Assembly: GCF_009650095.1 (NCBI RefSeq)
Contig: NZ_CP045915.1
Coordinates: 2,294,001-2,358,000, forward strand
Length of the DNA: 64,000 bases
DNA from: Gracilibacillus salitolerans
GTDB lineage: Bacteria; Bacillota; Bacilli; Bacillales; Amphibacillaceae
Direction: 5' to 3'
Shown here: piece after piece, positions 1 to 64,000 of the stretch
Numbering within the stretch: the stretch's first letter is position 1
Layout: each line of letters starts with the position of its first letter
Notes under the pieces: model-generated
Database searches by the model: none
What the model was told of the DNA's origin: nothing
Seen by the model: the letters and a program-made list of their open reading frames with translations, nothing else
Position numbers and translations under genes: made by a program

Positions 1-73
1 AAGCATACGTTTTAAATTAAATAGAAATGGGTATTAGTGTAGAAAACCAATCTTATGTGAAAGGAGGTTAACA

Positions 74-205
74 ATGCATTTACTATCAGACGAGCAATTG
101 TTTGATAGTTACAAGAAGGCAATGGAGTTAAATTTAGATAAAGAATTTATTCAATTATTGGAAGAAGAAATAAAGAAAAGAAACATATGCATAGAAATTG
201 GTTAG
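74..205 (+). CDS. sda: Sporulation histidine kinase inhibitor Sda
   Basis: This 43-residue protein belongs to the Sda family, small helical-hairpin proteins that bind the dimerisation domain of sporulation kinases such as KinA and block entry into sporulation during replication stress. The sequence shows the family pattern: LSDEQL near the N terminus, then an SYKKAMELNL helix and a second acidic/basic helix (EFIQLLEEEIKKR). The length fits the family (about 46 residues in B. subtilis). The start is set by a consensus AAGGAGG at 61-67 with 6-nt spacing to ATG. It stands alone at the window edge, with nothing recognisable for about 540 bp downstream. Identification rests on the motif pattern. 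Confidence 0.85.
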   Translation: MHLLSDEQLFDSYKKAMELNLDKEFIQLLEEEIKKRNICIEIG

Positions 206-746
206 TTCAATGTTCAATAGACTATTATGTGTAGGATTTACAATATATTAAAAGGGTTTTATATTGTAAGTCAATTTTTCTTTTTATAAGTGAAACATTT
301 CACTTAAATTAATGGGTAACAATTGTTGAATAAGAATTAAAAGGTTGATACAAATTATATATGAATCAACTTAATCATAGTAGAATCAAAAAGGCAAATC
401 ATCTAAAACCCTTCAGATACAAGGTCTTTAGATGATTTCTTTTTGTTGAACTATGGTATGAAAGGCTGTTTTAATCATAATTCACCTCTCACATTATTAG
501 AAACACTGGGCACGTTTTTGCAATTGTGAGAAATTCTTTAACAGTAGGGAATACTTTAGAGACTCATTCTTGGAAAAAATAAAGTAGACTAAGAATTAAA
601 GTCATCTTATATCTATAGTTTCTTAGAGACTAGATGATTATTTCTGGATATTTATGTTAATATAATTTTATAGATTGACAATGTACTTTAAAGTAACGGG
701 CAGTTTTACAAGAAAAGGATAAAAATATAAATATTCGAGGAGAGAA
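206..746. other. Intergenic region without a recognised gene
   Basis: I find no convincing gene in this AT-rich stretch. It holds a perfect palindrome AAGTGAAA-CA-TTTCACTT at 288-305 that could be an operator, and an intrinsic terminator at 396-444. It also holds a degenerate copy of the dispersed repeat (ending in ACGGGCAGTTTTAC) at about 680-715. Confidence 0.5.
396..444 (+). terminator. Rho-independent terminator
   Basis: A 12-bp perfect stem, AAATCATCTAAA (396-407) with TTTAGATGATTT (427-438), is followed by CTTTTTG. It could end transcription coming from sda. Confidence 0.7.
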
Positions 747-751
747 ATGCT

Positions 752-1107
752 ATGCATAATGAACTGGAAGAAACCTGCGTCCCAAATGGCATTGCTTTAA
801 AAGATACCGGCTTGGATATACGCTATCTGTCATAGGCGGCAAATATAAAATGATTATTCTATATTGGCTGTTAGAAAATGAGGTGATGCGATTTAATGAG
901 CTAAAGCGTAACATAGGATCTATTTCTTTTAAGACATTAAGCGTGATGTTAAAAGAAATGGAAGCAGACGGAATAGTGGTGCGTAAAGAATACCCGCAAA
1001 TCCCTCCAAAAGTAGAATATTCGCTTTCTGATCAGGGACGCTCTCTTTTCCCCATTTTAGATATGATGTGTGACTGGGGCGAAATGAATCAAAATGCAGA
1101 TGAGTAA
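752..1107 (+). pseudogene. HxlR/DUF24 family regulator, frameshifted
   Basis: The sequence encodes a winged-helix regulator of the HxlR family (relatives: YodB, CatR, HypR), which sense electrophiles or disulfide stress through an N-terminal cysteine and often repress nearby oxidoreductase genes. The N-terminal part from ATG 752 (MHNELEETCVPNGIALKDTG) contains the conserved Cys but stops at 833-835. The rest (SVIGGKYKMIILYWLL onward, through the wing to NQNADE) continues in the -1 frame from about 811. A single-base deletion near 808-814 explains this. The oxidoreductase at 1173-1733 on the other strand is the likely former target. A sequencing error is the alternative. Confidence 0.8.
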
Positions 1108-1172
1108 ATAATATAGTTAAACAACCCGAAGACAATCAAGATTTTTCCTGCTGATTGCCTCCGGGTTTGTGT

Positions 1173-1733
1173 TTATAGACTATTCAAAAAAGCTAAATAC
1201 TCTTTTGTATTGCGATCTAATTCATTTACCACTGGCTTTAAATCTTCTTCTTCTGTTCCGCCTGGCTTTTGTTCTTCACCGTAAAACGCATGAATCGAAC
1301 GATAATCTGCCTGACAATAGAAAAAGGTTGTTTCAAACGGAATAAGTATTTGTTCCAAAGTATGTCCATATCTTCCATTTTCACTGTAGTCACTTGCTCT
1401 GATGCCTGCCGAAACAGCTAATGCCACTTTTCGATTTTTTAATTTATCCCCGCCATTGGATCCATAAGCCCATCCGTAATCAAAAACTTCATCAAGCCAT
1501 TTCTTTAGAAGGGACGGACTATTAAACCATTGTATCGGAAATTGCAGAACAAAATTTTCGTGTGATTCAATTAACAGTCGTTCCTTTTCCACATCAATCT
1601 TTACTGTCGGGTATTCCTTATACAATTCATGTGCCGTATATTCTTCAGGATATTTTTTCAACTCCTCAATCCATCGCTTATTAACGATAGATGTTTCTAT
1701 GCTCGGGTGAGCTACTACAATAAGTGTTTTCAT
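1173..1733 (-). CDS. Flavodoxin-fold NAD(P)H oxidoreductase
   Basis: A 186-residue member of the Flavodoxin_2 family (NAD(P)H:quinone oxidoreductase, MdaB/YwrO/general stress protein 14 type), cytosolic FMN/FAD enzymes that reduce quinones. The N terminus TLIVVAHPSIETSIVN is the characteristic first strand and phosphate-binding loop. FPIQWFNSPSLLKKWLDEVF is the conserved PxxWFxxPxxLKxWxDxVF segment, and GYAYG-like GWAYGSNGGDKL follows. The length is typical. The start has AAGGAGG about 10 nt upstream. It is convergent with the broken HxlR gene, a pairing common for quinone-responsive detoxification, so loss of the regulator may leave it derepressed (inference). Confidence 0.85.
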   Translation of the reverse strand: MKTLIVVAHPSIETSIVNKRWIEELKKYPEEYTAHELYKEYPTVKIDVEKERLLIESHENFVLQFPIQWFNSPSLLKKWLDEVFDYGWAYGSNGGDKLKNRKVALAVSAGIRASDYSENGRYGHTLEQILIPFETTFFYCQADYRSIHAFYGEEQKPGGTEEEDLKPVVNELDRNTKEYLAFLNSL

Positions 1734-1766
1734 AGAATGTATCCTCCTTAAATTTTATTACTCTTT

Positions 1767-1841
1767 GAGTATAGAATACGTTTTTTTAATGTGTAAGTAC
1801 GCACTTTTAAAACAGGTACTTTCGTAAAAGTAAGTACTTAT
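1767..1841 (-). promoter_or_regulatory. Promoter and candidate HxlR operator of the oxidoreductase
   Basis: On the minus strand there is a -10 TATACT (plus 1768-1773) with TTACAC 17 nt upstream. Farther upstream lies a perfect inverted repeat TACTTT-N4-AAAGTA (1817-1832) merging into the palindrome TAAGTACTTA (1831-1840). Repeated AAGTAC half-sites upstream of a reductase suit a DUF24/HxlR-type operator. Operator assignment is inference. Confidence 0.5.
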
Positions 1842-1972
1842 AGGAGGAAAAGGAGTAAAATAAATAAAGGCCGCTAACTTTTAGCTTTTTCTTGTTCCGC
1901 AACTGGGCCAGGTTGTAGAATAATTTCTATCTCCAGTAGTGGATATTTATGTTAAAATCTAATTGAGTTTGT

Positions 1973-2016
1973 GAAAAAATAAACTTAAACTAACTGGCAG
2001 TTTAATTGAAGAAGGG
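1973..2016 (+). repeat. Dispersed intergenic repeat, copy upstream of the GNAT gene
   Basis: The GTTTGTGAAAAAAT...ACTTAAACTAACTGGCAGTTTAA pattern matches other copies in the first 12 kb. It shares the exact 14-mer GTTTGTGAAAAAAT with 3953-3966. Confidence 0.6.
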
Positions 2017-2044
2017 TATATATATATAAATGGAGGGAATTTAA

Positions 2045-2590
2045 ATCGCAAATGCTAAGATTTCTCTTTCAAATGAAAGACTGTTACTAAGAGAATTTAC
2101 GAAAGATGATTGGATTGATGTCCATAAATATGCATCACAAGATATCGTTTGCCAATATCAACCTTGGGGACCAAATACAAAAGATGACTCACTAGGATTT
2201 GTTAAACAAGTAATTAATGATGCTAATCAAGAACCAAGAACGAGGTTTGTTTTTGCAATTGTTTATAATGAGAATATGATAGGAGCTGGGGAGTTTAACA
2301 TTAGAGATTTCACTAATAAAATTGGAGAAGTCGCCTATATTTTAAATCCAAAGTATTGGGGAAAAGGAATAGCAACAGACGTCGCTAAACTGTTGATTGA
2401 TTTTGGATTTAAAGAACTTAAACTTCACCGCATATATGCAACTTGCGATCCTAGAAACATTGGCTCATCAAAAGTATTAGAAAAAGTCGGAATGGTTAAG
2501 GAAGGTAGAATTCGTGAAAATTTGTTTGTAAAAGGTGGATGGCGAGATTCTTTACTTTTTAGCGTACTGGAACATGAATGGGAAAAATAA
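2045..2590 (+). CDS. GNAT family N-acetyltransferase (RimJ/RimL-like)
   Basis: An approximately 181-residue GNAT acetyltransferase of the RimJ/RimL/SpeG-like group, which transfers acetyl from acetyl-CoA to an amine. The N-terminal RLLLREFTKDDW segment, the GEVAYILNPKYWGKGIAT block (motif A, acetyl-CoA pyrophosphate loop) and NIGSSKVLEKVGMVKEG (motif B) are all present. The frame opens directly after a TAA at 2042, and the first codon is ATC at 2045, exactly 6 nt after GGAGGG (2033-2038). No ATG, GTG or TTG occurs in frame near the expected N terminus; the first ATG (2276) would delete the first third. Either ATC initiates or the start codon is mutated. Substrate unknown. Confidence 0.75.
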   Translation: MANAKISLSNERLLLREFTKDDWIDVHKYASQDIVCQYQPWGPNTKDDSLGFVKQVINDANQEPRTRFVFAIVYNENMIGAGEFNIRDFTNKIGEVAYILNPKYWGKGIATDVAKLLIDFGFKELKLHRIYATCDPRNIGSSKVLEKVGMVKEGRIRENLFVKGGWRDSLLFSVLEHEWEK

Positions 2591-2721
2591 TATAACAAGT
2601 CCTCTTAAGTTATAGGGTGCTAATACACACCAAATTGTCAGTTGCTGCTGATTTTTTTGAAAATGGGAATGGTTGTTAATAAAATTAATTAAAAATATTT
2701 AGAGATGGAAAGGAAATATGA

Positions 2722-3141
2722 ATGAACCCAATTAAAAAGGCTTATGGTTATGTAACAAGAATTAAAAATGGGAAAACACAGGTACTAGTTTTTCAACATC
2801 CAATCGCCGAAGCAGGCATACAGGTGCCTAAAGGAACAGTTAAGCCTTATGAGGATACAAAAAATGCAGTTATTAGAGAAATGGAAGAGGAAACGGGACT
2901 AAGGAATTTTATGGTTGTAGATTTGATTGCTGAAGACTTTTGGGAGAATGATGATGGTACGATACATAATCGATTTTTTTATAAGCTAACTGTAAACGTT
3001 GTCGAAGATAAATGGGATTATAAACCTACTGGTGGAGGCGAAGAAGAAGATCTAACATTTCATTACTTTTGGATTTCTTCTGAAAATGAAATTGAACTCA
3101 TAAGAGGACATGGAGATTATTTAAACCTTATATTCAACTAG
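2722..3141 (+). CDS. NUDIX hydrolase
   Basis: A 139-residue NUDIX-fold hydrolase that cleaves nucleoside diphosphates linked to another group; the substrate cannot be told. The NUDIX box is complete: G at VPKGTVKPYED, then REMEEETGL, matching Gx5Ex7REUxEExGU at about residues 35-57. The start is ATG 2722 with AAAGGAA about 8 nt upstream; the ATG 4 nt earlier is out of frame. It is a stand-alone gene between two repeat copies, with its own terminator downstream. Confidence 0.88.
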   Translation: MNPIKKAYGYVTRIKNGKTQVLVFQHPIAEAGIQVPKGTVKPYEDTKNAVIREMEEETGLRNFMVVDLIAEDFWENDDGTIHNRFFYKLTVNVVEDKWDYKPTGGGEEEDLTFHYFWISSENEIELIRGHGDYLNLIFN

Positions 3142-3178
3142 ACGAGCTAATAGAAACGTTTCTTATTGCATTAACGGG

Positions 3179-3209
3179 TGCTTTTCTAAATTGGAAAGCA
3201 TTTTTTTAA
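3179..3209 (+). terminator. Terminator inside a dispersed-repeat copy
   Basis: The stem TGCTTT...AAAGCA is followed by TTTTTTT. The left arm is part of the repeat signature TTAACGGGTGC (3171-3181), so the repeat supplies the terminator for the NUDIX gene. Confidence 0.65.
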
Positions 3210-3217
3210 GAAGGGTG

Positions 3218-3279
3218 TGTAAGGTACACTTGACACACAAAATATACTCTGGTAAGTTTAATGTAAGGTTAACCTTACA
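3218..3279 (+). promoter_or_regulatory. Promoter and palindromic operator of the Cro/CI-type regulator
   Basis: A -35 TTGACA (3230-3235) is followed by a weak -10, TAAGTT (3253-3258). Just downstream is a perfect 18-bp palindrome, TGTAAGGTTAACCTTACA (3262-3279). The same half-site TGTAAGGT recurs at 3218-3225 upstream of the -35. The arrangement suggests autoregulation by the HTH protein encoded at 3298. Confidence 0.65.
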
Positions 3280-3297
3280 AGGAAAGAGGTACAATAA

Positions 3298-3504
3298 TTG
3301 AAAAACAAAGTTAAGAACCTTAGAGAGCAATTTGGATTATCACAAGCACAATTGGGTGAGAAGGTGAGTGTTTCACGGCAAGCAATTAATGCAATAGAAA
3401 ACAATAAGTTTGACCCGTCGATTTGGTTGGCATATGATTTAGCAAAATTTTTTAATTTGTCAATTGAGGAAATATTCGATTTTGAGGAGAGTGAGAGAAA
3501 ATGA
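3298..3504 (+). CDS. Small XRE (Cro/CI) family transcriptional regulator
   Basis: A 68-residue DNA-binding protein that is essentially one HTH_3 domain: LREQFGLSQAQLGEKVSVSRQAINAIE covers helices 1-3, with the recognition helix SRQAINAIENN, then KFFNLSIEEIF. Such minimal YvaO-like regulators are commonly paired with a small membrane protein, as here. The start is TTG at 3298, preceded by AAAGAGGT. The end overlaps the downstream membrane gene by 4 nt (ATGA), indicating translational coupling. The adjacent 18-bp palindrome is its probable operator. Target genes beyond its own unit are unknown. Confidence 0.85.
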   Translation: MKNKVKNLREQFGLSQAQLGEKVSVSRQAINAIENNKFDPSIWLAYDLAKFFNLSIEEIFDFEESERK

Positions 3505-3953
3505 GTTTGTTAAAACAACCTATCATAAATATAATCTTTATTGGTTTTATGTCAGTCATTTATTCGTTTATTTTTATTTTTACGGCTGGTCATATGGAAT
3601 TTGTTAGTATTCTTTCACATAGAGAGACACTTAATTCTTCTTTCTGGAATGGGTGGTCTGACTTTCTCAGAACTGGAAACATGAGGTTTATTGGATACCT
3701 TATAATTGGTTTAACCATTGCCATAATAGTATTTATCTTGATTAAGAAAAGAAAAAAGTACGATGAATATCAAGTGAGTATTTTATCCAAAAGTCTATTA
3801 GTTGCTGGTACTTTATCTATTTTAATGATTCCATTTATGATGATTTTACTTTTGAGTGATTCAAACTATGCGGTGGAAACAATCTTCCTATTTGCATCCG
3901 TACAATGGATCAGTGTTTTAGTTTCGTATTTGATTTATGTTATTAAGTTTTAG
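3501..3953 (+). CDS. Four-helix membrane protein of unknown function
   Basis: I do not recognise a named family for this 150-residue protein. It has four hydrophobic segments, at about residues 8-28, 62-82, 95-118 and 128-148. The loop between the first two (HRETLNSSFWNGWSDFLRTGN) is probably outside, and a basic KKRKKYDEYQ loop is probably cytosolic. It starts within the end of the HTH gene (4-nt overlap), so both are made from one message. In similar two-gene units the membrane partner may control the regulator; that is inference only. Confidence 0.7.
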   Translation: MSLLKQPIINIIFIGFMSVIYSFIFIFTAGHMEFVSILSHRETLNSSFWNGWSDFLRTGNMRFIGYLIIGLTIAIIVFILIKKRKKYDEYQVSILSKSLLVAGTLSILMIPFMMILLLSDSNYAVETIFLFASVQWISVLVSYLIYVIKF

Positions 3954-3973
3954 TTTGTGAAAAAATGTACTTA
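3953..3973 (+). repeat. Left half of a dispersed repeat split by the IS110 element
   Basis: GTTTGTGAAAAAAT followed by GTACTTA matches the left end of the repeat copies at about 1970 and 10252. The matching right part (ACTGGTGC onward) lies beyond the IS at about 5620. Confidence 0.55.
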
Positions 3974-4057
3974 AGGTAAACCAGCTAATAGTTTGTCAAT
4001 ATTTTTCAATAAAAAAATTAAAATACCCATGATATACTAAAAAAGAACATGCCAAAT

Positions 4058-4093
4058 AACCTTCCTATTAGTTGTAATTGGAAGGTTTTGTTG
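4058..4093 (+). terminator. Stem-loop at the IS110 3' flank
   Basis: The hairpin AACCTTCC (4058-4065) / GGAAGGTT (4080-4087), followed by TTGTTGTATTT on the plus strand, could stop outside transcription from running antisense into the transposase. Confidence 0.5.
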
Positions 4094-4113
4094 TATTTAG
4101 TTAGATATAGTTT

Positions 4114-5352
4114 CTAAGCTATATCCTGGAAAGTAGTTCTGCTTTTTAGTAAAGCGTAAATCCAATGTAAGAGCTTGTTAACACATGCAATAACTGCTAC
4201 TCTAAAGGGTTTTCCTTCTTCACGTTTTTTATCGTAAAACTCTCTTAATCTTTTATTGCGTGCCATGATATCATCTGTTGTCTTCTTTTTACGAGAATCT
4301 CGAATACCACTTTGGACCGCCATATATAAGGCATGGCGAAGTCTATTGGATCCTCGTTTAGTAATTCGATTAACGGATGCCGTAAACTTACCAGAGGAAT
4401 AAACACTTGGATCTACTCCAGCAAATGCAACGAGCTTTTTGGCATCATTGAACCTATCTATCTCTCCAACTTCAGAAATAATCGTGCCGGCGATTTTTTC
4501 TCCGATACCAGGGATAGACTGGAGTATATGATATTCTTCAATTTCATTAGCGAGGGCATCTATTTCAGTCGCAATTTTCGATAGATGCTCTTGGTATTGA
4601 AGAACAATCGTCACCAACACCTCAAGATTAAAGATATGACTCTCGTATAAGTTTTTCTTAAATGGATTACGAAGAGCTGCATCTCTTAGTTTCTGTGCTT
4701 TTTCCATTGCCCAGAGGTCGGAACGACTCTTACATAACGCACCAATCCTGTCTGCTAATTCTCTTTCACTCATCTTCAAAACTGCCGCAGATGTTGGGAA
4801 TTCAAGTAAAGTAAGCAACGAAACCTTAGAATATAAACTACCAAATACACCTCTATATTCTGGAAATACCTGATCCACCAAAGAGTGCAGCTGCAACTTA
4901 GTTTTTGCGGATATTTCTGCAATGCTTTCCTGTTGTCTAGTAAGATTGCGAAGGTTTAATAGCTGAATGCCTCGCTTTTTATAAGGTTCTAATTCTTCTT
5001 TATAAAACAGCTCACAAAGGTGATAGGCATTCACAGCATCTGTTTTAACCTTACGCAGATTTGAACTTTTGGCACGATGTGAAATGAGAGGATTTACTAT
5101 AATATAAACATACTGTTGTTCCTCCAAAAATTGAATAACGGGAGTATGATAGTGACCAGTTGACTCTAGAACTACCGAAGGTGGATTGCCATTAGCTGCG
5201 TCTTCAACTTCTTCAAGAAATTCTAGTAAGTTACCTAGTCCATTAAGATCATGCTTAATACTAAAGCTTTTACGATATGGTTTACCTTTATCTAAAAAAG
5301 CTTGGAGCTGACTTTCCCCTTTTGAAACATCCAGACCAACGACTGGATTCAT
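4114..5352 (-). CDS. IS110 family transposase (DEDD recombinase)
   Basis: A 412-residue IS110-type recombinase with an N-terminal RuvC-like DEDD domain and a C-terminal Transposase_20 domain carrying the catalytic serine. Visible motifs are VGLDVSKGE (Asp8), VLESTGHYH (Glu63), KTDAVNAYHL (Asp105, Asn108) and AFAGVDPSVYSSGKF with RGSNRLRHALY. The fourth acidic residue of DEDD is Asn108 where family members have Asp (KTDxxDA), so activity is doubtful. The start MNPVVG at 5352 has AGGAGGAGA upstream; a longer frame to 5463 would run into the candidate RNA region. These enzymes use a bridge RNA to pair donor and target DNA. Confidence 0.9.
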   Translation of the reverse strand: MNPVVGLDVSKGESQLQAFLDKGKPYRKSFSIKHDLNGLGNLLEFLEEVEDAANGNPPSVVLESTGHYHTPVIQFLEEQQYVYIIVNPLISHRAKSSNLRKVKTDAVNAYHLCELFYKEELEPYKKRGIQLLNLRNLTRQQESIAEISAKTKLQLHSLVDQVFPEYRGVFGSLYSKVSLLTLLEFPTSAAVLKMSERELADRIGALCKSRSDLWAMEKAQKLRDAALRNPFKKNLYESHIFNLEVLVTIVLQYQEHLSKIATEIDALANEIEEYHILQSIPGIGEKIAGTIISEVGEIDRFNDAKKLVAFAGVDPSVYSSGKFTASVNRITKRGSNRLRHALYMAVQSGIRDSRKKKTTDDIMARNKRLREFYDKKREEGKPFRVAVIACVNKLLHWIYALLKSRTTFQDIA

Positions 5353-5536
5353 AGAATATCTCCTCCTAGAATAATAAATTAGTCGGTATCCCCAAAAGGC
5401 TTCTTGTAATGTCATAGGTTCGCTTGTTAAACGGGATCTATTGTCCCAACCAGCCTGAAACATGTTTATACAAGTAGGGGGTGAACAGTTTAGCTAACGG
5501 GATCGAGTCCCACGGGTGCGACGTTCTACCCCGACT
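5353..5536 (-). ncRNA. Candidate bridge RNA of the IS110 element
   Basis: The non-coding 5' end of the element is about 184 nt from the predicted transcription start (about 5536) to the transposase start, close to the roughly 177-nt bridge RNA known for IS621. It contains short GC-rich inverted and repeated motifs (AACGGGATC twice, CGGGTGC, GTCCC/GGGAC), unlike the AT-rich surroundings. In the IS110 group this RNA carries target- and donor-binding loops. I could not assign the loops; the call rests on position, length, promoter and family knowledge. Confidence 0.5.
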
Positions 5537-5542
5537 ACCGTT

Positions 5543-5570
5543 ATAATAAGACCATATTAAAAAAGGTCAA
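5543..5570 (-). promoter_or_regulatory. Sigma-A-type promoter of the IS110 bridge RNA/transposase
   Basis: On the minus strand, -35 TTGACC (plus 5565-5570), a 16-nt spacer and -10 TATTAT (plus 5543-5548) point toward the transposase, giving a start near 5536. Confidence 0.6.
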
Positions 5571-5617
5571 CCAGAAAATAAAGGATACTCTTTAAATATC
5601 TGGCTAACCTTATATTA

Positions 5618-5760
5618 CGAACTGGTGCAAGAGTTAAACATGGCGATCATCAAATGATCATCTTTTTTTATGTCCTAAAATTAAAATAAAATAATGGAAT
5701 ATTATGTTAACATTATGAGGGAAGATATTGTGCTAACTGTCAGGTTAATGAAACAATGGA
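5618..5760 (+). repeat. Dispersed repeat, long form (copy 1)
   Basis: About 140 bp shared with 9241-9385 at roughly three quarters identity by eye. It runs ACTGGTGCAA, then a GATCATCAAATGATC hairpin with a T-run, then GATAATGGAATATTATGTTAA-like sequence, then GATATTGTGCTAACTGTCAGGTTAATG. The left end is interrupted by the IS110 element. Confidence 0.75.
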
Positions 5761-5817
5761 AAAACAGTCACTTTAAAAATGGAATATAATGTTAATGAGG
5801 TGAGTGGGGGATATTCA

Positions 5818-6084
5818 ATGATGCTTTTAGGACCTTTTCTGATGGCTCTTATTCTAGGGATTATTATTTTGACGTTTACCTGGTGGTTCAGCAACAAAGG
5901 TTTTACCTTATTTGTAAGGATGTTGCCTGGAACCATAGCGATTATAGTTGCTGTTATTCTTTTCTATATTGGTTTTGTAAACATTAGAGGATTCGAAGGT
6001 GGAGCATATGGGTTTATTGGTTTCTTTTTAACCATTTTTTCCATTATATCTTTTGTATTGGGAAATACAACTATTGCACGGTAA
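5818..6084 (+). CDS. YesK-like small membrane protein
   Basis: An 88-residue protein with three hydrophobic helices: LLGPFLMALILGIIILTFTW, then MLPGTIAIIVAVILFYIGF, then a Gly-rich turn (RGFEGGAYGFIGFF) into a last helix. The layout and RMLPG...VNIRGFEGxAYG pattern resemble the YesK family of Bacillus inner-membrane proteins, whose function is unknown. The start ATG 5818 follows GGGGG with 7-nt spacing; the in-frame ATG at 5779 lies upstream of this site and is less likely. It is a single-gene unit bounded by dispersed repeats on both sides. Confidence 0.75.
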   Translation: MMLLGPFLMALILGIIILTFTWWFSNKGFTLFVRMLPGTIAIIVAVILFYIGFVNIRGFEGGAYGFIGFFLTIFSIISFVLGNTTIAR

Positions 6085-6159
6085 AAAATTATCGACGTTA
6101 TAATATATAAAGAGTGATTGCTAAGGTCTTCTTCAATTTAAGAGTAGCAAGAGTTGAAT

Positions 6160-6215
6160 AACTGTAGCTGTTGTGGCAGCGTTTTTTGTTCCACTAACTG
6201 CAGGTTAGTTTAATA
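6160..6215 (+). repeat. Dispersed repeat copy with terminator hairpin
   Basis: GCTGTTGTGGCAGC forms a small hairpin followed by GTTTTTT, then CACTAACTGCAGGTTAGTTTAAT, matching the right-end signature of the other copies. It probably ends transcription of the YesK-like gene. Confidence 0.55.
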
Positions 6216-6362
6216 AGTGAAATTACATTTTTCATATCTTTAACTTGTTTCAATCGTCTGTAATGGCCTTAGGGAGGAATTTAATTTTTAAACCGAAAAG
6301 GGGGCAGGTAAAGTTGAAAATAGTAGGAAAGATTCAAAAAAAGTATAGAGAGAAGGTACCGA

Positions 6363-6407
6363 CCCCCGAAAGTTAGAGTAAAAAATCTAATTTTCGGGGG
6401 TGTTTTT
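6363..6407 (+). terminator. Hairpin in the IS3 left end, before orfA
   Basis: The left inverted repeat pairs with an internal copy: CCCCCGAAA-TTAGA (from 6363) with TCTAA-TTTCGGGGG (to 6400), followed by TGTTTTT directly before ATG 6408. It looks like a terminator or translation-blocking structure that limits transposase expression from outside promoters. Confidence 0.65.
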
Positions 6408-6971
6408 ATGGTCAAATATAGTGAAGAATTTAAAGTAAAGCTTGTCACCGAGTATTTGTACGGGAATCTTGGATATAAATCATTGACGAAAAAATATAAT
6501 ATGCCCAGTACTTCTCCATTAAAAAATTGGGTGAGATCCTATAAAGTACAGGGGGTGGATGGATTAAAACGAAGAAATACTAAGAAGGAGTATTCTGTTC
6601 AATTTAAATTAGATGCGGTACAATTTATGCTAGAAACAGGTGCTTCTTATTTAGAAACTGCTGTTCAATTTAATTTGAACAACCATTCCATGATTCAACG
6701 TTGGTTGAAAGCATTTCGTGACCAAGGAATAGAAGGCCTGAAACCAAGACCAAAGGGGAAACCTTCTATGTCTAAGAAAATCAATAAACAAAAGAAAAAA
6801 GAAGAGAAGAAGTTAACACGCGAAGAAGAATTAGAACGCGAGAATGAATTATTGCGACTAGAAAATGCGTACCTAAAAAAGTTGAGAGCTTTTCGAGAGA
6901 ATCCGAATGCCTTCCACGAAAAGCACAAGCAAAGGTGGCATTCGAACTCAAAGAAGAAGGATTCCGATTAA
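6408..6971 (+). CDS. IS3-family transposase OrfA
   Basis: A 187-residue OrfA with two helix-turn-helix units (KYSEEFKVKLVTEYLYG... and KEYSVQFKLDAVQFMLETG...), each ending in a KGVDGLKxR-like segment. A charged leucine-zipper-like coiled coil follows (KKLTREEELERENELLRLENAYLKKL, about residues 130-157). It binds the element ends and acts as an inhibitor or partner of the OrfAB transposase. The start is ATG 6408, directly after a hairpin and without a clear ribosome-binding site. Near its end lies a slippery heptamer that diverts some ribosomes into orfB. Confidence 0.88.
   Translation: MVKYSEEFKVKLVTEYLYGNLGYKSLTKKYNMPSTSPLKNWVRSYKVQGVDGLKRRNTKKEYSVQFKLDAVQFMLETGASYLETAVQFNLNNHSMIQRWLKAFRDQGIEGLKPRPKGKPSMSKKINKQKKKEEKKLTREEELERENELLRLENAYLKKLRAFRENPNAFHEKHKQRWHSNSKKKDSD
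6875..6924 (+). promoter_or_regulatory. Programmed -1 ribosomal frameshift signal (orfA to orfB)
   Basis: The slippery heptamer A-AAA-AAG (6875-6881) is in the correct phase of orfA. Six nt later a perfect 8-bp stem GCTTTTCG (6888-6895) / CGAAAAGC (6917-6924) forms the downstream stimulator. The -1 frame is open from the heptamer into orfB. Confidence 0.85.
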
Positions 6972-7801
6972 AAGATATTCTCTTGGTGGTAGGCATTCCG
7001 GAAGCAACCTACCACTATCATGTGAAAAATTTTGGCATAGAAGATTCGGACACAGAATTAAAAAAAGTCATTACGGATCTATTTAAAAAGTTTCATGAAC
7101 GTTATGGTTATAAACGGATTACGAAAGAATTAAAGAAATTAGGACATTCTATTAATCATAAAAAAGTGTATCGCATTATGCGGAAACTAGGGTTAAAATG
7201 TGTGAAATTTATGCGGAAATCTCGTAAATACAATTCCTATAAGGGGAATGTTGGAAAAGTAGCGAAAAACCGATTATCCCGCCGTTTTAGCACACCTATC
7301 CCTCTTCAGAAATTAGTAACCGACATTACAGAATTCAAATGTCTAGGCGAAGAGAAGTTATATTTAAATCCGATTCTTGACCTTTATAACGGAGAAATTA
7401 TTACGTTTGAAACCAAAAAGCGCCCAACGTTAGATCTTGTCATGGAACCTTTAAAGGATACGATAGAGATAATAAAGAATCATGCAGCCTATCGTACCAC
7501 CATCCATTCCGATCAAGGCTGGCATTACCAGCATAACCAATGGGTGAGGACACTAAAAGAAAATAAAGTATTCCAAAGCATGTCACGTAAAGCAACCTGC
7601 GCAGACAACGCTTCGATGGAGAATTTCTTCGGTATTTTAAAGCAAGAAATGTATTATGGGGAAGAATTAGTAAGCTATGAAGAATTAAAAAGCCGGATTG
7701 AAGAATATATCTATTGGTACAACCATGAACGATCAAAAGAAAAATTAGCTGTATTGAGTCCAGTTGAATACCGAACTCAATCCACCCAATCAGCTTCATA
7801 A
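6935..7801 (+). CDS. IS3-family transposase OrfB (DDE integrase domain)
   Basis: OrfB carries the HTH_21 region and the rve integrase core. The DDE residues are visible in VTDITEFKC (Asp), TIHSDQGWHY (Asp) and MENFFGILKQEMY (Glu), with the conserved YNHERSKEKLAVLSPVEYR at the C terminus. It is complete and lacks stops, so the element may be active. Its own start is a GTG within orfA, but it is probably made mainly as the OrfAB fusion by -1 frameshifting at 6875-6881. It moves the element by cut-and-circularise transposition (family knowledge). Confidence 0.9.
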   Translation: MAFELKEEGFRLKDILLVVGIPEATYHYHVKNFGIEDSDTELKKVITDLFKKFHERYGYKRITKELKKLGHSINHKKVYRIMRKLGLKCVKFMRKSRKYNSYKGNVGKVAKNRLSRRFSTPIPLQKLVTDITEFKCLGEEKLYLNPILDLYNGEIITFETKKRPTLDLVMEPLKDTIEIIKNHAAYRTTIHSDQGWHYQHNQWVRTLKENKVFQSMSRKATCADNASMENFFGILKQEMYYGEELVSYEELKSRIEEYIYWYNHERSKEKLAVLSPVEYRTQSTQSAS

Positions 7802-7830
7802 TAAAACTCTAACTTTTGGGGGTAACCACC

Positions 7831-8120
7831 GAAATAAGTTATTTTTAGCTTTAGATATTTTTTTAAGTATCTTGACGATTTATTTTGCAGTTCGAGTGTT
7901 ACTCATTTCTATTTCGGGGTTAGTAAGTTCAAATCCGTCAACTGATTCTCCGACTTTATTAATTTTTGCTATGCTCTTTTCCTTAGGATTATCTAGTGCT
8001 GTTCGGGTTGTTGAAATGTTAGTTATCGGGAAAAAGGAATATTTCACGTTATTACTCTTATCTACAATCTTCGTTCTCAGTGTATCTGTATATATATTAT
8101 TAATAGACTACTTTAAGTGA
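7831..8120 (+). pseudogene. Small membrane protein gene, 5' end displaced by IS3
   Basis: About 95 codons (RNKLFLALDIFL... to ...ILLIDYFK) with three hydrophobic helices and no recognised family. The frame has no start outside the insertion sequence. A possible severed 5' end lies at 6314 (TTG, MKIVGKIQKKYRE after GGGGGC), directly before the IS. Removing the IS and one GAA copy leaves the two parts one base out of frame, so their original connection is uncertain. It may be expressed from within the IS as a chimera starting at ATG 7764. Confidence 0.55.
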
Positions 8121-8138
8121 GCTTTAACCAATCTGGGA

Positions 8139-8190
8139 CGATTGCTGAACGACCAGCAATCCCTTAATGTGTTAACTGGTAGTTTAGTGT
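8139..8190 (+). repeat. Dispersed repeat copy with hairpin
   Basis: GATTGCTG/CAGCAATC forms an 8-bp stem, followed by TTAATGTGTTAACTGGTAGTTTAGTG, the right-end signature of the repeat family. Confidence 0.55.
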
Positions 8191-8296
8191 AACAACAATA
8201 CAAATTTTTACGGCGATGAAAATTGTTAACAACGTCTAAATATTTTTAAAGTGTTACATCCAAGGTGGATGAGCAGAGTTTATAGTAAAAGATTTG

Positions 8297-8335
8297 CCAA
8301 AATAGTGATCAAAGTTATTTTGATTACTATTTTGG
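8297..8335. repeat. 17-bp inverted repeat
   Basis: CCAAAATAGTGATCAAA (8297-8313) and TTTGATTACTATTTTGG (8318-8335 region) pair over 17 positions with one G-T pair and a loop of about 4 nt. There is no T-run after it. It lies between gene remnants; its role is unknown. Confidence 0.55.
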
Positions 8336-8408
8336 TGTCAAATTTCCTATGTCTTCTATTCAATTTAAAATTAAATACCAGAGCAATGATCAATATGGGT
8401 TTCCTAAA

Positions 8409-9072
8409 TTATGAAATATATGTTTCTCTGTTTAGATTCACAATATCTTTATGTGAAAATCCAGCTGAAAACTTCTCTATTACCTTATCCCGTAAGAATG
8501 GGGCTTTTTCTTTATTTGCCTTTTTTCAATGCTTCCGTTAGTTCCTCTTTTGTTAGTTCTGTGCAGTATGCAGGAGTTCCTGGCTGTTGCTCCACGAATC
8601 ACTTAAAGAACCACTATCTACTGCGTCGAAGCCTAGCTTGTTTACTAAGTCCATGATTAATTGTTTTGTGATAGGTTATTACCAGCAATCGCCAAGGCAA
8701 TGCGACCACTAGTACTTTTTGGGGTTCCTTTATTTTCTAAAGTATAAGCTAATTGATTTTTGAAAGCTTTAATGATAGGTCTACTTAATTGATTTGAAAC
8801 CCAAACACTTTCAACCATCCCGTTCTCAATTTCTTCAATTTTATTGTCTCTAAAAGGATAATAATTTGAAGTGTCTACAGCGATTACTTCCTCTCCCGCT
8901 TTATCTACAATGTTGCGATTGCTTGGCATTACATGAATAGGGATAGATATTATAAGAACATCAATATTTGTTATTACATCTTCTACACTCACAGATGTTC
9001 TAGCAATCTCTTTTCCTTCTAAACGTTCAATTCCTCGAGCATCTGCAATTTTGACATCACGTCCATATAATT
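8409..9072 (-). pseudogene. NADP/F420-type dinucleotide-binding reductase, degraded
   Basis: Remnant of a predicted NAD(P)-binding protein of the F420-dependent NADP reductase superfamily. Recognisable pieces in order are YGRDVKIADARGIERLEG, VLIISIPIHVMP, VIAVDTSNYYPFRD, GMVESVWVSNQLSRPIIKAF, GRIALAIAG, GFDAVDSGSLSDSW, QQPGTPAYCTEL, APFLRDKVIEKF and DIVNLNRETYIS. They sit in different frames, needing at least three shifts (near 8675, 8600 and 8520). The N-terminal GxGxxG Rossmann loop is missing; the frame is cut at about 9072, where a fragment of another gene begins. Clearly non-functional. Confidence 0.75.
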
Positions 9073-9076
9073 TTTG

Positions 9077-9225
9077 AAGTTAACGAATCGGGTTTAAAAG
9101 AAGAAGACCATGAAGTAGTAACCATAATAATAGGACAAAAAGAAGGCTGGGTATATATGTTATCTTGCTTAAAATGCTATTTAGAAAATGACGCTAAGGA
9201 TTTAAGTGCATCTTTAATTCACTAA
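9077..9225 (+). pseudogene. 3' fragment of an SRPBCC/AHSA1-like gene
   Basis: An open frame without a start encodes about 49 residues (NESGLKEEDHEVV, then GQKEGWVYMLSCLKCYLEN, ending SLIH). This resembles the C-terminal helix of SRPBCC domain proteins of the AHSA1 group. Its 5' part is gone, and it abuts the degraded reductase on the opposite strand, so a deletion or recombination joined two gene stumps. Confidence 0.55.
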
Positions 9226-9240
9226 AATTTTTTGCACTTG

Positions 9241-9385
9241 TTAAACTATTGGTGCAAAAGTTCAACAAGGTGATCATCAAATGATCGTCTTTTTTCATGG
9301 CTTAAATTTAAAATGAGATAATGGAATATTATGTTAAAATGGTGTGAAAAGATATTGTGCTTTATGGCAGGTTAATGGAAGAAGG
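9241..9385 (+). repeat. Dispersed repeat, long form (copy 2)
   Basis: The homologue of 5618-5760. Shared landmarks are ATTGGTGCAAAAGTT, GATCATCAAATGATC followed by a T-run, GATAATGGAATATTATGTTA, GATATTGTGC and GGCAGGTTAATGGAA. It directly precedes the transglutaminase-like gene. Confidence 0.75.
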
Positions 9386-9447
9386 AAATAGAAATTATAA
9401 GGAAAGTAAATTAAATTTCTGGGAAGACAGTGAGAGGGAGAAGTTAA

Positions 9448-10242
9448 ATGTTTGGGTATATTCCTGAGTTTAAGAATTACTATTTAAAACTGTTAGAGCT
9501 TACAAAAGAATATAAACCGCAAACAGGAGGAGCAACTGCTAATTTTCAATATCAGGAATTTAGTAATGAGAATTTGCGAAAGTTGAGAACCAAATACGAT
9601 CTTGATGCAATAGCAGGAACGGGGAGTGAAATTGATCAAATTTTAAAACTTATAGCTTGGGTACATAAAAGATTAACACATGGAAGTATGTCTCATCATG
9701 AGGTCAATCATGCACTTCATATCTTAGAGCTTGCAGATCAAGAAGAAATCAGTGCTAATTGTTATGTAATTGCAACTGTATTGAATGAGGTATTGCTGAG
9801 TATGGGGTATAAATCCAGAAGAGTACAATGTTTTCCGTATGATGCATATGATCTTGATAGTCATGTTGTTAATATTGTTTATATCTCCGAACTAAACAAA
9901 TGGATATGCGTAGATGCATCATGGAATAGATTTGTAACTGATGAAAACGGGAATTTGCTTGATCTTCAGGAGTTTAGGAACAGGCTATCAAAAAATGAAA
10001 AGATACTTGTTAACGGAAAATCTGATACACAAACAGAAGAAAGTTCTTTTTATCTAGGGTATATGTCTAAAAATCTATTTTGGTTTTTATGTCCTGCGAT
10101 AAGTGAATATAACTTTGATGCAGAGAGGTCTATCCAACCTTTTTATGCTTTATATCCTAATTATTATACTCCACTAAAACAATTAGGATCTTATAATAAA
10201 ATAATTATACCGACAAACGATCCAGCGGAATTTTGGAAGTGA
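9448..10242 (+). CDS. Transglutaminase-like domain protein
   Basis: A 264-residue protein with a transglutaminase/protease-like core. The probable Cys-His-Asp triad lies in EISANCYVIATVLNEVL (Cys, about residue 109), DLDSHVVNIVY (His) and KWICVDASWNRF (Asp), in the order and spacing seen in the superfamily. There is no signal peptide, so it acts in the cytosol. The substrate is unknown; family members include peptidases, N-glycanases and cross-linking enzymes. The start is ATG 9448 with GAGAGGGAG 8 nt upstream. It is a single-gene unit flanked by repeat copies, with no linked genes to suggest a pathway. Confidence 0.78.
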   Translation: MFGYIPEFKNYYLKLLELTKEYKPQTGGATANFQYQEFSNENLRKLRTKYDLDAIAGTGSEIDQILKLIAWVHKRLTHGSMSHHEVNHALHILELADQEEISANCYVIATVLNEVLLSMGYKSRRVQCFPYDAYDLDSHVVNIVYISELNKWICVDASWNRFVTDENGNLLDLQEFRNRLSKNEKILVNGKSDTQTEESSFYLGYMSKNLFWFLCPAISEYNFDAERSIQPFYALYPNYYTPLKQLGSYNKIIIPTNDPAEFWK

Positions 10243-10251
10243 TTAATCATA

Positions 10252-10335
10252 TGTTGTGAAATGTTGTACTTAAACATACGGGTGCAATCTACAATAAGGG
10301 TAGATGCTTATTGTGTTAACTAGCAGTTTGTGGAA
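10252..10335 (+). repeat. Dispersed repeat, compact copy
   Basis: TGTTGTGAAATGTTGTACTT, then AAACATACGGGTGC, a hairpin ACAATAAG/CTTATTGT, then GTTAACTAGCAGTTTG. This is the clearest compact copy: conserved ends around an internal stem-loop. Confidence 0.7.
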
Positions 10336-10394
10336 TAAAAAATCCGTTAGGAGAAAATTTTTTATAGTTAATAATTAAAGGGTGAGAATTCTTT

Positions 10395-11009
10395 ATGGCT
10401 ATTTATTTAGTACGACACGGTAAAGATGAAGATGAATTTCGTGGTGGTTGGAGCCAAAGAGGACTTATTGAAGAAGGTATTGAACAATCAATAAGACTCG
10501 GAAAATATTTGAAAGAACACAAGAAGGATTTTATGATTCATCGTATTATTACAAGTGATTTAAAGCGAGCAATAGAGACATCAAAATATATTGGTGATAG
10601 TATTCAAATATCTACCGAAAAATCAAAAGCTTGGCGAGAAACAAATAACGGTGTTCTTGCGGGTATGTTAAATGATGAAGCAAATAAACAGTATCCAGGA
10701 TTACACTTCAATAGTTTAGAAATGGATGAAAGATATCCTAGTGGAGAAAGTCCAATTGAAAACTTCACAAGAATAAAGAGAGCATTTGAAGTTATCTGTG
10801 AAGATCAGAAGGAACGAAATCATCAAGAAAATGTCTTAATAGTAACTCACGGAGGGGTAATAAATATAATTTATCACATTTTGAAACGTAAACCTTGGAC
10901 AAATAAAAATAAACCTTTCCCTTCTTCTTATACAAGTATTCACAAGATTGAATATGTCGATAAAAATTGGAAAATTACCCAAGAGAATTTTGATGTGCAT
11001 TTAAAATAA
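10395..11009 (+). CDS. Histidine phosphatase family protein
   Basis: A 204-residue member of the histidine phosphatase (phosphoglycerate mutase-like) superfamily. The catalytic N-terminal motif YLVRHGKDED supplies the phosphorylated histidine. Arg in SDLKRAIET and the second histidine in NVLIVTHGGVINII complete the active site. The length suits the branch of small-molecule phosphatases (CobC/GpmB-like); the substrate is not determinable. The start ATG 10395 follows GGGTGAG with suitable spacing. Monocistronic between two repeat copies. Confidence 0.88.
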   Translation: MAIYLVRHGKDEDEFRGGWSQRGLIEEGIEQSIRLGKYLKEHKKDFMIHRIITSDLKRAIETSKYIGDSIQISTEKSKAWRETNNGVLAGMLNDEANKQYPGLHFNSLEMDERYPSGESPIENFTRIKRAFEVICEDQKERNHQENVLIVTHGGVINIIYHILKRKPWTNKNKPFPSSYTSIHKIEYVDKNWKITQENFDVHLK

Positions 11010-11019
11010 CTGAAATGCT

Positions 11020-11056
11020 TATTCAACAAACGGGTAGCAATTCTTCAGGTTAACAA
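11020..11056 (+). repeat. Dispersed repeat copy, degenerate
   Basis: ACAAACGGGTAGC followed by TTCAGGTTAACAA resembles the repeat ends with a very short middle. Confidence 0.4.
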
Positions 11057-11078
11057 ATTATTAATTTGGGTGATATTG

Positions 11079-11384
11079 ATGAGCAGGGCTAATGCTAGCA
11101 TATTTGGAAGTTTAATTTTAGCAACGGTAATTGGCATATTCGGCCAAGGATTTGCTTATTTTTTGAATAAAAATTTTGCTGAAATGTCTCCGATATACTA
11201 TTTAATTGTCTTAACAATAACAAGTGTAATCTAATATTTAAGTACATTTGTTTTTACATATTTTCAATATAAGAAACAAAGGATTGAAAAGGCAAAAATG
11301 GAAGTATATTTTTCTGTATTTGGCGTAATTGGATGGGTTATCTCTTGTTGGTCTTTATTTGTTTTGGCTACGTGGTGGGGTTAA
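11079..11384 (+). pseudogene. Small membrane protein with an in-frame stop
   Basis: An ATG-initiated frame reads 51 codons (MSRANASIFGSLILATVIGI...) to TAA at 11232-11234. It then continues in the same frame for 49 codons (YLSTFVFTYFQYKK... to ...LFVLATWWG) to the true end at 11382-11384. Together they give a plausible 101-residue protein with three membrane helices and a basic KKQRIEKAKM loop. A single nonsense change accounts for the break. I do not recognise the family. Confidence 0.6.
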
Positions 11385-11492
11385 TGTGTTTGTTGTTACT
11401 TTAATTTAGGGTGGCTTATCTTAAATAAGAAATGTAACGTTGTTCACCTAAAATGTTAGTAGAGTTGAAACAAAAATGGTGTGAGGGTGGTT

Positions 11493-11520
11493 TATACTGT
11501 ACTTAAACAAACTGATGCTT
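11493..11520 (+). repeat. Dispersed repeat copy, left end only
   Basis: TACTGTACTTAAACAAACTGATGC matches the TGTACTTAAAC-AACGGGTGC left-end signature. Confidence 0.45.
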
Positions 11521-11562
11521 TTATGAAACCAGACGTGAATCAAATAAAGTTTTAGGGGGAGC

Positions 11563-12021
11563 ATGATGGAGTTTGAATTTTTTGACTTTGATGTTATAAA
11601 AGGTGAAGAAATTGATTTACATCTAATGAATACGGTACCAGGAAACAAGGAAAAAGACTGGGTTCCAGCTTATCATTTTAATATTACTTTAAGTGGTTTA
11701 ACCGAACCGATTGGAAAAATAGATATAAGAATTGGACACAATGAAAACTTATATTATGGTGGTCATATTGGATATTCAGTTAAAAAGGAATATAGAGGTA
11801 ATCGCTACGCTGCAAAAGCCGTATTACTTATAAAGAAAGTAGCACATACTCATGAATTGGAAAAACTGTTCATTACCTGTAATCCAGATAACATCCCTTC
11901 AAGAAAAACATGTGAGTTTGTTGGAGCTAATCTTTTAGAAATCGTTGATGTACCAGAAGATAACGATATGTATCAGCGAGGAGAAAAGGAAAAATGTATA
12001 TATGAATGGGTGTGCACTTAA
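11563..12021 (+). CDS. GNAT family N-acetyltransferase
   Basis: A 152-residue acetyltransferase. The GHIGYSVKKEYRGNRYAAKAV block is motif A with the acetyl-CoA-binding R/Q-x-x-G-x-G/A loop (here YRGNRYA), and CNPDNIPSRKTCEFVGANLLE is motif B. The N terminus FDVIKGEEIDLHLMNTVPGNKEKDWVPAYHF matches GNATs annotated as tagatose- or AAC-like in Bacillaceae, but the substrate is unknown. The start is ATG 11563 (or 11566) after GGGGGAG. It is isolated and follows a repeat end. Confidence 0.82.
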   Translation: MMEFEFFDFDVIKGEEIDLHLMNTVPGNKEKDWVPAYHFNITLSGLTEPIGKIDIRIGHNENLYYGGHIGYSVKKEYRGNRYAAKAVLLIKKVAHTHELEKLFITCNPDNIPSRKTCEFVGANLLEIVDVPEDNDMYQRGEKEKCIYEWVCT

Positions 12022-12434
12022 TTTATTTGCAAGTTTTAAAGTATGGTTTTTGTACGTATTAAACGTTAGTAACGATACAAAAACAGCCTATTCCCTAACT
12101 CTGTTTCATAATTATTCAGTAAATAATTATAGTTTTCAATATAAAACAATGATAGGACTTTACCATGGTATGGAAGCTGTTTTAATTATAATAATTGGAA
12201 CAAAGCCTTGGAAATTTCGTCATGGTGGTGATTATGGCCTCGATTAATTATTTACTTAGATAGAAAAAATCACAGCAATTGAAGGAAAAAGCTAAAATTT
12301 TTAAAGTAGTAAATAGAGATGATATACTTAAATTTCCAACGGTAATGACATTGGCAAAGGTATTGTCTTAATAAAATATATCTTCCCAATGTCAAAGCAA
12401 CATAGATTATAATATTATTAAGAATAGGTGTGAT
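12022..12434. other. Intergenic region with an inverted repeat
   Basis: No gene is convincing here. A perfect 9-bp inverted repeat, TGACATTGG (12346-12354) / CCAATGTCA (12386-12394), lies about 40 bp upstream of the SDR gene and may be an operator or attenuator. Confidence 0.45.
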
Positions 12435-13037
12435 ATGATGAAAATCCTTATAATTGGTGGCACTGGTATCATAGGTGAATCTGTGTCAGATAAGTTAACC
12501 CCAAATCATGAAGTTATCATTGCGAGTAAATCAAGTGGAGATTACCAAGTTGACATTACGTCTGTAAAGAGTATCGAACAAATGTATAAAGATATACCAA
12601 ACATTGATGCAGTTATAAGCACTACTGGAGCTTCTCACTTCGGAGATTTAAGTGAGCTTACACCGGAATTAAATGAAATAGCGATTAATAGTAAGCTAAA
12701 GGGACAAGTAAATCTTGTACTGATTGGGCAAAATTACATAAATGATGGTGGCAGTTTTACACTTACTACTGGAATTATGATGGATGATCCAATTTTAAAG
12801 GGTAGTTCAGCAGCCATGGCAAATGGTGCAGTTGCTAGTTTTGTTAAATCAGCAGCGATTGAATTGAAACGTAATTTACGAATTAATAGTGTAAGTCCAA
12901 ACGTTTTAGAAGAATCTTTAAGAAAATATGGGGAATTTTTCAAAGGATTCAATCCAGTACCAGCTGATAAAGTTGCCAATGCATTTGTAAAAAGTGTTGA
13001 AGGCGCACAAACAGGACAAGTGTATAGAGTTTATTAA
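12435..13037 (+). CDS. Atypical short-chain dehydrogenase/reductase
   Basis: A 200-residue SDR-like protein. The N-terminal nucleotide-binding loop is GGTGIIGESV (residues 8-17), followed by the short acidic turn VDITSVKSIEQ and the STTGASHFGDL segment (equivalent to NNAG). The catalytic YxxxK is absent: the corresponding helix reads AAMANGAVASFVKSAAIEL, then INSVSPNVLEES. This variant occurs in a known small subgroup of SDRs whose reaction is unclear, so it may be a reductase with altered catalysis or a binding protein. The start ATGATG follows AGGTGTG. A terminator follows at 13056. Confidence 0.75.
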   Translation: MMKILIIGGTGIIGESVSDKLTPNHEVIIASKSSGDYQVDITSVKSIEQMYKDIPNIDAVISTTGASHFGDLSELTPELNEIAINSKLKGQVNLVLIGQNYINDGGSFTLTTGIMMDDPILKGSSAAMANGAVASFVKSAAIELKRNLRINSVSPNVLEESLRKYGEFFKGFNPVPADKVANAFVKSVEGAQTGQVYRVY

Positions 13038-13055
13038 TAGAGATGTGTATACTTG

Positions 13056-13084
13056 AAAAATCTCCAAAATCTATGGAGATTTTT
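13056..13084 (+). terminator. Terminator after the SDR gene
   Basis: A perfect 10-bp stem, AAAAATCTCC (13056-13065) / GGAGATTTTT (13075-13084). Confidence 0.75.
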
Positions 13085-13254
13085 CCATCTATCAGCATCC
13101 TATAGGTTTCAACAATCTAGTATAATCTAGGAAAAACATTGATTTGAACCTTATTTAGTATAATATTCAAATTAATTTCAATGTATTTAACTAATTTTTA
13201 ATAAACAGACATTCTTAATAAAGCTGAAGCTCAATCTAAAATTACTACTATATA

Positions 13255-14133
13255 TTAAAGGTGATATTGTGCAAGAAATTCCAAAAACTCCCTTTGTTTT
13301 TTGTGATCGAATTTAAAGATAGCATACGTATTTGCTTGAGGCGGTGGAAAAGACTGAATATCAACCTCAATCATTTTACCTTCAAGCAGTTCTCTTCTTA
13401 CTGTTGAAAAGGGGAGAAAGGAGACACCTAGGCCCTCTATAATAAAACGTTTCGTAATATGAGTTTGAGAGACCTTCATCATTTGAATACCTGGATAGAA
13501 TAGCTTCACATTTTGAGACAATTTATCCCAATAGCCAGGGTGATTATGTGTTAATAAGCGATTGGAAGATAATATTTCTTCTTCATCCAATGGTAGTGCT
13601 GATTCAAAATCCATGCCATCATGAGGTGCTACTAAAACAACCTTATCTTTATGAAGTAATTTGCTCTCAAGGTTAGGATGGAAACTTTGAAGGCAAGATA
13701 GACCAATATCCACCACTTCATCATTAACCACTTGTTCTATGTCTTTTGATTCGACAATTTCAATCGTAATCTCTACTTCCGGGTGTTTTTTAATATATTG
13801 CTTAAGTACAAAAGGTAAAATCGTATCAGCGATAAGAGGAGAGATAGCTAGGGTTAATTTTGTCGTATATCCTTGGCTAAACGTTTTTATATCCTCCATT
13901 CCCGATTCATATACCTCCGTCAAATGGATGGCGTGGTTTAAATACCTTCTGCCTGCTTCTGTTAATTTCACGCGCTTACCATCTCTTTGAAACAACTGAA
14001 TTCCAAGCACTTTTTCCAATTGTTTAATATGTACGGTTACAGAAGGCTGAGAAATAAAAAGATGATCAGCAGTTTTTCGAAAATTACCTGTTTTAGCTGC
14101 AGTAATAAACGTACGAACCCAACTTAACTCCAT
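13255..14133 (-). CDS. citR: LysR-type regulator CitR
   Basis: A 292-residue LysR-family regulator with an N-terminal winged HTH (WVRTFITAAKTGNFRKTADHLFISQPSVTVHIKQLEKVLG, about residues 5-44). A periplasmic-binding-protein-like effector domain follows. It is divergent from a citrate synthase gene across 116 bp, the arrangement of B. subtilis citR-citA, where CitR represses the minor citrate synthase. The symbol is inferred from this context and family. The start ATG 14133 has AAGGAGGATATG immediately upstream. Confidence 0.8.
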   Translation of the reverse strand: MELSWVRTFITAAKTGNFRKTADHLFISQPSVTVHIKQLEKVLGIQLFQRDGKRVKLTEAGRRYLNHAIHLTEVYESGMEDIKTFSQGYTTKLTLAISPLIADTILPFVLKQYIKKHPEVEITIEIVESKDIEQVVNDEVVDIGLSCLQSFHPNLESKLLHKDKVVLVAPHDGMDFESALPLDEEEILSSNRLLTHNHPGYWDKLSQNVKLFYPGIQMMKVSQTHITKRFIIEGLGVSFLPFSTVRRELLEGKMIEVDIQSFPPPQANTYAIFKFDHKKQREFLEFLAQYHL

Positions 14134-14249
14134 ACATATCCTCCTTATTAAAAATATTAATCAATGCATTTAAAAATATTTAATTTTTATAATCAAATTA
14201 CTATTATACAATATTTATAAATGAAGTACTATCAGAAAGGAAGAAAAAA
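14134..14249. promoter_or_regulatory. Divergent citR/citA control region
   Basis: A very AT-rich 116-bp region between the two starts contains overlapping TTTAAAAATATTTAA-type dyads and ATTAAT...ATTTAAAT patterns of the T-N11-A kind bound by LysR proteins. No single operator can be fixed by eye. Confidence 0.5.
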
Positions 14250-15350
14250 ATGCTCAATCAAGGACTTAAAGGAGTTGTGGCTGCAGAGACCTATATTAGC
14301 CACATTGACGGTGAAAAGGGACAGCTTATTTATAGAGGATATGAAGCGAAACATCTGACAAAATCCAATACATTTGAAGAGGTTGCTTATTTGCTGTGGT
14401 ATGGCTATTTACCAACTGCACATGAATTAGAAAACCTGAAGAATGAATTAATCAGGAATCGGCATTTAACAACAACAATGAAATCAATAATGGATCATCT
14501 ACCGCAAAATATGGATGTGATGAGTGTAATAAGAACGGTTATATCAGCAGAAGGAACTACAGATTATCAATGGAAACCTTCGATTGCTCAATCTATAAGA
14601 CTCACAGCATTAATCCCTACTATTATCGCTTATTGGTATAATAAAATAAACGGTAAAATTGCTAATGAACCAGATGATGCTTACGGTCATGTTGAAAACT
14701 ATTTATACATGTTAAATGGAACTAAACCAACTAAGGCTCAAGTGGATGGATTAGAAACATACATGATTTTAACAATGGAGCATGGAATGAATGCGTCCAC
14801 TTTCTCTGCTAGAGTTACCGCTTCGACAGAATCTGATTTAGTATCAAGCATAACTGCTGCAATTGGAACGATGAAAGGACCTTTACATGGGGGAGCTCCA
14901 TCTGGTGTGATCCAATTATTGGAGGAAGTAGCAACACATGATAATGCAGAAAAAGTGATCAGAAATAAACTGAACAATGGTGAAAAGTTAATGGGATTTG
15001 GACACCGTGTATATAAAACACATGATCCTCGAGCGATAGCTTTACGAGAGACCTTGCTTCAATCGAAAGGATCAGATTCCTGGTTAGACCTTGCCATTCA
15101 TGTGGAAGATGTAGCTGTTAAAGTATTAAATGAATTAAAGCCAGGTCGTTCTTTATATACAAATGTAGAATTTTATGCAGCGGCAATTATGAAGTCTATT
15201 AACCTAGATCCACAACTTTTCACACCGACATTTACTGCAAGTAGAGTGGTTGGTTGGACTGCTCATGTACTTGAACAAGCGGACAATAATACGATTTATA
15301 GACCTCAATCTGTATATATTGGAGAGATGGTAGAGGCAGGTGAGAGATAA
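14250..15350 (+). CDS. citA: Citrate synthase (CitA type)
   Basis: A 366-residue citrate synthase condensing oxaloacetate and acetyl-CoA. Catalytic elements are present: LTMEHGMNASTFSARV (first His), GFGHRVYKTHDPRA (second His), and the Asp in FTPTFTASRVVGW context with Arg contacts. The Gly-rich GPLHGGAPSGV segment also fits. The length fits the compact bacterial type I form. It is divergent from a LysR gene, hence CitA rather than the major CitZ. The start has AAAGGAAG upstream. A terminator lies at about 15510. Confidence 0.88.
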   Translation: MLNQGLKGVVAAETYISHIDGEKGQLIYRGYEAKHLTKSNTFEEVAYLLWYGYLPTAHELENLKNELIRNRHLTTTMKSIMDHLPQNMDVMSVIRTVISAEGTTDYQWKPSIAQSIRLTALIPTIIAYWYNKINGKIANEPDDAYGHVENYLYMLNGTKPTKAQVDGLETYMILTMEHGMNASTFSARVTASTESDLVSSITAAIGTMKGPLHGGAPSGVIQLLEEVATHDNAEKVIRNKLNNGEKLMGFGHRVYKTHDPRAIALRETLLQSKGSDSWLDLAIHVEDVAVKVLNELKPGRSLYTNVEFYAAAIMKSINLDPQLFTPTFTASRVVGWTAHVLEQADNNTIYRPQSVYIGEMVEAGER

Positions 15351-15509
15351 TTAAGAAAGTCCTATCGAAACAAAAGCAGTCCACAACCATACTTTATCTT
15401 ACGGATAATCAAGATATTCTCCAGGTGGTTACACGCACTGCTGGGTAAAATATATTAATTCGATACTATTCGAGGCTGATGTAGAAAAATGACATATGAA
15501 TGAATTAAA

Positions 15510-15550
15510 AACAGCTTATGGATCATATGATTTATAGGCTGTTATTTTTT
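15510..15550 (+). terminator. Terminator after citA
   Basis: The stem AACAGC (15510-15515) / GCTGTT (15538-15543), with an extended TTAT/ATAG part, is followed by ATTTTTT. The rest of 15351-15682 shows no gene. Confidence 0.6.
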
Positions 15551-15682
15551 ATGATTCTCTACACAATATCGTGTATCAAAGTCTTGCTATCTTCTATACG
15601 CCTACTTGAAGTTCTGTGTTATATTTATGAAGTACTAGTTATTCAAAATGTTAACTATAGTGAAGAAAAGAAGGTTAGGGTA

Positions 15683-16381
15683 ATGAGAAAAATAATAATT
15701 TCATTTGTTATCATTGTCATTTGTTTAGTTTCCATATTATTTGGAAGTAATCAACTAATGAACTCTAGAAACTTTCAGTTATTTGGTGACTTAACTGCCA
15801 AAGTTGAAACAAAAGAAAAAGTTGTAGCACTTACCTTTGATGACGGTCCTACTAAAAACGTTCATGAGATTCTATCGTTGTTAGAAACATATAATGTAAA
15901 AGCAACATTTTTTCTGATTGGAGAATATATAGAAGATTTCCCAGAAGAGGCTGAAGCTATCGTACAAGCTGGACACCAGGTGGCAAATCATACTTATTCT
16001 CACAATCGGATGATTTTCAAATCTCCATCGTTTATTAAAAACGAAATTGAAAAGACAGATCAATTAATTAGAGATATTGGTTATGAAGGACAAATTGATT
16101 TTCGCCCGCCAAATGGAAAGAAAATCATCGCTTTGCCATGGTATTTACATAAAAATAACATTGAAACGATTATGTGGAATCTTGAACCAGATAGTTTTTA
16201 TGAAGAAGCTGCTGATAAAGTAAATTACGTAGTAGAAAATATCGAGCCAGGCTCCATTATCCTGATGCATCCAATGTATGATAATACGGGGAAAGAACTC
16301 AAAGCCATCGAAGGCATTTTAGAAACATTGTCCGAGAGAGATTATCAGTTTATAACAGTCAATGAACTACAAGAGTTATAA
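15683..16381 (+). CDS. Polysaccharide deacetylase (NodB domain), membrane-anchored
   Basis: A 232-residue carbohydrate esterase family 4 protein. An N-terminal hydrophobic helix (IIISFVIIVICLVSILFG, residues 4-21) anchors or exports it. The NodB motifs follow: VVALTFDDGPTKN (catalytic base and metal Asp), HQVANHTYSHNRM (metal His pair), DFRPPNGKK, and SIILMHPMYDN. It probably removes N-acetyl groups from cell-wall glycan or another polysaccharide outside the cell. The start ATG 15683 has AAGAAGG upstream; an in-frame ATG at 15518 would add an unlikely extra hydrophobic leader and overlap the citA terminator. Confidence 0.87.
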   Translation: MRKIIISFVIIVICLVSILFGSNQLMNSRNFQLFGDLTAKVETKEKVVALTFDDGPTKNVHEILSLLETYNVKATFFLIGEYIEDFPEEAEAIVQAGHQVANHTYSHNRMIFKSPSFIKNEIEKTDQLIRDIGYEGQIDFRPPNGKKIIALPWYLHKNNIETIMWNLEPDSFYEEAADKVNYVVENIEPGSIILMHPMYDNTGKELKAIEGILETLSERDYQFITVNELQEL

Positions 16382-16460
16382 ACTGCTAGACAAACAACAT
16401 AAAATCAGATTAAATGAGACTGTACAGTGTATGGAATTTGTATACAATATAAAAAAGTTT

Positions 16461-16505
16461 AAACGCTCAGTCAATGGATGATGCTGACTGAGCGTTTAGT
16501 TTTAT
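16461..16505. terminator. Bidirectional terminator between the deacetylase and rqcH
   Basis: A perfect 13-bp stem, AAACGCTCAGTCA (16461-16473) / TGACTGAGCGTTT (16485-16497), has T-rich flanks on both strands (AGTTTT after it; AAAAAAGTTT before it). It serves the convergent genes. Confidence 0.85.
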
Positions 16506-16539
16506 AACGGTGCTAATCCCCACTTAGGGAAGTCTCACA

Positions 16540-18252
16540 TTATGGTTTTGTTTTTAACTTTGTTATATAGCTTTGATCTGGTGTCACAAACAATGTTTTT
16601 TGATTCTCATAGGTGACAAAGCCTGGTTTAGCTCCATTTGGTTTTCGTACATGTCGTATTAACGTGTAGTCAACCGGAACAGAAGAAGAATGTTTGGATT
16701 TACTAAAATTGGCAGCCAATTGAGCGGCTTCCATTAATGTGTCTTCACTAGGAGCCGTTGAACGAATCACAACGTGTGAACCGGGAATATCCTTCGTATG
16801 CAACCAGACTTCATCCTTGCGCGCTAGACGATTGGTCAAATATTCATTTTGTTTATTATTTTTCCCAACCAAAATTTCAGTTCCATCTGAAGCGTAAAAT
16901 GTTTCCGGTACTGGTTTCGTTACTTTCTTTTTTTGCTTTGCTTTCACTTGTTTTTTCTTTAAATATCCTTGTTCTTGTAATTCCTCGCGTATTTCCTCGA
17001 TATCCTGTTCTCTGGCAGAATCAATTTGTTCGATAATTTCATCCAAATAATCCATTTCTAGATACGTTTTCTTTTTTTCTTCCTCCACCATTTGTTTCGA
17101 TGTTTTTAATTTATGATACTTTTTGAAAAGAGATTGTGCATTTTCGCTCGGAGTTTTATTCTCATTTAAGGGTATCGTTCTTTTCGCTTGATCAGGGTCA
17201 TAATAATCGACCACTTCCGCTTCTTTATCCCCTTTTTTCACTAAATGCATATGAGCCGTTAATAATTCTCCATCTCGTTGGTAGCGGTCTGCATTCTTCG
17301 CTTGTTCCAATGTTTTGTCTAATTTTACTAACTTTCGTTTGTTTTTCTTTTGTTCATTTGTTAAAAAGCGTAATAAGTCGCCAGCTTTTTGTTTTACTCG
17401 ATCACGTTCAGCCTTGCCGGAATAAAAAGTATCTAACATGCTGCTAACAGAATTAAAATACTCTTGCTTACCATCTTTGGACGATAAAGGTAAAACATAA
17501 AAGCTTTCTTTTCTATCCTTAGATATAAAAGGCTCATATTGATGTTCTAGTATTTTCTGTTGAATACTTGTAAAAGCTTCTTTAAAAGTATCCGTTTTAC
17601 CAAGCCCCGCTTGTACTACAATTTCCTTTGCTAAAACAGGAGAAATACCCATATACGTATTCACGATTTGCTGATCGAGCTTCCCTGCGTTGAAATCCAA
17701 TTTCCGAATAAATGTATCACCGTCAATGGTTAACGGATTGTATTTCCCTTGATCGGGTGGTTGCACATACGCACTACCGGGTATAATGGAACGGTGTCGG
17801 TTTTGTGCACTTGATACATGTTTAATACTTTCAAGAATTACCTGACGCTCACGATCAACTAAAATGATATTACTGTGTTTTCCCATTAGTTCAACAATCA
17901 ATGTTTTTATACTTTTGTCTCCCAATTCATTTTTGGTTTGAAAGTTGATATAAATAATCCGTTCATTTTCTACTTGTTCAACTGATTCGATAAAACTCCC
18001 ATTTAAATACTTACGAAGCATCATACAATACATAGAAGGTTCTGTAGGATTTTCGTACGTATCTGTTGTAAAATGAATTCTGGCATAACTTGAATGAGCA
18101 CTAATTAAAAGCTGTTTATTGGTACCGAATTTTCTAATCGTAAATAATAATTCGGTATCCGTAGGCTGATATATTTTTAATACACGTCCAGATGCCATCT
18201 CATGATGAAGTTCGTGTGTCATTGCACGAGTAACAATTCCATCAAATACCAT
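16540..18252 (-). CDS. rqcH: Ribosome quality control protein RqcH (YloA, NFACT family)
   Basis: A 570-residue NEMF/Rqc2 homologue. It binds obstructed 50S subunits, recruits tRNA-Ala and adds C-terminal alanine tails that mark nascent chains for ClpXP. Domain order is NFACT-N (1-170, EPSMYCMMLRKYLNG), a helical/coiled-coil middle (about 280-440, GKAERDRVKQKA), and NFACT-R (about 450-560, ILVGKNNKQNEYLT, HTKDIPGSHVVIR, RHVRKPNGAKPG). At the position of the functionally important Asp97-Arg98 motif this protein has Glu97-Arg98. Older annotations call it fibronectin-binding protein. It is divergent from yloC. Confidence 0.93.
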   Translation of the reverse strand: MVFDGIVTRAMTHELHHEMASGRVLKIYQPTDTELLFTIRKFGTNKQLLISAHSSYARIHFTTDTYENPTEPSMYCMMLRKYLNGSFIESVEQVENERIIYINFQTKNELGDKSIKTLIVELMGKHSNIILVDRERQVILESIKHVSSAQNRHRSIIPGSAYVQPPDQGKYNPLTIDGDTFIRKLDFNAGKLDQQIVNTYMGISPVLAKEIVVQAGLGKTDTFKEAFTSIQQKILEHQYEPFISKDRKESFYVLPLSSKDGKQEYFNSVSSMLDTFYSGKAERDRVKQKAGDLLRFLTNEQKKNKRKLVKLDKTLEQAKNADRYQRDGELLTAHMHLVKKGDKEAEVVDYYDPDQAKRTIPLNENKTPSENAQSLFKKYHKLKTSKQMVEEEKKKTYLEMDYLDEIIEQIDSAREQDIEEIREELQEQGYLKKKQVKAKQKKKVTKPVPETFYASDGTEILVGKNNKQNEYLTNRLARKDEVWLHTKDIPGSHVVIRSTAPSEDTLMEAAQLAANFSKSKHSSSVPVDYTLIRHVRKPNGAKPGFVTYENQKTLFVTPDQSYITKLKTKP

Positions 18253-18320
18253 TTAAATCACCTCATTATTCCATTATACCATTTCTTATAAGTAAAAAGA
18301 ATCCAAGAATTATTTGTCTA

Positions 18321-18349
18321 TTGCTTAGAATTTTTGATATGATGATTAT
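18321..18349 (+). promoter_or_regulatory. Promoter of the yloC-remA-gmk cluster
   Basis: -35 TTGCTT (18321-18326), a 17-nt spacer, and -10 GATTAT (18344-18349), 47 bp before the yloC start. Confidence 0.5.
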
Positions 18350-18395
18350 GGTTAGAAACTAGTGTTTATACTGTTAAATGGAAGGGATATGAAAT

Positions 18396-19274
18396 ATGTT
18401 AAGCATGACTGGTTTTGGCAGAGAAGAGTTTCGGAATGATCAGCTGGAAATTAATGCAGAGATTAAAGCGGTTAACCATCGTTATCTCGACATTACTTTT
18501 CATATGCCCAAATTTTTATTACCTATTGAAGATCAATTGAAAAAAATAATTCAAGATAAGATCAAACGTGGTAAAATCAGCGTGTCAATCTATATTTCTG
18601 GTACATATGCACAAAATAAACAATTGGAGACAGATTGGGACTTAGTGGATCAATACGTCGATCATTTAAAACAGATACAAACAAAATACCAACTGGCAGG
18701 GGAAATCTCAATAGAAATGATTAGTCAGTTTCAGGATATATTTCACATTGAAGAAAAAGAAGAGATAAGCTCTGACACAGAAACACATGTGAAAGACACA
18801 CTGGAAAAAGCGGTCATCAAGGCTAATCAAATGCGAACAATCGAGGGAGCTGAATTAAGAAAAGATTTCTTGAACCGAACAGAAAATATACTTAATAATA
18901 TAAAACAGTTGGGTGAAAGACGAAAAATTGTTATAATAGAGTATCAAGAGCGAATACTTGAGCGTATTAACAAATATCTTGAAAATACGTCTGTTTCCGA
19001 TGATTCCAGACTCTATCAGGAAGTCGCGCTGCTTGCAGAAAAAGGCGATATATCCGAAGAACTAACAAGAATAAATAGTCATATTAAGCAATTTCGGCAA
19101 ATCGTTGAGGAGACTGATCCGATTGGTAGAAAATTAGATTTTATTGTTCAGGAAATAAACAGAGAGTTAAACACAATAGGTTCTAAGTCAAATGACGTGT
19201 TGATCAGTGAGCAAATTGTATATTTAAAAAGTGAAGCAGAAAAAATGAAAGAACAAATACAAAATGTAGAATAG
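18396..19274 (+). CDS. yloC: YicC/YloC family endoribonuclease
   Basis: A 292-residue YicC-family protein. It has the N-terminal YicC-like domain ([32 protein letters not shown]) and the C-terminal DUF1732 domain (ending [24 protein letters not shown]...[17 protein letters not shown]), both well conserved. Members are single-strand RNA endonucleases affecting small-RNA turnover (E. coli) and stationary-phase survival. It is the first gene of the run leading to remA, gmk and rpoZ, as in B. subtilis, with its own promoter. The start ATG 18396 has GAAGGGAT upstream. Confidence 0.92.
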
Positions 19275-19305
19275 TTGTTCTTTACAATTTAAGGGGGAGC
19301 TCGAG

Positions 19306-20413
<1,108 letters not shown>

Positions 20414-20427
20414 TATGGATGTTGAAT

Positions 20428-20474
20428 AGAAGAGTCTCCCTCGCATTGCTTCTGCTTGCGGGGGTTTCTTCTAT
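20428..20474 (+). terminator. Imperfect hairpin between rpoZ and coaBC
   Basis: AGAAGA-CTCCCTCGCA pairs with TGCGGGGGTTTCTTCT across a 13-nt loop. There is no clean T-run, so it may attenuate or process rather than fully terminate. Confidence 0.45.
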
Positions 20475-20495
20475 ATCAAGAAAGGGGTTATCGAT

Positions 20496-21695
20496 ATGTT
20501 AAATGGAAAGAAAGTGCTTCTGGGAGTTTCTGGTGGTATTGCAGTTTATAAAGCAGTTGCGTTAACAAGTAAGCTGACACAAGCAGGAGCTGATGTGAGA
20601 GTAATCATGACGGAACACGCTACAGAATTTGTTACACCTCTTACTTTTCAAGCTATATCAAGAAATCCGGTTTATACAGATACATTTGATGAAAAGGACC
20701 CAGCAAAAATAGCACATATCGATTTGGCAGATTGGGCCGACCTTGTTTTGTTAGCACCTGCTACGGCTAATATTATCGGCAAAATAGCAAATGGTATGGC
20801 AGACGATATGTTAACCACTACCTTATTAGCTACTCAAGCACCTGTTTATGTCGCACCTGCTATGAATGTCCATATGTATCAACACCCAGCAGTAATTCAG
20901 AACTTACATACGCTTGAAAATTGGGGATATCGTTTTATCGAACCGGGAGATGGCTACCTTGCTTGTGGTTATATTGGAAAAGGTCGTCTGGAAGAGCCGG
21001 AACATATCGTAGAACTACTTGAGGTGGATACAAATCGTACAAATAAATGGAAGGGTAAAAAAGTATTAATTACAGCAGGTCCGACGAGAGAAGCTTTAGA
21101 TCCGGTACGTTATTTCACCAATTATTCATCTGGAAAAATGGGATATGCACTAGCACAAGCAGCAATGGAAAATGGTGCTGAAGTCGTTCTAATATCAGGA
21201 CCTACAGCATTAAACCCTCCGATAAATGTCACAACTATTGATGTAACCAGTGCTGATGAAATGTTCGAACATGTGAAAAGGCACCATGTAAACATGGATA
21301 TTATTATTAAGACGGCTGCGGTAGCAGATTACCGTCCGTCATCGAGAAATAATCATAAAATTAAAAAGCAAGAAGGTCCCTTGACATTGGAAATGGAACG
21401 AACTATGGACATCCTACATTATCTAGGTCAGCATAAGAAAAAACAATTTTTAGTTGGTTTTGCAGCGGAAACACAGGATATTAAGGAGTATGGAAGGAAA
21501 AAGCTAGAAAAGAAAAATTTAGATGCGATTGTACTAAACGATGTCAGTCGTAAAGAGATCGGCTTTGATTCCGATCAAAATGAAGTTTTGTTTATGACAA
21601 GACATGGGGAAGAACAAGAAATCGAACAAACTAGCAAAAGGAACATTGCCAAACAAATTATTCAACTAATTGATTTTGAATTAAGGAAGGATTAA
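20496..21695 (+). CDS. coaBC: Bifunctional CoaBC (phosphopantothenoylcysteine synthetase/decarboxylase)
   Basis: A 399-residue fusion making 4'-phosphopantetheine for coenzyme A. The N-terminal CoaC flavoprotein part (1-190) shows GVSGGIAVYKAV, the PAMNVHMYQHP motif and the catalytic Cys in DGYLACGYIGKGRL. The C-terminal CoaB part (from about 190) shows VLITAGPTREALDPVRYFTN, SSGKMGYALAQAA, KTAAVADYRP and NDVSRKEIGFDSD. Formerly dfp. It has a ribosome-binding site AAAGGGG and is followed by priA after 2 bp. Confidence 0.95.
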   Translation: MLNGKKVLLGVSGGIAVYKAVALTSKLTQAGADVRVIMTEHATEFVTPLTFQAISRNPVYTDTFDEKDPAKIAHIDLADWADLVLLAPATANIIGKIANGMADDMLTTTLLATQAPVYVAPAMNVHMYQHPAVIQNLHTLENWGYRFIEPGDGYLACGYIGKGRLEEPEHIVELLEVDTNRTNKWKGKKVLITAGPTREALDPVRYFTNYSSGKMGYALAQAAMENGAEVVLISGPTALNPPINVTTIDVTSADEMFEHVKRHHVNMDIIIKTAAVADYRPSSRNNHKIKKQEGPLTLEMERTMDILHYLGQHKKKQFLVGFAAETQDIKEYGRKKLEKKNLDAIVLNDVSRKEIGFDSDQNEVLFMTRHGEEQEIEQTSKRNIAKQIIQLIDFELRKD

Positions 21696-21697
21696 GT

Positions 21698-24106
21698 ATG
21701 CGAGTTGCTAAAGTTATCGTGGATGTCCCAACAAATCAGACGAATCATACCTTTGATTATTTGATACCAGAGCAGCTTGAGAATCTTGTGGAAAAAGGGA
21801 TGCGTGTATCGCTCCCATTTGGTCCCCGTAAAGTAATGGGATTTGTATTAGATGTTGTAGATCATTCTGATTTTGATAAACTCAAGCCTGTGGAAGAAGT
21901 AATGGATTTAACGCCAGTCTTAACTGAAGAATTATTACAACTGGGTAAATGGATTAGTGAACAAACAGTCAGTTTTTACATCCAAACATTCCAAGCGATG
22001 CTGCCACAGATATTAAAAGCAAAATACAAGAAAGAAATTGAAGCATTAACAGATTACGAATTGCCTAATGAATTACAAAAGCTTTTTGCTGGAAGAGCCG
22101 TTATCGATTACGATGAGTTTATCGAAAGAAATGGTAATTATAATCTTTTATTAAATGAAGTACGGAACGGTCATGTTCAAGTCAATTATATCGTTAAATC
22201 AAAAGAAACGAAGAAAACAAAACTGTTTATTGCACCGAATAAAGAGACATACTTATTAGAGGAAGCATTAGAAGATATATCAAACAGGGCGAAAAAACAA
22301 AAGCAAATCATCGACTATTTTATTCAAAACCCTGAACCTATAGAGCAAAAAGAGCTGTTAACAGATTGTAAAACTACGACAGCTACCATTAATCAATTAG
22401 TAGAAAGAAAGCTTTTAAAGAAAATAGAAAAGAAGGTTTATCGTGATCCTTTTCAAGGTAACGAATATGAAAGAACACAACCATTGCCATTAAGTAAACA
22501 GCAGCAACAAGCTATAGAACCGATTTGGCAAGCTATTGAAGAAAAGCAAGATGAAGTATTTCTATTACATGGTGTCACAGGTAGTGGTAAAACTGAAGTA
22601 TATTTACAAGCAATCGAAAAAGTGTTAAATCAAGGAAAAGAAGCCATTGTATTAGTTCCCGAAATTGCACTTACACCACAGATGGTGCAACGGTTTAAAG
22701 GAAGATTTGGCTCGGAAGTGGCGGTTTTACATAGTGCATTGTCTCCAGGTGAAAAATTCGATGAATGGACAAAAATCCATAAACAAGAAGTGAAAGTTGT
22801 TGTAGGAGCGAGATCAGCCATTTTTGCCCCATTTGAGAATATTGGTATTATCATCATAGATGAAGAACATGAAACCAGTTATAAACAAGATGAACAACCA
22901 CGTTATCACGCACGGGAAGTAGCCAAAAAACGAGGAGCATATCATAACTGTCCGGTTGTCTTGGGAAGTGCGACACCAATGCTCGAATCGTATGCCAGAT
23001 CTAAAAAAGGTGTTTATCACTTACTAGAGATGCCTGATCGGATGAATGAAGCAACCATGCCACCGGTTGATATTGTCGATATGCGTGACGAATTATATGC
23101 AGGAAATCGAACCATGTTTTCGCGTCAATTACTTGATGGAATTAAAGAGAGGATCGATAAAAATCAGCAAGTTGTTTTATTTTTAAACAGAAGAGGATAT
23201 TCTACCTTTGTGATGTGCCGTGAATGTGGAGATGTCATGAAATGTCCGAATTGTGATATTGCCTTGACGTTTCATAAAAGCTCTCACCAATTAAAATGTC
23301 ATTATTGTGATTATCAAATACCAATGGTGAAAGAATGTGATACATGTGGTAGTAAAACTATCCGTTATTTCGGAACAGGAACCCAAAAAGTTGAAGAAGC
23401 ATTAAGAGAACATATTCCTGAGGCAAGTGTAATCCGAATGGATGTTGACACAACAAGGCGAAAGGGATCACATAAAAAACTTTTAGAGCAATTTGGTAAT
23501 GGAAAAGCCAATATTTTATTAGGTACACAAATGATAGCCAAGGGACTAGATTTCGAAAATGTTACGCTTGTAGGTGTTTTGGCAGTTGATGCGATGCTAC
23601 ATTTACCAGATTTTAGGTCTGCTGAAAAAACATTTCAACTAATGACACAAGTTAGTGGACGAGCTGGCAGACATCGATTACCCGGTGAAGTGATTATTCA
23701 GACATATACCCCGGAACATTATAGTGTACAATTAGCCAGTCAATATGAATATGAAAAATTTTTCTTGCATGAAATGGAGATGCGTAAAAGCTTTCATTAT
23801 CCACCTTATTATTTTTTAACTTTAGTTACTGTGTCACATCCGAATCAATATAAGGCACAAGAAGTAACCAAAACAATTTGTAAGCTATTATTTAAATATT
23901 TATCAGATCAAGCTACCATTTTAGGACCAACTCCTTCACCCATGGTCCGCATAAATAATAGATATCGCTACCAGTGCATGGTAAAATATAAGGATGAACC
24001 AAATCAAAGAGAGATTATTCGCAAAATACAAGAGCATTATTATGATGATATTCAACGACATGATTTAACGATACAAGTCGATTTTGAACCATATTCATTA
24101 ATGTAA
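21698..24106 (+). CDS. priA: Primosomal replication restart helicase PriA
   Basis: An 802-residue 3'-to-5' helicase that reloads the replisome at stalled forks. It has an N-terminal 3'BD domain (residues 1-110), Walker A GVTGSGKTEVYLQAI (about 285), DEEH box IIIDEEHETSYKQDE, and GSATPMLESY. A zinc-binding insert with eight cysteines (CRECGDVMKCPNCD ... CHYCDYQ ... CDTCG) and helicase motifs V-VI (GTQMIAKGLDFENVTLVGVLAVD, QVSGRAGR) follow. It starts 2 bp after coaBC. In B. subtilis def lies between priA and fmt; here only 14 bp separate them. Confidence 0.95.
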   Translation: MRVAKVIVDVPTNQTNHTFDYLIPEQLENLVEKGMRVSLPFGPRKVMGFVLDVVDHSDFDKLKPVEEVMDLTPVLTEELLQLGKWISEQTVSFYIQTFQAMLPQILKAKYKKEIEALTDYELPNELQKLFAGRAVIDYDEFIERNGNYNLLLNEVRNGHVQVNYIVKSKETKKTKLFIAPNKETYLLEEALEDISNRAKKQKQIIDYFIQNPEPIEQKELLTDCKTTTATINQLVERKLLKKIEKKVYRDPFQGNEYERTQPLPLSKQQQQAIEPIWQAIEEKQDEVFLLHGVTGSGKTEVYLQAIEKVLNQGKEAIVLVPEIALTPQMVQRFKGRFGSEVAVLHSALSPGEKFDEWTKIHKQEVKVVVGARSAIFAPFENIGIIIIDEEHETSYKQDEQPRYHAREVAKKRGAYHNCPVVLGSATPMLESYARSKKGVYHLLEMPDRMNEATMPPVDIVDMRDELYAGNRTMFSRQLLDGIKERIDKNQQVVLFLNRRGYSTFVMCRECGDVMKCPNCDIALTFHKSSHQLKCHYCDYQIPMVKECDTCGSKTIRYFGTGTQKVEEALREHIPEASVIRMDVDTTRRKGSHKKLLEQFGNGKANILLGTQMIAKGLDFENVTLVGVLAVDAMLHLPDFRSAEKTFQLMTQVSGRAGRHRLPGEVIIQTYTPEHYSVQLASQYEYEKFFLHEMEMRKSFHYPPYYFLTLVTVSHPNQYKAQEVTKTICKLLFKYLSDQATILGPTPSPMVRINNRYRYQCMVKYKDEPNQREIIRKIQEHYYDDIQRHDLTIQVDFEPYSLM

Positions 24107-24120
24107 GAGGAGTTTTTTAA

Positions 24121-25059
24121 ATGAAGAAAATCATTTTTATGGGAACACCAGATTTTGCTGTACCTGTATTAGAACGATTGATTACGGAAGGGTATCAAAT
24201 AGATTTAGTGGTAACACAACCTGATCGCCCTCGAGGTCGAAAAAAAATATTGACACCACCACCAGTGAAAGTGGCTGCTGAAAAGTATAACATCCCTGTA
24301 TTTCAGCCTGAAAAAATTAAAAACGATTACGATGAAATTAAGAATCGAAACCCTGATCTCATCGTCACAGCTGCATTCGGACAACTACTTCCAAAAGGCT
24401 TATTAGAAATCCCGAAGTTTGGTTGTATTAATGTTCATGCATCATTATTACCAAAGCTAAGAGGTGGCGCACCAATTCATTATGCGATACTAGAGGGACA
24501 TAAAAAAACAGGCATCTCGATTATGTATATGGCAGAAAAGTTAGATGCTGGTGATGTCATTAGTCAAGAAGAAGTCATTATCGAAGACAATGATGACGTG
24601 GCTAAATTACATGATAAACTATCAGTAGTGGGAGCAGATTTATTATTAGTAACCATTCCTTCTATCTTTTCAGGTGAGGCTAATCGAACTCCACAAGATG
24701 ACAGTTTGGCAACTTTTGCACCAAATATTACGCGTGATCAGGAAAAAATTGATTGGGGTAAGCCACAGCAAGCTGTTTATAACCGTATTCGAGGGTTACA
24801 CCCATGGCCGGTTGCATTTACAACATGGGGTGGTAAAGTATTGAAAGTGTACCAAGCAAAAAAAGCAAACAAAACAGCAAACGAACAAGCTGGTACAGTA
24901 ATTGACACCAGTGAAGAAGGTATTCTTGTTGCGACAGGTGATCAAAAAGCAATAGAGTTAAAAGTAGTTCAACCTGCAGGAAAGAAAAAAATGACGACAG
25001 CAGATTTTCTTCGGGGTGTTGGAAGCAATATGACAGTAGGAGAGAAACTAGGCGAATGA
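24121..25059 (+). CDS. fmt: Methionyl-tRNA formyltransferase
   Basis: A 312-residue enzyme that formylates initiator Met-tRNA using 10-formyl-THF. The N-terminal formyltransferase fold shows IIFMGTPDFAVPVLERL and the catalytic INVHASLLPKLRGGAPIHYAI (Asn, His), with GISIMYMAEKLDAGD. The C-terminal OB-like domain (about 205-305) binds tRNA. The ribosome-binding site is AGAGGAG. It overlaps rsmB by 4 nt. The partner deformylase def is absent from its usual place just upstream. Confidence 0.95.
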   Translation: MKKIIFMGTPDFAVPVLERLITEGYQIDLVVTQPDRPRGRKKILTPPPVKVAAEKYNIPVFQPEKIKNDYDEIKNRNPDLIVTAAFGQLLPKGLLEIPKFGCINVHASLLPKLRGGAPIHYAILEGHKKTGISIMYMAEKLDAGDVISQEEVIIEDNDDVAKLHDKLSVVGADLLLVTIPSIFSGEANRTPQDDSLATFAPNITRDQEKIDWGKPQQAVYNRIRGLHPWPVAFTTWGGKVLKVYQAKKANKTANEQAGTVIDTSEEGILVATGDQKAIELKVVQPAGKKKMTTADFLRGVGSNMTVGEKLGE

Positions 25060-26411
25060 CAAAACAATCATACAATATTAGGAACATAGCACTTGACCTT
25101 TTAATGCGTATAAGTGATCAAGGTGGATACAGTCATTTAGTTATTGATCAAATGCTTAAAAAACATCAACTCGAACCAAGAGATAGTGGATTACTTACAG
25201 AAATCGTCTACGGTACACTACAAAGAAAGCTAACACTGGAATATGATCTGAACACTTTTATTAAATCTAAAAAAAAGATCGATAAATGGGTGAAATGGTT
25301 ACTTTATTTATCGTTTTATCAAATGAAGTATTTGGACAAAGTTCCAGATCATGCCGTGATTCATGAGTCTGTTGAAATTGCAAAACGAAAAGGACATAAA
25401 GGTATTGCCAACTTTGTCAACGGTATTTTACGTTCTGCACAACGAGAGGGTTTTCCTGATTACCAGGATATAAATGATCAGGTGAAACGAGTTAGTATTG
25501 AAACAAGCCATCCACTTTGGTTAGTAAAGCGTTGGAATGAGCAGTATGGAATCGAAATAACCGAACAAATGTGTCAAACTAATATTACACATAAAAAAGT
25601 ATCCATTCGTGTACAGCCGCTTCGAATGACAAGGGAGCAGTTACTATCAAGGTTGGAAAACAGTCATATAAAGGCTAGCTTATCTTCATTTTCAGAGCAG
25701 GGCTTAGTGATTGAAGAAGGAAATATTTTGAAAGATGAAACGTTTCAAGAATCATTATTCACCATTCAGGATGAAAGTTCCATGTTAGTTGCAGAATTAA
25801 TGGACTTACAAGAAGGAATGACTGTGCTTGATGCATGTAGTGCACCTGGAGGGAAAGCAACACATATTGCCGAAAAAATGAATGATAATGGGACAGTATT
25901 TGCATATGATCTGCACGAAAAAAAAGCAAAACTAGTCAAAAAAAAGGCGGAGGAACTAGGACTAACCTCTATTCAATCCGCTCAATCAGATGCAAGAAAA
26001 CTACAGGAAACACACGCTAAACAATTGTTTGATCGAATATTAATTGATGCACCTTGTTCAGGTCTTGGTGTACTTCGAAGTAAGCCTGATATAAAATATA
26101 ATAAAACCAAAGAAGACATTGTTAAGTTGTCAACGATTCAAAAGGAAATCCTACACCATATAGAACCATTGTTGAAAAATGAAGGCAAACTAATGTATAG
26201 CACTTGTACAGTTGATCAAGAGGAAAATGAAGAGGTGATCAAGGACTTCTTGGAAAAACATCAGACCTATCGAGTGGACCCTGCATTTTTTGATGAATTG
26301 CCAGAGGAGTTGAAAAACAGCAGTGGTAGAAGTAAATTTGGTATTCAGATTTTTCCTCAAGATATTAATAGTGATGGCTTTTTCATGACAAGACTAGTTA
26401 AGGATAGTTGA
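25056..26411 (+). CDS. rsmB: 16S rRNA m5C967 methyltransferase RsmB (Sun)
   Basis: A 451-residue SAM-dependent methyltransferase with an N-terminal NusB-like domain (1-140, ARDSGLLTEIVYGTLQRK). The C-terminal catalytic domain shows VLDACSAPGGKATHIAE (SAM loop), DAPCSGLGVLRSKPD (motif IV Cys) and LMYSTCTVDQEENEEV (motif VI, nucleophile Cys). It modifies helper loops of 16S rRNA. Translationally coupled to fmt (ATGA overlap) and followed at 20 bp by prpC, the standard Bacillus order. Confidence 0.94.
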   Translation: MTKQSYNIRNIALDLLMRISDQGGYSHLVIDQMLKKHQLEPRDSGLLTEIVYGTLQRKLTLEYDLNTFIKSKKKIDKWVKWLLYLSFYQMKYLDKVPDHAVIHESVEIAKRKGHKGIANFVNGILRSAQREGFPDYQDINDQVKRVSIETSHPLWLVKRWNEQYGIEITEQMCQTNITHKKVSIRVQPLRMTREQLLSRLENSHIKASLSSFSEQGLVIEEGNILKDETFQESLFTIQDESSMLVAELMDLQEGMTVLDACSAPGGKATHIAEKMNDNGTVFAYDLHEKKAKLVKKKAEELGLTSIQSAQSDARKLQETHAKQLFDRILIDAPCSGLGVLRSKPDIKYNKTKEDIVKLSTIQKEILHHIEPLLKNEGKLMYSTCTVDQEENEEVIKDFLEKHQTYRVDPAFFDELPEELKNSSGRSKFGIQIFPQDINSDGFFMTRLVKDS

Positions 26412-26431
26412 TTGGGAGAAGAGGTGTTGAA

Positions 26432-27181
26432 ATGAAATATGTATATCAATCCGACAAAGGTAAGGTACGTAAATTAAATGAAGATGCTGTAGCTGTTTTT
26501 CCACGTGATAATGCTTTGCTCGCAGTGGTAGCAGATGGGATGGGCGGACATCAAGCAGGAGATGTAGCTAGTAAACTTACCATCGAACATGTAGAAAAAT
26601 TGTGGTCTGAACTGAATGAACCTTTGGAAAATCTAAATTTAGAAGATTGGTTAACCAATTCTATTAAGAAAGTAAATAATGTGGTGTACGAGAAAGCCCA
26701 ATCTGATGGTTCTTGTCAAGGGATGGGAACAACAATTGTGGTAGCTATTTGTACTGCTCAAGAGCTTGTAATCGGCCATATAGGGGACAGCCGTGCATAC
26801 TTATTCAATCAATCGACTTGGAAACAAGTAACTAATGACCATTCCTTAGTAGGGGAGTTAGTTCGTACTGGTCAATTATCAGAAGAAGATGCGCAAGTAC
26901 ACCCGAAAAGGAATGTTATTCTAAAAGCGCTAGGTACGGAACTGGATTTAAAACCGGATATTTTTCAATCTGAATGGAATGATTTTGAGCGATTATTAAT
27001 TTGTTCCGATGGATTAACAAATAAAATTACAGATGAGGAACTACATCATATAATTATGCAAACAGAAGATGATAAGCTAAGCCAGACATTAATTAATTTG
27101 GCTAATGAACGTGGTGGAGAAGACAACATAACTCTAGCGATTATTAATCAACACGAAAAAGTTGGTGAGCCACCATGCTAG
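26432..27181 (+). CDS. prpC: PP2C-type Ser/Thr protein phosphatase PrpC (Stp)
   Basis: A 249-residue Mn-dependent PPM/PP2C phosphatase that reverses PrkC phosphorylation. The metal and catalytic motifs are all there: SDKGKVRKLNEDAV, ALLAVVADGMGGHQAGDVAS, GMGTTIVVAI, HIGDSRAYLF, NDHSLVGELVRTGQ and CSDGLTNKI with ERGGEDNITLAI. The start is ATG 26432 (MKYVYQSDKG) with GAGGTG upstream; an in-frame TTG at 26408 overlapping rsmB would add 8 unlikely residues. It overlaps prkC by 7 nt. Confidence 0.94.
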   Translation: MKYVYQSDKGKVRKLNEDAVAVFPRDNALLAVVADGMGGHQAGDVASKLTIEHVEKLWSELNEPLENLNLEDWLTNSIKKVNNVVYEKAQSDGSCQGMGTTIVVAICTAQELVIGHIGDSRAYLFNQSTWKQVTNDHSLVGELVRTGQLSEEDAQVHPKRNVILKALGTELDLKPDIFQSEWNDFERLLICSDGLTNKITDEELHHIIMQTEDDKLSQTLINLANERGGEDNITLAIINQHEKVGEPPC

Positions 27182-29160
27182 AAGGAAAAGTATTAAATGA
27201 ACGATACGAGATTATTAAATTAATTGGTGGCGGCGGAATGGCTAATGTCTATCTGGGAAATGACACGATTCTGGAGAGACAAGTAGCTATTAAAGTATTA
27301 CGTTTAGAATATGCCAATGATGAAGAGTTTATTACAAGATTCCATCGGGAAGCACAAGCAGCTACAAGCCTATCCCATCCGAATATCGTGAATATCTTTG
27401 ATGTGGGAGAAGAAGATCAGATATATTATATGGTAATGGAATACGTAGATGGGATGACGTTAAAGCAATACATACAATTGCATGCTCCGATAGAAGTAGA
27501 GGAAGTAATAGAAATTATGACGCAAATTACTTCTGCTATTTCACATGCACATGATAATGGTTTAATTCACCGGGATATCAAACCGCAAAACATTTTAATT
27601 GATCCTTATGGCCAAATAAAGGTGACTGATTTCGGCATTGCGATTGCATTAAGCGCAACAGCTCTGACACAAACCAACTCTGTTTTAGGATCAGTACATT
27701 ATTTATCACCAGAGCAAGCACGAGGCGGGAAAGCTAATCGTAAATCGGATATATATTCTTTAGGAATTGTATTATTTGAATTATTAACGGGGCAGTTGCC
27801 ATTTTCAGGCCAATCAGCCGTTTCGATCGCACTCAAACATTTACAATCTGAAACACCTTCAGTAAAGGAATTTAATCCAAGAGTTCCTCAATCAGTTGAG
27901 AATATCGTATTGAAGTCAACAGCAAAAGATCCTTTTCATCGTTATCAGGAAGTTTATGAAATGGAAGATAATTTAACACACGCATTAGATCCAAATCAAC
28001 TTAATGTGGCTAGATTCCAACCGCCGAACTCAGGCGATACGATTACAAAAGCCATACCGATAGTGAAGGATGAAACTAATATAAAGAACACCCCAGTTGA
28101 TGAAGAGACCACAATGGTAACCAATAATAAAGACCAAGAAGAACCAAAAGAAAAGAAAAAGAAAAAGCGTAAAAAAACGTTTATATGGGTTACGAGTTTA
28201 TTTATCATTTTGTTCGGGGCCATTTTGCTAGCATTATTTGTGTTACCTAGTTTATTTCAACCGAAAGATGTGGAGATTCCAGACGTTTCTGGTTATAGCT
28301 ATGAGGAAGCACTTCAAGAATTAGAAAATTTAAAATTAAATGTGATTAAGGAAGAAGATCACGATGAAGATGTGAAAGAAAACCATGTGATCGAAACATA
28401 TCCGCGTCCAAATGAAACAGTAAAAGAAGGTAAAGATATTACCGTTTATGTCAGTTCAGGACCGGAAACGGTTGTTATCGATGATTATGTTGGCAATGAT
28501 TATGAACGTATTGAAGAGATCCTTCTTGAGGATGGATTTAATGATGTCAAGTTCTATGAAGAATTCTCGGATCGCCCAGTAGGAGAAATTATTGCACAGT
28601 ATCAACCTTCTCCAGGAGATGAGGTAGTACCTCGAGATACAAATGTTATCTTTGAGATTAGCAAAGGTCCAGAAAAAATAACATTAAACAGATTGGTCGG
28701 TCTAGATGTAGATGAAGCAACAGATTATTTAACAGATAGGGATCTTTCCGCTGATATACAAGAAGTACACCATGATGAAGTAGAAGAAGGTTATGTCATT
28801 GAGCAAAACCCCTCTGCGAATGAAGAGGTAGAGAAGGGTGAAGTTGTAAAGCTAACGGTATCCAAAGGACCTGAGCCAAAATCACAAATTACTCATACCG
28901 AATCATTTACCATACCATATACTGGTGAAGTTAATGAGGAAACAGATGAACCAGAACCTCAAGAAGTCAGTATCTATGTAGAAGATGTCAATAACCGTAT
29001 TTCAGAATTATATCAAGAAGTAGAAATGATTACAGAGGATACAACGTTTAAGATCGAATTGACGATTGCTCCTGATGACGAAGCAACTTATAAAGTGATC
29101 CGAGATGATGATCTCGTCATTGAGAAAACAATATTATATGAAGATGTAGAGGGTGAGTAG
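27175..29160 (+). CDS. prkC: PASTA-domain Ser/Thr kinase PrkC
   Basis: A 661-residue membrane kinase sensing muropeptides and controlling germination, cell wall and translation factors. The Hanks-type kinase domain (1-270) has the Gly loop LIGGGGMANVYLGND, Lys in VAIKVLRLEY, HRDIKPQNILID and VTDFGIAIALS. A Lys-rich juxtamembrane stretch and one helix (FIWVTSLFIILFGAILLALF, about 341-360) follow. Outside are three PASTA repeats, each ending in SSGPE or SKGPE (about 365-565), and a C-terminal Ig-like region. Coupled to prpC by overlap; rsgA starts at the base after its stop codon. Confidence 0.95.
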   Translation: MLEGKVLNERYEIIKLIGGGGMANVYLGNDTILERQVAIKVLRLEYANDEEFITRFHREAQAATSLSHPNIVNIFDVGEEDQIYYMVMEYVDGMTLKQYIQLHAPIEVEEVIEIMTQITSAISHAHDNGLIHRDIKPQNILIDPYGQIKVTDFGIAIALSATALTQTNSVLGSVHYLSPEQARGGKANRKSDIYSLGIVLFELLTGQLPFSGQSAVSIALKHLQSETPSVKEFNPRVPQSVENIVLKSTAKDPFHRYQEVYEMEDNLTHALDPNQLNVARFQPPNSGDTITKAIPIVKDETNIKNTPVDEETTMVTNNKDQEEPKEKKKKKRKKTFIWVTSLFIILFGAILLALFVLPSLFQPKDVEIPDVSGYSYEEALQELENLKLNVIKEEDHDEDVKENHVIETYPRPNETVKEGKDITVYVSSGPETVVIDDYVGNDYERIEEILLEDGFNDVKFYEEFSDRPVGEIIAQYQPSPGDEVVPRDTNVIFEISKGPEKITLNRLVGLDVDEATDYLTDRDLSADIQEVHHDEVEEGYVIEQNPSANEEVEKGEVVKLTVSKGPEPKSQITHTESFTIPYTGEVNEETDEPEPQEVSIYVEDVNNRISELYQEVEMITEDTTFKIELTIAPDDEATYKVIRDDDLVIEKTILYEDVEGE

Positions 29161-30042
29161 ATGCCAAAAGGTAAAATTGTCAAGGCGCTTAGTGGTTTTT
29201 ATTATGTTCAATATGAAGGTGGTCTTGTCCAATGCCGTGGTAGAGGGAACTTTCGCCAAAAAAAGATCACCCCTCTTGTTGGCGACTATGTAGATTTCGA
29301 ATACCGTGATAAAAAAGAAGGCTATGTTTTAGCTATAGAGGAACGTGATAATCAATTAACACGTCCTCCGATAGCTAATGTTGACCAGGCCATTATTGTC
29401 ACATCTGTCAAAGAACCTGGTCTAAGTCTTACACTCTTAGATAAATTTCTCGTAATGGTTGAGTCCAAAGCCATTAGCCCATTATTGTTTTTTACTAAGA
29501 TGGATTTGCTTAAGGACCAAGAATCTGTTCTTATAAAAGATAAACTTGCTTATTACAAAAAAATCGGTTATACAGTAGAGTTTCTCTCTACCAAAGATAA
29601 GGAAGTTAATCAACAATTATCAGCGTACTTAAATAATAAAGTTTCTGTTTTTGCAGGGCAATCAGGTGTTGGAAAGACATCGCTTTTGAACAGAATTATA
29701 CCTGGTTTACAGTTGGAGACAGACAACATTTCAGAAAGTTTAGGTAGAGGTAAGCATACTACTCGACATGTGGAACTGATTCCCTTTGAAGAAGGCTTAA
29801 TTGCTGACACACCTGGCTTTAGTGCGTTAGATTTTAAAGAAATTCAACTAGAAGAATTACCAAGGTGTTTTCCGGAATTCGTTGATATACAAGACCAATG
29901 TAAATTCAGAGGATGTATGCATATTAAAGAGCCTAAATGTGCGGTTAAAGAAGCATTAGATCATAAGGAGATCTTAGAAGATCGGTACCAAAATTATTTG
30001 CAATTTGTAGAAGAAATAAAAAATAGAAAGCCGAGGTATTAA
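29161..30042 (+). CDS. rsgA: Ribosome small-subunit GTPase RsgA (CpgA/YloQ)
   Basis: A 293-residue circularly permuted GTPase that assists late 30S maturation; in B. subtilis CpgA is phosphorylated by PrkC. It has an N-terminal OB fold (1-65, GDYVDFEYRDK), then G4 FTKMDLL before G1 AGQSGVGKTSLLN and G3 DTPGFSAL. The C-terminal zinc knuckle is CKFRGCMHIKEPKCAVKEAL. It starts immediately after prkC (0-bp gap) and precedes rpe by 1 bp, so all are co-transcribed. Confidence 0.95.
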   Translation: MPKGKIVKALSGFYYVQYEGGLVQCRGRGNFRQKKITPLVGDYVDFEYRDKKEGYVLAIEERDNQLTRPPIANVDQAIIVTSVKEPGLSLTLLDKFLVMVESKAISPLLFFTKMDLLKDQESVLIKDKLAYYKKIGYTVEFLSTKDKEVNQQLSAYLNNKVSVFAGQSGVGKTSLLNRIIPGLQLETDNISESLGRGKHTTRHVELIPFEEGLIADTPGFSALDFKEIQLEELPRCFPEFVDIQDQCKFRGCMHIKEPKCAVKEALDHKEILEDRYQNYLQFVEEIKNRKPRY

Positions 30043-30043
30043 C

Positions 30044-30697
30044 ATGAGTACGAGTACGAAAATAGCACCATCGATTTTATCAGCAGATTTTTCGATTTTA
30101 AAAGAAGAGATTGGAGATGTATTAGAAGGGGGAGCAGACTATATACATGTGGATGTAATGGATGGCCATTTTGTACCAAACATTACGATCGGACCTTTAG
30201 TATTATCTGCTATTCGCCCTGTAACAGATGCAACACTTGATGTACATCTCATGATTGAAAATCCTGATCGCTATATTCAAGATTTTATTGATGCTGGTGC
30301 AGATATCTTAACGGTTCATGTTGAAGCATGTACTCATTTACACCGAACAATACATATGATTAAAGATGCTGGTGTTAAGCCAGGTGTTGTCATTAATCCG
30401 GCAACACCGGTCGAAATGATTAAACCAATTATTAAAGATGTGGAACTCGTTCTATTTATGACAGTTAACCCTGGTTTTGGTGGTCAAGTTTTTATACCAG
30501 AAGTGTTAGATAAAGTAAAACAAGCTGTAAAATGGCGTGAAGAACTAGATTTATCATTTGAAATTGAAGTAGATGGTGGCGTGAATGAAGAAACAGCAAA
30601 ACAATGTGTAGAAGCAGGTGTAGACGTATTGGTAGCTGGTAGTGCCATATTTAATGAAAAAGACCGCGCATCAGCTATTCAAAAAATCAGAAATTAA
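30044..30697 (+). CDS. rpe: Ribulose-phosphate 3-epimerase
   Basis: A 217-residue TIM-barrel enzyme interconverting ribulose-5-P and xylulose-5-P in the pentose phosphate pathway. Motifs are IAPSILSADFSIL, VDVMDGHFVPNITIGP (metal His and Asp), DVHLMIENPD, MTVNPGFGGQVFIP and EVDGGVNEETAKQC, with AGSAIF for phosphate binding. It is the last gene of the coupled run; the next gene (thiN) is separated by about 590 bp holding a long palindromic element. Confidence 0.95.
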   Translation: MSTSTKIAPSILSADFSILKEEIGDVLEGGADYIHVDVMDGHFVPNITIGPLVLSAIRPVTDATLDVHLMIENPDRYIQDFIDAGADILTVHVEACTHLHRTIHMIKDAGVKPGVVINPATPVEMIKPIIKDVELVLFMTVNPGFGGQVFIPEVLDKVKQAVKWREELDLSFEIEVDGGVNEETAKQCVEAGVDVLVAGSAIFNEKDRASAIQKIRN

Positions 30698-30754
30698 GCC
30701 AAGATTGTCGGATATTCATAAAACTAAAAAATGTATATCATAGTGCAGGTAATA

Positions 30755-31223
30755 CATAAACTGCGCAGTAACTTTTGTGTTCCTTCCTCCCATTCTATTT
30801 GAGATGAGTGCTAGTCCGACGCTGCGGAAAAATACTCCCTTTCCGTGGGGAACGCTTCAGCCTCCTCACAAGCAAAGAACGCTTGTTGCGGGGTCTTCAG
30901 ACTGTTCCTTTCCCACAGGAGTGTCGTATTTTTTCCGCAGCTTAGAGTAGTTTCCTGGTTAAGTAGGAGGAAATCCATAGAATCTAATCCATCAGTTCTA
31001 TTCTTCCAACAATCAAAGAATCACTACTAGCGCAGACAGAATACGCAGACTCCAGTGGGAACTCACGCGATGAAGATCCACTTGGTAAAGTGATTTTCTT
31101 TACCAAGTTAGCTAAAAACCGTCCACGGAAAGCGAAGTATTCTGCCGGAGCGGTATCACAGCACTCACCTTTAATCAGAATGGAAGAAGTAAATATGAAT
31201 TTTCACTAGTTCGCAGTAGTTAT
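30755..31223. repeat. Nested-palindrome intergenic element, copy A
   Basis: Outer inverted arms are ATAAACTGCGCAGT (about 30756) / TTCGCAGTAGTTAT (to 31223), with an inner pair CCATTCT / AGAATGG. The left module, 30821-30941 (121 bp), has tips GCTGCGGAAAAATAC / GTATTTTTTCCGCAGC and carries cassette I (ACAAGC-AAAGAAC-GCTTGT). The right module, 31035-31146, has tips GACAGAATAC / GTATTCTGCC and carries cassette II (CTTGGTAAAG-7 nt-CTTTACCAAG). It fills the rpe-thiN gap. No promoter or gene was recognised inside; short frames through it are artefacts of its GC-rich palindromes. Confidence 0.85.
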
Positions 31224-31287
31224 CTAGTGCGATTAAGGGTCGCGGGTTATGCCCTTTTTCATAAAGCAGGAAAGGTTGTTGTTTGAC

Positions 31288-31926
31288 GTGAATATTGGAA
31301 TAGTTGCAGGGGGACCAGAAAATGCTCTAGCTTCTTTAATTTCCTACCGAAAGGATATCGATATCTGGATAGGTGCGGATTTAGGAGCTTTTTATCTGTT
31401 AAAGAATCAATTACCTATTCATATCGCCATAGGTGATTTTGATTCGATTGACAAAGATAAAAAAGAGCTTATCCAACAGGAAGCAGATATTTTTCGTGAA
31501 TTTCCCATGGAAAAAAATGAAACAGATCTTGAATTAGCTGTGGAAGCAGCTCTTTCATACCATCCAGCTTCTATTTTTTTATTTGGTGTTACTGCGGGCA
31601 GACTGGATCATGAATTGGCGAATATTCAACTGCTTTATCGCCTATTAGAAAAGAATGTGAGAGCTAAAATAATTGATCATAAGAATATTTTATCTATTTA
31701 TAAACCAGGTCAGCATAAAGTTACGGCGAAAAATACAGAACTGATTTCATTTATTCCCTTAACCCCTAGTGTTGAAGGACTTACCTTACAAGGATTCTAT
31801 TATCCATTAGAAAATTATACTGTTACTTGGGGAAGTACTCGTTGTATATCAAATCAATTAATTAACGAACAAGGTACTTTTTTATTTAATGATGGCATAT
31901 TAATAATGATAAAGAGTACGGAGTAG
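31288..31926 (+). CDS. thiN: Thiamine pyrophosphokinase ThiN
   Basis: An approximately 212-residue enzyme converting thiamine to thiamine diphosphate. The TPK catalytic domain is seen as GIVAGGPENALASL, DIWIGADLGAFYLL, HIAIGDFDSIDKD and EKNETDLELAVEAAL, with FGVTAGRLDHELANIQLL. A C-terminal TPK_B1 binding part includes TWGSTRCISNQL. The GTG at 31288 is taken as start from alignment to the family N terminus (AGGAAAGG 12 nt upstream). TTG codons at 31276 and 31279 are alternatives, and a longer frame from 31249 is less likely. It follows element copy A. Confidence 0.9.
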   Translation: MNIGIVAGGPENALASLISYRKDIDIWIGADLGAFYLLKNQLPIHIAIGDFDSIDKDKKELIQQEADIFREFPMEKNETDLELAVEAALSYHPASIFLFGVTAGRLDHELANIQLLYRLLEKNVRAKIIDHKNILSIYKPGQHKVTAKNTELISFIPLTPSVEGLTLQGFYYPLENYTVTWGSTRCISNQLINEQGTFLFNDGILIMIKSTE

Positions 31927-32061
31927 GAGCATCCGTAAATTCTTATGAAATTATGGAAAGGTATGCAATTATAGTCGTGTATCCTCATAAGCTGTATTAG
32001 AATCCATATGTTGCAATAATAATGATGAGGTTATGTCTTCATGGTGAAGAGGAGGGGTATG

Positions 32062-32139
32062 ATGAAATTTTATACAATTAAGCTCCCACGGTTTATCGGA
32101 GGTTTCATTCGAGCTTTGTTAGGTTCAGGGAAAAAATAA
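32062..32139 (+). CDS. spoVM: Stage V sporulation protein M
   Basis: A 25-residue amphipathic peptide, nearly the length of B. subtilis SpoVM (26). It begins MKFYTIKLPRFIGGFIRALLG. SpoVM recognises the convex forespore membrane and anchors SpoIVA for spore-coat assembly; Pro9, needed for that, is conserved. The ATG at 32062 lies 6 nt after GGAGG (32051-32055); the ATG just before it (32059) is too close. Location between thiN and convergent rpmB is exactly the B. subtilis order. Confidence 0.93.
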   Translation: MKFYTIKLPRFIGGFIRALLGSGKK

Positions 32140-32143
32140 AGAA

Positions 32144-32172
32144 AAAAGGCTCCTTGCAAACAGGAGCCTTTT
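32144..32172. terminator. Bidirectional terminator between spoVM and rpmB
   Basis: An 11-bp stem, AAAAGGCTCCT / AGGAGCCTTTT, has A- and T-rich sides, usable from both convergent genes. Confidence 0.85.
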
Positions 32173-32205
32173 CTCTTCTCTTCTTTTAAGAGTTGATTAT
32201 AAAAA

Positions 32206-32394
32206 TTAAACGCGTTCTACTTTGCCTGATTTAAGCGCGCGAGCAGAAACATACACACGTTTTGGTTTGCCGTCAACCATAATTCTAACTTTTTGTACGT
32301 TTGCTTTCCAGTTACGCTTATTTGCATTCATAGCGTGTGAACGGTTATTACCTGAAGTCGTTTTACGACCAGTTACTACACATTTACGTCCCAT
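32206..32394 (-). CDS. rpmB: 50S ribosomal protein L28
   Basis: A 62-residue L28. Visible are [23 protein letters not shown] at the N terminus (split here only by name) and [23 protein letters not shown]. It retains only one cysteine where some L28 paralogues have a zinc ribbon, so it is the zinc-independent form. It is transcribed opposite to the cluster, as in B. subtilis. The ribosome-binding site is GTAGGAGGGAACGAAGTA before ATG. Confidence 0.95.
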
Positions 32395-32684
32395 TACTTC
32401 GTTCCCTCCTACTAACTCAATCCATACTTATATAATTTATCATAGTTTTTATTATTTTGCAATTTCAAATTGTAAAAGTATGAGTGAAATAGAGTTAGCA
32501 AGTTTTTCTCAGTTGCTTTGGTCCATTGGTCCTTGAGCTTTTCCTATAATGCTTGACATAGACGTGATTTTCATACATTCTATAATGGAATACCCTTATT
32601 TTCTCTTGTTATCGAATCAAACTATAAAATGGTGTAAACGATGATGGAACTTTTTCTTTTATTTATTAAGAAGGAGGATAAAAA

Positions 32685-33047
32685 ATGTCAATAGAATTAA
32701 AAACTAAAGATGGTCATGTAACTATTACCAATGAAGTAATAGCAACTATTGCTGGTGGTGCTGCTATTGAATGTTATGGTATTGTTGGTATGGCTTCCAA
32801 AAAACAATTACGTGATGGTATAGCAGAAATCCTTAGGAAAGAAAATTTTGCCAAAGGTGTTGTCGTTCGACAAGACGATGAAGATGTACATATTGATATG
32901 TATATCATTGTAAGCTATGGTACAAAAATATCCGAAGTTGCACATAATGTACAATCACAAGTAAAATATAATCTTGAAAAAACGCTCGGTTTAAAAATCA
33001 AATCGATCAATATTTATATTCAAGGAGTACGTGTGATACAAGATTAA
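32685..33047 (+). CDS. yloU: Asp23/Gls24 family protein YloU
   Basis: A 120-residue Asp23 (alkaline shock) family protein. Core motifs are VTITNEVIATIAGGAAIECYGIVGMASKK and DVHIDMYIIVSYGTKISEVAHNVQ, ending NIYIQGVRV. Staphylococcal Asp23 is a membrane-associated stress protein; the YloU role is unknown, but it is always next to yloV/fakA, as here. The ribosome-binding site is AAGGAGGATAAAAA. A -35-like TTGACA (32553) and a TATAAT (32581) upstream are 22 bp apart, so the promoter is not resolved. Confidence 0.92.
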   Translation: MSIELKTKDGHVTITNEVIATIAGGAAIECYGIVGMASKKQLRDGIAEILRKENFAKGVVVRQDDEDVHIDMYIIVSYGTKISEVAHNVQSQVKYNLEKTLGLKIKSINIYIQGVRVIQD

Positions 33048-33111
33048 TTTTTTTGATATATAATACAAACTTCATTATTTCGGAAAAAGGAGTAGAGGGA
33101 GGAACAATCAA

Positions 33112-34776
33112 GTGACGCAAAAAAACATAGGTGGAGCATTGTTTGCCAATATGGTATTAGCTGGTGCGCGCAGCTTAGCAAATAATGCAGAAAAAATAGA
33201 TGCTTTAAATGTCTTCCCAGTACCTGATGGTGATACTGGGACCAATATGAATTTATCGATTACTTCAGGAGCAAGCGAAGTTAAAAAAGCAAATCATGAA
33301 AGTGTCTCCGTTGTAGCTAACGCATTTGCTAAAGGATTGCTAATGGGAGCAAGAGGTAATTCAGGTGTTATCTTATCACAATTATTCAGAGGCTTTGCCA
33401 AAGGGTTAGAAGGGAAAACTAACTTGGACATTGAAAGTTTCGTTGTAGCACTCGACAGTGGTGTGAATACCGCATATAAAGCAGTAATGAAACCGGTAGA
33501 AGGAACGATTCTTACCGTTGCGAAAGACACAGCTGCTGAAGCAAAGGTGATTGCAGAAGAAGAACAGGATGTTATTTCTTTTATGGAACAAGTAGTCCAA
33601 GCTGCCAAACAATCTTTGAAAAGAACGCCGGAACTATTACCAGTATTAAAAGAGGTTGGAGTAGTTGATAGTGGTGGACAGGGCTTAGTCGTTATCTATG
33701 AAGGATTTTTAGCAGCGTTAAAAGGGGAAGAAGTACCTGAATCTTCTCAAGATGACACAATGGATTTAGATGACCTTGTCAATGCAGAGCATCACAAGCT
33801 GGCACAAGACTATATGAGTACGGATGAGATTGAGTATGGTTATTGTACAGAGTTTATGGTTCGTTTTGAAAAAGATAAACTGAAAGACCATCCATATGAT
33901 GATGCGACGTTTAGAGAAGAATTAAGCGAGCATGGTGACTCCTTATTAGTAGTATCAGATGACGAAATTGTGAAAGTTCATATTCATGCGGAATACCCTG
34001 GTGATGTTTTCAATTTAGGACAACGTTTTGGTAGTTTTATTAATTTAAAAGTAGAGAATATGAGAGAACAACATTCCAACATTGTTGATCAGAAAGAGGA
34101 TAAACCAAAGGCTAAACAACCTTTTGGAGTTGTAACAGTTGCTATGGGAGATGGGCTAACGCAATTATTTAAAAGCCTAGGAGCAACGGTGGTGATTCAA
34201 GGTGGTCAAACGATGAATCCAAGTACACAGGATTTAGCGAATGCCGTAGAAGAGGCAAACGCCGAAAATGTTATTATCTTGCCAAATAACAAGAATATCG
34301 TGATGGCTGCTGAACAGGCTGCAGAATTAGCGGAAGTTAATGTAGTAGTAGTGCCGACGAAAACAATCCCACAAGGTATGTCAGCTATGTTAACGTATAA
34401 TCCGGAGGTTAGTTTAGACGACAATAAAGAAACAATGACTGATGCAAGCCAGGAAGTGAAAACGGGTCAAGTTACCTATGCCGTTCGTGATACACAGATA
34501 GAAGGTATGACGATTGAAAATGGGCATTATATGGGGCTTGCTGATGGAAAAATTAAAGTAACTAATGCTGATCAAATGACTGTTATTAAGGAATTATTAA
34601 CAGAAATGATTGATGCAGATGAAGACGAGATTGTCACTGTTATTCGTGGAGAAGAAACTTTTGATCAAGAAGAAAGTGAGATTATTGCATTTATTGAGGA
34701 TAATTTTGAAGATATAGAAGTGGAAGTTCATCGAGGGAACCAACCGATCTATTCTTATATATTTTCTATCGAATAA
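33112..34776 (+). CDS. fakA: Fatty acid kinase subunit FakA (YloV, DegV-partner kinase)
   Basis: A 554-residue DhaL/DegV-partner kinase phosphorylating fatty acids bound to FakB (DegV) proteins, feeding exogenous fatty acids to phospholipid synthesis. The N-terminal DhaL domain (1-200) binds ATP through NVFPVPDGDTGTNMNLS, GARGNSGVILSQLF and VVDSGGQGLVVI. The middle and C-terminal parts have CTEFMVRFE, HIHAEYPGDVFNLG and the LPNNKNI segment. The GTG start at 33112 follows GGGAGGAAC. Its link to plsX/fapR lipid genes 4 kb downstream is functionally apt. In B. subtilis sdaAB-sdaAA would follow; here element copy B does. Confidence 0.93.
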   Translation: MTQKNIGGALFANMVLAGARSLANNAEKIDALNVFPVPDGDTGTNMNLSITSGASEVKKANHESVSVVANAFAKGLLMGARGNSGVILSQLFRGFAKGLEGKTNLDIESFVVALDSGVNTAYKAVMKPVEGTILTVAKDTAAEAKVIAEEEQDVISFMEQVVQAAKQSLKRTPELLPVLKEVGVVDSGGQGLVVIYEGFLAALKGEEVPESSQDDTMDLDDLVNAEHHKLAQDYMSTDEIEYGYCTEFMVRFEKDKLKDHPYDDATFREELSEHGDSLLVVSDDEIVKVHIHAEYPGDVFNLGQRFGSFINLKVENMREQHSNIVDQKEDKPKAKQPFGVVTVAMGDGLTQLFKSLGATVVIQGGQTMNPSTQDLANAVEEANAENVIILPNNKNIVMAAEQAAELAEVNVVVVPTKTIPQGMSAMLTYNPEVSLDDNKETMTDASQEVKTGQVTYAVRDTQIEGMTIENGHYMGLADGKIKVTNADQMTVIKELLTEMIDADEDEIVTVIRGEETFDQEESEIIAFIEDNFEDIEVEVHRGNQPIYSYIFSIE

Positions 34777-34780
34777 AACC

Positions 34781-34813
34781 AAAAGCTCTATCCAAGGCGA
34801 TAGAGCTTTTTAT
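34781..34813 (+). terminator. Terminator after fakA
   Basis: A 12-bp perfect stem, AAAAGCTCTATC (34781-34792) / GATAGAGCTTTT (34799-34810), is followed by TATCC. Confidence 0.85.
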
Positions 34814-34849
34814 CCATGATAAGAACAAAATTAATCGAGCACAAAACCG

Positions 34850-35296
34850 ATAAACTGAGAAGTTATACTCTTCTCTTTTAGAGATGTGCTTTTCTTCCAT
34901 TCTTTTATTGATGAGTGCATGATCATCGCTGTGGAAAAATACTCCCTTTCCGGGGGCGGTTTTTAGTTAACTTGGTAAAGAAAAGCACTTTACCAAGTGG
35001 ATCTTCAGCTCGCGCTATTCCCCCAGGAGTGTCGCATTTTTCCGCAGCTTATATTAGTTTTTTATAAAGTAACTGAAAACCCTAGAATACCATTCCATGA
35101 GTTATATTCTTCCACTAATCAAAGAATCTTACTATCACAGGCAGAATACGAAGACTCCAGTGGGAACAGCGCGAGCCGATGACCCTGCACCCGGCCGGAA
35201 AGCGAAGTATTCTGCCGGAGCGATTCACAGCATCATCTAAAATAAGAATGGAAGAAAGCTTCATCCTATAATATTCATTAATTCACGGTTTTAACC
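34850..35296. repeat. Nested-palindrome intergenic element, copy B
   Basis: Outer arms are ATAAACTGAGAAGTTAT / ATTCACGGTTTTAACC, with TTCTTCCATTCT / AGAATGGAAGAA inside. The left module, 34928-35048 (121 bp), has tips GCTGTGGAAAAATAC / GCATTTTTCCGCAGC and carries cassette II (CTTGGTAAAG-AAAAGCA-CTTTACCAAG). The right module, 35140-35216, is only 77 bp. It has intact tips GGCAGAATAC / GTATTCTGCC but the inner cassette is reduced to a short GC-rich piece. It replaces the sdaAB-sdaAA position of B. subtilis. Confidence 0.85.
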
Positions 35297-35385
35297 TTCT
35301 GGGAATCCGGTGAAGTGAATGGGTGGGTTTTGCTGAATATTGTTATGTTCGTATTCTATAATTGAATTAAGAGAGTGTGAGTGAA

Positions 35386-37419
35386 ATGAATAATATTTCT
35401 GTTCAAGATGTGAAAGGTGTCGGGCCAAAGCTTGCTGAAACGCTCAAGAAAATTGGTATCCACACGGTTGAAGATCTGCTATATTACTTTCCTAACCGAT
35501 ATGATCATTATGAACAAAAACCACTTCATGAACTGATACATAATGAAAAAGTGACGATAGTAGGTGAAGTAATTCACGATCCAACTGTACAATTTTATCA
35601 GAGAAAAAAATCACGAATGATAGTTTCTTTGCGTGTAGATGGAGCAGTTGTAAAGGGTGTCCTCTTTAACCGTGCTTTTGCAAAAAAACATTTTATTCCT
35701 GGTGAGGAAGTATCGGTAAATGGAAAATGGGATCAGCATCGATTACAAATAACGATTGATAATTATAAAATGGGCACGATAGACGGCTCAAGCCCTATTA
35801 CTCCGATTTACTCTTCTAAAGGAGACATAAAAAATGCCCAATTCCAAAAAATCACGGAGAATGCTTTGTCTTCCTTCCGTGACCAAGTTACTGAAATTAT
35901 CCCGACTTCTTACTTAGTTAATTACAAATTACCGAATCGGACCGATGCCTTGGAAAATATTCATTTTCCTTCATCTTTTCAACAATTAAAACATGCAAAG
36001 AGACGTTTTATCTATGAAGAATTATTACTGTTTCAAATAAAAATGCAACTCTACCGAAAGAGAAATAGGGAAGCTACAGAAGGTAATGCGAAAGAAATCA
36101 GCATGAAAAAAGTAAAACAATTGATGGAGCAGTTTCCTTTTACCCTAACTTCTGCTCAAAAAAAATCCTTAGCAGAAATTTTCAAGGATTTGCAATCGCC
36201 TTACCGGATGAATCGATTGTTACAGGGAGATGTAGGTTCAGGTAAGACTGCTGTAGCAGTTATTAGTCTTTATGGTGTTGTTACAACTGGTGAACAAGTT
36301 GCTTTAATGGTGCCAACAGAAATATTAGCGGAACAACATGAAGAATCACTAAAACAGTTGCTACCAGTTGATGTGAAGGTTCAGCGGTTAACAGGATCAA
36401 TAAAAGGCAAAAAAAGAAAAGAAACGTTAACAGAAATTGAAAACGGCTCATGTGATGTCGTGATAGGTACACACGCACTTATTCAAGATGATGTTAATTT
36501 TCACAATTTAGGATATGTCATTATTGATGAACAACATCGGTTTGGTGTGCAACAACGTAACACATTACGTGAAAAAGGTATACTAGCAGATATTTTATTT
36601 ATGACAGCAACGCCTATACCAAGAACTTTATCCATTACTGCTTTTGGAGATATGGATGTATCAAAAATTGATGAAATGCCTAAAGGCAGGAAGCCGGTTG
36701 AAACATATTGGGTCAAGCATAATATGTTTGAAAGAACCGTTAATTTTGTATATAAGGAAATAAAGAAAGGATCTCAAGCATATATTATTTGTCCGTTAAT
36801 TGAGGAATCAGATAAATTAGATATTCAAAATGCACTGGATTTATATCATCAATTACAAGAGATTTTAAAAGGGAAAGCAACAGTAGGACTTATGCATGGC
36901 AGATTAACTACAGAAGAAAAAGAACAAGTAATGAATGATTTTGCTGAAAATAAGGTACAAATATTAGTTTCGACGACAGTAGTAGAAGTAGGGGTTAATG
37001 TTCCGAATGCTACGGTGATGATGATTCAAGACGCAGATCGATTTGGATTATCACAATTACACCAATTAAGAGGACGTGTCGGGAGAAGTGACAAGCAAAG
37101 TTATTGTATTTTAGTAGCAGATCCTAAAGGTGAAACAGGGAAAGAACGCATGCGAATTATGACTGAAACAACTGATGGATTTGTTTTAGCAGAGCGAGAT
37201 TTAGAACTTCGTGGACCTGGTGATATATTTGGTGTTAAACAAAGCGGGTTACCGGAATTTAAATTAGCAGATTTGGTACATGATTATCGAGCATTAGAAA
37301 CAGCAAGAGATGATGCAGTAGATATTGTGGAAAATGAATTATGGAAGGCTTCCGAGTTTCAAGCATTGATTAAGTACTTACTTTCTAAAATTGAAATTGA
37401 TCAGCAATTATTAAATTAG
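35386..37419 (+). CDS. recG: ATP-dependent DNA helicase RecG
   Basis: A 677-residue branch-migration helicase that remodels stalled forks and recombination intermediates. The N-terminal region has VKGVGPKLAETLKKIGIHTVEDLLYYFPNRYD, and the wedge/OB domain (about 60-150) follows. Walker A is LLQGDVGSGKTAVAV, DExx YVIIDEQHRFGVQQR, and motif III FMTATPIPRTL. Motifs V-VI are STTVVEVGVNVPNATVMMI and LRGRVGRSDKQSYC, then the TRG segment. ATG 35386 is taken as start; an in-frame GTG lies at 35377. It begins directly after element copy B. Confidence 0.95.
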   Translation: MNNISVQDVKGVGPKLAETLKKIGIHTVEDLLYYFPNRYDHYEQKPLHELIHNEKVTIVGEVIHDPTVQFYQRKKSRMIVSLRVDGAVVKGVLFNRAFAKKHFIPGEEVSVNGKWDQHRLQITIDNYKMGTIDGSSPITPIYSSKGDIKNAQFQKITENALSSFRDQVTEIIPTSYLVNYKLPNRTDALENIHFPSSFQQLKHAKRRFIYEELLLFQIKMQLYRKRNREATEGNAKEISMKKVKQLMEQFPFTLTSAQKKSLAEIFKDLQSPYRMNRLLQGDVGSGKTAVAVISLYGVVTTGEQVALMVPTEILAEQHEESLKQLLPVDVKVQRLTGSIKGKKRKETLTEIENGSCDVVIGTHALIQDDVNFHNLGYVIIDEQHRFGVQQRNTLREKGILADILFMTATPIPRTLSITAFGDMDVSKIDEMPKGRKPVETYWVKHNMFERTVNFVYKEIKKGSQAYIICPLIEESDKLDIQNALDLYHQLQEILKGKATVGLMHGRLTTEEKEQVMNDFAENKVQILVSTTVVEVGVNVPNATVMMIQDADRFGLSQLHQLRGRVGRSDKQSYCILVADPKGETGKERMRIMTETTDGFVLAERDLELRGPGDIFGVKQSGLPEFKLADLVHDYRALETARDDAVDIVENELWKASEFQALIKYLLSKIEIDQQLLN

Positions 37420-37425
37420 ATTCAC

Positions 37426-37475
37426 TTGCATAATTTTTAATGGTATTATATATTACTATTAGTACCTAGTCATAA
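37426..37475 (+). promoter_or_regulatory. fapR promoter with FapR operator
   Basis: -35 TTGCAT (37426-37431), a 17-nt spacer and -10 TATATT (37449-37454) are followed by TTAGTACCTAGTCATAA (37459-37475). This closely matches the FapR operator (TTAGTACC-type) placed over the transcription start. It predicts malonyl-CoA-responsive autorepression of the fapR-plsX-fabD-fabG unit. Confidence 0.85.
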
Positions 37476-37520
37476 TTTTCCGATTAACGGATGATGACTT
37501 GCAGATGGACGGTGGAATTC

Positions 37521-38102
37521 ATGAAAAGAAATAAAAAAGAACGGCAGTCGATGTTAAAGGAAACAATCGAAGCAAAGCCCTTCATCACTGATGATGCACT
37601 AGCAAAATTATTTGATGTCAGTATACAGACGATCCGTTTAGATCGGATGGAGTTAAATATTCCGGAGTTACGTGAACGGATCAAATCAGTCGCAACAAAT
37701 AATTGGAATGAAACGGTTAAGGCATTACCAATCGATGAGGTTATCGGCGAAATTATTGACCTAGAGTTAGATGAGCGTGCCATTTCCATATTGGATATTA
37801 CTACAGAGCATGTTTTTTCACGAAATAAAATTGCGCGGGGGCATCATTTGTTCGCCCAGGCAAACTCTCTTGCTGTTGCTGTTATCAATGATGAACTAGC
37901 CCTAACAGCTAATGCTGATATTAAATTTACCCGTCAAGTAGTACAGGGAGAACGAGTTATTGCAAAAGCACACGTAGCAGGCACAGAAAAAAACAATCGT
38001 ACGGTAGTAGAAGTGCATAGCTATGTAGATAACGAAACGGTTTTTTCAGGAGTATTTGAAATGTTTCGATCGAATCAAGAGAAGGAAGGGAACGAGTCAT
38101 GA
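37521..38102 (+). CDS. fapR: Fatty acid biosynthesis repressor FapR
   Basis: A 193-residue repressor with an N-terminal DeoR-like HTH ([34 protein letters not shown], about 25-60). A C-terminal hot-dog domain binds malonyl-CoA ([38 protein letters not shown] core). Malonyl-CoA releases it from operators of lipid genes. The start is ATG 37521 (MKRNKKERQ) after GGTGG; an upstream in-frame ATG at 37491 lies too near the operator. It overlaps plsX by 4 nt. Its own operator is at 37459-37475. Confidence 0.95.
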
Positions 38103-39103
38103 AAATCGCAATCGATGCTATGGGCGGTGACCACGCACCGAAAGAAATTGTATTAGGGGCATTAAAAGCAGTGAATCATTTTGATAATCTGGAAATTACG
38201 TTAATTGGTGATGAAAAAAAGATAACACCACATACTGATAACCATGATTCAATTGAAATTATTCATACAGAAGAGAAGATTACTAGTGATGATGAACCAG
38301 TAAAAGCTGTTCGGCGTAAAAAGAATGCTTCGTTAGTGCTCATGGCAAACGAAGTAAAAACAGGACGAGCAGATGCTTGTATTTCGGCAGGTAACACAGG
38401 GGCTTTAATGAGTGCAGGATTGTTTGTAGTCGGTAGAATCAAGGGGATAGATCGCCCAGCATTAAGTCCGACGCTTCCAACCGTTAATGGCGATGGGTTC
38501 TTATTGTTGGATGTAGGTGCAAATGTTGATGCAAAAGCCCAACACCTCCAGCAATATGGTTTAATGGGATCAATTTATATGGAAAAAGTTCGCCAAGTAA
38601 AGAATCCTCGTGTGGGCCTCTTGAATGTTGGAACAGAAGAGGGGAAAGGGAATGACTTAACGAAAAAAGCATTTGAGCTGTTACAGCAGCTGCCGATAAA
38701 TTTCGTCGGTAATGTCGAGGCAAGAGATCTATTAAATGGTGTAGCGGATGTTGTAGTTACGGATGGATTTAGTGGAAATATTGCGTTAAAAACAGTGGAA
38801 GGAACAGCTTTGACCATGTTTTCGATGATTAAGGACACATTTATGACCAATACCAAAACAAAACTCGCTGCCGCTCTTGTTAAAAAAGACTTAAAAGGCT
38901 TAAAAGAGAAATTAGATTATTCAGAGTATGGCGGGGCTGCATTATTTGGCCTAGCTGCTCCGGTTATTAAAGCACATGGTTCATCTAATCAGCAAGCCAT
39001 TTTCAGTGCCATCCAACAAACCATAAACATTGTGGATAAAAATGTAATAGCCAAAATAGAAGCAGACGTAAAAACATTACAAGCTGCTACGGAGGAGGAA
39101 TAA
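38099..39103 (+). CDS. plsX: Phosphate acyltransferase PlsX
   Basis: A 334-residue enzyme converting acyl-ACP to acyl-phosphate for PlsY, the first step of phosphatidic acid synthesis; peripheral membrane protein. Motifs are [71 protein letters not shown] and [17 protein letters not shown]. Coupled to fapR by an ATGA overlap and followed by fabD after 3 bp. Confidence 0.95.
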
Positions 39104-39106
39104 ATC

Positions 39107-40051
39107 GTGAAGAAAGTCGCTTTTATTTATCCTGGTCAAGGATCACAAGTCGTCGAAATGGGGAAGGATTTATATGAAGAGTACCCACAGGTAAGGGAGC
39201 TTTTTGATAGTGCCAATGAACACTTAGGATATGATTTAACATCGATTATGTTTGAAGGTCCTAGAGAAGTGTTAACAAAAACAGAAAATACACAACCTGC
39301 TTTGTTGTCAGTTAGTACAGCTATCACCAAAATTTTAGCAGAAAATGATATCACTCCGTCTGTTACGAGTGGCCACAGTCTTGGTGAATACAGTGCACTA
39401 GTTGCAGCTAATGCTATCTCCTACTCTGATGCTGTTTCTTTAGTTCATCAAAGGGGTAAGCTAATGGAAAATGCCTATCCTGAAGGAAAAGGTTCCATGG
39501 CGGCTGTTTTAGGAATGGATCAAAAAACATTAAGTAATGAACTGCATAACATCAGTGAACAGGTGGATGGCGTTATCGAAATTGCTAACCTTAACTGTCC
39601 AGGACAAATCGTCGTATCTGGAACGAAATCAGCAATTGATACAGCAGCCCGCCATTTAAAAGAAGCGGGTGCAAAACGTGTATTACCGTTACCTGTGAGT
39701 GGGCCTTTTCACTCAAGTCTTATGAAACCAGCAGCTGAAGAGTTTCAACAATTAGTACATAATATCAAGTGGTCTGATGCAGAAATACCTGTTTATGCAA
39801 ATGTCACTGCCGAAAAAGTCACTGAAAAAGAACAAATTCAACAATTATTAGTAGAACAATTATATTCTCCAGTACGTTTTGAAGAAATTATCGAACAACT
39901 ATTGGAAGAGCCTCTTGATGCGATCGTCGAAGTAGGAAGTGGCAAAGTATTAACAGGCCTCGTTAAAAAAGTAAATCGTCGAGCGAATACTTTTAGTGTC
40001 CAAGACGCAGCATCATTAGTTGAATTTATCGAGTGGATCAAGGAGGATTAA
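39107..40051 (+). CDS. fabD: Malonyl CoA-acyl carrier protein transacylase
   Basis: A 314-residue transacylase loading malonyl from CoA onto ACP. Catalytic Ser is in [16 protein letters not shown] (GHSLGE), Arg in [11 protein letters not shown], and His in [14 protein letters not shown]; the N terminus [17 protein letters not shown] is typical. The GTG start has GGAGGAGG 7 nt upstream. It is in the FapR-controlled run, 2 bp before fabG. Confidence 0.95.
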
Positions 40052-40053
40052 TT

Positions 40054-40794
40054 ATGTTAAAGGATCAAGTAGCACTGATAACAGGTGCTTCAAGAGGAAT
40101 CGGACGTGAAATTGCTTTAACTTTTGCTAGTAAAGGTGCAAAAGTAGTGGTAAACTACTCCGGTAGTGAAGATAAAGCTCAGGAAGTAGTTGATAAAATC
40201 ATTGCTAGTGGTGGAGAAGCAATCAAGGTCAAAGCAAATGTCAGTGACGAAAATGATGTGAAAGCAATAGTGAAAGAAACGACGAAAACTTTTGGAAGCC
40301 TCGATATTTTAGTAAATAATGCAGGTATTACAAAAGATAATTTATTGATGCGAATGAGTGAAGCTGATTTTGATGATGTTATTGACATTAATTTAAAAGG
40401 TGTATTCTTATGTACCAAAGCAGTAACACGTCAAATGATGAAACAAAAAAGCGGACGGATTATTAATGTATCATCTGTTGTTGGTATAAGTGGGAACCCT
40501 GGTCAGGCGAATTACGTATCGGCCAAAGCGGGTGTAATTGGTTTAACTAAAACAACTGCGAAAGAATTAGCAGCGAGAAATATTTTAGTCAATGCTATTG
40601 CGCCTGGATTTATCGCAACAGATATGACGGAAAAACTCACAGAAGAACAGAAAGAGCAAATGCTAGCATTAATTCCATTGAATAAATTGGGTAGAGCGAA
40701 AGATGTAGCCAATGTTGCTTTATTTTTAGCTTCCGAACAAGCTAACTATGTTACGGGACAAACCATACCAGTTGATGGAGGTATGGTTATGTAA
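40054..40794 (+). CDS. fabG: 3-oxoacyl-ACP reductase FabG
   Basis: A 246-residue SDR enzyme reducing 3-ketoacyl-ACP with NADPH. It has the nucleotide loop [26 protein letters not shown], catalytic Ser in [27 protein letters not shown] (Tyr-x3-Lys), and [15 protein letters not shown]. The start is ATG 40054 with AAGGAGGATTAATT; a start inside fabD (40033) is unlikely. acpP follows 35 bp later with its own strong ribosome-binding site. Confidence 0.95.
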
Positions 40795-40829
40795 GATAGT
40801 ACATATACTTTGAAAGGAGGTGACGTGAA

Positions 40830-41063
40830 ATGTCAGACACTTTTGAAAAAGTAAAGCAAATCGTTGTCGATCGTCTTGATGTAGACGAAGATAAAGTTAC
40901 GCTTGAAGCATCATTTAAAGATGATTTAGAAGCTGATTCTCTTGATGTTGTAGAACTTGTAATGGAATTAGAAGATGAGTTCGACATGGAAATTGCTGAT
41001 GAAGATGCAGAAAAAATTGCTACAGTAGGTGATGCTGTAACTTACATAGACAGCAACCAATAG
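40830..41063 (+). CDS. acpP: Acyl carrier protein
   Basis: A 77-residue acidic four-helix protein carrying the growing acyl chain on 4'-phosphopantetheine. The attachment Ser is in [20 protein letters not shown] (DSL motif, about Ser37). The ribosome-binding site AAAGGAGGTGA is near perfect, in line with high expression. It ends the fatty-acid unit, with a terminator at 41119. Confidence 0.96.
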
Positions 41064-41118
41064 AACTGTTGAAACAAGTAATAAGTGGCTGTATAAAAGT
41101 ATAGTCAAAAAGAGATAA

Positions 41119-41157
41119 ACCCGTTTCAACCAAAATGAAACGGGTTTGTCCTTTTAT
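41119..41157 (+). terminator. Terminator after acpP
   Basis: The stem AAACCCGTTTCA / TGAAACGGGTTT with a short loop is followed by GTCCTTTTATTT. Confidence 0.85.
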
Positions 41158-41190
41158 TTGTAAGAGGAATAAAACCTTTACAATTTAGGG

Positions 41191-41219
41191 TTGGCGATAG
41201 GCTACCTTTCCTTTATAAT
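41191..41219 (+). promoter_or_regulatory. Promoter of rnc
   Basis: TTGGCG (41191-41196), a 17-nt spacer and TATAAT (41214-41219), 38 bp before the rnc start. Confidence 0.6.
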
Positions 41220-41257
41220 AATGACAATGATTGATTTCATGTTGGTAGGTGAAGAAT

Positions 41258-41944
41258 ATGTCAGATTTTAAAGAGCTTCAAGAAAAGTTAGGTATTTTGT
41301 TTGACAATGAAAATTTACTAAAACAAGCCTTTACTCATTCATCTTATGTGAATGAGCACCGGAAAAAGAATCTACTAGATAATGAAAGGTTAGAATTTTT
41401 AGGTGATGCTGTTCTAGAACTGGGAGTCTCTCAATACCTCTATCGAGAGTATGATGATTTAGAGGAAGGAGATTTAACGAAACTGAGAGCTTCTATTGTG
41501 TGTGAACCAGCTTTAGTTAGATTTGCAGAGACACTCGACTTTAGCAAATACGTGTTATTAGGTAAGGGTGAGGAAATGACTGGTGGCCGTAATCGCCCGG
41601 CATTACTAGCAGATGTCTTCGAAGCCTTCATTGGTGCTTTATACTTAGATCAAGGGTATAATCAAGTTATTACCTTCTTAAGGAAGTATGTATACCCAGA
41701 GATTACAACCGGTGCTTTTTCGCATACGATGGATTACAAAAGTCAATTGCAGGAAACAGTGCAGCAACATAAAAATAAGTTAGTGGAATATAGCATTGTA
41801 GATGAGAAAGGTCCTGCACATGACCGTGAATTTTTCTCTGTTGTTACGATAAATGGTAAAACAGCTGGAAAAGGAGTAGGTCGGACGAAAAAAGAAGCAG
41901 AACAACGCGCGGCAAAACAAGCTTTAGACGCTTTGCCTCATTAA
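41258..41944 (+). CDS. rnc: Ribonuclease III
   Basis: A 228-residue dsRNA endonuclease processing rRNA precursors and structured RNAs. The RNase III signature is [21 protein letters not shown] (acidic cluster); the second acidic site is [20 protein letters not shown] dsRBD (about 158-225) has [12 protein letters not shown] and [25 protein letters not shown]. The start is ATG 41258 after TAGGTGA; an in-frame GTG at 41249 overlaps that site. It is separated from smc by a chemoreceptor pseudogene and a yfkK-like gene. Confidence 0.95.
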
Positions 41945-41976
41945 TGTACTTCATAATGTAGTCTGACAAGGTAAAA

Positions 41977-42010
41977 AAACCCGTTTCATTCGAAACGGGT
42001 TTTTATTTTT
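41977..42010 (+). terminator. Terminator after rnc
   Basis: The stem AAACCCGTTTC / GAAACGGGTTT with an ATTC loop is followed by TTATTTTTTT. It is nearly the same stem sequence as the acpP terminator. Confidence 0.88.
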
Positions 42011-42209
42011 TTAAATAAATCTAATTATAGACAACGTTTTCAATCGTTAGTACAATGTATCCAAGTTAATATTACTATAAATAATAGAATGGTACTCGTT
42101 TATTGAAAAAAGTAAACACATTGAACCATAAAATGCTAAGCTGCAAATTTAAAGTTCATTTGTTAAATTATGTGTTTATAGAGATTTCTTTAATGGAAGG
42201 AGAAAGAAT

Positions 42210-43723
42210 ATGCAAACAATTAACAAAAATCGCATCATTTTAATGTTGTCATTTATCGTACTCATTGCATCTATTATCGTTCACGTACTACATCGTTTTT
42301 TTTATTTATCGGAATATTGGGGGCATCATGGTGCTGACCAATTAACACTAATTACAAATAGCTTCTTATTTATTCCTATTATCTTTTTTGTTGTATCAAT
42401 GATCCTTTATAAAAAGAAGAGTGATCATCGATTAGTTCCACTTTTTAATACACTTACAATTACATTTAGCAGTATGTCGATGGTTGCTGGTGGTGAGGGG
42501 ATGGTGGAGTACCACTTTTCTATTTTTATGGTTGTAGCCATGATTGGTTACTATGAGAAAATTAACTTAATTTTAATCATGACAGTCCTTTTTGCTATTC
42601 AACATATTGCGGGATACTTCTTTTTAGGAGAATATGTTTTTGGGACAAATATTTATCCTTTCACAATGATAGTAGTCCATGCCTTATTTTTAATCGGAAC
42701 ATCTGGTGCAATTATTTGGCAAGTTACACATAAGAGGAGATTAATTGGGGATCTTGGTGAAAAGGAACAAAAACAACTAAAGCTAAGTGGAGTTGTGGAA
42801 AATTTGTCGCAAACTTCAGAGAAAGTAATTAATGTATCTTCACAATTAAAAGAAATTAATCAGTCCAATCAAGCAATTTTTGGGGAAAGTGTATCATACA
42901 TTCAACAGATTGCTAATGGAGCCTTGACTCAGAAACAACAAGTTGAGGAAAACTCAAGATCTATTCAAGCTATGACAACTGACATTCAACATATAGCTGA
43001 ATCTTCGTCAGAAGTGTCTGACATTACGCAAAAGACAGAACAAAATGCTGATGATGGAAATAAGATGATACAAAAAACTGTGATCAGATGGATAATATTA
43101 ATGATAAAGTGAGGACAACTTCTAAGACAGTCCAATTATTAAATAACCGATCAAAAGAAATTGATGGAATTGTCAGCTTAATTACAGACATTTCATCACA
43201 GACAAATTTACTTGCTTTAAATGCAGCGATTGAAGCTGCCAGAGCTGGAGAACATGGGAAAGGGTTTGCTGTGGTAGCGGATGAAGTACGTAAATTATCG
43301 GAGCAAACAGTGGATTCTGCGGGCCAAATTGCCACCCTTGTTCATTCTATCCAGCAAGAGACAGATACATCTGTTGACTCGATGAACCATGTTATGGAAG
43401 AAGTGGAGAATGGACAACAAATTGTACGAGAAACTGGAAAGATATTTGGTGATATTCATTCATCAATTGGAAAAGTAGCGGACCAGATAAATCAAATTTT
43501 TCACTCCAGTGAAGAAGTATCTACAGTAGCTCAGAAAGCACAGGAATCTATTATAGAAGTGACTACTATTGTGGAAGAAACGACAGAGCATGCCCAAAAA
43601 GCAGTACAAACAAATGAAGAACAACTGAAATCTAATGAATATTTATCTGACTTAATTACTTCCTTAAATGAAATCACATCGATACTAGAAGAGTTAATGG
43701 AAGAGACAAAATTAGTTGAATAA
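42210..43723 (+). pseudogene. Methyl-accepting chemotaxis protein, frameshifted
   Basis: A transducer-like gene of about 504 codons in two frames. The first part (42210-43112) has six hydrophobic helices within the first 175 residues and a linker into the signalling helix. The second (to 43723) has the conserved hairpin tip ([31 protein letters not shown]). The frames join at about 43080-43084, where GTGATCAG probably lost one G (expected V-D-Q-M-D). It lacks HAMP and a large extracellular domain, so it is a membrane- or cytosol-sensing receptor. It interrupts the usual rnc-smc neighbourhood. A sequencing error cannot be excluded. Confidence 0.85.
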
Positions 43724-43750
43724 CAAGTGTGTGGTTTCTCATAGGGTTTT

Positions 43751-43788
43751 AAAGACTTAGGAGATTTCATGAAATCTCCTAAGTCTTT
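43751..43788. terminator. 18-bp perfect palindromic stem after the chemoreceptor
   Basis: AAAGACTTAGGAGATTTC (43751-43768) and GAAATCTCCTAAGTCTTT (43771-43788) pair fully with only AT between. It lies between convergent genes and can act in both directions despite a weak T-run. Confidence 0.75.
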
Positions 43789-43865
43789 ATGTAAATAATA
43801 GAAGCACAAAATCCATAAATCGCTTAGTCATCACAATAATGGAGCATATTGATAATACACTCGCA

Positions 43866-44087
43866 TTATTTTCGGTATTCTCTAAGCTCTGCGATAAATG
43901 CTTGTGTTTCAGCAACGGTTAGTCTGCCTTTTTGTTTCAATAGATCATAAAGAGATTTTAGTTCGTCATAATTATTAATATCATAATCTTTTGGATCCAT
44001 AATTGAATCATTGACAACTTGTAGCATTCTGCCCATCTCATGAATAATATACGCTAAATTTTCCTCGGATTTTTTTTCTAAACTCAA
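43866..44087 (-). CDS. DUF1128 (YfkK/UPF0435) family protein
   Basis: A 73-residue acidic helical protein (SLEKKSEENLAYIIHEM, then PKDYDINNYDELKSLYDLL and SVAEMQAIVEEL-like TVAETQAFIAELREYRK) matching the YfkK/UPF0435 family of Bacilli, function unknown. It is transcribed opposite to the core cluster, between the chemoreceptor and smc, where B. subtilis has no such gene. This suggests it came with the chemoreceptor insertion. The ribosome-binding site is AGGAGTGA. Confidence 0.82.
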   Translation of the reverse strand: MSLEKKSEENLAYIIHEMGRMLQVVNDSIMDPKDYDINNYDELKSLYDLLKQKGRLTVAETQAFIAELREYRK

Positions 44088-44235
44088 ATCGATTCACTCC
44101 TGTCTTGGTATTTTATGAAACTTCCTTCTCTTACTCTATTCTTTATGATAAAATAAATAAGTTGAAATGCAAAGGATAAATTAACATCAACATACAAGCT
44201 ATGTTGTTAGATGATAATAAATAGGGGTTTTAAAC

Positions 44236-47200
44236 ATGTATTTAAAACAATTAGATACACTTGGTTTTAAATCTTTCGCTGAGAGAGTGAAAATAGAATT
44301 TGTACCTGGTGTTACAGCCGTTGTAGGTCCAAACGGAAGTGGAAAGAGTAATATTACAGATGCGATCCGTTGGGTACTTGGTGAACAATCAGCAAAATCA
44401 TTACGTGGTGTCAAAATGGAAGATATTATTTTCCAAGGCAGTGATACACGGAAAGCACTAAATGTTGCTGAAGTAACACTTGTGTTAGATAACTCTGACA
44501 ATAGGCTTCCTGTTGACTATCAAGAGGTTAGCGTAACACGTCGAGTATATCGCTCTGGTGAAAGTGAATTTTTAATGAATAAACAGCCATGCCGATTGAA
44601 AGATATTACCGAACTTTTTATGGATTCAGGACTGGGGAGAGAAGCTTTTTCGATAATAAGTCAAGGTAAAGTGGAAGAAATATTAAGTTCAAAATCAGAG
44701 GAACGTCGAGTTATTTTTGAAGAAGCGGCAGGCGTATTAAAGTATAAAAACAGAAAGAAACAAGCTGAATATAAATTGGCAGAAACACAAGAAAATTTAA
44801 ACCGTGTGGAAGATATTATATATGAAATAGAAGGCCAACTAGAACCACTGGAACAACAAGCATCGATTGCTAAGGAGTACTTGGCCCAAAAAGAACGCTT
44901 GACCCATGTGGAAGTTGGTTTATTGGCTAATGAAATTGAACAATTAAATGAAAAATGGCAAGCATCACAAAAGCAGATTGATGCCAAACATCATTCTCTT
45001 AAAGAAAAACAACAATGGGTCGAGACAAGAGAGGCAGAAAGTGATCAATTAAAAGAACAAATACAAAAAATGGATGAGCAAATTACAAGCTTACAAGAAA
45101 CCTTGCTTGTCGAAACCCAGAAGCTTGAAAGTCTTGAAGGTAATAAAAAGATATTTCGTGAGCGACTGCAACATTTTCAAGAAAATAAAGATAAACTAGA
45201 ACAGGAAATAGAAGAGACGGAAAACAAAAAGGTAATTCTTTTAAACAGCTTGGAAGATGAACAAGCTAGTCTCAAAGAGAACAAAAAAAATAACCAACAG
45301 TTATCACAACAAATAATTGATCTACAAGAGCAATTGGAAAAAGGAAAAAATACGATAGAAGAAGATATCGAGACACTTAAAAGTGATTATATAGAATTAT
45401 TAAATGAGCAGGCAGCTAAACGAAATGAAAAAAGTTCCATTCAACAGCAATTGGAGAGAATGGAAGGAAAACAGCATGCCAAGTCTTCTAAATGGGAAAA
45501 CCTACATGAAGAACGCCTTCAGTTAAAGCAAGCTGTTCATGAAGCAGAAGAAAAATGTAAACAAGATGAGGAACAATTACATAGATTCCAATCAGAGCAC
45601 GAACAATTGGAGAGAAAAGTAACGGTAGAGTCGAAACTATTAGACGATATGCAACAAAAGTTATATAAAGGTTATCAGATGGTTGAAAACCTGAAGTCGA
45701 AAAAGGAAATGCTTGAAGACTTAAAAGAAGATTTTCAAGGTTTCTATTTTGGTGTAAAAGAAGTGCTGAAAGCAAGGGAACAACAGAAGTTAGCAGGTAT
45801 TCATGGTGCAATACCGGAATTAATAGAATTTGATGATCAATTAGTGGATGCAATGGAAACTGCCTTAGGAGCACAAGCACAACATATAGTAGTTGATTCC
45901 GAGAAGTCGGCACGTGAAGCCATTCATTGGTTGAAAAAAACAAACAAGGGTAGAGCTACTTTTTTACCAATAAACACAATGAAACCAAAACAGATACCGG
46001 CGAATTTGATCCATATATTGGAGCAGGAAGAAGAGTTTGTCGGAGTAGCTGCAGATTTAATTCGTTATGATTCCACTTATCAACCTGTAATGCAGGCGTT
46101 GTTAGGAAATGTTATTATTGCTAAATCACTTAGTGCGGCAAATCAATTTGCACAGCAAACTGGACGAAGATTCAGGATTGTGACATTGGATGGAGATGTT
46201 GTGAATCCAGGTGGTTCGATGTCTGGTGGTGCCAAAAAGAAAAATAATCAATCATTATTTACCAGAGATCGTGAACTAAAAACATTAACGAATAAATTTA
46301 AAGAATACCAGGCTCGAGTATCGGACTATGAAAAGCAGATTCGAGAACAAAAAGAAACATTAGCGAAGTTGCAAACAGAAAAAGACAATTGTTATGGACA
46401 ACTAGATGTAATTCGAAAAACGTACCAAGAACATCAAAGTAACTATAAAGAATGGAAATTATCTTTAGAACATTTAAATGATCAGTTGTCGATTTATGAT
46501 CAGGACAAATTACAACAAGAAGAAGATCGAAAACTTTTGTTACAGCAACTAGAACAAATTGAACAGGACTTAGACAAATTACAATCAAAATTGAGCAAGC
46601 TAGATAATGAAATAGAAGAATTGACTGATCAGCATCAAAATTTTGAAGCAAAAGAAGAACAACTGAAACAGGAATTACAAACACTGCACGTCGAGCAAGC
46701 AGAACTAAGAAGTAAGCTGTCTAATCAGAAAGAGAAGGTTGCAAAGTCGGAAACAGAATTAACCGAGGTTTCCGAGACAATTGCTGGAAAACAAGAACAG
46801 CTACGGCAATTAATAGCAGTTAAAAATAGCCAACAAACAGAAGAAGAAATTGACGAAGAAATTAATAAAAAGCGTCAAGAAAAAGCAACACTGCAGCAAA
46901 ATTTACAAGGATTACGTGAACAACGATCAGAAACACAGCATAAAGTTACCACTTTAGATAATTCTCTTAAGCAAGCGAAAAAAGAAGAGTACCACCTACA
47001 ACAGGAGATCCAAACGATTGAAATCGAACGAAACCGATTAGATTTGGAGTTGGAAAATCGCCTTCAATTACTGGAGAATGAATACAGTATGACTTTTGAA
47101 AAAGCGAAAGCAGATTATCCTCAGCCTGACAATCTGGAAGAGGCAAAAGAACAAGTTAAATTAATTAAGAAATCGATTGAGGAATTAGGTACGGTTAATA

Positions 47201-47802
47201 TTGGTGCTATTGATGAGTATGATAGGATTAAAGAACGACATGAGTTTCTCACCAGCCAACAAACAGATTTAGTGGAAGCAAAACGTACATTATATGAGAT
47301 TATTGCGGAAATGGACGAAGAGATGACAAGAAGATTTAATGAAACTTTTTCGCAAATAAAAGAAGAATTTACTGTGGTCTTTCAACGCTTATTCGGTGGA
47401 GGTCATGCGGAATTAAAATTGACTGATCCGGATCAGTTATTAGAAACAGGTGTAGATATTATTGCGCAGCCACCGGGTAAAAAATTACAACAATTAGGTT
47501 TATTATCTGGTGGAGAAAGAGCATTAACAGCCATTGCGTTACTGTTTTCGATATTAAGAGTTCGCCCTGTTCCTTTCTGTGTACTGGATGAGGTGGAAGC
47601 TGCACTTGATGAAGCAAATGTTACACGATTTGCGCAATATCTTAAACATTATAGTAAGCATACTCAATTTATTGTGATTACACATAGAAAAGGTACAATG
47701 GAAGAAGCAGATGTATTATATGGTGTTACTATGCAGGAATCAGGTGTTTCTCGCTTAGTTTCTGTAAAATTAGAAGAAGCACCAGAGCTTTTAGAAGCAT
47801 AA
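44236..47802 (+). CDS. smc: Chromosome condensation protein SMC
   Basis: An 1188-residue SMC ATPase that with ScpAB loads at ParB-parS sites and extrudes DNA loops. The N-terminal head has Walker A VVGPNGSGKSNITDAIRWVL (about 27-46). Long Glu/Gln/Lys-rich coiled coils (170-500 and 670-1010) flank the hinge (about 510-665, with NPGGSMSGGAKKKN at its end). The C-terminal head has the signature LLSGGERALTAIALLF and Walker B FCVLDEVEAALDEANV. The length is exactly that of the family. ftsY follows after 18 bp. Confidence 0.96.
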   Translation: MYLKQLDTLGFKSFAERVKIEFVPGVTAVVGPNGSGKSNITDAIRWVLGEQSAKSLRGVKMEDIIFQGSDTRKALNVAEVTLVLDNSDNRLPVDYQEVSVTRRVYRSGESEFLMNKQPCRLKDITELFMDSGLGREAFSIISQGKVEEILSSKSEERRVIFEEAAGVLKYKNRKKQAEYKLAETQENLNRVEDIIYEIEGQLEPLEQQASIAKEYLAQKERLTHVEVGLLANEIEQLNEKWQASQKQIDAKHHSLKEKQQWVETREAESDQLKEQIQKMDEQITSLQETLLVETQKLESLEGNKKIFRERLQHFQENKDKLEQEIEETENKKVILLNSLEDEQASLKENKKNNQQLSQQIIDLQEQLEKGKNTIEEDIETLKSDYIELLNEQAAKRNEKSSIQQQLERMEGKQHAKSSKWENLHEERLQLKQAVHEAEEKCKQDEEQLHRFQSEHEQLERKVTVESKLLDDMQQKLYKGYQMVENLKSKKEMLEDLKEDFQGFYFGVKEVLKAREQQKLAGIHGAIPELIEFDDQLVDAMETALGAQAQHIVVDSEKSAREAIHWLKKTNKGRATFLPINTMKPKQIPANLIHILEQEEEFVGVAADLIRYDSTYQPVMQALLGNVIIAKSLSAANQFAQQTGRRFRIVTLDGDVVNPGGSMSGGAKKKNNQSLFTRDRELKTLTNKFKEYQARVSDYEKQIREQKETLAKLQTEKDNCYGQLDVIRKTYQEHQSNYKEWKLSLEHLNDQLSIYDQDKLQQEEDRKLLLQQLEQIEQDLDKLQSKLSKLDNEIEELTDQHQNFEAKEEQLKQELQTLHVEQAELRSKLSNQKEKVAKSETELTEVSETIAGKQEQLRQLIAVKNSQQTEEEIDEEINKKRQEKATLQQNLQGLREQRSETQHKVTTLDNSLKQAKKEEYHLQQEIQTIEIERNRLDLELENRLQLLENEYSMTFEKAKADYPQPDNLEEAKEQVKLIKKSIEELGTVNIGAIDEYDRIKERHEFLTSQQTDLVEAKRTLYEIIAEMDEEMTRRFNETFSQIKEEFTVVFQRLFGGGHAELKLTDPDQLLETGVDIIAQPPGKKLQQLGLLSGGERALTAIALLFSILRVRPVPFCVLDEVEAALDEANVTRFAQYLKHYSKHTQFIVITHRKGTMEEADVLYGVTMQESGVSRLVSVKLEEAPELLEA

Positions 47803-47820
47803 GTTCAAGGAGGTAAAATA

Positions 47821-48816
47821 GTGAGTTTCTTGAATAAACTGAAGGAAAAATTTCAAGCAACAGATAAGCAAGAAGAAGTGTCAGATAAGTATAAAGAGGG
47901 TTTAAGTAAAACAAGGAAGTCATTCTCTGAAAAAATCAATGATTTAGTAGCTCGTTATCGAAAAGTGGATGAAGAATTTTTTGAAGATCTTGAAGAAGTG
48001 TTGATCGGTGCTGATGTTGGGGTAACGACTGTGATGGATTTAATTGAAGAACTCGAAATGGAAGTAAAGAGACAAAATATTAAGGATACCATCGAAGTCA
48101 AACAAGTGATCTCAGAAAAGCTGGTCGAGATTTACCAAGGGGATGATGATGCATCAGAAGATACGTCGTTAAATATCCAGAAAGACGATTTAACGGTGAT
48201 CCTTTTTGTCGGGGTTAATGGGGTTGGTAAAACAACAACAATTGGCAAGTTGGCTCATCAATTAAAATCAGAAGGAAAAGATGTATTATTAACAGCGGGT
48301 GATACTTTCCGTGCCGGTGCTATAGAGCAGTTGAATGAATGGGGCAATCGTGTAGGTGTTGATGTCATTAAACATAGCGAAGGCAGTGACCCGGCAGCTG
48401 TTATTTACGATGGAATTCAAGCGGCGAAGTCCCGTAATGCGGATGTATTACTTTGTGATACGGCAGGCCGGTTGCAGAATAAAGTTAACTTAATGAATGA
48501 ATTAGCAAAAGTAAAAAGAGTTATCGAGCGTGAAATCCCGGGCGCTCCTCATGAAGTGATGCTTGTGCTGGACGCAACGACGGGACAAAATGCATTAAGT
48601 CAAGCTAAAACTTTCTCACAAGCAACAGATGTTTCTGGTATTGTATTAACCAAATTAGACGGAACAGCTAAAGGTGGAATTGTCTTAGCAATCCGAAATG
48701 AACTTGGCATACCGGTAAAATTAGTAGGACTAGGTGAAAAAGTAACAGACTTAGAAACTTTTGACCCGCACGCTTTTGTATATGGTTTATTTGCAGATTT
48801 ATTGGAAGAAGAATAG
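47821..48816 (+). CDS. ftsY: Signal recognition particle receptor FtsY
   Basis: A 331-residue SRP receptor GTPase at the membrane. It has a short acidic/basic N-terminal part (1-50) without the long A domain, an N domain helix bundle (EVLIGADVGVTTV), then the G domain: G1 GVNGVGKTTTIGKLA, DTFRAGAIEQL insertion box, DTAGRLQNKVNLM and TKLDGTAKGG. The GTG start has AAGGAGGT upstream. The order smc-ftsY-ylxM-ffh is conserved, keeping both SRP GTPases together. Confidence 0.95.
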   Translation: MSFLNKLKEKFQATDKQEEVSDKYKEGLSKTRKSFSEKINDLVARYRKVDEEFFEDLEEVLIGADVGVTTVMDLIEELEMEVKRQNIKDTIEVKQVISEKLVEIYQGDDDASEDTSLNIQKDDLTVILFVGVNGVGKTTTIGKLAHQLKSEGKDVLLTAGDTFRAGAIEQLNEWGNRVGVDVIKHSEGSDPAAVIYDGIQAAKSRNADVLLCDTAGRLQNKVNLMNELAKVKRVIEREIPGAPHEVMLVLDATTGQNALSQAKTFSQATDVSGIVLTKLDGTAKGGIVLAIRNELGIPVKLVGLGEKVTDLETFDPHAFVYGLFADLLEEE

Positions 48817-48894
48817 TCTCCAAACTTGACAGTCCTGCTTTAAGATGATTAGACTGAAGTGTAAAGGTATTTTACTTAACGAGGTGTCCTTTTT

Positions 48895-49221
48895 ATGTTA
48901 GAAAAAACGACAAGGATTAACGCTCTTTATGATTTTTACCAACAATTGCTGACCGAAAAGCAACGAAATTATATGGAGATGTACTATGTAGAAGATTTCT
49001 CTTTGGGGGAAATTTCGGAAACATCCAATGTATCAAGACAAGCAATTTATGATAATATTCGAAGAACGGAACATATGCTAGAAGAATATGAGGAAAAGCT
49101 TGGTCTTTATCAAAAGTTTTTGAAACGACAAGCTTTACTTCAAGAGTTGCATGGATTAGCAAAAGAAAACAATGACCGAGAATTGAAGGAAAAAGTAGAA
49201 CAGATTATTGAAATAGAATAG
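48895..49221 (+). CDS. ylxM: YlxM/p13 family HTH protein
   Basis: A 108-residue UPF0122 protein upstream of ffh. It has a sigma-4-like [44 protein letters not shown] split across helices at about 18-58, then coiled helices. Streptococcal YlxM modulates SRP assembly and Ffh GTPase activity; a similar role is likely. It sits 12 bp before ffh. The ribosome-binding site is GAGGTGTCC. Confidence 0.93.
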
Positions 49222-49233
49222 GGGGCGTATAGT

Positions 49234-50595
49234 ATGGCATTTGAAGGTTTAGCCGACCGCCTGCAGAATACCATTCAAAAAATTAAGGGAAAAGGTAAAG
49301 TAACCGAACAAGATGTTAAGGAAATGACGAGAGAAGTACGTCTAGCTTTATTAGAAGCGGACGTAAACTTTAAAGTCGTTAAGGACTTTATTAAGAAAGT
49401 AAAAGAACGTGCAATTGGCCAGGAAGTAATGGAAAGCTTAACTCCAGGTCAGCAAGTAATTAAAGTGGTGAAAGAAGAATTAACTGAACTAATGGGTGGC
49501 GATGAAAGTAAGATTGCAGTTGCTGATAAACCGCCAACTGTGATCATGATGGTTGGTTTACAAGGTGCTGGTAAAACAACCACGACTGGAAAGTTAGCCA
49601 ATTTATTAAGAAAAAAATATAATCGTAAACCGTTATTAGTTGCCGCTGATGTTTATCGTCCAGCTGCAATTGATCAGCTTGAAACTTTAGGAAAGCAATT
49701 GGATATGCCCGTATATTCAGAAGGAACTGACGCAAACCCGGTAGATATTGCAAATAAAGCAATGGAACATGCCAAAGAGGAACATTTAGATTATGTCCTC
49801 ATTGATACAGCCGGACGTCTCCATGTGGACAACGAGTTAATGGATGAATTGATTCAGATTAAACAAAACGTTAATCCTGATGAAGTCTTTTTAGTTGTTG
49901 ACTCGATGACGGGTCAAGATGCGGTCAATGTTGCTGAAAGCTTTAATGAACAATTAGATATTTCCGGTGTTGTATTAACGAAACTTGATGGGGATACTCG
50001 AGGTGGTGCGGCATTATCAATTAAAGCTGTAACAGAAAAACCGATCAAATTCGCCGGTATGGGTGAAAAATTAGATCAAATAGAAGTGTTCCACCCAGAA
50101 CGAATGGCATCTCGGATCTTAGGTATGGGCGATGTGTTATCGTTAATTGAAAAAGCACAGGATAATGTTGATGAGAAAAAAGCGAAAGAATTAGAAGAAA
50201 AAATGCGCTCAGCTTCCTTTACCTTTGACGATTTTCTAGAACAAATGGGACAAGTGAAAAATATGGGGCCGCTTGATGAATTAATAGACATGATACCAGG
50301 CGCTAATAAAATGAAGGGTCTCAAAAATGTTGATTTTGATGAAAAGCAAATTTCCCACGTAGAAGCGATTATTCAATCGATGACAGCGAAAGAACGTCAG
50401 GACCCAAGTGTGATTAATGCCGGTCGTCGTAAACGTATAGCAAAAGGATCCGGGCGCTCTGTTTCAGAAGTAAACCGTTTGTTGAAACAATTTGAAGAAA
50501 TGAAAAAAATGATGAAACAAATGAGTAATATGCAACAAGGAAAGAAAGGCAAAAAAGGAAAAAAATCGAAAGGATTTAATTTTCCATTCATGTAA
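49234..50595 (+). CDS. ffh: Signal recognition particle protein Ffh
   Basis: A 453-residue SRP54 GTPase binding signal peptides and SRP RNA. It has the N domain (1-90); the G domain with VGLQGAGKTTTTGKLA, DVYRPAAIDQL, DTAGRLHVDNELM and TKLDGDTRGGAAL; and the M domain (300-453) with GRSVSEVNRLLKQFEEMKKM split by name and a Lys/Gly tail (GKKGKKGKKSK). The ribosome-binding site is AGGGGGCG. Followed after 78 bp by rpsP with its own promoter. Confidence 0.96.
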   Translation: MAFEGLADRLQNTIQKIKGKGKVTEQDVKEMTREVRLALLEADVNFKVVKDFIKKVKERAIGQEVMESLTPGQQVIKVVKEELTELMGGDESKIAVADKPPTVIMMVGLQGAGKTTTTGKLANLLRKKYNRKPLLVAADVYRPAAIDQLETLGKQLDMPVYSEGTDANPVDIANKAMEHAKEEHLDYVLIDTAGRLHVDNELMDELIQIKQNVNPDEVFLVVDSMTGQDAVNVAESFNEQLDISGVVLTKLDGDTRGGAALSIKAVTEKPIKFAGMGEKLDQIEVFHPERMASRILGMGDVLSLIEKAQDNVDEKKAKELEEKMRSASFTFDDFLEQMGQVKNMGPLDELIDMIPGANKMKGLKNVDFDEKQISHVEAIIQSMTAKERQDPSVINAGRRKRIAKGSGRSVSEVNRLLKQFEEMKKMMKQMSNMQQGKKGKKGKKSKGFNFPFM

Positions 50596-50606
50596 GGTAA
50601 AAAACC

Positions 50607-50635
50607 TTTACAGACTAAAATAAATCTGATACAAT
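50607..50635 (+). promoter_or_regulatory. Promoter of rpsP
   Basis: TTTACA (50607-50612), a 17-nt spacer and TACAAT (50630-50635), 38 bp before the start codon. A short GGTAAAAAACC dyad just upstream could weakly end ffh transcription. Confidence 0.7.
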
Positions 50636-50673
50636 TCTATCTTGTGTGAGATATTTATATGGAGGTGTTAAAC

Positions 50674-50943
50674 ATGGCAGTAAAAATTCGCTTAAAGCGT
50701 ATGGGTTCTAAAAGAAATCCATTCTATCGTATCGTAGTTGCGGATTCTCGTTCACCACGTGATGGACGTATTATCGAACAAATTGGAACATATAACCCGG
50801 TAGTTAATCCGGTTGAAGTGAAACTAGATGAAGATAAAGCACTTGATTGGATGACAAAAGGTGCGAAACCAAGTGATACGGTACGTAATTTATTCTCAAC
50901 TGAAGGCATCATGAAGAAATTCCACGAATCAAAAAATCAATAA
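50674..50943 (+). CDS. rpsP: 30S ribosomal protein S16
   Basis: An 89-residue S16 needed for 30S assembly. It starts [20 protein letters not shown] and continues [21 protein letters not shown], with [16 protein letters not shown]. The start ATG 50674 follows ATGGAGGTG; an upstream in-frame codon at 50659 precedes the ribosome-binding site and is rejected. Its neighbours khpA, rimM, trmD and rplS form the conserved ribosome-biogenesis run. Confidence 0.96.
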
Positions 50944-50960
50944 TAAAGTGATGTGATTCG

Positions 50961-51188
50961 ATGAAATCATTGATTGAAACAATTGTGGAACCATTAGTTG
51001 ATCATCCTGATGCAATTGTTGTTACGGAAAATGAAGAGGAAAACAAAATTGTGTATCATCTTCAAGTTCATGAAAATGATGTAGGTAAAGTGATCGGTAA
51101 AAATGGCCGCATTGCCAAATCAATACGAACAGTTGTTTATGCAGCTGGAATGAAATCTAATAAAAAAATCTATTTAGATATCATGTAA
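50961..51188 (+). CDS. khpA: KH-domain RNA-binding protein KhpA (YlqC)
   Basis: A 75-residue protein consisting of one KH domain with the GxxG loop in GKVIGKNGRIAKSIR (Gly-Lys-Asn-Gly). KhpA pairs with KhpB/Jag in Firmicutes to bind RNA and influence cell elongation. It follows rpsP by 17 bp. A strong terminator directly after it and the 700-bp gap holding element copy C split it from ylqD. Confidence 0.93.
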   Translation: MKSLIETIVEPLVDHPDAIVVTENEEENKIVYHLQVHENDVGKVIGKNGRIAKSIRTVVYAAGMKSNKKIYLDIM

Positions 51189-51220
51189 AAAGAGGGAGGC
51201 GAAAAGCCCCCTCTTTTTTA
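51189..51220 (+). terminator. Terminator after khpA
   Basis: The stem AAAGAGGGAGGC / GCCCCCTCTTT with loop GAAAA is followed by TTT. Confidence 0.85.
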
Positions 51221-51262
51221 TAAGCAGAAATATTAAATAAAATAAATAGAGATCACCGTATA

Positions 51263-51750
51263 CATAAACTGCGAAGTAAATTTTTAATGGATTTGCTTTC
51301 TGCCATTCTGATTTATGCTGAGCGTTGGGAAACGCTCCGGCAAGATACTTCGCTTTCCACGGGCACGGCCTCAGCCTCCTCGACAAGCAAAGTTCGCTTG
51401 TCTGCGGGGTCTTCGGACACGTGCTGTTCCCGTAGGAGTCTGCGTATCTTGCCTCCGCTTTGCGTAGTGTTTTGATTTTCTAAAGAAGTAATATACGGGA
51501 ATTGGTTTCTGAGTATTTCCACTTTAAAAAGATTGAATAATGTTATTAGCGTAGGCAGAATACGGAGACTCCTGTGGGAATAGCACAAGCCGAAGATCCA
51601 CTTGGTAAAGTGGTTTTCTTTACCAAGTTAGCTGAGGCTGTGCCCACGGAAAGCGCAGTATTCTGCCGAAGCGGTATTCCAGCACTCTTTATCGAAAGAA
51701 TGGAAGAAAGTTATACTAAACAGAATTTTCACAAGTTCGCAGTTGTAATC
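51263..51750. repeat. Nested-palindrome intergenic element, copy C
   Basis: Outer arms are ATAAACTGCGAAGTAAA / ACAAGTTCGCAGTTGT, with GCCATTCT / AGAATGGAAGAAAG inside. The left module, 51339-51453, has a variant tip pair GGCAAGATAC / GTATCTTGCC (other copies use GCGGAAAAATAC) and carries cassette I (GACAAGC-AAAGTTC-GCTTGTC). The right module, 51554-51667, has tips GGCAGAATAC / GTATTCTGCC and cassette II (CTTGGTAAAG-TGGTTTT-CTTTACCAAG). It separates khpA and ylqD, which are adjacent in B. subtilis. Confidence 0.85.
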
Positions 51751-51890
51751 TTCTAAGAATCAGGAGAGGGGATTGAATGCGAGGGTGGGCGGGTTTATCT
51801 AGTGTATACTTGCGCTTTTGTCTGGTGACGTGCTATTCTTTTGTTAGGTGTTTTCATGCTCTTTAATAGTATGGGAGAGAGGCTGAAACA

Positions 51891-52277
51891 ATGAAAATTA
51901 TTAAAAAAATTGCCGTCAAAAAAATAGTAACGGATCAAAGTAAAGGACAACTGAGGGAAGAATACCAATTCAAGATTTTTAAACTCGAACAGGAATGTGA
52001 ACAATTAAAGTTTGAGCAAAAAAAATTAGAACAGCGCTCAGCAAACAAAAAAGCAGACATCGAAGCCAAATTCAAGAAAGAAATGGCTAATCGTAAGGAT
52101 CATATAAAATGGTATAAATACAAACTCGAACAACTGGAAATATTACCAACCGGGAGCGAAATTAATGATGGGGAAGTCGAAGCAGTTATCGATATCGAAG
52201 AAGGTATGAACTGGGACGATTTAACAGAACAAACAGCCATTATTGTGAAAGATGGCATGATTACGAAAATTACATAA
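51891..52277 (+). CDS. ylqD: YlqD family protein
   Basis: A 128-residue protein matching YlqD, a Bacilli-specific protein of unknown function always placed between khpA and rimM. Visible are an N-terminal basic part (KIIKKIAVKKIVTDQSK), a central charged coiled coil (about 25-85) and a C-terminal domain with the acidic VIDIEEGMNWDDLTEQTAIIVKDGMI segment (written as family-like). The ribosome-binding site is GAGAGGCTGA. rimM follows after 17 bp. Confidence 0.85.
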   Translation: MKIIKKIAVKKIVTDQSKGQLREEYQFKIFKLEQECEQLKFEQKKLEQRSANKKADIEAKFKKEMANRKDHIKWYKYKLEQLEILPTGSEINDGEVEAVIDIEEGMNWDDLTEQTAIIVKDGMITKIT

Positions 52278-52294
52278 CAGGTGGTATGAAATAA

Positions 52295-52804
52295 ATGGAT
52301 CATTTAAAAGTAGGGAAAATTGTCAATACACATGGAATAAAAGGAGAAGTAAAAGTAGTACGAATTACCGATTTCGAAGAACGTTTCGAAATGGGCTCTA
52401 CATTATGGATTAAAGAAAAAGAAGATGCGGCATTAAAACCAGTTACCATTGATGGTCATCGTATTCACAAAAATTTTGATTTATTGCATTTCGAAGGATA
52501 TAACAATATCAGTGATGTAGAACATTTCAAAGAATCATTGTTAGTTATTAATACAGACCAGCTTACAGAATTAGAAGACAATGAATTTTATTATCATGAA
52601 GTGATTGGTTGTGAGGTAGAAACAACTACAGGGGAATTGATCGGGAAGGTCAAAGAAATACTTTCACCTGGCGCAAATGATGTGTGGGTAGTGAAACAAA
52701 AAGGGAAGGAATATTTAATCCCATATATTGAAGATGTCGTCAAAGAAGTAGATATTGAAAACCAGAAGATTAAAATTGAACCGATGGAAGGGTTATTAGA
52801 CTGA
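52295..52804 (+). CDS. rimM: 16S rRNA processing protein RimM
   Basis: A 169-residue maturation factor that binds S19 and helps shape the 30S head. The N-terminal RimM domain shows [22 protein letters not shown] and the C-terminal PRC-barrel shows [31 protein letters not shown] and [16 protein letters not shown]. It overlaps trmD by one base (TGATG), the standard coupled arrangement. Confidence 0.95.
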
Positions 52805-53547
52805 TGAAAATAGATATACTGTCATTATTTCCGGAAATGTTTCATGGTGTTTTTCAATCTTCCATTTTAAAAAAAGCACATGAGGCAGATGCTTTTCAGT
52901 ATAATTTTGTGAATTTTCGTGATTATACGGATAATAAACACAATAAAGTAGATGACTATCCTTATGGCGGAGGCGCGGGTATGGTATTAAAACCTCAACC
53001 TATTTTTGATGCAGTAGAGGCGATTGAAAAAAACACGTCTCAAAAACCTCGTGTTATTTTGATGTGTCCTCAAGGAGAAACCTACTCGCAAAAGAAAGCA
53101 GAAGAACTTGCAAAAGAAGAACATTTAATCTTTATATGTGGTCATTACGAGGGCTATGATGAGCGAATTAGAACAGAGCTTGTTACCGATGAGATATCGA
53201 TTGGTGACTATGTGCTGACAGGTGGAGAATTAGGTGCTATGGTCGTGATTGACAGTGTTGTCCGCTTATTACCAGACGTGTTAGGTAACGAAGATTCTGC
53301 TGTTCAGGATTCTTTTTCAACAGGTTTATTAGAGCATCCCCATTTTACGCGACCGGCTGATTTCCGAGGCTTAAAAGTTCCAGACGTATTGTTATCAGGA
53401 AACCATGCTCATATTGAAGAATGGCGTAAAAAAGAAGCGTTAAAAAGAACCTATTTTAGAAGACAAGATTTATTGCAAAATCTACAGTTAACGGAAAATG
53501 AAAAGAAATGGATAAAAGAATGGGAAACTTCACAAGAAAATAGTTGA
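52804..53547 (+). CDS. trmD: tRNA (guanine-37-N1)-methyltransferase TrmD
   Basis: A 247-residue SPOUT-class, SAM-dependent enzyme making m1G37, which prevents +1 frameshifting. It has the trefoil-knot signature: [45 protein letters not shown], and [17 protein letters not shown] with catalytic Asp in EDSAVQDSF (GNEDSA). It ends at the -35 element of the rplS promoter. Confidence 0.96.
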
Positions 53548-53572
53548 ATTCCCTTTGTTGATATGCTATATT
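53544..53572 (+). promoter_or_regulatory. Promoter of rplS
   Basis: TTGAAT (53544-53549, overlapping the trmD stop codon), a 17-nt spacer and TATATT (53567-53572). Confidence 0.65.
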
Positions 53573-53577
53573 GATAG

Positions 53578-53655
53578 TTGTGCTTAAGTGAACGCTTAAG
53601 GTGAATAAACGATGTTCCGCTGCCGCGTAGACGTTAAGAACATTGGTTTGGAAGG
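53578..53655 (+). ncRNA. Ribosomal protein L19 leader (candidate)
   Basis: The 5' UTR of rplS folds into two visible stems: CTTAAG-TGAACG-CTTAAG (about 53583-53600) and ATGTTC (53613-53618) / GAACAT, spanning CGCTGCCGCGTAGACG. Location and compact two-hairpin form fit the known Firmicutes L19 leader, thought to mediate autoregulation by L19. Family membership was not tested by a covariance model. Confidence 0.6.
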
Positions 53656-53666
53656 AGTGTAACAGA

Positions 53667-54011
53667 ATGCAAAAATTAATCGAAGAAATTACAAAAGATC
53701 AACTTAAAACTGATTTACCTGAGTTTCGTGCTGGTGATACGGTAAAAGTTCACGTGAAAGTTGTGGAAGGTAACCGTGAACGTATTCAGGTATTCGAAGG
53801 TGTTGTCATTAAACGCCAAAATGGTGGTATTAGTGAAACATTTACAGTTCGTAAGATTTCTTACGGTGTAGGGGTTGAACGTACATTCCCTGTGCATTCA
53901 CCACGAATTGATAAAATCGAAGTGAGTCGTCGTGGTAAAGTTCGTCGTGCGAAGCTTTATTATCTACGTAATCTACGTGGTAAAGCAGCGCGTATTAAAG
54001 AAATTCGCTAA
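53667..54011 (+). CDS. rplS: 50S ribosomal protein L19
   Basis: A 114-residue L19 at the 30S-50S interface. Motifs are [58 protein letters not shown] and [15 protein letters not shown]. The start ATG 53667 has GGAAGGAGTG upstream; the earlier in-frame codon at 53643 lies inside the leader and is rejected. Terminator at 54024. Confidence 0.96.
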
Positions 54012-54023
54012 TGAGTATTGTGT

Positions 54024-54057
54024 AAAAAGGAGCTTGCATTGTCAGGCTCCTTTTTCT
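54024..54057 (+). terminator. Terminator after rplS
   Basis: A 10-bp perfect stem, AAAAAGGAGC (54024-54033) / GCTCCTTTTT (54046-54055), is followed by CTTCT. Confidence 0.88.
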
Positions 54058-54111
54058 TCTATATAATATTCCTAGGAGTACTTGTAGTGTATGAAGGAAA
54101 GGGATCTTTTC

Positions 54112-54663
54112 ATGACTGAAAAAAAGGTTGATTGGGTTGATTGGATAAAAACCATTGTCATTACGGGATTAATTGTGATTATATTTCGCATGTTTATTGC
54201 GGTACCGATTGTAGTAGAGGGACCATCCATGTTACCAACTCTAGAGGATAAAGATCGAATTATCGTCAATAAGATAAGCTTATTGTTTGATGAACCAGAT
54301 CGTTTTGATGTTGTTGTTTTTCATGCTACGGCGAAGAAGGATTACATAAAAAGGGTGATTGGTTTGCCCGGTGATTCCATTATTTATAAAGATGATCAAT
54401 TATATATTAATGGACAACCAGTTGAAGAACCGTTTATTGATGCAGAAATAGCAAACGACCAATCAAATTATACAACGAATTTTACCTTGCAAGATATACC
54501 AGGCAATGCTGAAGAAGTTCCTGAGGGACATGTATTTGTTTTAGGAGATAATAGGCCCAATTCAACAGATAGTAGACATCTAGGATTCATATCGATGGAT
54601 CAAATAGTAGGAATTGCTGGTGTAACGTATTGGCCAGTGGATAACATCGGCTTCGTTGATTAA
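54112..54663 (+). CDS. lepB: Type I signal peptidase
   Basis: A 183-residue membrane-anchored SipS-like peptidase that cleaves signal peptides on the outer face. It has a short cytosolic N terminus, one helix (TIVITGLIVIIFRMFIAVPI, about 12-31), the catalytic Ser in VEGPSMLPTLEDKDRIIVNK and Lys in KKDYIKRVIGLPGD. Box E is VFVLGDNRPNSTDSRHLG. ATG 54112 follows AAGGAAAGGGAT; an upstream in-frame ATG (54091) lacks a good site. The slot between rplS and rbgA is used for lepB in several Bacillaceae. Confidence 0.92.
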   Translation: MTEKKVDWVDWIKTIVITGLIVIIFRMFIAVPIVVEGPSMLPTLEDKDRIIVNKISLLFDEPDRFDVVVFHATAKKDYIKRVIGLPGDSIIYKDDQLYINGQPVEEPFIDAEIANDQSNYTTNFTLQDIPGNAEEVPEGHVFVLGDNRPNSTDSRHLGFISMDQIVGIAGVTYWPVDNIGFVD

Positions 54664-54687
54664 GATAGCAGAAAAAGAGGTGGGTAT

Positions 54688-55533
54688 ATGACAATACAAT
54701 GGTTTCCGGGACATATGGCCAAAGCCAAAAGAGAAGTACAAGAAAAATTAAAATTGGTTGATTTTGTGATTGAATTAGTAGACGCAAGGGCGCCAGAGTC
54801 ATCACAAAATCCCCTTTTACAGCAAATTTTAAATCAGAAACCCAAAATGGTTGTGCTAATGAAAGATGACTTGGCTGATCCGGTATCGACAAAAGCTTGG
54901 CTTAGACATTTCTCAGAGCAAGGCATGGTTGCCATAGCAGTGAATGTTAATGACCGCAAGGATTTACAGCACGTCATTCAAAAAGCAAAGGATATGGCCA
55001 AGGATAAGATGGACCGTTTAAAGAAGAAAGGTGTTCGTCCAAGACCGGCACGCGCAATGATTATTGGAATACCAAATGTCGGCAAGTCAACTTTAATTAA
55101 TCGGTTAGTACATAAGAAGATAGCCAAGACTGGTGATAAACCAGGTGTGACGAAGAATCAACAGTGGATAAAAGTAAAAAAGGATTTTGAATTATTAGAT
55201 ACACCCGGTATTCTTTGGCCAAAATTTGAGGAGCAAGTAGTTGGTTATCGACTAGCAGCTATTGGTACAATCAAGGATCAATTGCTCCCGATAGAAGATA
55301 TAGCAGCTTTTGTGATTCAATATTTACAAGCAACTTATCCTTCCGTATTAAAGGACCGTTATCAAATGTCAGAGGATAATGAGGATATGAATGATATATT
55401 TGAGCATATCGGTAGGGGAAGAGGTTGCCTTGAATCAGGTGGCAGAGTGAATTTTGAAAAAACAGCCGACATCATCCTTCAAGACTTGCGGTCTGGAAGA
55501 TTAGGAAGTATAACGCTTGAAAAACCAGAATAG
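54688..55533 (+). CDS. rbgA: Ribosome biogenesis GTPase RbgA (YlqF)
   Basis: A 281-residue circularly permuted GTPase required for late 50S assembly. It has an N-terminal IQWFPGHMAKAKREVQ with catalytic His in the GHM motif, then G4-like LMKDDLADP, G1 IIGIPNVGKSTLINRL and G3 LLDTPGILWPKFEEQ. The C-terminal ANTAR-like helical domain (about 200-281) has RGRGCLESGGRVNFEKTADIIL. The ribosome-binding site is AGAGGTGGG. A long terminator follows, then element copy D. Confidence 0.95.
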   Translation: MTIQWFPGHMAKAKREVQEKLKLVDFVIELVDARAPESSQNPLLQQILNQKPKMVVLMKDDLADPVSTKAWLRHFSEQGMVAIAVNVNDRKDLQHVIQKAKDMAKDKMDRLKKKGVRPRPARAMIIGIPNVGKSTLINRLVHKKIAKTGDKPGVTKNQQWIKVKKDFELLDTPGILWPKFEEQVVGYRLAAIGTIKDQLLPIEDIAAFVIQYLQATYPSVLKDRYQMSEDNEDMNDIFEHIGRGRGCLESGGRVNFEKTADIILQDLRSGRLGSITLEKPE

Positions 55534-55566
55534 CTACAGGTATATGGAGGCTTATAAAGCGATCAG

Positions 55567-55616
55567 AAAAGTATACACCCCGTTTCAAGTACAAAAGAAA
55601 CGAGTGTATACTTTTT
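55567..55616 (+). terminator. Long terminator after rbgA
   Basis: The extended stem AAAAGTATACAC-CCGTTTC / GAAACGAGTGTATACTTTTT, about 19 pairs with one mismatch, has a 10-nt loop. It is symmetric enough to work on both strands. Confidence 0.85.
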
Positions 55617-55639
55617 GTATTAAAAGAAAGCACAAAAAA

Positions 55640-56112
55640 CATAAACTACGAAGTTAGATTTACTTTCTTCCATACTGCATTTTGAGGAGTGATTGACCGT
55701 CGCTGCGGAAAAATACTCCCTTTCCGGGGGCGGTTTTTAGCTAACTTGGTGATGAAAACCGCATCACCAAGTGGATCTTCAGCTCGCGCTATTCCCCCAG
55801 GAGTGTCGCATTTTTCCGCAGCTTTGACTAGTGTTTTTGAATAGTGAGAAGAAGTCCCTTGCTCATATATCCAAAGATTTTCTTCTTTTAACAATCAGAA
55901 CATTAGAACCAGCGGAGGCAGAATACGGAGACTCCTATGGGAACAGCACGCGTCCGAAGACCCCGCAGGAAAGCGCACTTTGCTTTCTGAGGAGACTGAG
56001 GCCGTGCCCATGGAAAGCGTAGTATTCTGCCGGAGCGTTTCCGACACACCACTTCAAAAGAATGGAAGAAAGCCAAACTAACGAGAATTTTCAGTGGTTC
56101 GTAGTTTTTATC
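55640..56112. repeat. Nested-palindrome intergenic element, copy D
   Basis: Outer arms are ATAAACTACGAAGTTAG / GTGGTTCGTAGTTTTTAT, with CTTTCTTCCAT / ATGGAAGAAAG inside. The left module, 55702-55822 (121 bp), carries cassette II with an altered stem (CTTGGTGATG-AAAACCG-CATCACCAAG). The right module, 55917-56031, carries cassette I in inverted orientation (GGAAAGC-GCACTTT-GCTTTCT). The cassette order is the reverse of copies A and C. It lies between rbgA and rnhB, which are adjacent in B. subtilis. Confidence 0.85.
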
Positions 56113-56222
56113 TACTGCGAATTTGGTGAGGTTTTTATTTAATTATCAGATTAAAGAAGTAATTTTAATTTCTTTATTTTTTTGAAAAATTGCCGATAAA
56201 TTAGGAAACGAGGTTTATTGAG

Positions 56223-56984
56223 ATGAAAGAAAAATGGATGATTAACGAAATTAAACAATATTTAACAGAAGAACAGCCTACTGAAGAGGTGTTGCGTGTA
56301 TTGTACCAAGATCAGCGAAAAGGTGTTCAAACTTTATTGAAACAGTATGAAAAAAGACAACAAGAAGCTCAAGCTCAACAAGATCTATTTGAAACGATGA
56401 GTCAAAACGAGAAGAAGTTAAGGAATAAAGGCATTACATATATTGCAGGTGTAGACGAGGTCGGGAGAGGGCCACTAGCAGGACCTGTTGTAGCGGCAGC
56501 AGTTGTTTTACCAGGTGATTTTCAATTGTTAGGAATAAATGATTCAAAAAAATTATCAAAGAAAAAACGAGAATTATTTTATCAATACATCACAAAATAT
56601 GCGATTGATTATGCTGTAGGCATAGTGGATGCTGATGAAATTGACCAGATCAATATTTTACAAGCATCCAAAAAGGCGATGTATCAAGCGTTAAGGAAAT
56701 TAAATCAAGTAGAGCATGTGCTCATAGACGCAGTGAACCTGAAGCAATTGGAAATGCCTTATGATTCAATCATAAAAGGAGATCAAAAAAGTATTTCGAT
56801 TGCGGCTGCAAGTATTATTGCCAAGGTAACGCGTGATGATATGATGGAAAAGTTACATCAACAGTATCCTTTATACGCTTTTGATCAAAACAGTGGATAT
56901 GGAACCAAACAGCATTTAGATGCAATAAATGGCCATGGCTTAACACCTTATCACCGGAAAAGCTTTCTAAAATCCTATTCGTAG
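56223..56984 (+). CDS. rnhB: Ribonuclease HII
   Basis: A 253-residue type 2 RNase H that removes ribonucleotides and RNA primers from DNA hybrids. An N-terminal helical extension (1-70) precedes the catalytic core. Metal ligands are in YIAGVDEVGRGPLAGPVVAAA (Asp-Glu), VLIDAVNLKQLEMP (Asp) and the C-terminal ASIIAKVTRDDMM (Asp), with YGTKQHLDAINGHGLTPYHR. It follows element copy D and begins a new run with ylqG 15 bp later. Confidence 0.95.
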   Translation: MKEKWMINEIKQYLTEEQPTEEVLRVLYQDQRKGVQTLLKQYEKRQQEAQAQQDLFETMSQNEKKLRNKGITYIAGVDEVGRGPLAGPVVAAAVVLPGDFQLLGINDSKKLSKKKRELFYQYITKYAIDYAVGIVDADEIDQINILQASKKAMYQALRKLNQVEHVLIDAVNLKQLEMPYDSIIKGDQKSISIAAASIIAKVTRDDMMEKLHQQYPLYAFDQNSGYGTKQHLDAINGHGLTPYHRKSFLKSYS

Positions 56985-56999
56985 AGAGGAGGTAGCCAT

Positions 57000-59078
57000 A
57001 TGCGAAACATCCCTTCTTTTTCAAACGTATCACGTTCTGAAAATCCAGGTATGAATGTCACACAAAATGCTCTAAAACCCGGGCAAATGCTGACAGGAAA
57101 AGTACTTGAATTATATCCTAACCAAAGAGCAGCAATCCAACTAGGTGGTTCACAAGTGGTGGCCCAGTTGGAAACAGCACTTTCCTCCAAGCAGAATTAC
57201 CTTTTTCAGGTAACTTCTGTTGGTGATGTGATACGGCTAAAAAAAATTAGTGACTCACCTCTTCAAAATAATAGGCCAGTAAGTGACCAAATAATGCAAC
57301 AACTCGGATTAACCAATAATCGACAATTAAAAACTTTCATTCAACAACTTGTTAGCCAAAATATACCGTTCACCTATAAAGATGGACAAGCATTAGCTAA
57401 ACTCCTTGAGCAATTTGGCGGGAATAGTACCAATCGGGAATTACTAGCGGCAATGACAAAACAAAATTTTCCGTTAACAGAACAAGTATTTCGAAGTTTA
57501 CAGGCAATTCAATCATCACAATTAGGTACGCAAATTAAACAACTACAACAGCACTTAGCACAATTTAATCAAAGTAATACATTAACATTAATATCACAAT
57601 TACAGCAACAACTTTCCCTGTTTAGTTCTGCATCACCATCACAAGCTCATTCGATGTTACAACAGTTTGTGCATACAAATCAGTCCGCACTAGAACAAGT
57701 ATTGTCAAAGGCGATACCTGACCAGCTGTCTTCTTTACAACAATTAACAAATGGAGGTCGCTTAACGAATAATCAAACACAGGATTTCACACAACAACTT
57801 AATCAATTACTAAAGCAACAATCTCCGTTCCAGCAGGGGGCACGACAAGCGTTTCAAACATTCTTACAACGTTTTGGTCAAATAATTGAGCAAGGGTCGG
57901 TAACTAATACATTTAAAAATGTTGTGCAACAACAACCCTTTTTTCAAAAAATAGTGCAAGCAATGTCAAGACAAGACCAGCAAATGGTTCAACAGTGGTT
58001 ACAGCAATCATCACAAACAAATGGGAACCAAGAACGACAAGTTTTTTCGATTTTACAACAGATGAATGTACAACAATTGTCACAACCTGATCAAAACCTT
58101 GTTCGATCCTTATTATTACATGTGAATGCAACAAGTCTTTCGTCGCTACCTGTTAAAGATCAATTTTTGCATATGATAAAGCATTTTGCCCAAACTAGTG
58201 GAATTCAAGATGAAGCACAATTAGCACAAGCTATCCGTTCAAATGTAACTACACATAGTACTAGTCAGTTATTACAATCAATGATGACTGGAATGACGCA
58301 ACAGGACCGGCAAGTAATGCAACAATGGATCGCACAATCGCAACCGACAACAGCACAAAATCAACATGTAGTAGACATGATCCAGCGAATCAATTTACAG
58401 CAAATACCTCAATCTGAACAATCTCTAGTTCGGCAAGTGCAACTATCATTAGAAGCAAGTGCCCAAATTGTAAATAAAGAACAGTTCTTGCAAATGGTCC
58501 ATCAAGCGACCCATCAGGGTGAACAAACAAGTATTCAAACAAGAGAAATGGAATATTCATTAAAGCAAACCTTGTTATTAGCAAATCAACAAAACCCAGA
58601 TACAGCAAATAATCAGATGCAACGTTTAATTCAAAGTTTAACAGGTATGCAATTAAATATGGTACAGAATGAACAAGCGATTACCCAACAAAGTTTCCAA
58701 ATTCCAGGAGAGCGGTTTGGGTTAGCTAAGGACATTCGCATGCAATTTGAAGGGAAAAAACGTCAAAATAGTGAAGAGATTGATCCAGCATTTTGCCGGG
58801 TCTTGTTTCATCTTGATTTGCACACATTAGGCGAGACTATGATTACTATGTCGATTCAAAAAAGAATCGTGCATATTTCGGTCTACAATGATCAACAAGA
58901 TATAAAATCAATAATGGATAGTTTCACGCCACTGTTAAAAGAGAAACTGTCTGATTTAAATTATCAATTATCTTCTGTCACACAAAAAACCTTATCAGAT
59001 AAAGAAAAGCACGCAATGAATAGTGGTCATACAGCATATAAACCTATGAAAAGAGAAGGGATTGACTTCCGGATATGA
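57000..59078 (+). CDS. ylqG: YlqG: Gln-rich protein with FliK-like architecture
   Basis: A 692-residue protein extraordinarily rich in Gln, Asn, Ser and Thr over residues 90-540, with recurring units of the type QQMNVQQLSQPDQNLVRSLL. The N terminus (LKPGQMLTGKVLELYPNQRAAIQLGGSQVVAQLE) resembles an OB-like start. The C-terminal 120 residues (FCRVLFHLDLHTLGETMITMSIQKRIVHISVYND) resemble the C-terminal domain of flagellar hook-length control protein FliK. It overlaps by 4 nt with ylqH, a FlhB-C-like gene. The pair is conserved in Bacillus between rnhB and sucC; function unknown. Confidence 0.8.
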   Translation: MRNIPSFSNVSRSENPGMNVTQNALKPGQMLTGKVLELYPNQRAAIQLGGSQVVAQLETALSSKQNYLFQVTSVGDVIRLKKISDSPLQNNRPVSDQIMQQLGLTNNRQLKTFIQQLVSQNIPFTYKDGQALAKLLEQFGGNSTNRELLAAMTKQNFPLTEQVFRSLQAIQSSQLGTQIKQLQQHLAQFNQSNTLTLISQLQQQLSLFSSASPSQAHSMLQQFVHTNQSALEQVLSKAIPDQLSSLQQLTNGGRLTNNQTQDFTQQLNQLLKQQSPFQQGARQAFQTFLQRFGQIIEQGSVTNTFKNVVQQQPFFQKIVQAMSRQDQQMVQQWLQQSSQTNGNQERQVFSILQQMNVQQLSQPDQNLVRSLLLHVNATSLSSLPVKDQFLHMIKHFAQTSGIQDEAQLAQAIRSNVTTHSTSQLLQSMMTGMTQQDRQVMQQWIAQSQPTTAQNQHVVDMIQRINLQQIPQSEQSLVRQVQLSLEASAQIVNKEQFLQMVHQATHQGEQTSIQTREMEYSLKQTLLLANQQNPDTANNQMQRLIQSLTGMQLNMVQNEQAITQQSFQIPGERFGLAKDIRMQFEGKKRQNSEEIDPAFCRVLFHLDLHTLGETMITMSIQKRIVHISVYNDQQDIKSIMDSFTPLLKEKLSDLNYQLSSVTQKTLSDKEKHAMNSGHTAYKPMKREGIDFRI

Positions 59079-59356
59079 CAGAGCAGGAACGATATCGAAA
59101 ACGAGCAGCAGCCTTACAGTATGATACGGAAACGGATGTTGCCCCAAAAGTAACCGCGACCGGTAAAGGCTATGTAGCAGAAGAAATTGTCGAGAGAGCA
59201 AAGCAAAACAAAATCCCGATTCAATCTGATCCGTCTCTTGTAGAATTATTATCTGAATTAAATATAAATGAACAGATACCAGAGGAGTTATACCAGGTAG
59301 TGGCAGAAGTGTTTGCTTATATTTATCAAGTAGACCAAAAAGCAGCTAAGAAATAA
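59075..59356 (+). CDS. ylqH: FlhB C-terminal-like protein YlqH
   Basis: A 93-residue protein corresponding only to the cytoplasmic C-terminal domain of FlhB/YscU export-switch proteins: AAALQYDTETDVAPKVTATGKGYVAEEIVERA, KIPIQSDPSLVELLSEL, and IPEELYQVVAEVFAYIYQVDQ. The N-P-T-H self-cleavage motif and the membrane part are missing. Translationally coupled to ylqG. FliK and FlhB-C interact in flagellar export switching, so this pair may be a stand-alone version of that interaction (inference). Confidence 0.87.
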   Translation: MTEQERYRKRAAALQYDTETDVAPKVTATGKGYVAEEIVERAKQNKIPIQSDPSLVELLSELNINEQIPEELYQVVAEVFAYIYQVDQKAAKK

Positions 59357-59407
59357 TGCATCTATCCTCTATTTAGAAAAAAAGCTCGAAATATGCATAG
59401 TCTTTCC

Positions 59408-59435
59408 TAGACAATTGAATACACTTTTTTATACA
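59408..59435 (+). promoter_or_regulatory. Promoter of sucCD
   Basis: TAGACA (59408-59413), a 16-nt spacer and TATACA (59430-59435), 38 bp before the sucC start. Confidence 0.55.
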
Positions 59436-59472
59436 ATGAGAATGCAGTGATTAATTGATGGGAGGATGAAAG

Positions 59473-60639
59473 ATGAATATTCACGAGTATCAAGGCAAAG
59501 AGATTTTGCGTAGTTACGGTGTTGCTGTACCTAACGGAAAAGTAGCCTATACAGTAGATGAAGCTGTTGAAGCTGCAGAACAATTAGGTTCAGCGGTATC
59601 GGTGGTAAAGGCTCAAATTCACGCTGGGGGAAGAGGAAAAGCAGGTGGTGTGAAAGTAGCTAAAAATATCGATGAAGTCCGTACATATGCTGATGAAATT
59701 TTAGGAAAAACATTAGTAACACATCAAACTGGCCCAGAGGGCAAAGAAGTAAAGCGTTTACTGATTGAAGAAGGTTGCGACATCCAAAAAGAATACTATG
59801 TCGGCCTTGTACTAGACCGTGCTACATCACGTGTTACAATGATGGCGTCTGAAGAAGGCGGTACAGAAATCGAAGAAGTAGCAGAAAAGACACCTGAAAA
59901 AATCTTTAAAGAAGTGATCGATCCAGTTACTGGTTTATTACCATATCAAGCAAGACGTCTTGCTTTTAATCTTAATATTCCAGCAGAATACTTGTCGAAA
60001 GCAGTTAAATTCATGATGGGGTTATATCAAGTGTTTGTCGAAAAAGATTGCTCCATTGCAGAAATTAACCCGCTTGTTACGACAGGCGACGGGAACGTTT
60101 TAGCATTAGATGCGAAACTTAACTTTGATGATAATGCCCTGTTTCGTCAAAAAGATATTGTCGAGTATCGTGATTTAGAGGAAGAAGACGAAAAAGAAAT
60201 CGAAGCATCCAAGTATGACCTAAGTTATATCGCGCTGGATGGTAATATTGGCTGTATGGTAAACGGTGCAGGTCTTGCGATGGCAACGATGGACATTATC
60301 AAGCATTATAGTGGAGATCCGGCTAACTTCCTAGATGTTGGGGGCGGAGCAACTGCAGAGAAAGTAACGGAAGCATTCAAGATCATTCTGTCGGATGACA
60401 ATGTAAAAGGTATTTTTGTAAACATTTTCGGTGGAATTATGAAATGTGATGTTATTGCAGAAGGTGTCGTCCAAGCAACGAAGGAAGTTGGTTTAACTAT
60501 TCCTTTAGTAGTTCGTCTTGAAGGTACAAACGTAGATGCTGGTAAGAAAATTTTAGCTGACTCTGGTTTGAATATTACACCAGCTGAATCAATGGCAGAC
60601 GGTGCAGAGAAAATTGTTGCACTTGTTAATGAAGCATAA
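59473..60639 (+). CDS. sucC: Succinyl-CoA synthetase beta subunit
   Basis: A 388-residue ADP-forming beta subunit of the TCA-cycle enzyme interconverting succinyl-CoA and succinate with ATP formation. The N-terminal ATP-grasp domain shows [35 protein letters not shown] and [12 protein letters not shown]. The C-terminal ligase domain shows [34 protein letters not shown] and [15 protein letters not shown]. The ribosome-binding site is TGGGAGGATG. sucD follows after 35 bp. Confidence 0.96.
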
Positions 60640-60674
60640 ATTTATCTCTAAGGGAAAAAGGAGGATCCATTTAC

Positions 60675-61577
60675 ATGAGTGTTTTTGTTAATAAAAATAC
60701 CAAAGTGCTTGTTCAAGGTATAACTGGTTCAACAGCACTTTTCCATACAAAACAGATGCTAGAATATGGGACTAAAATTGTCGGTGGGGTAACACCCAAA
60801 AAAGGCGGTACGGAAGTTGAAGGGGTACCTGTATTTAATACAGTTGCAGAAGCTGTAAATGAAACAGGTGCAAATGCTTCGGTTATTTATGTACCAGCTC
60901 CATTTGCTGCAGATGCCATTATAGAAGCAGTAGATGCTGAATTAGACCTTGTAATTTGTATTACAGAGCATATTCCTGTGATGGATATGGTCAAAGTAAA
61001 ACGTTACATGGAAGGTAAGAAAACGAGATTAGTAGGGCCAAACTGCCCAGGTGTCATTACACCAGAAGAATGTAAAATTGGAATTATGCCAGGATATATT
61101 CATAAGAAAGGTCATATCGGGGTTGTTTCTCGTTCTGGAACCTTAACATATGAAGCGGTTCATCAATTATCTGAAAATGGTTTTGGTCAGTCGACAGCAG
61201 TGGGTATCGGTGGGGACCCCGTAAACGGTACTGACTTTATTGATGCGCTTAAAGCCTTTAATGAAGACCCTGAAACTGAAGCGGTTATGATGATCGGTGA
61301 GATTGGTGGTACGGCAGAAGAAGAAGCGGCTGAATGGGTTAAGGCAAACATGAAAAAACCAGTAGTTGGCTTTATTGGTGGTGCTACTGCCCCTCCAGGG
61401 AAACGTATGGGACACGCTGGAGCGATTATTTCAGGTGGAAAAGGTACTGCTGAAGAAAAAATTAAAACAATGAATGCCTGTGGAATAAAAGTAGCTGAAA
61501 CACCTTCTGTTATGGGTGAGACGTTAATTAATGTATTAAAAGATAAAGATCTATATGATAAATGTAAAACACACTAA
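60675..61577 (+). CDS. sucD: Succinyl-CoA synthetase alpha subunit
   Basis: A 300-residue alpha subunit with an N-terminal CoA-binding Rossmann domain ([29 protein letters not shown] split by name). The phosphorylated catalytic His is in [19 protein letters not shown] (about His246). [14 protein letters not shown] and [16 protein letters not shown] are also typical. Partner of sucC in the same transcript; terminator at 61588. Confidence 0.96.
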
Positions 61578-61587
61578 ATATTCTGAA

Positions 61588-61614
61588 ATAAGCTGAGTCT
61601 TCTCAGCTTATTTC
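61588..61614 (+). terminator. Terminator after sucD
   Basis: The stem AATAAGCTGAG / CTCAGCTTATT with loop TCTT is followed by TCTATAC. Confidence 0.8.
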
Positions 61615-61639
61615 TATACAAAGAGAGGTGTATATATGA

Positions 61640-62518
61640 ATGGAAAAAAATGAATGGCGATTAATTCATTTGCATTATATTATTGGAACAAATCGTAATT
61701 TTATAAAGAAAGTTATGAATGAGGACCCAGAGTTTGAACAGTTGTATCAATGGGATATACAACAATGGAAAGAAAAATTACAAATTAATGACAAAAAAGC
61801 CTTTTCCATTGTAGAACAATTGCAGAATAAGTCACTAAAACAAAGAATAGTACGATACGCAGAGACATATCAGGTATTAACCATATTAAGTCAAAATTAC
61901 CCTGTAAGTTTAAGAGACATTCCAGATCCTCCATTAGTTTTATACCTCCACGGTAATCCAAAGTTACTTTCACACTCACCCAACCTCAGTGTAGTAGGTA
62001 CAAGATATCCTTCAAAATTCGCAAGGTCCATCATGACTAATATTCTCACTCCATTATTTAAATATGGTATACTTATTACGAGCGGGATGGCAATCGGCAT
62101 CGATGGATTTGCCCATCAGTTAGCATTGCAACATCAAAGTCCAACAATCGCTGTACTTGGTAGTGGTTTCGAACATGTATATCCAAAGCAACATCTATCT
62201 TTATATACACAATTAATTGAACAAGATTTAATTATATCTGAATATCCTCCAGATCAACCTCCAAGAAAATATCACTTCCCAGAGAGAAATAGAATTATTA
62301 GTGGGCTAAGTTTCGGAACACTTGTTATAGAAGCGAAAGAAAAAAGCGGTACTCTAATCACTGTTGATCAGGCTTTAGAGCAAGGAAAAGAAGTTTTTGC
62401 AGTCCCAGGATCAGTGCTTGCCGAAACAAGCTCAGGATGTAATCAGCTGATTAAAGATGGGGCGAAATTGGTTCAAAATAGTAATGATATTTTAGAAGAA
62501 TTTCATTTGAGTAGGTGA
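61640..62518 (+). CDS. dprA: DNA processing protein DprA
   Basis: A 292-residue DprA/Smf that protects incoming single-stranded DNA and loads RecA during transformation. An N-terminal SAM-like part (1-75) precedes the Rossmann-like domain: [84 protein letters not shown] and the [18 protein letters not shown] [14 protein letters not shown]. It lacks a C-terminal winged helix, as in B. subtilis. The dprA-topA order is conserved. Confidence 0.94.
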
Positions 62519-62568
62519 ACTATAGAAGGAAAATAAATGAATTTTATGCAAATTTCTTATTGCTTTGT

Positions 62569-62597
62569 TTGACAAACACTAACAAAGTATTTAATAA
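62569..62597 (+). promoter_or_regulatory. Promoter of topA
   Basis: TTGACA (62569-62574), a 17-nt spacer and TAATAA (62592-62597), about 90 bp before the topA start, leaving a long 5' leader. Confidence 0.6.
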
Positions 62598-62685
62598 TAG
62601 GGAAGATTTATCATATCTAACAGCAAACATTTATAATATGAAATTAATACGAAATGATTTTGCCTCTTGGGAGGGTGTAAGTAAT

Positions 62686-64000
62686 ATGGCACAATATCTA
62701 GTAATTGTTGAATCACCAGCAAAAGCAAAAACTATTGAAAGATATTTAGGGAAAAAATATAAAGTGAAAGCATCAATGGGGCACGTAAGGGATCTTCCTA
62801 AAAGTCAAACTGGTGTGGATGTTGAAAATGACTACGAGCCCAAATATATAACCATTCGTGGAAAAGGCCCTGTATTAAAAGAATTGAAAACCGCCGCTAA
62901 AAAAGCGGATAAAATCTTTCTCGCAGCCGACCCTGACCGTGAAGGGGAAGCAATAGCATGGCACTTGGCACATAGTTTAAATATTGATTTGGATTCTGAA
63001 TGCCGGGTCGTTTTTAATGAAATTACCAAAGATGCTGTTAAAGATTCTTTTAAACATCCGAGAACAATAAATATGGATTTAGTTGATGCACAACAAGCGC
63101 GAAGAATTTTAGATCGATTAGTTGGTTATAATATCAGTCCACTGCTATGGCAAAAAGTCAAGAAAGGTCTTAGTGCCGGACGTGTCCAATCTGTTGCGGT
63201 TAAAATGATTATTGACCGCGAAAACGAAATTAAAAACTTTAAACCAGAAGAGTATTGGAGCATTGAATCGATTTTTAATAAAGGTAAACAATCATTTGAT
63301 GGTGCTTTTTATGGAATAGATGGTAAGAAAAAAGAACTTCATTCCAAGAACGATGTAGAAAACATATTATCTAAGTTAAAAGGAAATGATTTTTTAGTAG
63401 AAAAAGTTGCTAAACGAGAAAGAAAGCGTAATCCATCACCAGCTTTCACAACGTCTTCTTTACAACAAGAAGCAGCAAGAAAGCTTAATTTCAGAGCCAG
63501 AAAAACGATGATGGTAGCACAACAATTATATGAAGGTATAGATCTTGGTAAACGCGAAGGCGGTATTAACGGTCTTATAACGTATATGCGTACGGACTCA
63601 ACAAGAATATCGGATACCGCAAAAACTCAAGCTCGACAGTATATCGAAAATAAGTATGGAAAAGAATTTACTGATTTCACGAGAAAATCTAAAAATGCTG
63701 AAGGCGCACAAGATGCACACGAAGCAATTCGACCAACAAGTGCACTAAGAGATCCTCAATCACTAAAAGCAGTCTTATCTAGGGACCAATTTAGATTATA
63801 TAAGTTAATTTGGGAACGATTTATTGCCAGCCAAATGGCACCGGCTGTTATGGATACGATGACTGTTCATTTAACAAATCAAGGTGTGGAGTTCAGAGCC
63901 ACAGGTTCCAAGATTAAATTTAAAGGTTTTATGGAAGTGTATATCGAGGGTTCTGATGATCAGAAAAAGCAAAAAGATAAATGGTTACCTGATTTAACAG
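62686..64000 (+). CDS. topA: DNA topoisomerase I (3' end outside the window)
   Basis: The first 438 codons of a type IA topoisomerase that relaxes negative supercoils. The Toprim domain shows [19 protein letters not shown] and metal site [17 protein letters not shown]. The gate domain has the conserved [17 protein letters not shown], and the catalytic Tyr is in [14 protein letters not shown]. The frame is open to the last base, so the C-terminal zinc ribbons are not visible. The start ATG 62686 follows GGGAGGGTG with 9-nt spacing. Confidence 0.95.

What the first reader, a model, noticed from the sequence alone, without database searches (positions are those of the whole stretch)
30755..56112. 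A family of four long nested-palindrome intergenic elements in the core gene cluster
Copies at 30755-31223, 34850-35296, 51263-51750 and 55640-56112 share one plan. Outer inverted arms (ATAAACTGCGAAG-like with TTCGCAGT-like; CTTTCTTCCATTCT with AGAATGGAAGAAAG) enclose two inner palindromic modules of about 75-121 bp. The left modules of A, B and D are exactly 121 bp. No protein-coding pattern fits: frames are short and differ between copies. All four sit between co-directional housekeeping genes, mostly right after a terminator. I recall GC-rich palindromic repeats in halophilic Bacillaceae genomes that produce spurious short hypothetical proteins, but know of no functional description. A non-autonomous mobile element or a structured RNA/ssDNA element is plausible.
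Basis: partly seen in the sequence, partly recalled or inferred. Interest (0 to 1): 0.8.

Follow-up and report, generated by a model that had tools for sequence, protein, structure and literature searches.

The report
Mobile palindromic elements sharing structured module
The four long palindromes are copies of a non-coding mobile element present about a hundred times in this genome, and at their core is a folded hairpin module, found in most related bacteria and carried by several unrelated mobile shells, that we could not find described.

Summary
A-D are copies of a ~490-510 bp element; profile hits form 102 clusters, fragments included, in this 5.09 Mb genome. It has inverted ends, inner arms and two inverted ~125 bp modules. 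The module is the larger find. A covariance model hits 153 of 199 genomes sampled from the order, no Rfam family matches, and 21 of 27 pairs covary. On its conserved strand G.U pairs outnumber A.C mismatches (56:16, 52:7), so that strand folds single-stranded. The module sits in at least three element families with unrelated ends. In one recent family (G115), 15 of 21 copies have perfect 8-bp target duplications, so that family is a transposed MITE. Site A is empty in 7 of 10 relatives. Elements lie 3' of genes, co-directional with the upstream gene in 55 of 64, between divergent genes in 2 of 64. RAYT/REPIN mobilisation is not supported. No transposase was identified, the window's family shows no target duplication, and RNA versus ssDNA is undecided. 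Best reading: MITE-like elements carrying an order-wide structured hairpin, probably acting as RNA at gene 3' ends.

The parts
30746..31236 (+). Element A (between genes I read as rpe and thiN; gene names here are recalled from gene order, not tested)
   Evidence: nhmmer profile hit; empty site in 7 of 10 relatives
30755..30768 (+). A left end (CATAAACTGCGAAG-like)
30783..30944 (-). A left arm plus left module (conserved strand is -)
   Evidence: model R1 hit
31027..31190 (+). A right module plus right arm
   Evidence: model R1 hit
31210..31226 (+). A right end (TTCGCAGT...TATCTA)
34839..35307 (+). Element B (between a yloV-like gene and recG)
   Evidence: same site occupied in G016 (truncated), G014, G008, G011, G012
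34890..35051 (-). B left arm plus left module
35132..35258 (+). B right module, internally deleted, plus right arm
51254..51763 (+). Element C (downstream of rpsP and a small KH-like gene)
   Evidence: site occupied in G014, G008
51296..51461 (-). C left arm plus left module
51546..51710 (+). C right module plus right arm
55630..56123 (+). Element D (between rbgA and rnhB)
   Evidence: occupied in G014, empty in G011, G010, G006, G004, G003, G009
55663..55825 (-). D left arm plus left module
55909..56072 (+). D right module plus right arm

Best explanation
The four elements are copies of a non-autonomous, MITE-like transposable element. Shown: many dispersed copies, inverted ends, an empty site, no coding pattern, and transposition with 8-bp target duplications for a sister family that carries the same module inside a different shell. 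Inferred: a transposase supplied in trans moved the window's family too. The shell carries one or two copies of a ~125 bp hairpin module; two close modules are nearly always inverted with their conserved strands facing outward (22 of 23 pairs; the exception rests on a weak match). Shown: base pairing of the module on that one strand is under selection, with conserved internal loops and a conserved tandem G.A motif (CTGAAG opposite CTGAAG). Inferred: the folded form is RNA. The outward arrangement makes the conserved hairpin the 3'-proximal one in a transcript entering from either side, so read-through RNA from a neighbouring gene ends in it, and it would stabilise or terminate 3' ends of neighbouring transcripts. 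This would make insertions downstream of terminators harmless or useful and help the elements persist.
For: 102 clusters of profile hits in the genome. Empty site A: rpe-thiN gaps of 0-35 bp in 7 of 10 relatives against 551 and 615 bp in G000 and G016. In G115, of 21 elements of 188-190 bp with GGCTCTGTTAAA ends, 15 have perfect 8-bp A/T-rich duplications and 3 have one mismatch; 0.67 perfect matches expected by shuffling over the 23 pairs tested. Module: 94.9% of cells paired against 75.3% in shuffles and 33-45% when slid, 21 of 27 pairs with changes on both sides; a largely separate set, fitted to the model, gives 95.9% and 22 of 27. G.U 56 against A.C 16, and 52 against 7. Distribution 153 of 199 genomes of the order. 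Pairs of close modules '-+' 22 of 23. Upstream gene co-directional in 55 of 64, divergent sites 2 of 64. Terminator-like signal just upstream of the left end in 21 of 41 full-length copies against a mean of 0.5 in shuffled flanks.
Against: No target duplication in 41 full-length copies of the window's family (longest shared word 6.1, shuffled 6.4). No transposase found: no Y1_Tnp in this genome, no IS1595 transposase in G115; other transposase families were not searched. None of the 102 clusters spans more than 699 bp, too short for an autonomous version. Whole-element folding does not favour either strand (21 of 41 copies). No expression data. In G115, 7 of 9 module copies are antisense to both neighbouring genes, so co-direction is not needed at insertion; of 48 isolated modules 31, not all, follow the upstream gene. 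An ssDNA fold tolerating G.T would give the same covariation.
Confidence: 0.62

Rival explanations
1. REPIN-like single-stranded DNA element: an inverted doublet of palindromes moved by a Y1 (RAYT/IS200-type) transposase at the lagging strand, with the module as the ssDNA recognition hairpin.
For: Inverted doublet architecture (22 of 23), no target duplication in the window's family, and orientation that agrees with the presumed replication direction in 51 of 58 copies outside the presumed terminus region, including 8 of 9 at convergent sites. 26 of 30 module-bearing genomes encode a Y1_Tnp match, many of them IS200-sized.
Against: This genome, with about a hundred copies, has no Y1_Tnp match, nor do G003, G010 and G014. 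None of 20 loci with RAYT-size Y1 frames has a module within about 2.5 kb. The G115 family has 8-bp target duplications, which Y1 transposases do not make (recalled). Orientation is confounded with gene direction, and the replichore borders were set by me after seeing the data.
Confidence: 0.15
2. The palindromes are maintained without function: old MITE copies kept palindromic by template switching and kept alike by gene conversion.
For: Modules resemble paralogues in the same genome (0.91-0.96 for 7 of 8) far more than modules at the same site in sister species (0.43-0.84), and mosaics exist (left modules 97-98% alike with right modules 69-74% alike).
Against: Template switching should erase the conserved asymmetric loops and the tandem G.A motif and should not favour G.U over A.C on one strand. 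The two modules of one copy are less alike than modules of different copies (0.725 against 0.777, 27 copies). The core is conserved across the order.
Confidence: 0.15
3. The whole ~500-base element is one structured RNA gene with its own terminator, not a mobile element.
For: Whole-element fold z -17. A GGGTTNN terminator-like motif within 80 bases after the right end in 10 of 41 copies, 1.6 expected.
Against: No strand preference of the whole fold, no Rfam match, empty sites, module content replaced between species, shells replaced between genera. A full terminator-like signal follows in only 8 of 41 copies.
Confidence: 0.05

Closest known systems
Bacterial MITEs (bcr1 of Bacillus cereus, RUP, NEMIS, ERIC, EFAR)
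   Same: Non-coding, inverted ends, intergenic, multi-copy, folding near genes; listed together in PMC3733652 (passages read). In B. cereus about half of bcr repeat copies were found in transcripts, and bcr3 correlates with mRNA half-life (PMC3446304, passages read).
   Different: The inner module is shared by shells with unrelated ends and spans the order; bcr1 is called specific to the B. cereus group in the title of a reference.
REPINs / RAYT-associated REP doublets
   Same: Two inverted palindromic modules, extragenic.
   Different: Much larger (REPs are 20-40 bp in PMC3733652, abstract seen), no resident Y1_Tnp here, no module beside 20 Y1 loci, and a related family makes 8-bp duplications.
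BIME / BOX mosaic repeats
   Same: Mosaic of palindromic modules at gene 3' ends (recalled for BIME/BOX).
   Different: No sequence relation known to me; not tested.
Bhal-1 (74 bp, B. halodurans) of Petrillo et al. 2008
   Same: Intergenic stem-loop repeat of a Bacillales genome, 36 copies; in a table of PMC2267715 (passages read).
   Different: Sequence not available to me; whether it is part of this module is untested.

Membership tests
MITE | Short, non-coding, many dispersed copies | tested here: met
   102 clusters, full copies ~490-510 bp; no coding pattern
MITE | Terminal inverted repeats | tested here: met
   ACTGCGAA ends in inverted order
MITE | Target site duplication | tested here: inconclusive
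   Not seen in 41 full-length copies of the window's family; 15 of 21 perfect 8-bp duplications in the G115 family carrying the module
MITE | Ends match a transposase-encoding element | tested here: inconclusive
   None among the 102 clusters; PF12762 absent from G115; other transposase families not searched
MITE | Empty site in relatives | tested here: met
   Site A empty in 7 of 10 relatives
REPIN/RAYT | Inverted doublet of palindromes | tested here: met
   22 of 23 close pairs '-+'
REPIN/RAYT | RAYT (Y1_Tnp) in the genome, flanked by the repeat | tested here: not met
   No PF01797 match in G000; 0 modules in 20 Y1 loci of relatives
REPIN/RAYT | GTAG or CGTC tag at the foot of the palindrome | not tested
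   -
Known structured RNA (Rfam) | Match to a covariance model at the gathering score | tested here: not met
   0 matches in the window; in 20 loci of relatives only a TPP riboswitch away from the module
Structured RNA/ssDNA in general | Compensatory base changes beyond chance | tested here: met
   21 of 27 and 22 of 27 pairs; 0 of 500 shuffles reach the covariation score

The most novel reading that the evidence does not exclude
The ~125 bp module is itself a selfish or domesticated structured replicator: a single-strand-folding hairpin that jumps or recombines between unrelated MITE shells, has spread through the order and into other families of the class, replaces its own copies at fixed chromosomal sites, and acts on 3' ends of host transcripts in either direction. 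It would be an undescribed class of bacterial interspersed repeat comparable in reach to REP/BIME.
Probability: 0.3. Interest if true: 0.87.

Novelty: new variant of a known kind. Interest (0 to 1): 0.68.

Why it matters
A repeat with a strongly covarying fold in 153 of 199 sampled genomes of a large bacterial order, without a match in Rfam 15 in the stretches tested, means that many intergenic regions and perhaps many short spurious proteins in Bacillales are parts of one element class. If the module acts on RNA 3' ends it would be a mobile regulator seeded beside housekeeping genes. The shared cargo in different shells also makes testable how a non-coding module passes between transposon families.

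Tried and rejected
Protein-coding origin: rejected. RAYT/REPIN mobilisation: no Y1_Tnp match in this genome, no modules near 20 Y1 loci. IS1595 as the source of the GGCTCTGTTAAA shell in G115 (a guess from memory): PF12762 absent, so the transposase family is open. Target duplications of the window's family: not found. Long-hairpin model (left module selected to pair with right): the two modules of a copy are less alike than those of different copies, although the predicted whole fold (-193) is deeper than the sum of two trimmed halves (-111). One old insertion with turnover against re-insertion at a hot spot at sites B-D: not separable, because shell ends differ between species as much as between paralogues (left end 0.62-0.78 against a paralogue mean of 0.74, right end 0.61-0.75 against 0.68). 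Rfam at a relaxed threshold on five G115 loci gave one weak match (CsrC, 18.5 bits against a gathering score of 61). Literature: ten searches listed no paper that I could see to describe this module; most subscription papers are not held, so this is no proof of absence.
Full report
OBSERVATION. They align end to end and fold far better than shuffles (C: -233 against -139 kcal/mol, z -17; A: z -7.7). BLAST with copy C found 97 matching pieces in the genome with only 40 of 143 candidates scored. A covariance model of the right module found 149 modules (150 of 1377 candidates scored). A full-length profile run over stretches fetched around those modules and around 24 further end matches gave 102 clusters; these include fragments and several members of a second family, and copies without a scored module may be missing. 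The next copy starts 0.9 kb beyond the window. Gene names used here (rpe, thiN, recG, rbgA, rnhB, rpsP and so on) are recalled from gene order and size, not tested by a call.

ANATOMY. From the ends inward: a left end GCRCA...CATAAACTGCGAAG, an arm CTTTCTTCCATTCT, a left module (conserved strand on -), a centre with TAGTGTTCTGATTA / TAATCAGAACAC, a right module (conserved strand on +), an arm AGAATGGAAGAAAG, and a right end TTCGCAGTTTGTATCTACTGCGAATCAG. The right end is itself a palindrome. In 10 of 41 full-length copies a GGGTTNN motif follows within 80 bases (1.6 in shuffles), and a full terminator-like signal in 8 of 41.

WHERE COPIES SIT. Of 64 copies that could be oriented with confidence (38 of 102 clusters were left out as too short or ambiguous), the gene upstream of the left end runs the same way in 55; both neighbours co-directional 44, convergent 11, both opposed 7, divergent 2 (genes are simple ORF calls). 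The median distance from the upstream ORF to the element is 66 bp over the 55. A T-run lies within 100 bases before the left end in 31 of 41 full-length copies (median distance 22), and a terminator-like signal in 21 of 41 against a mean of 0.5 in shuffled flanks. Orientation also agrees with the presumed replication direction in 51 of 58 copies outside 2.55-2.9 Mb; these borders were set after looking at the data, and origin and terminus were not measured, so replication and transcription are not separated.

MOBILITY. Site A is empty in G014, G008, G010, G006, G004, G003 and G009 (rpe-thiN gap 0-35 bp) and occupied in G016, G011 and G012. Site B is occupied in G016 (truncated), G014, G008, G011 and G012, and has no match in G010, G006, G004, G003 and G009. 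Site C has matches in G014, G008, G011, G012, G010 and G006, none in G004, G003 and G009, and was not covered in G016. Site D is occupied in G014, has gaps of 79-171 bp in G011, G010, G006, G004, G003 and G009 and a 432-bp gap without a match in G012, and was not covered in G016 and G008. In G011 and G012 the modules at B and C have other stems. Of the 12 named relatives L031-L042, one (Paraliobacillus, L032) has a match at C or D. No target duplication is visible in 41 full-length copies.

CONTENT TURNOVER. The eight modules of A-D resemble their best paralogue in the same genome at 0.91-0.96 (7 of 8; B's truncated right module 0.70) but modules at the same site in sister species only at 0.43-0.84 (10 comparisons, some lowered by length differences). 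Some copies share left modules at 97-98% while their right modules are 69-74% alike, although over all copy pairs left and right identities are correlated (rho 0.48; 27 copies). So modules are exchanged between copies. Whether whole elements are also re-inserted at the same place cannot be told.

THE MODULE IS THE CONSERVED UNIT. Aligned modules from 43 places in relatives and this genome keep GACTCC, CTGAAG...CTGAAG and GGAAAGCGAAG while the stems change. 21 of 27 pairs have changes on both sides; 94.9% of cells are paired against 75.3% shuffled and 33-45% slid. A second set of 47 (at least two places shared with the first, and fitted to the model) gives 22 of 27 and 95.9%. On the conserved strand G.U outnumbers A.C 56 to 16 and 52 to 7; related sequences are not independent, and by columns the first set has G.U in 14 and A.C in 7, the second G.U ahead in 12 and A.C ahead in 2. 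Pairing is thus selected on that strand as a single strand. CTGAAG opposite CTGAAG makes tandem G.A pairs; in 3 of 43 it is replaced by full complementarity. Whole elements show no strand preference, as expected with one module on each strand; half-elements show a weak one in module orientation (51 of 80, p 0.007).

DISTRIBUTION. No Rfam family reaches its gathering score on it in the window or in 20 loci of relatives. When two modules lie within 500 bp the arrangement is '-' then '+' in 22 of 23; the one '--' pair (L271) rests on a 33-bit match, which I had dropped. A Radiobacillus kanasensis plasmid shows '-+' between rsmA and yabG. Isolated modules: upstream gene co-directional in 31 of 48, both opposed 12, divergent 5 (one place counted twice).

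DIFFERENT SHELLS. In G115 the module sits in a 189-bp element with GGCTCTGTTAAA ends; the end pattern has 75 matches against 6 for the reversed control. In the 38 loci examined, 21 elements of 188-190 bp were found; 15 have perfect 8-bp duplications, 3 one mismatch, 3 more mismatches; over the 23 pairs tested (two likely false pairings) 0.67 perfect matches are expected by shuffling. This is direct evidence of transposition by a duplication-making enzyme. Four G115 copies (L328, L329, L333, L346) have lost the hairpin but keep the shell. In G159 and in this genome the module sits in elements with GAGGCTGGGACA ... TGTCCCARCCTC ends, without duplications that I could see. The window's family has ACTGCGAA ends. 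One module, at least three shells.

MECHANISM. Shown: transposition of one shell family, selection on single-strand folding of the module, 3' placement. Inferred: the window's family moved likewise, and the module works as RNA. The outward doublet puts the conserved hairpin last in a transcript from either side. Against co-direction as a need, 7 of 9 G115 copies are antisense to both neighbours. Mobile repeats of the B. cereus group are known in UTRs, and bcr3 correlates with half-life (PMC3446304, passages read), which makes an effect on mRNA plausible. ssDNA folding at replication remains possible.

KNOWN KINDS. It works like a MITE. Formal membership of the window's family as a MITE is incomplete: duplication not seen, transposase not found. 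It resembles REPINs in architecture but fails the RAYT test. It matches no Rfam family in the stretches tested. Ten literature searches listed no description that I could see; Bhal-1 in PMC2267715 is an untested candidate.

Noticed in passing
L174 (own genome C1:2063055-2064161): A broken IS110-family transposase (PF02371) lies inside the left module of an element copy, at CAGGAGT, the conserved loop.
   Followed up: partly
L344, L356 (G115 contig ends): Two module copies are interrupted after GACTCCT by the same sequence, which matches 9 plasmid records; in the two looked at, ltrA group II intron genes lie ~440 bp (Peribacillus asahii) and ~1.6 kb (P. simplex) downstream of the match. With the IS110 case this suggests that the module loop is an insertion hot spot.
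   Followed up: partly
own genome C1:1476716, 2225593, 2705409, 2768179, 3400480, 3585121, 4637364, 4650404, 4675096: A second, younger family: single module between AGAGGCTGGGACATAAC and TGTCCCAACCTCT, a likely bidirectional terminator.
   Followed up: partly
L227-L246: Relatives carry RAYT-size Y1 transposase frames without modules nearby; their own targets were not looked for.
   Followed up: no
own genome C1:74750, 450978, 627692, 640067, 2239601, 2359186: Some modules are ~220 bp long instead of ~125. Modules of like length with a long extra tip are seen in G014 and G008; not aligned with each other.
   Followed up: no
L339: Another G115 shell is interrupted after GAGACTCC by at least 1.4 kb with an unidentified 228-aa ORF.
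   Followed up: no
window 30698-31248: Element A and its downstream terminator-like sequence separate rpe from thiN, which are nearly adjacent in seven relatives; effect on thiN expression unknown.
   Followed up: no
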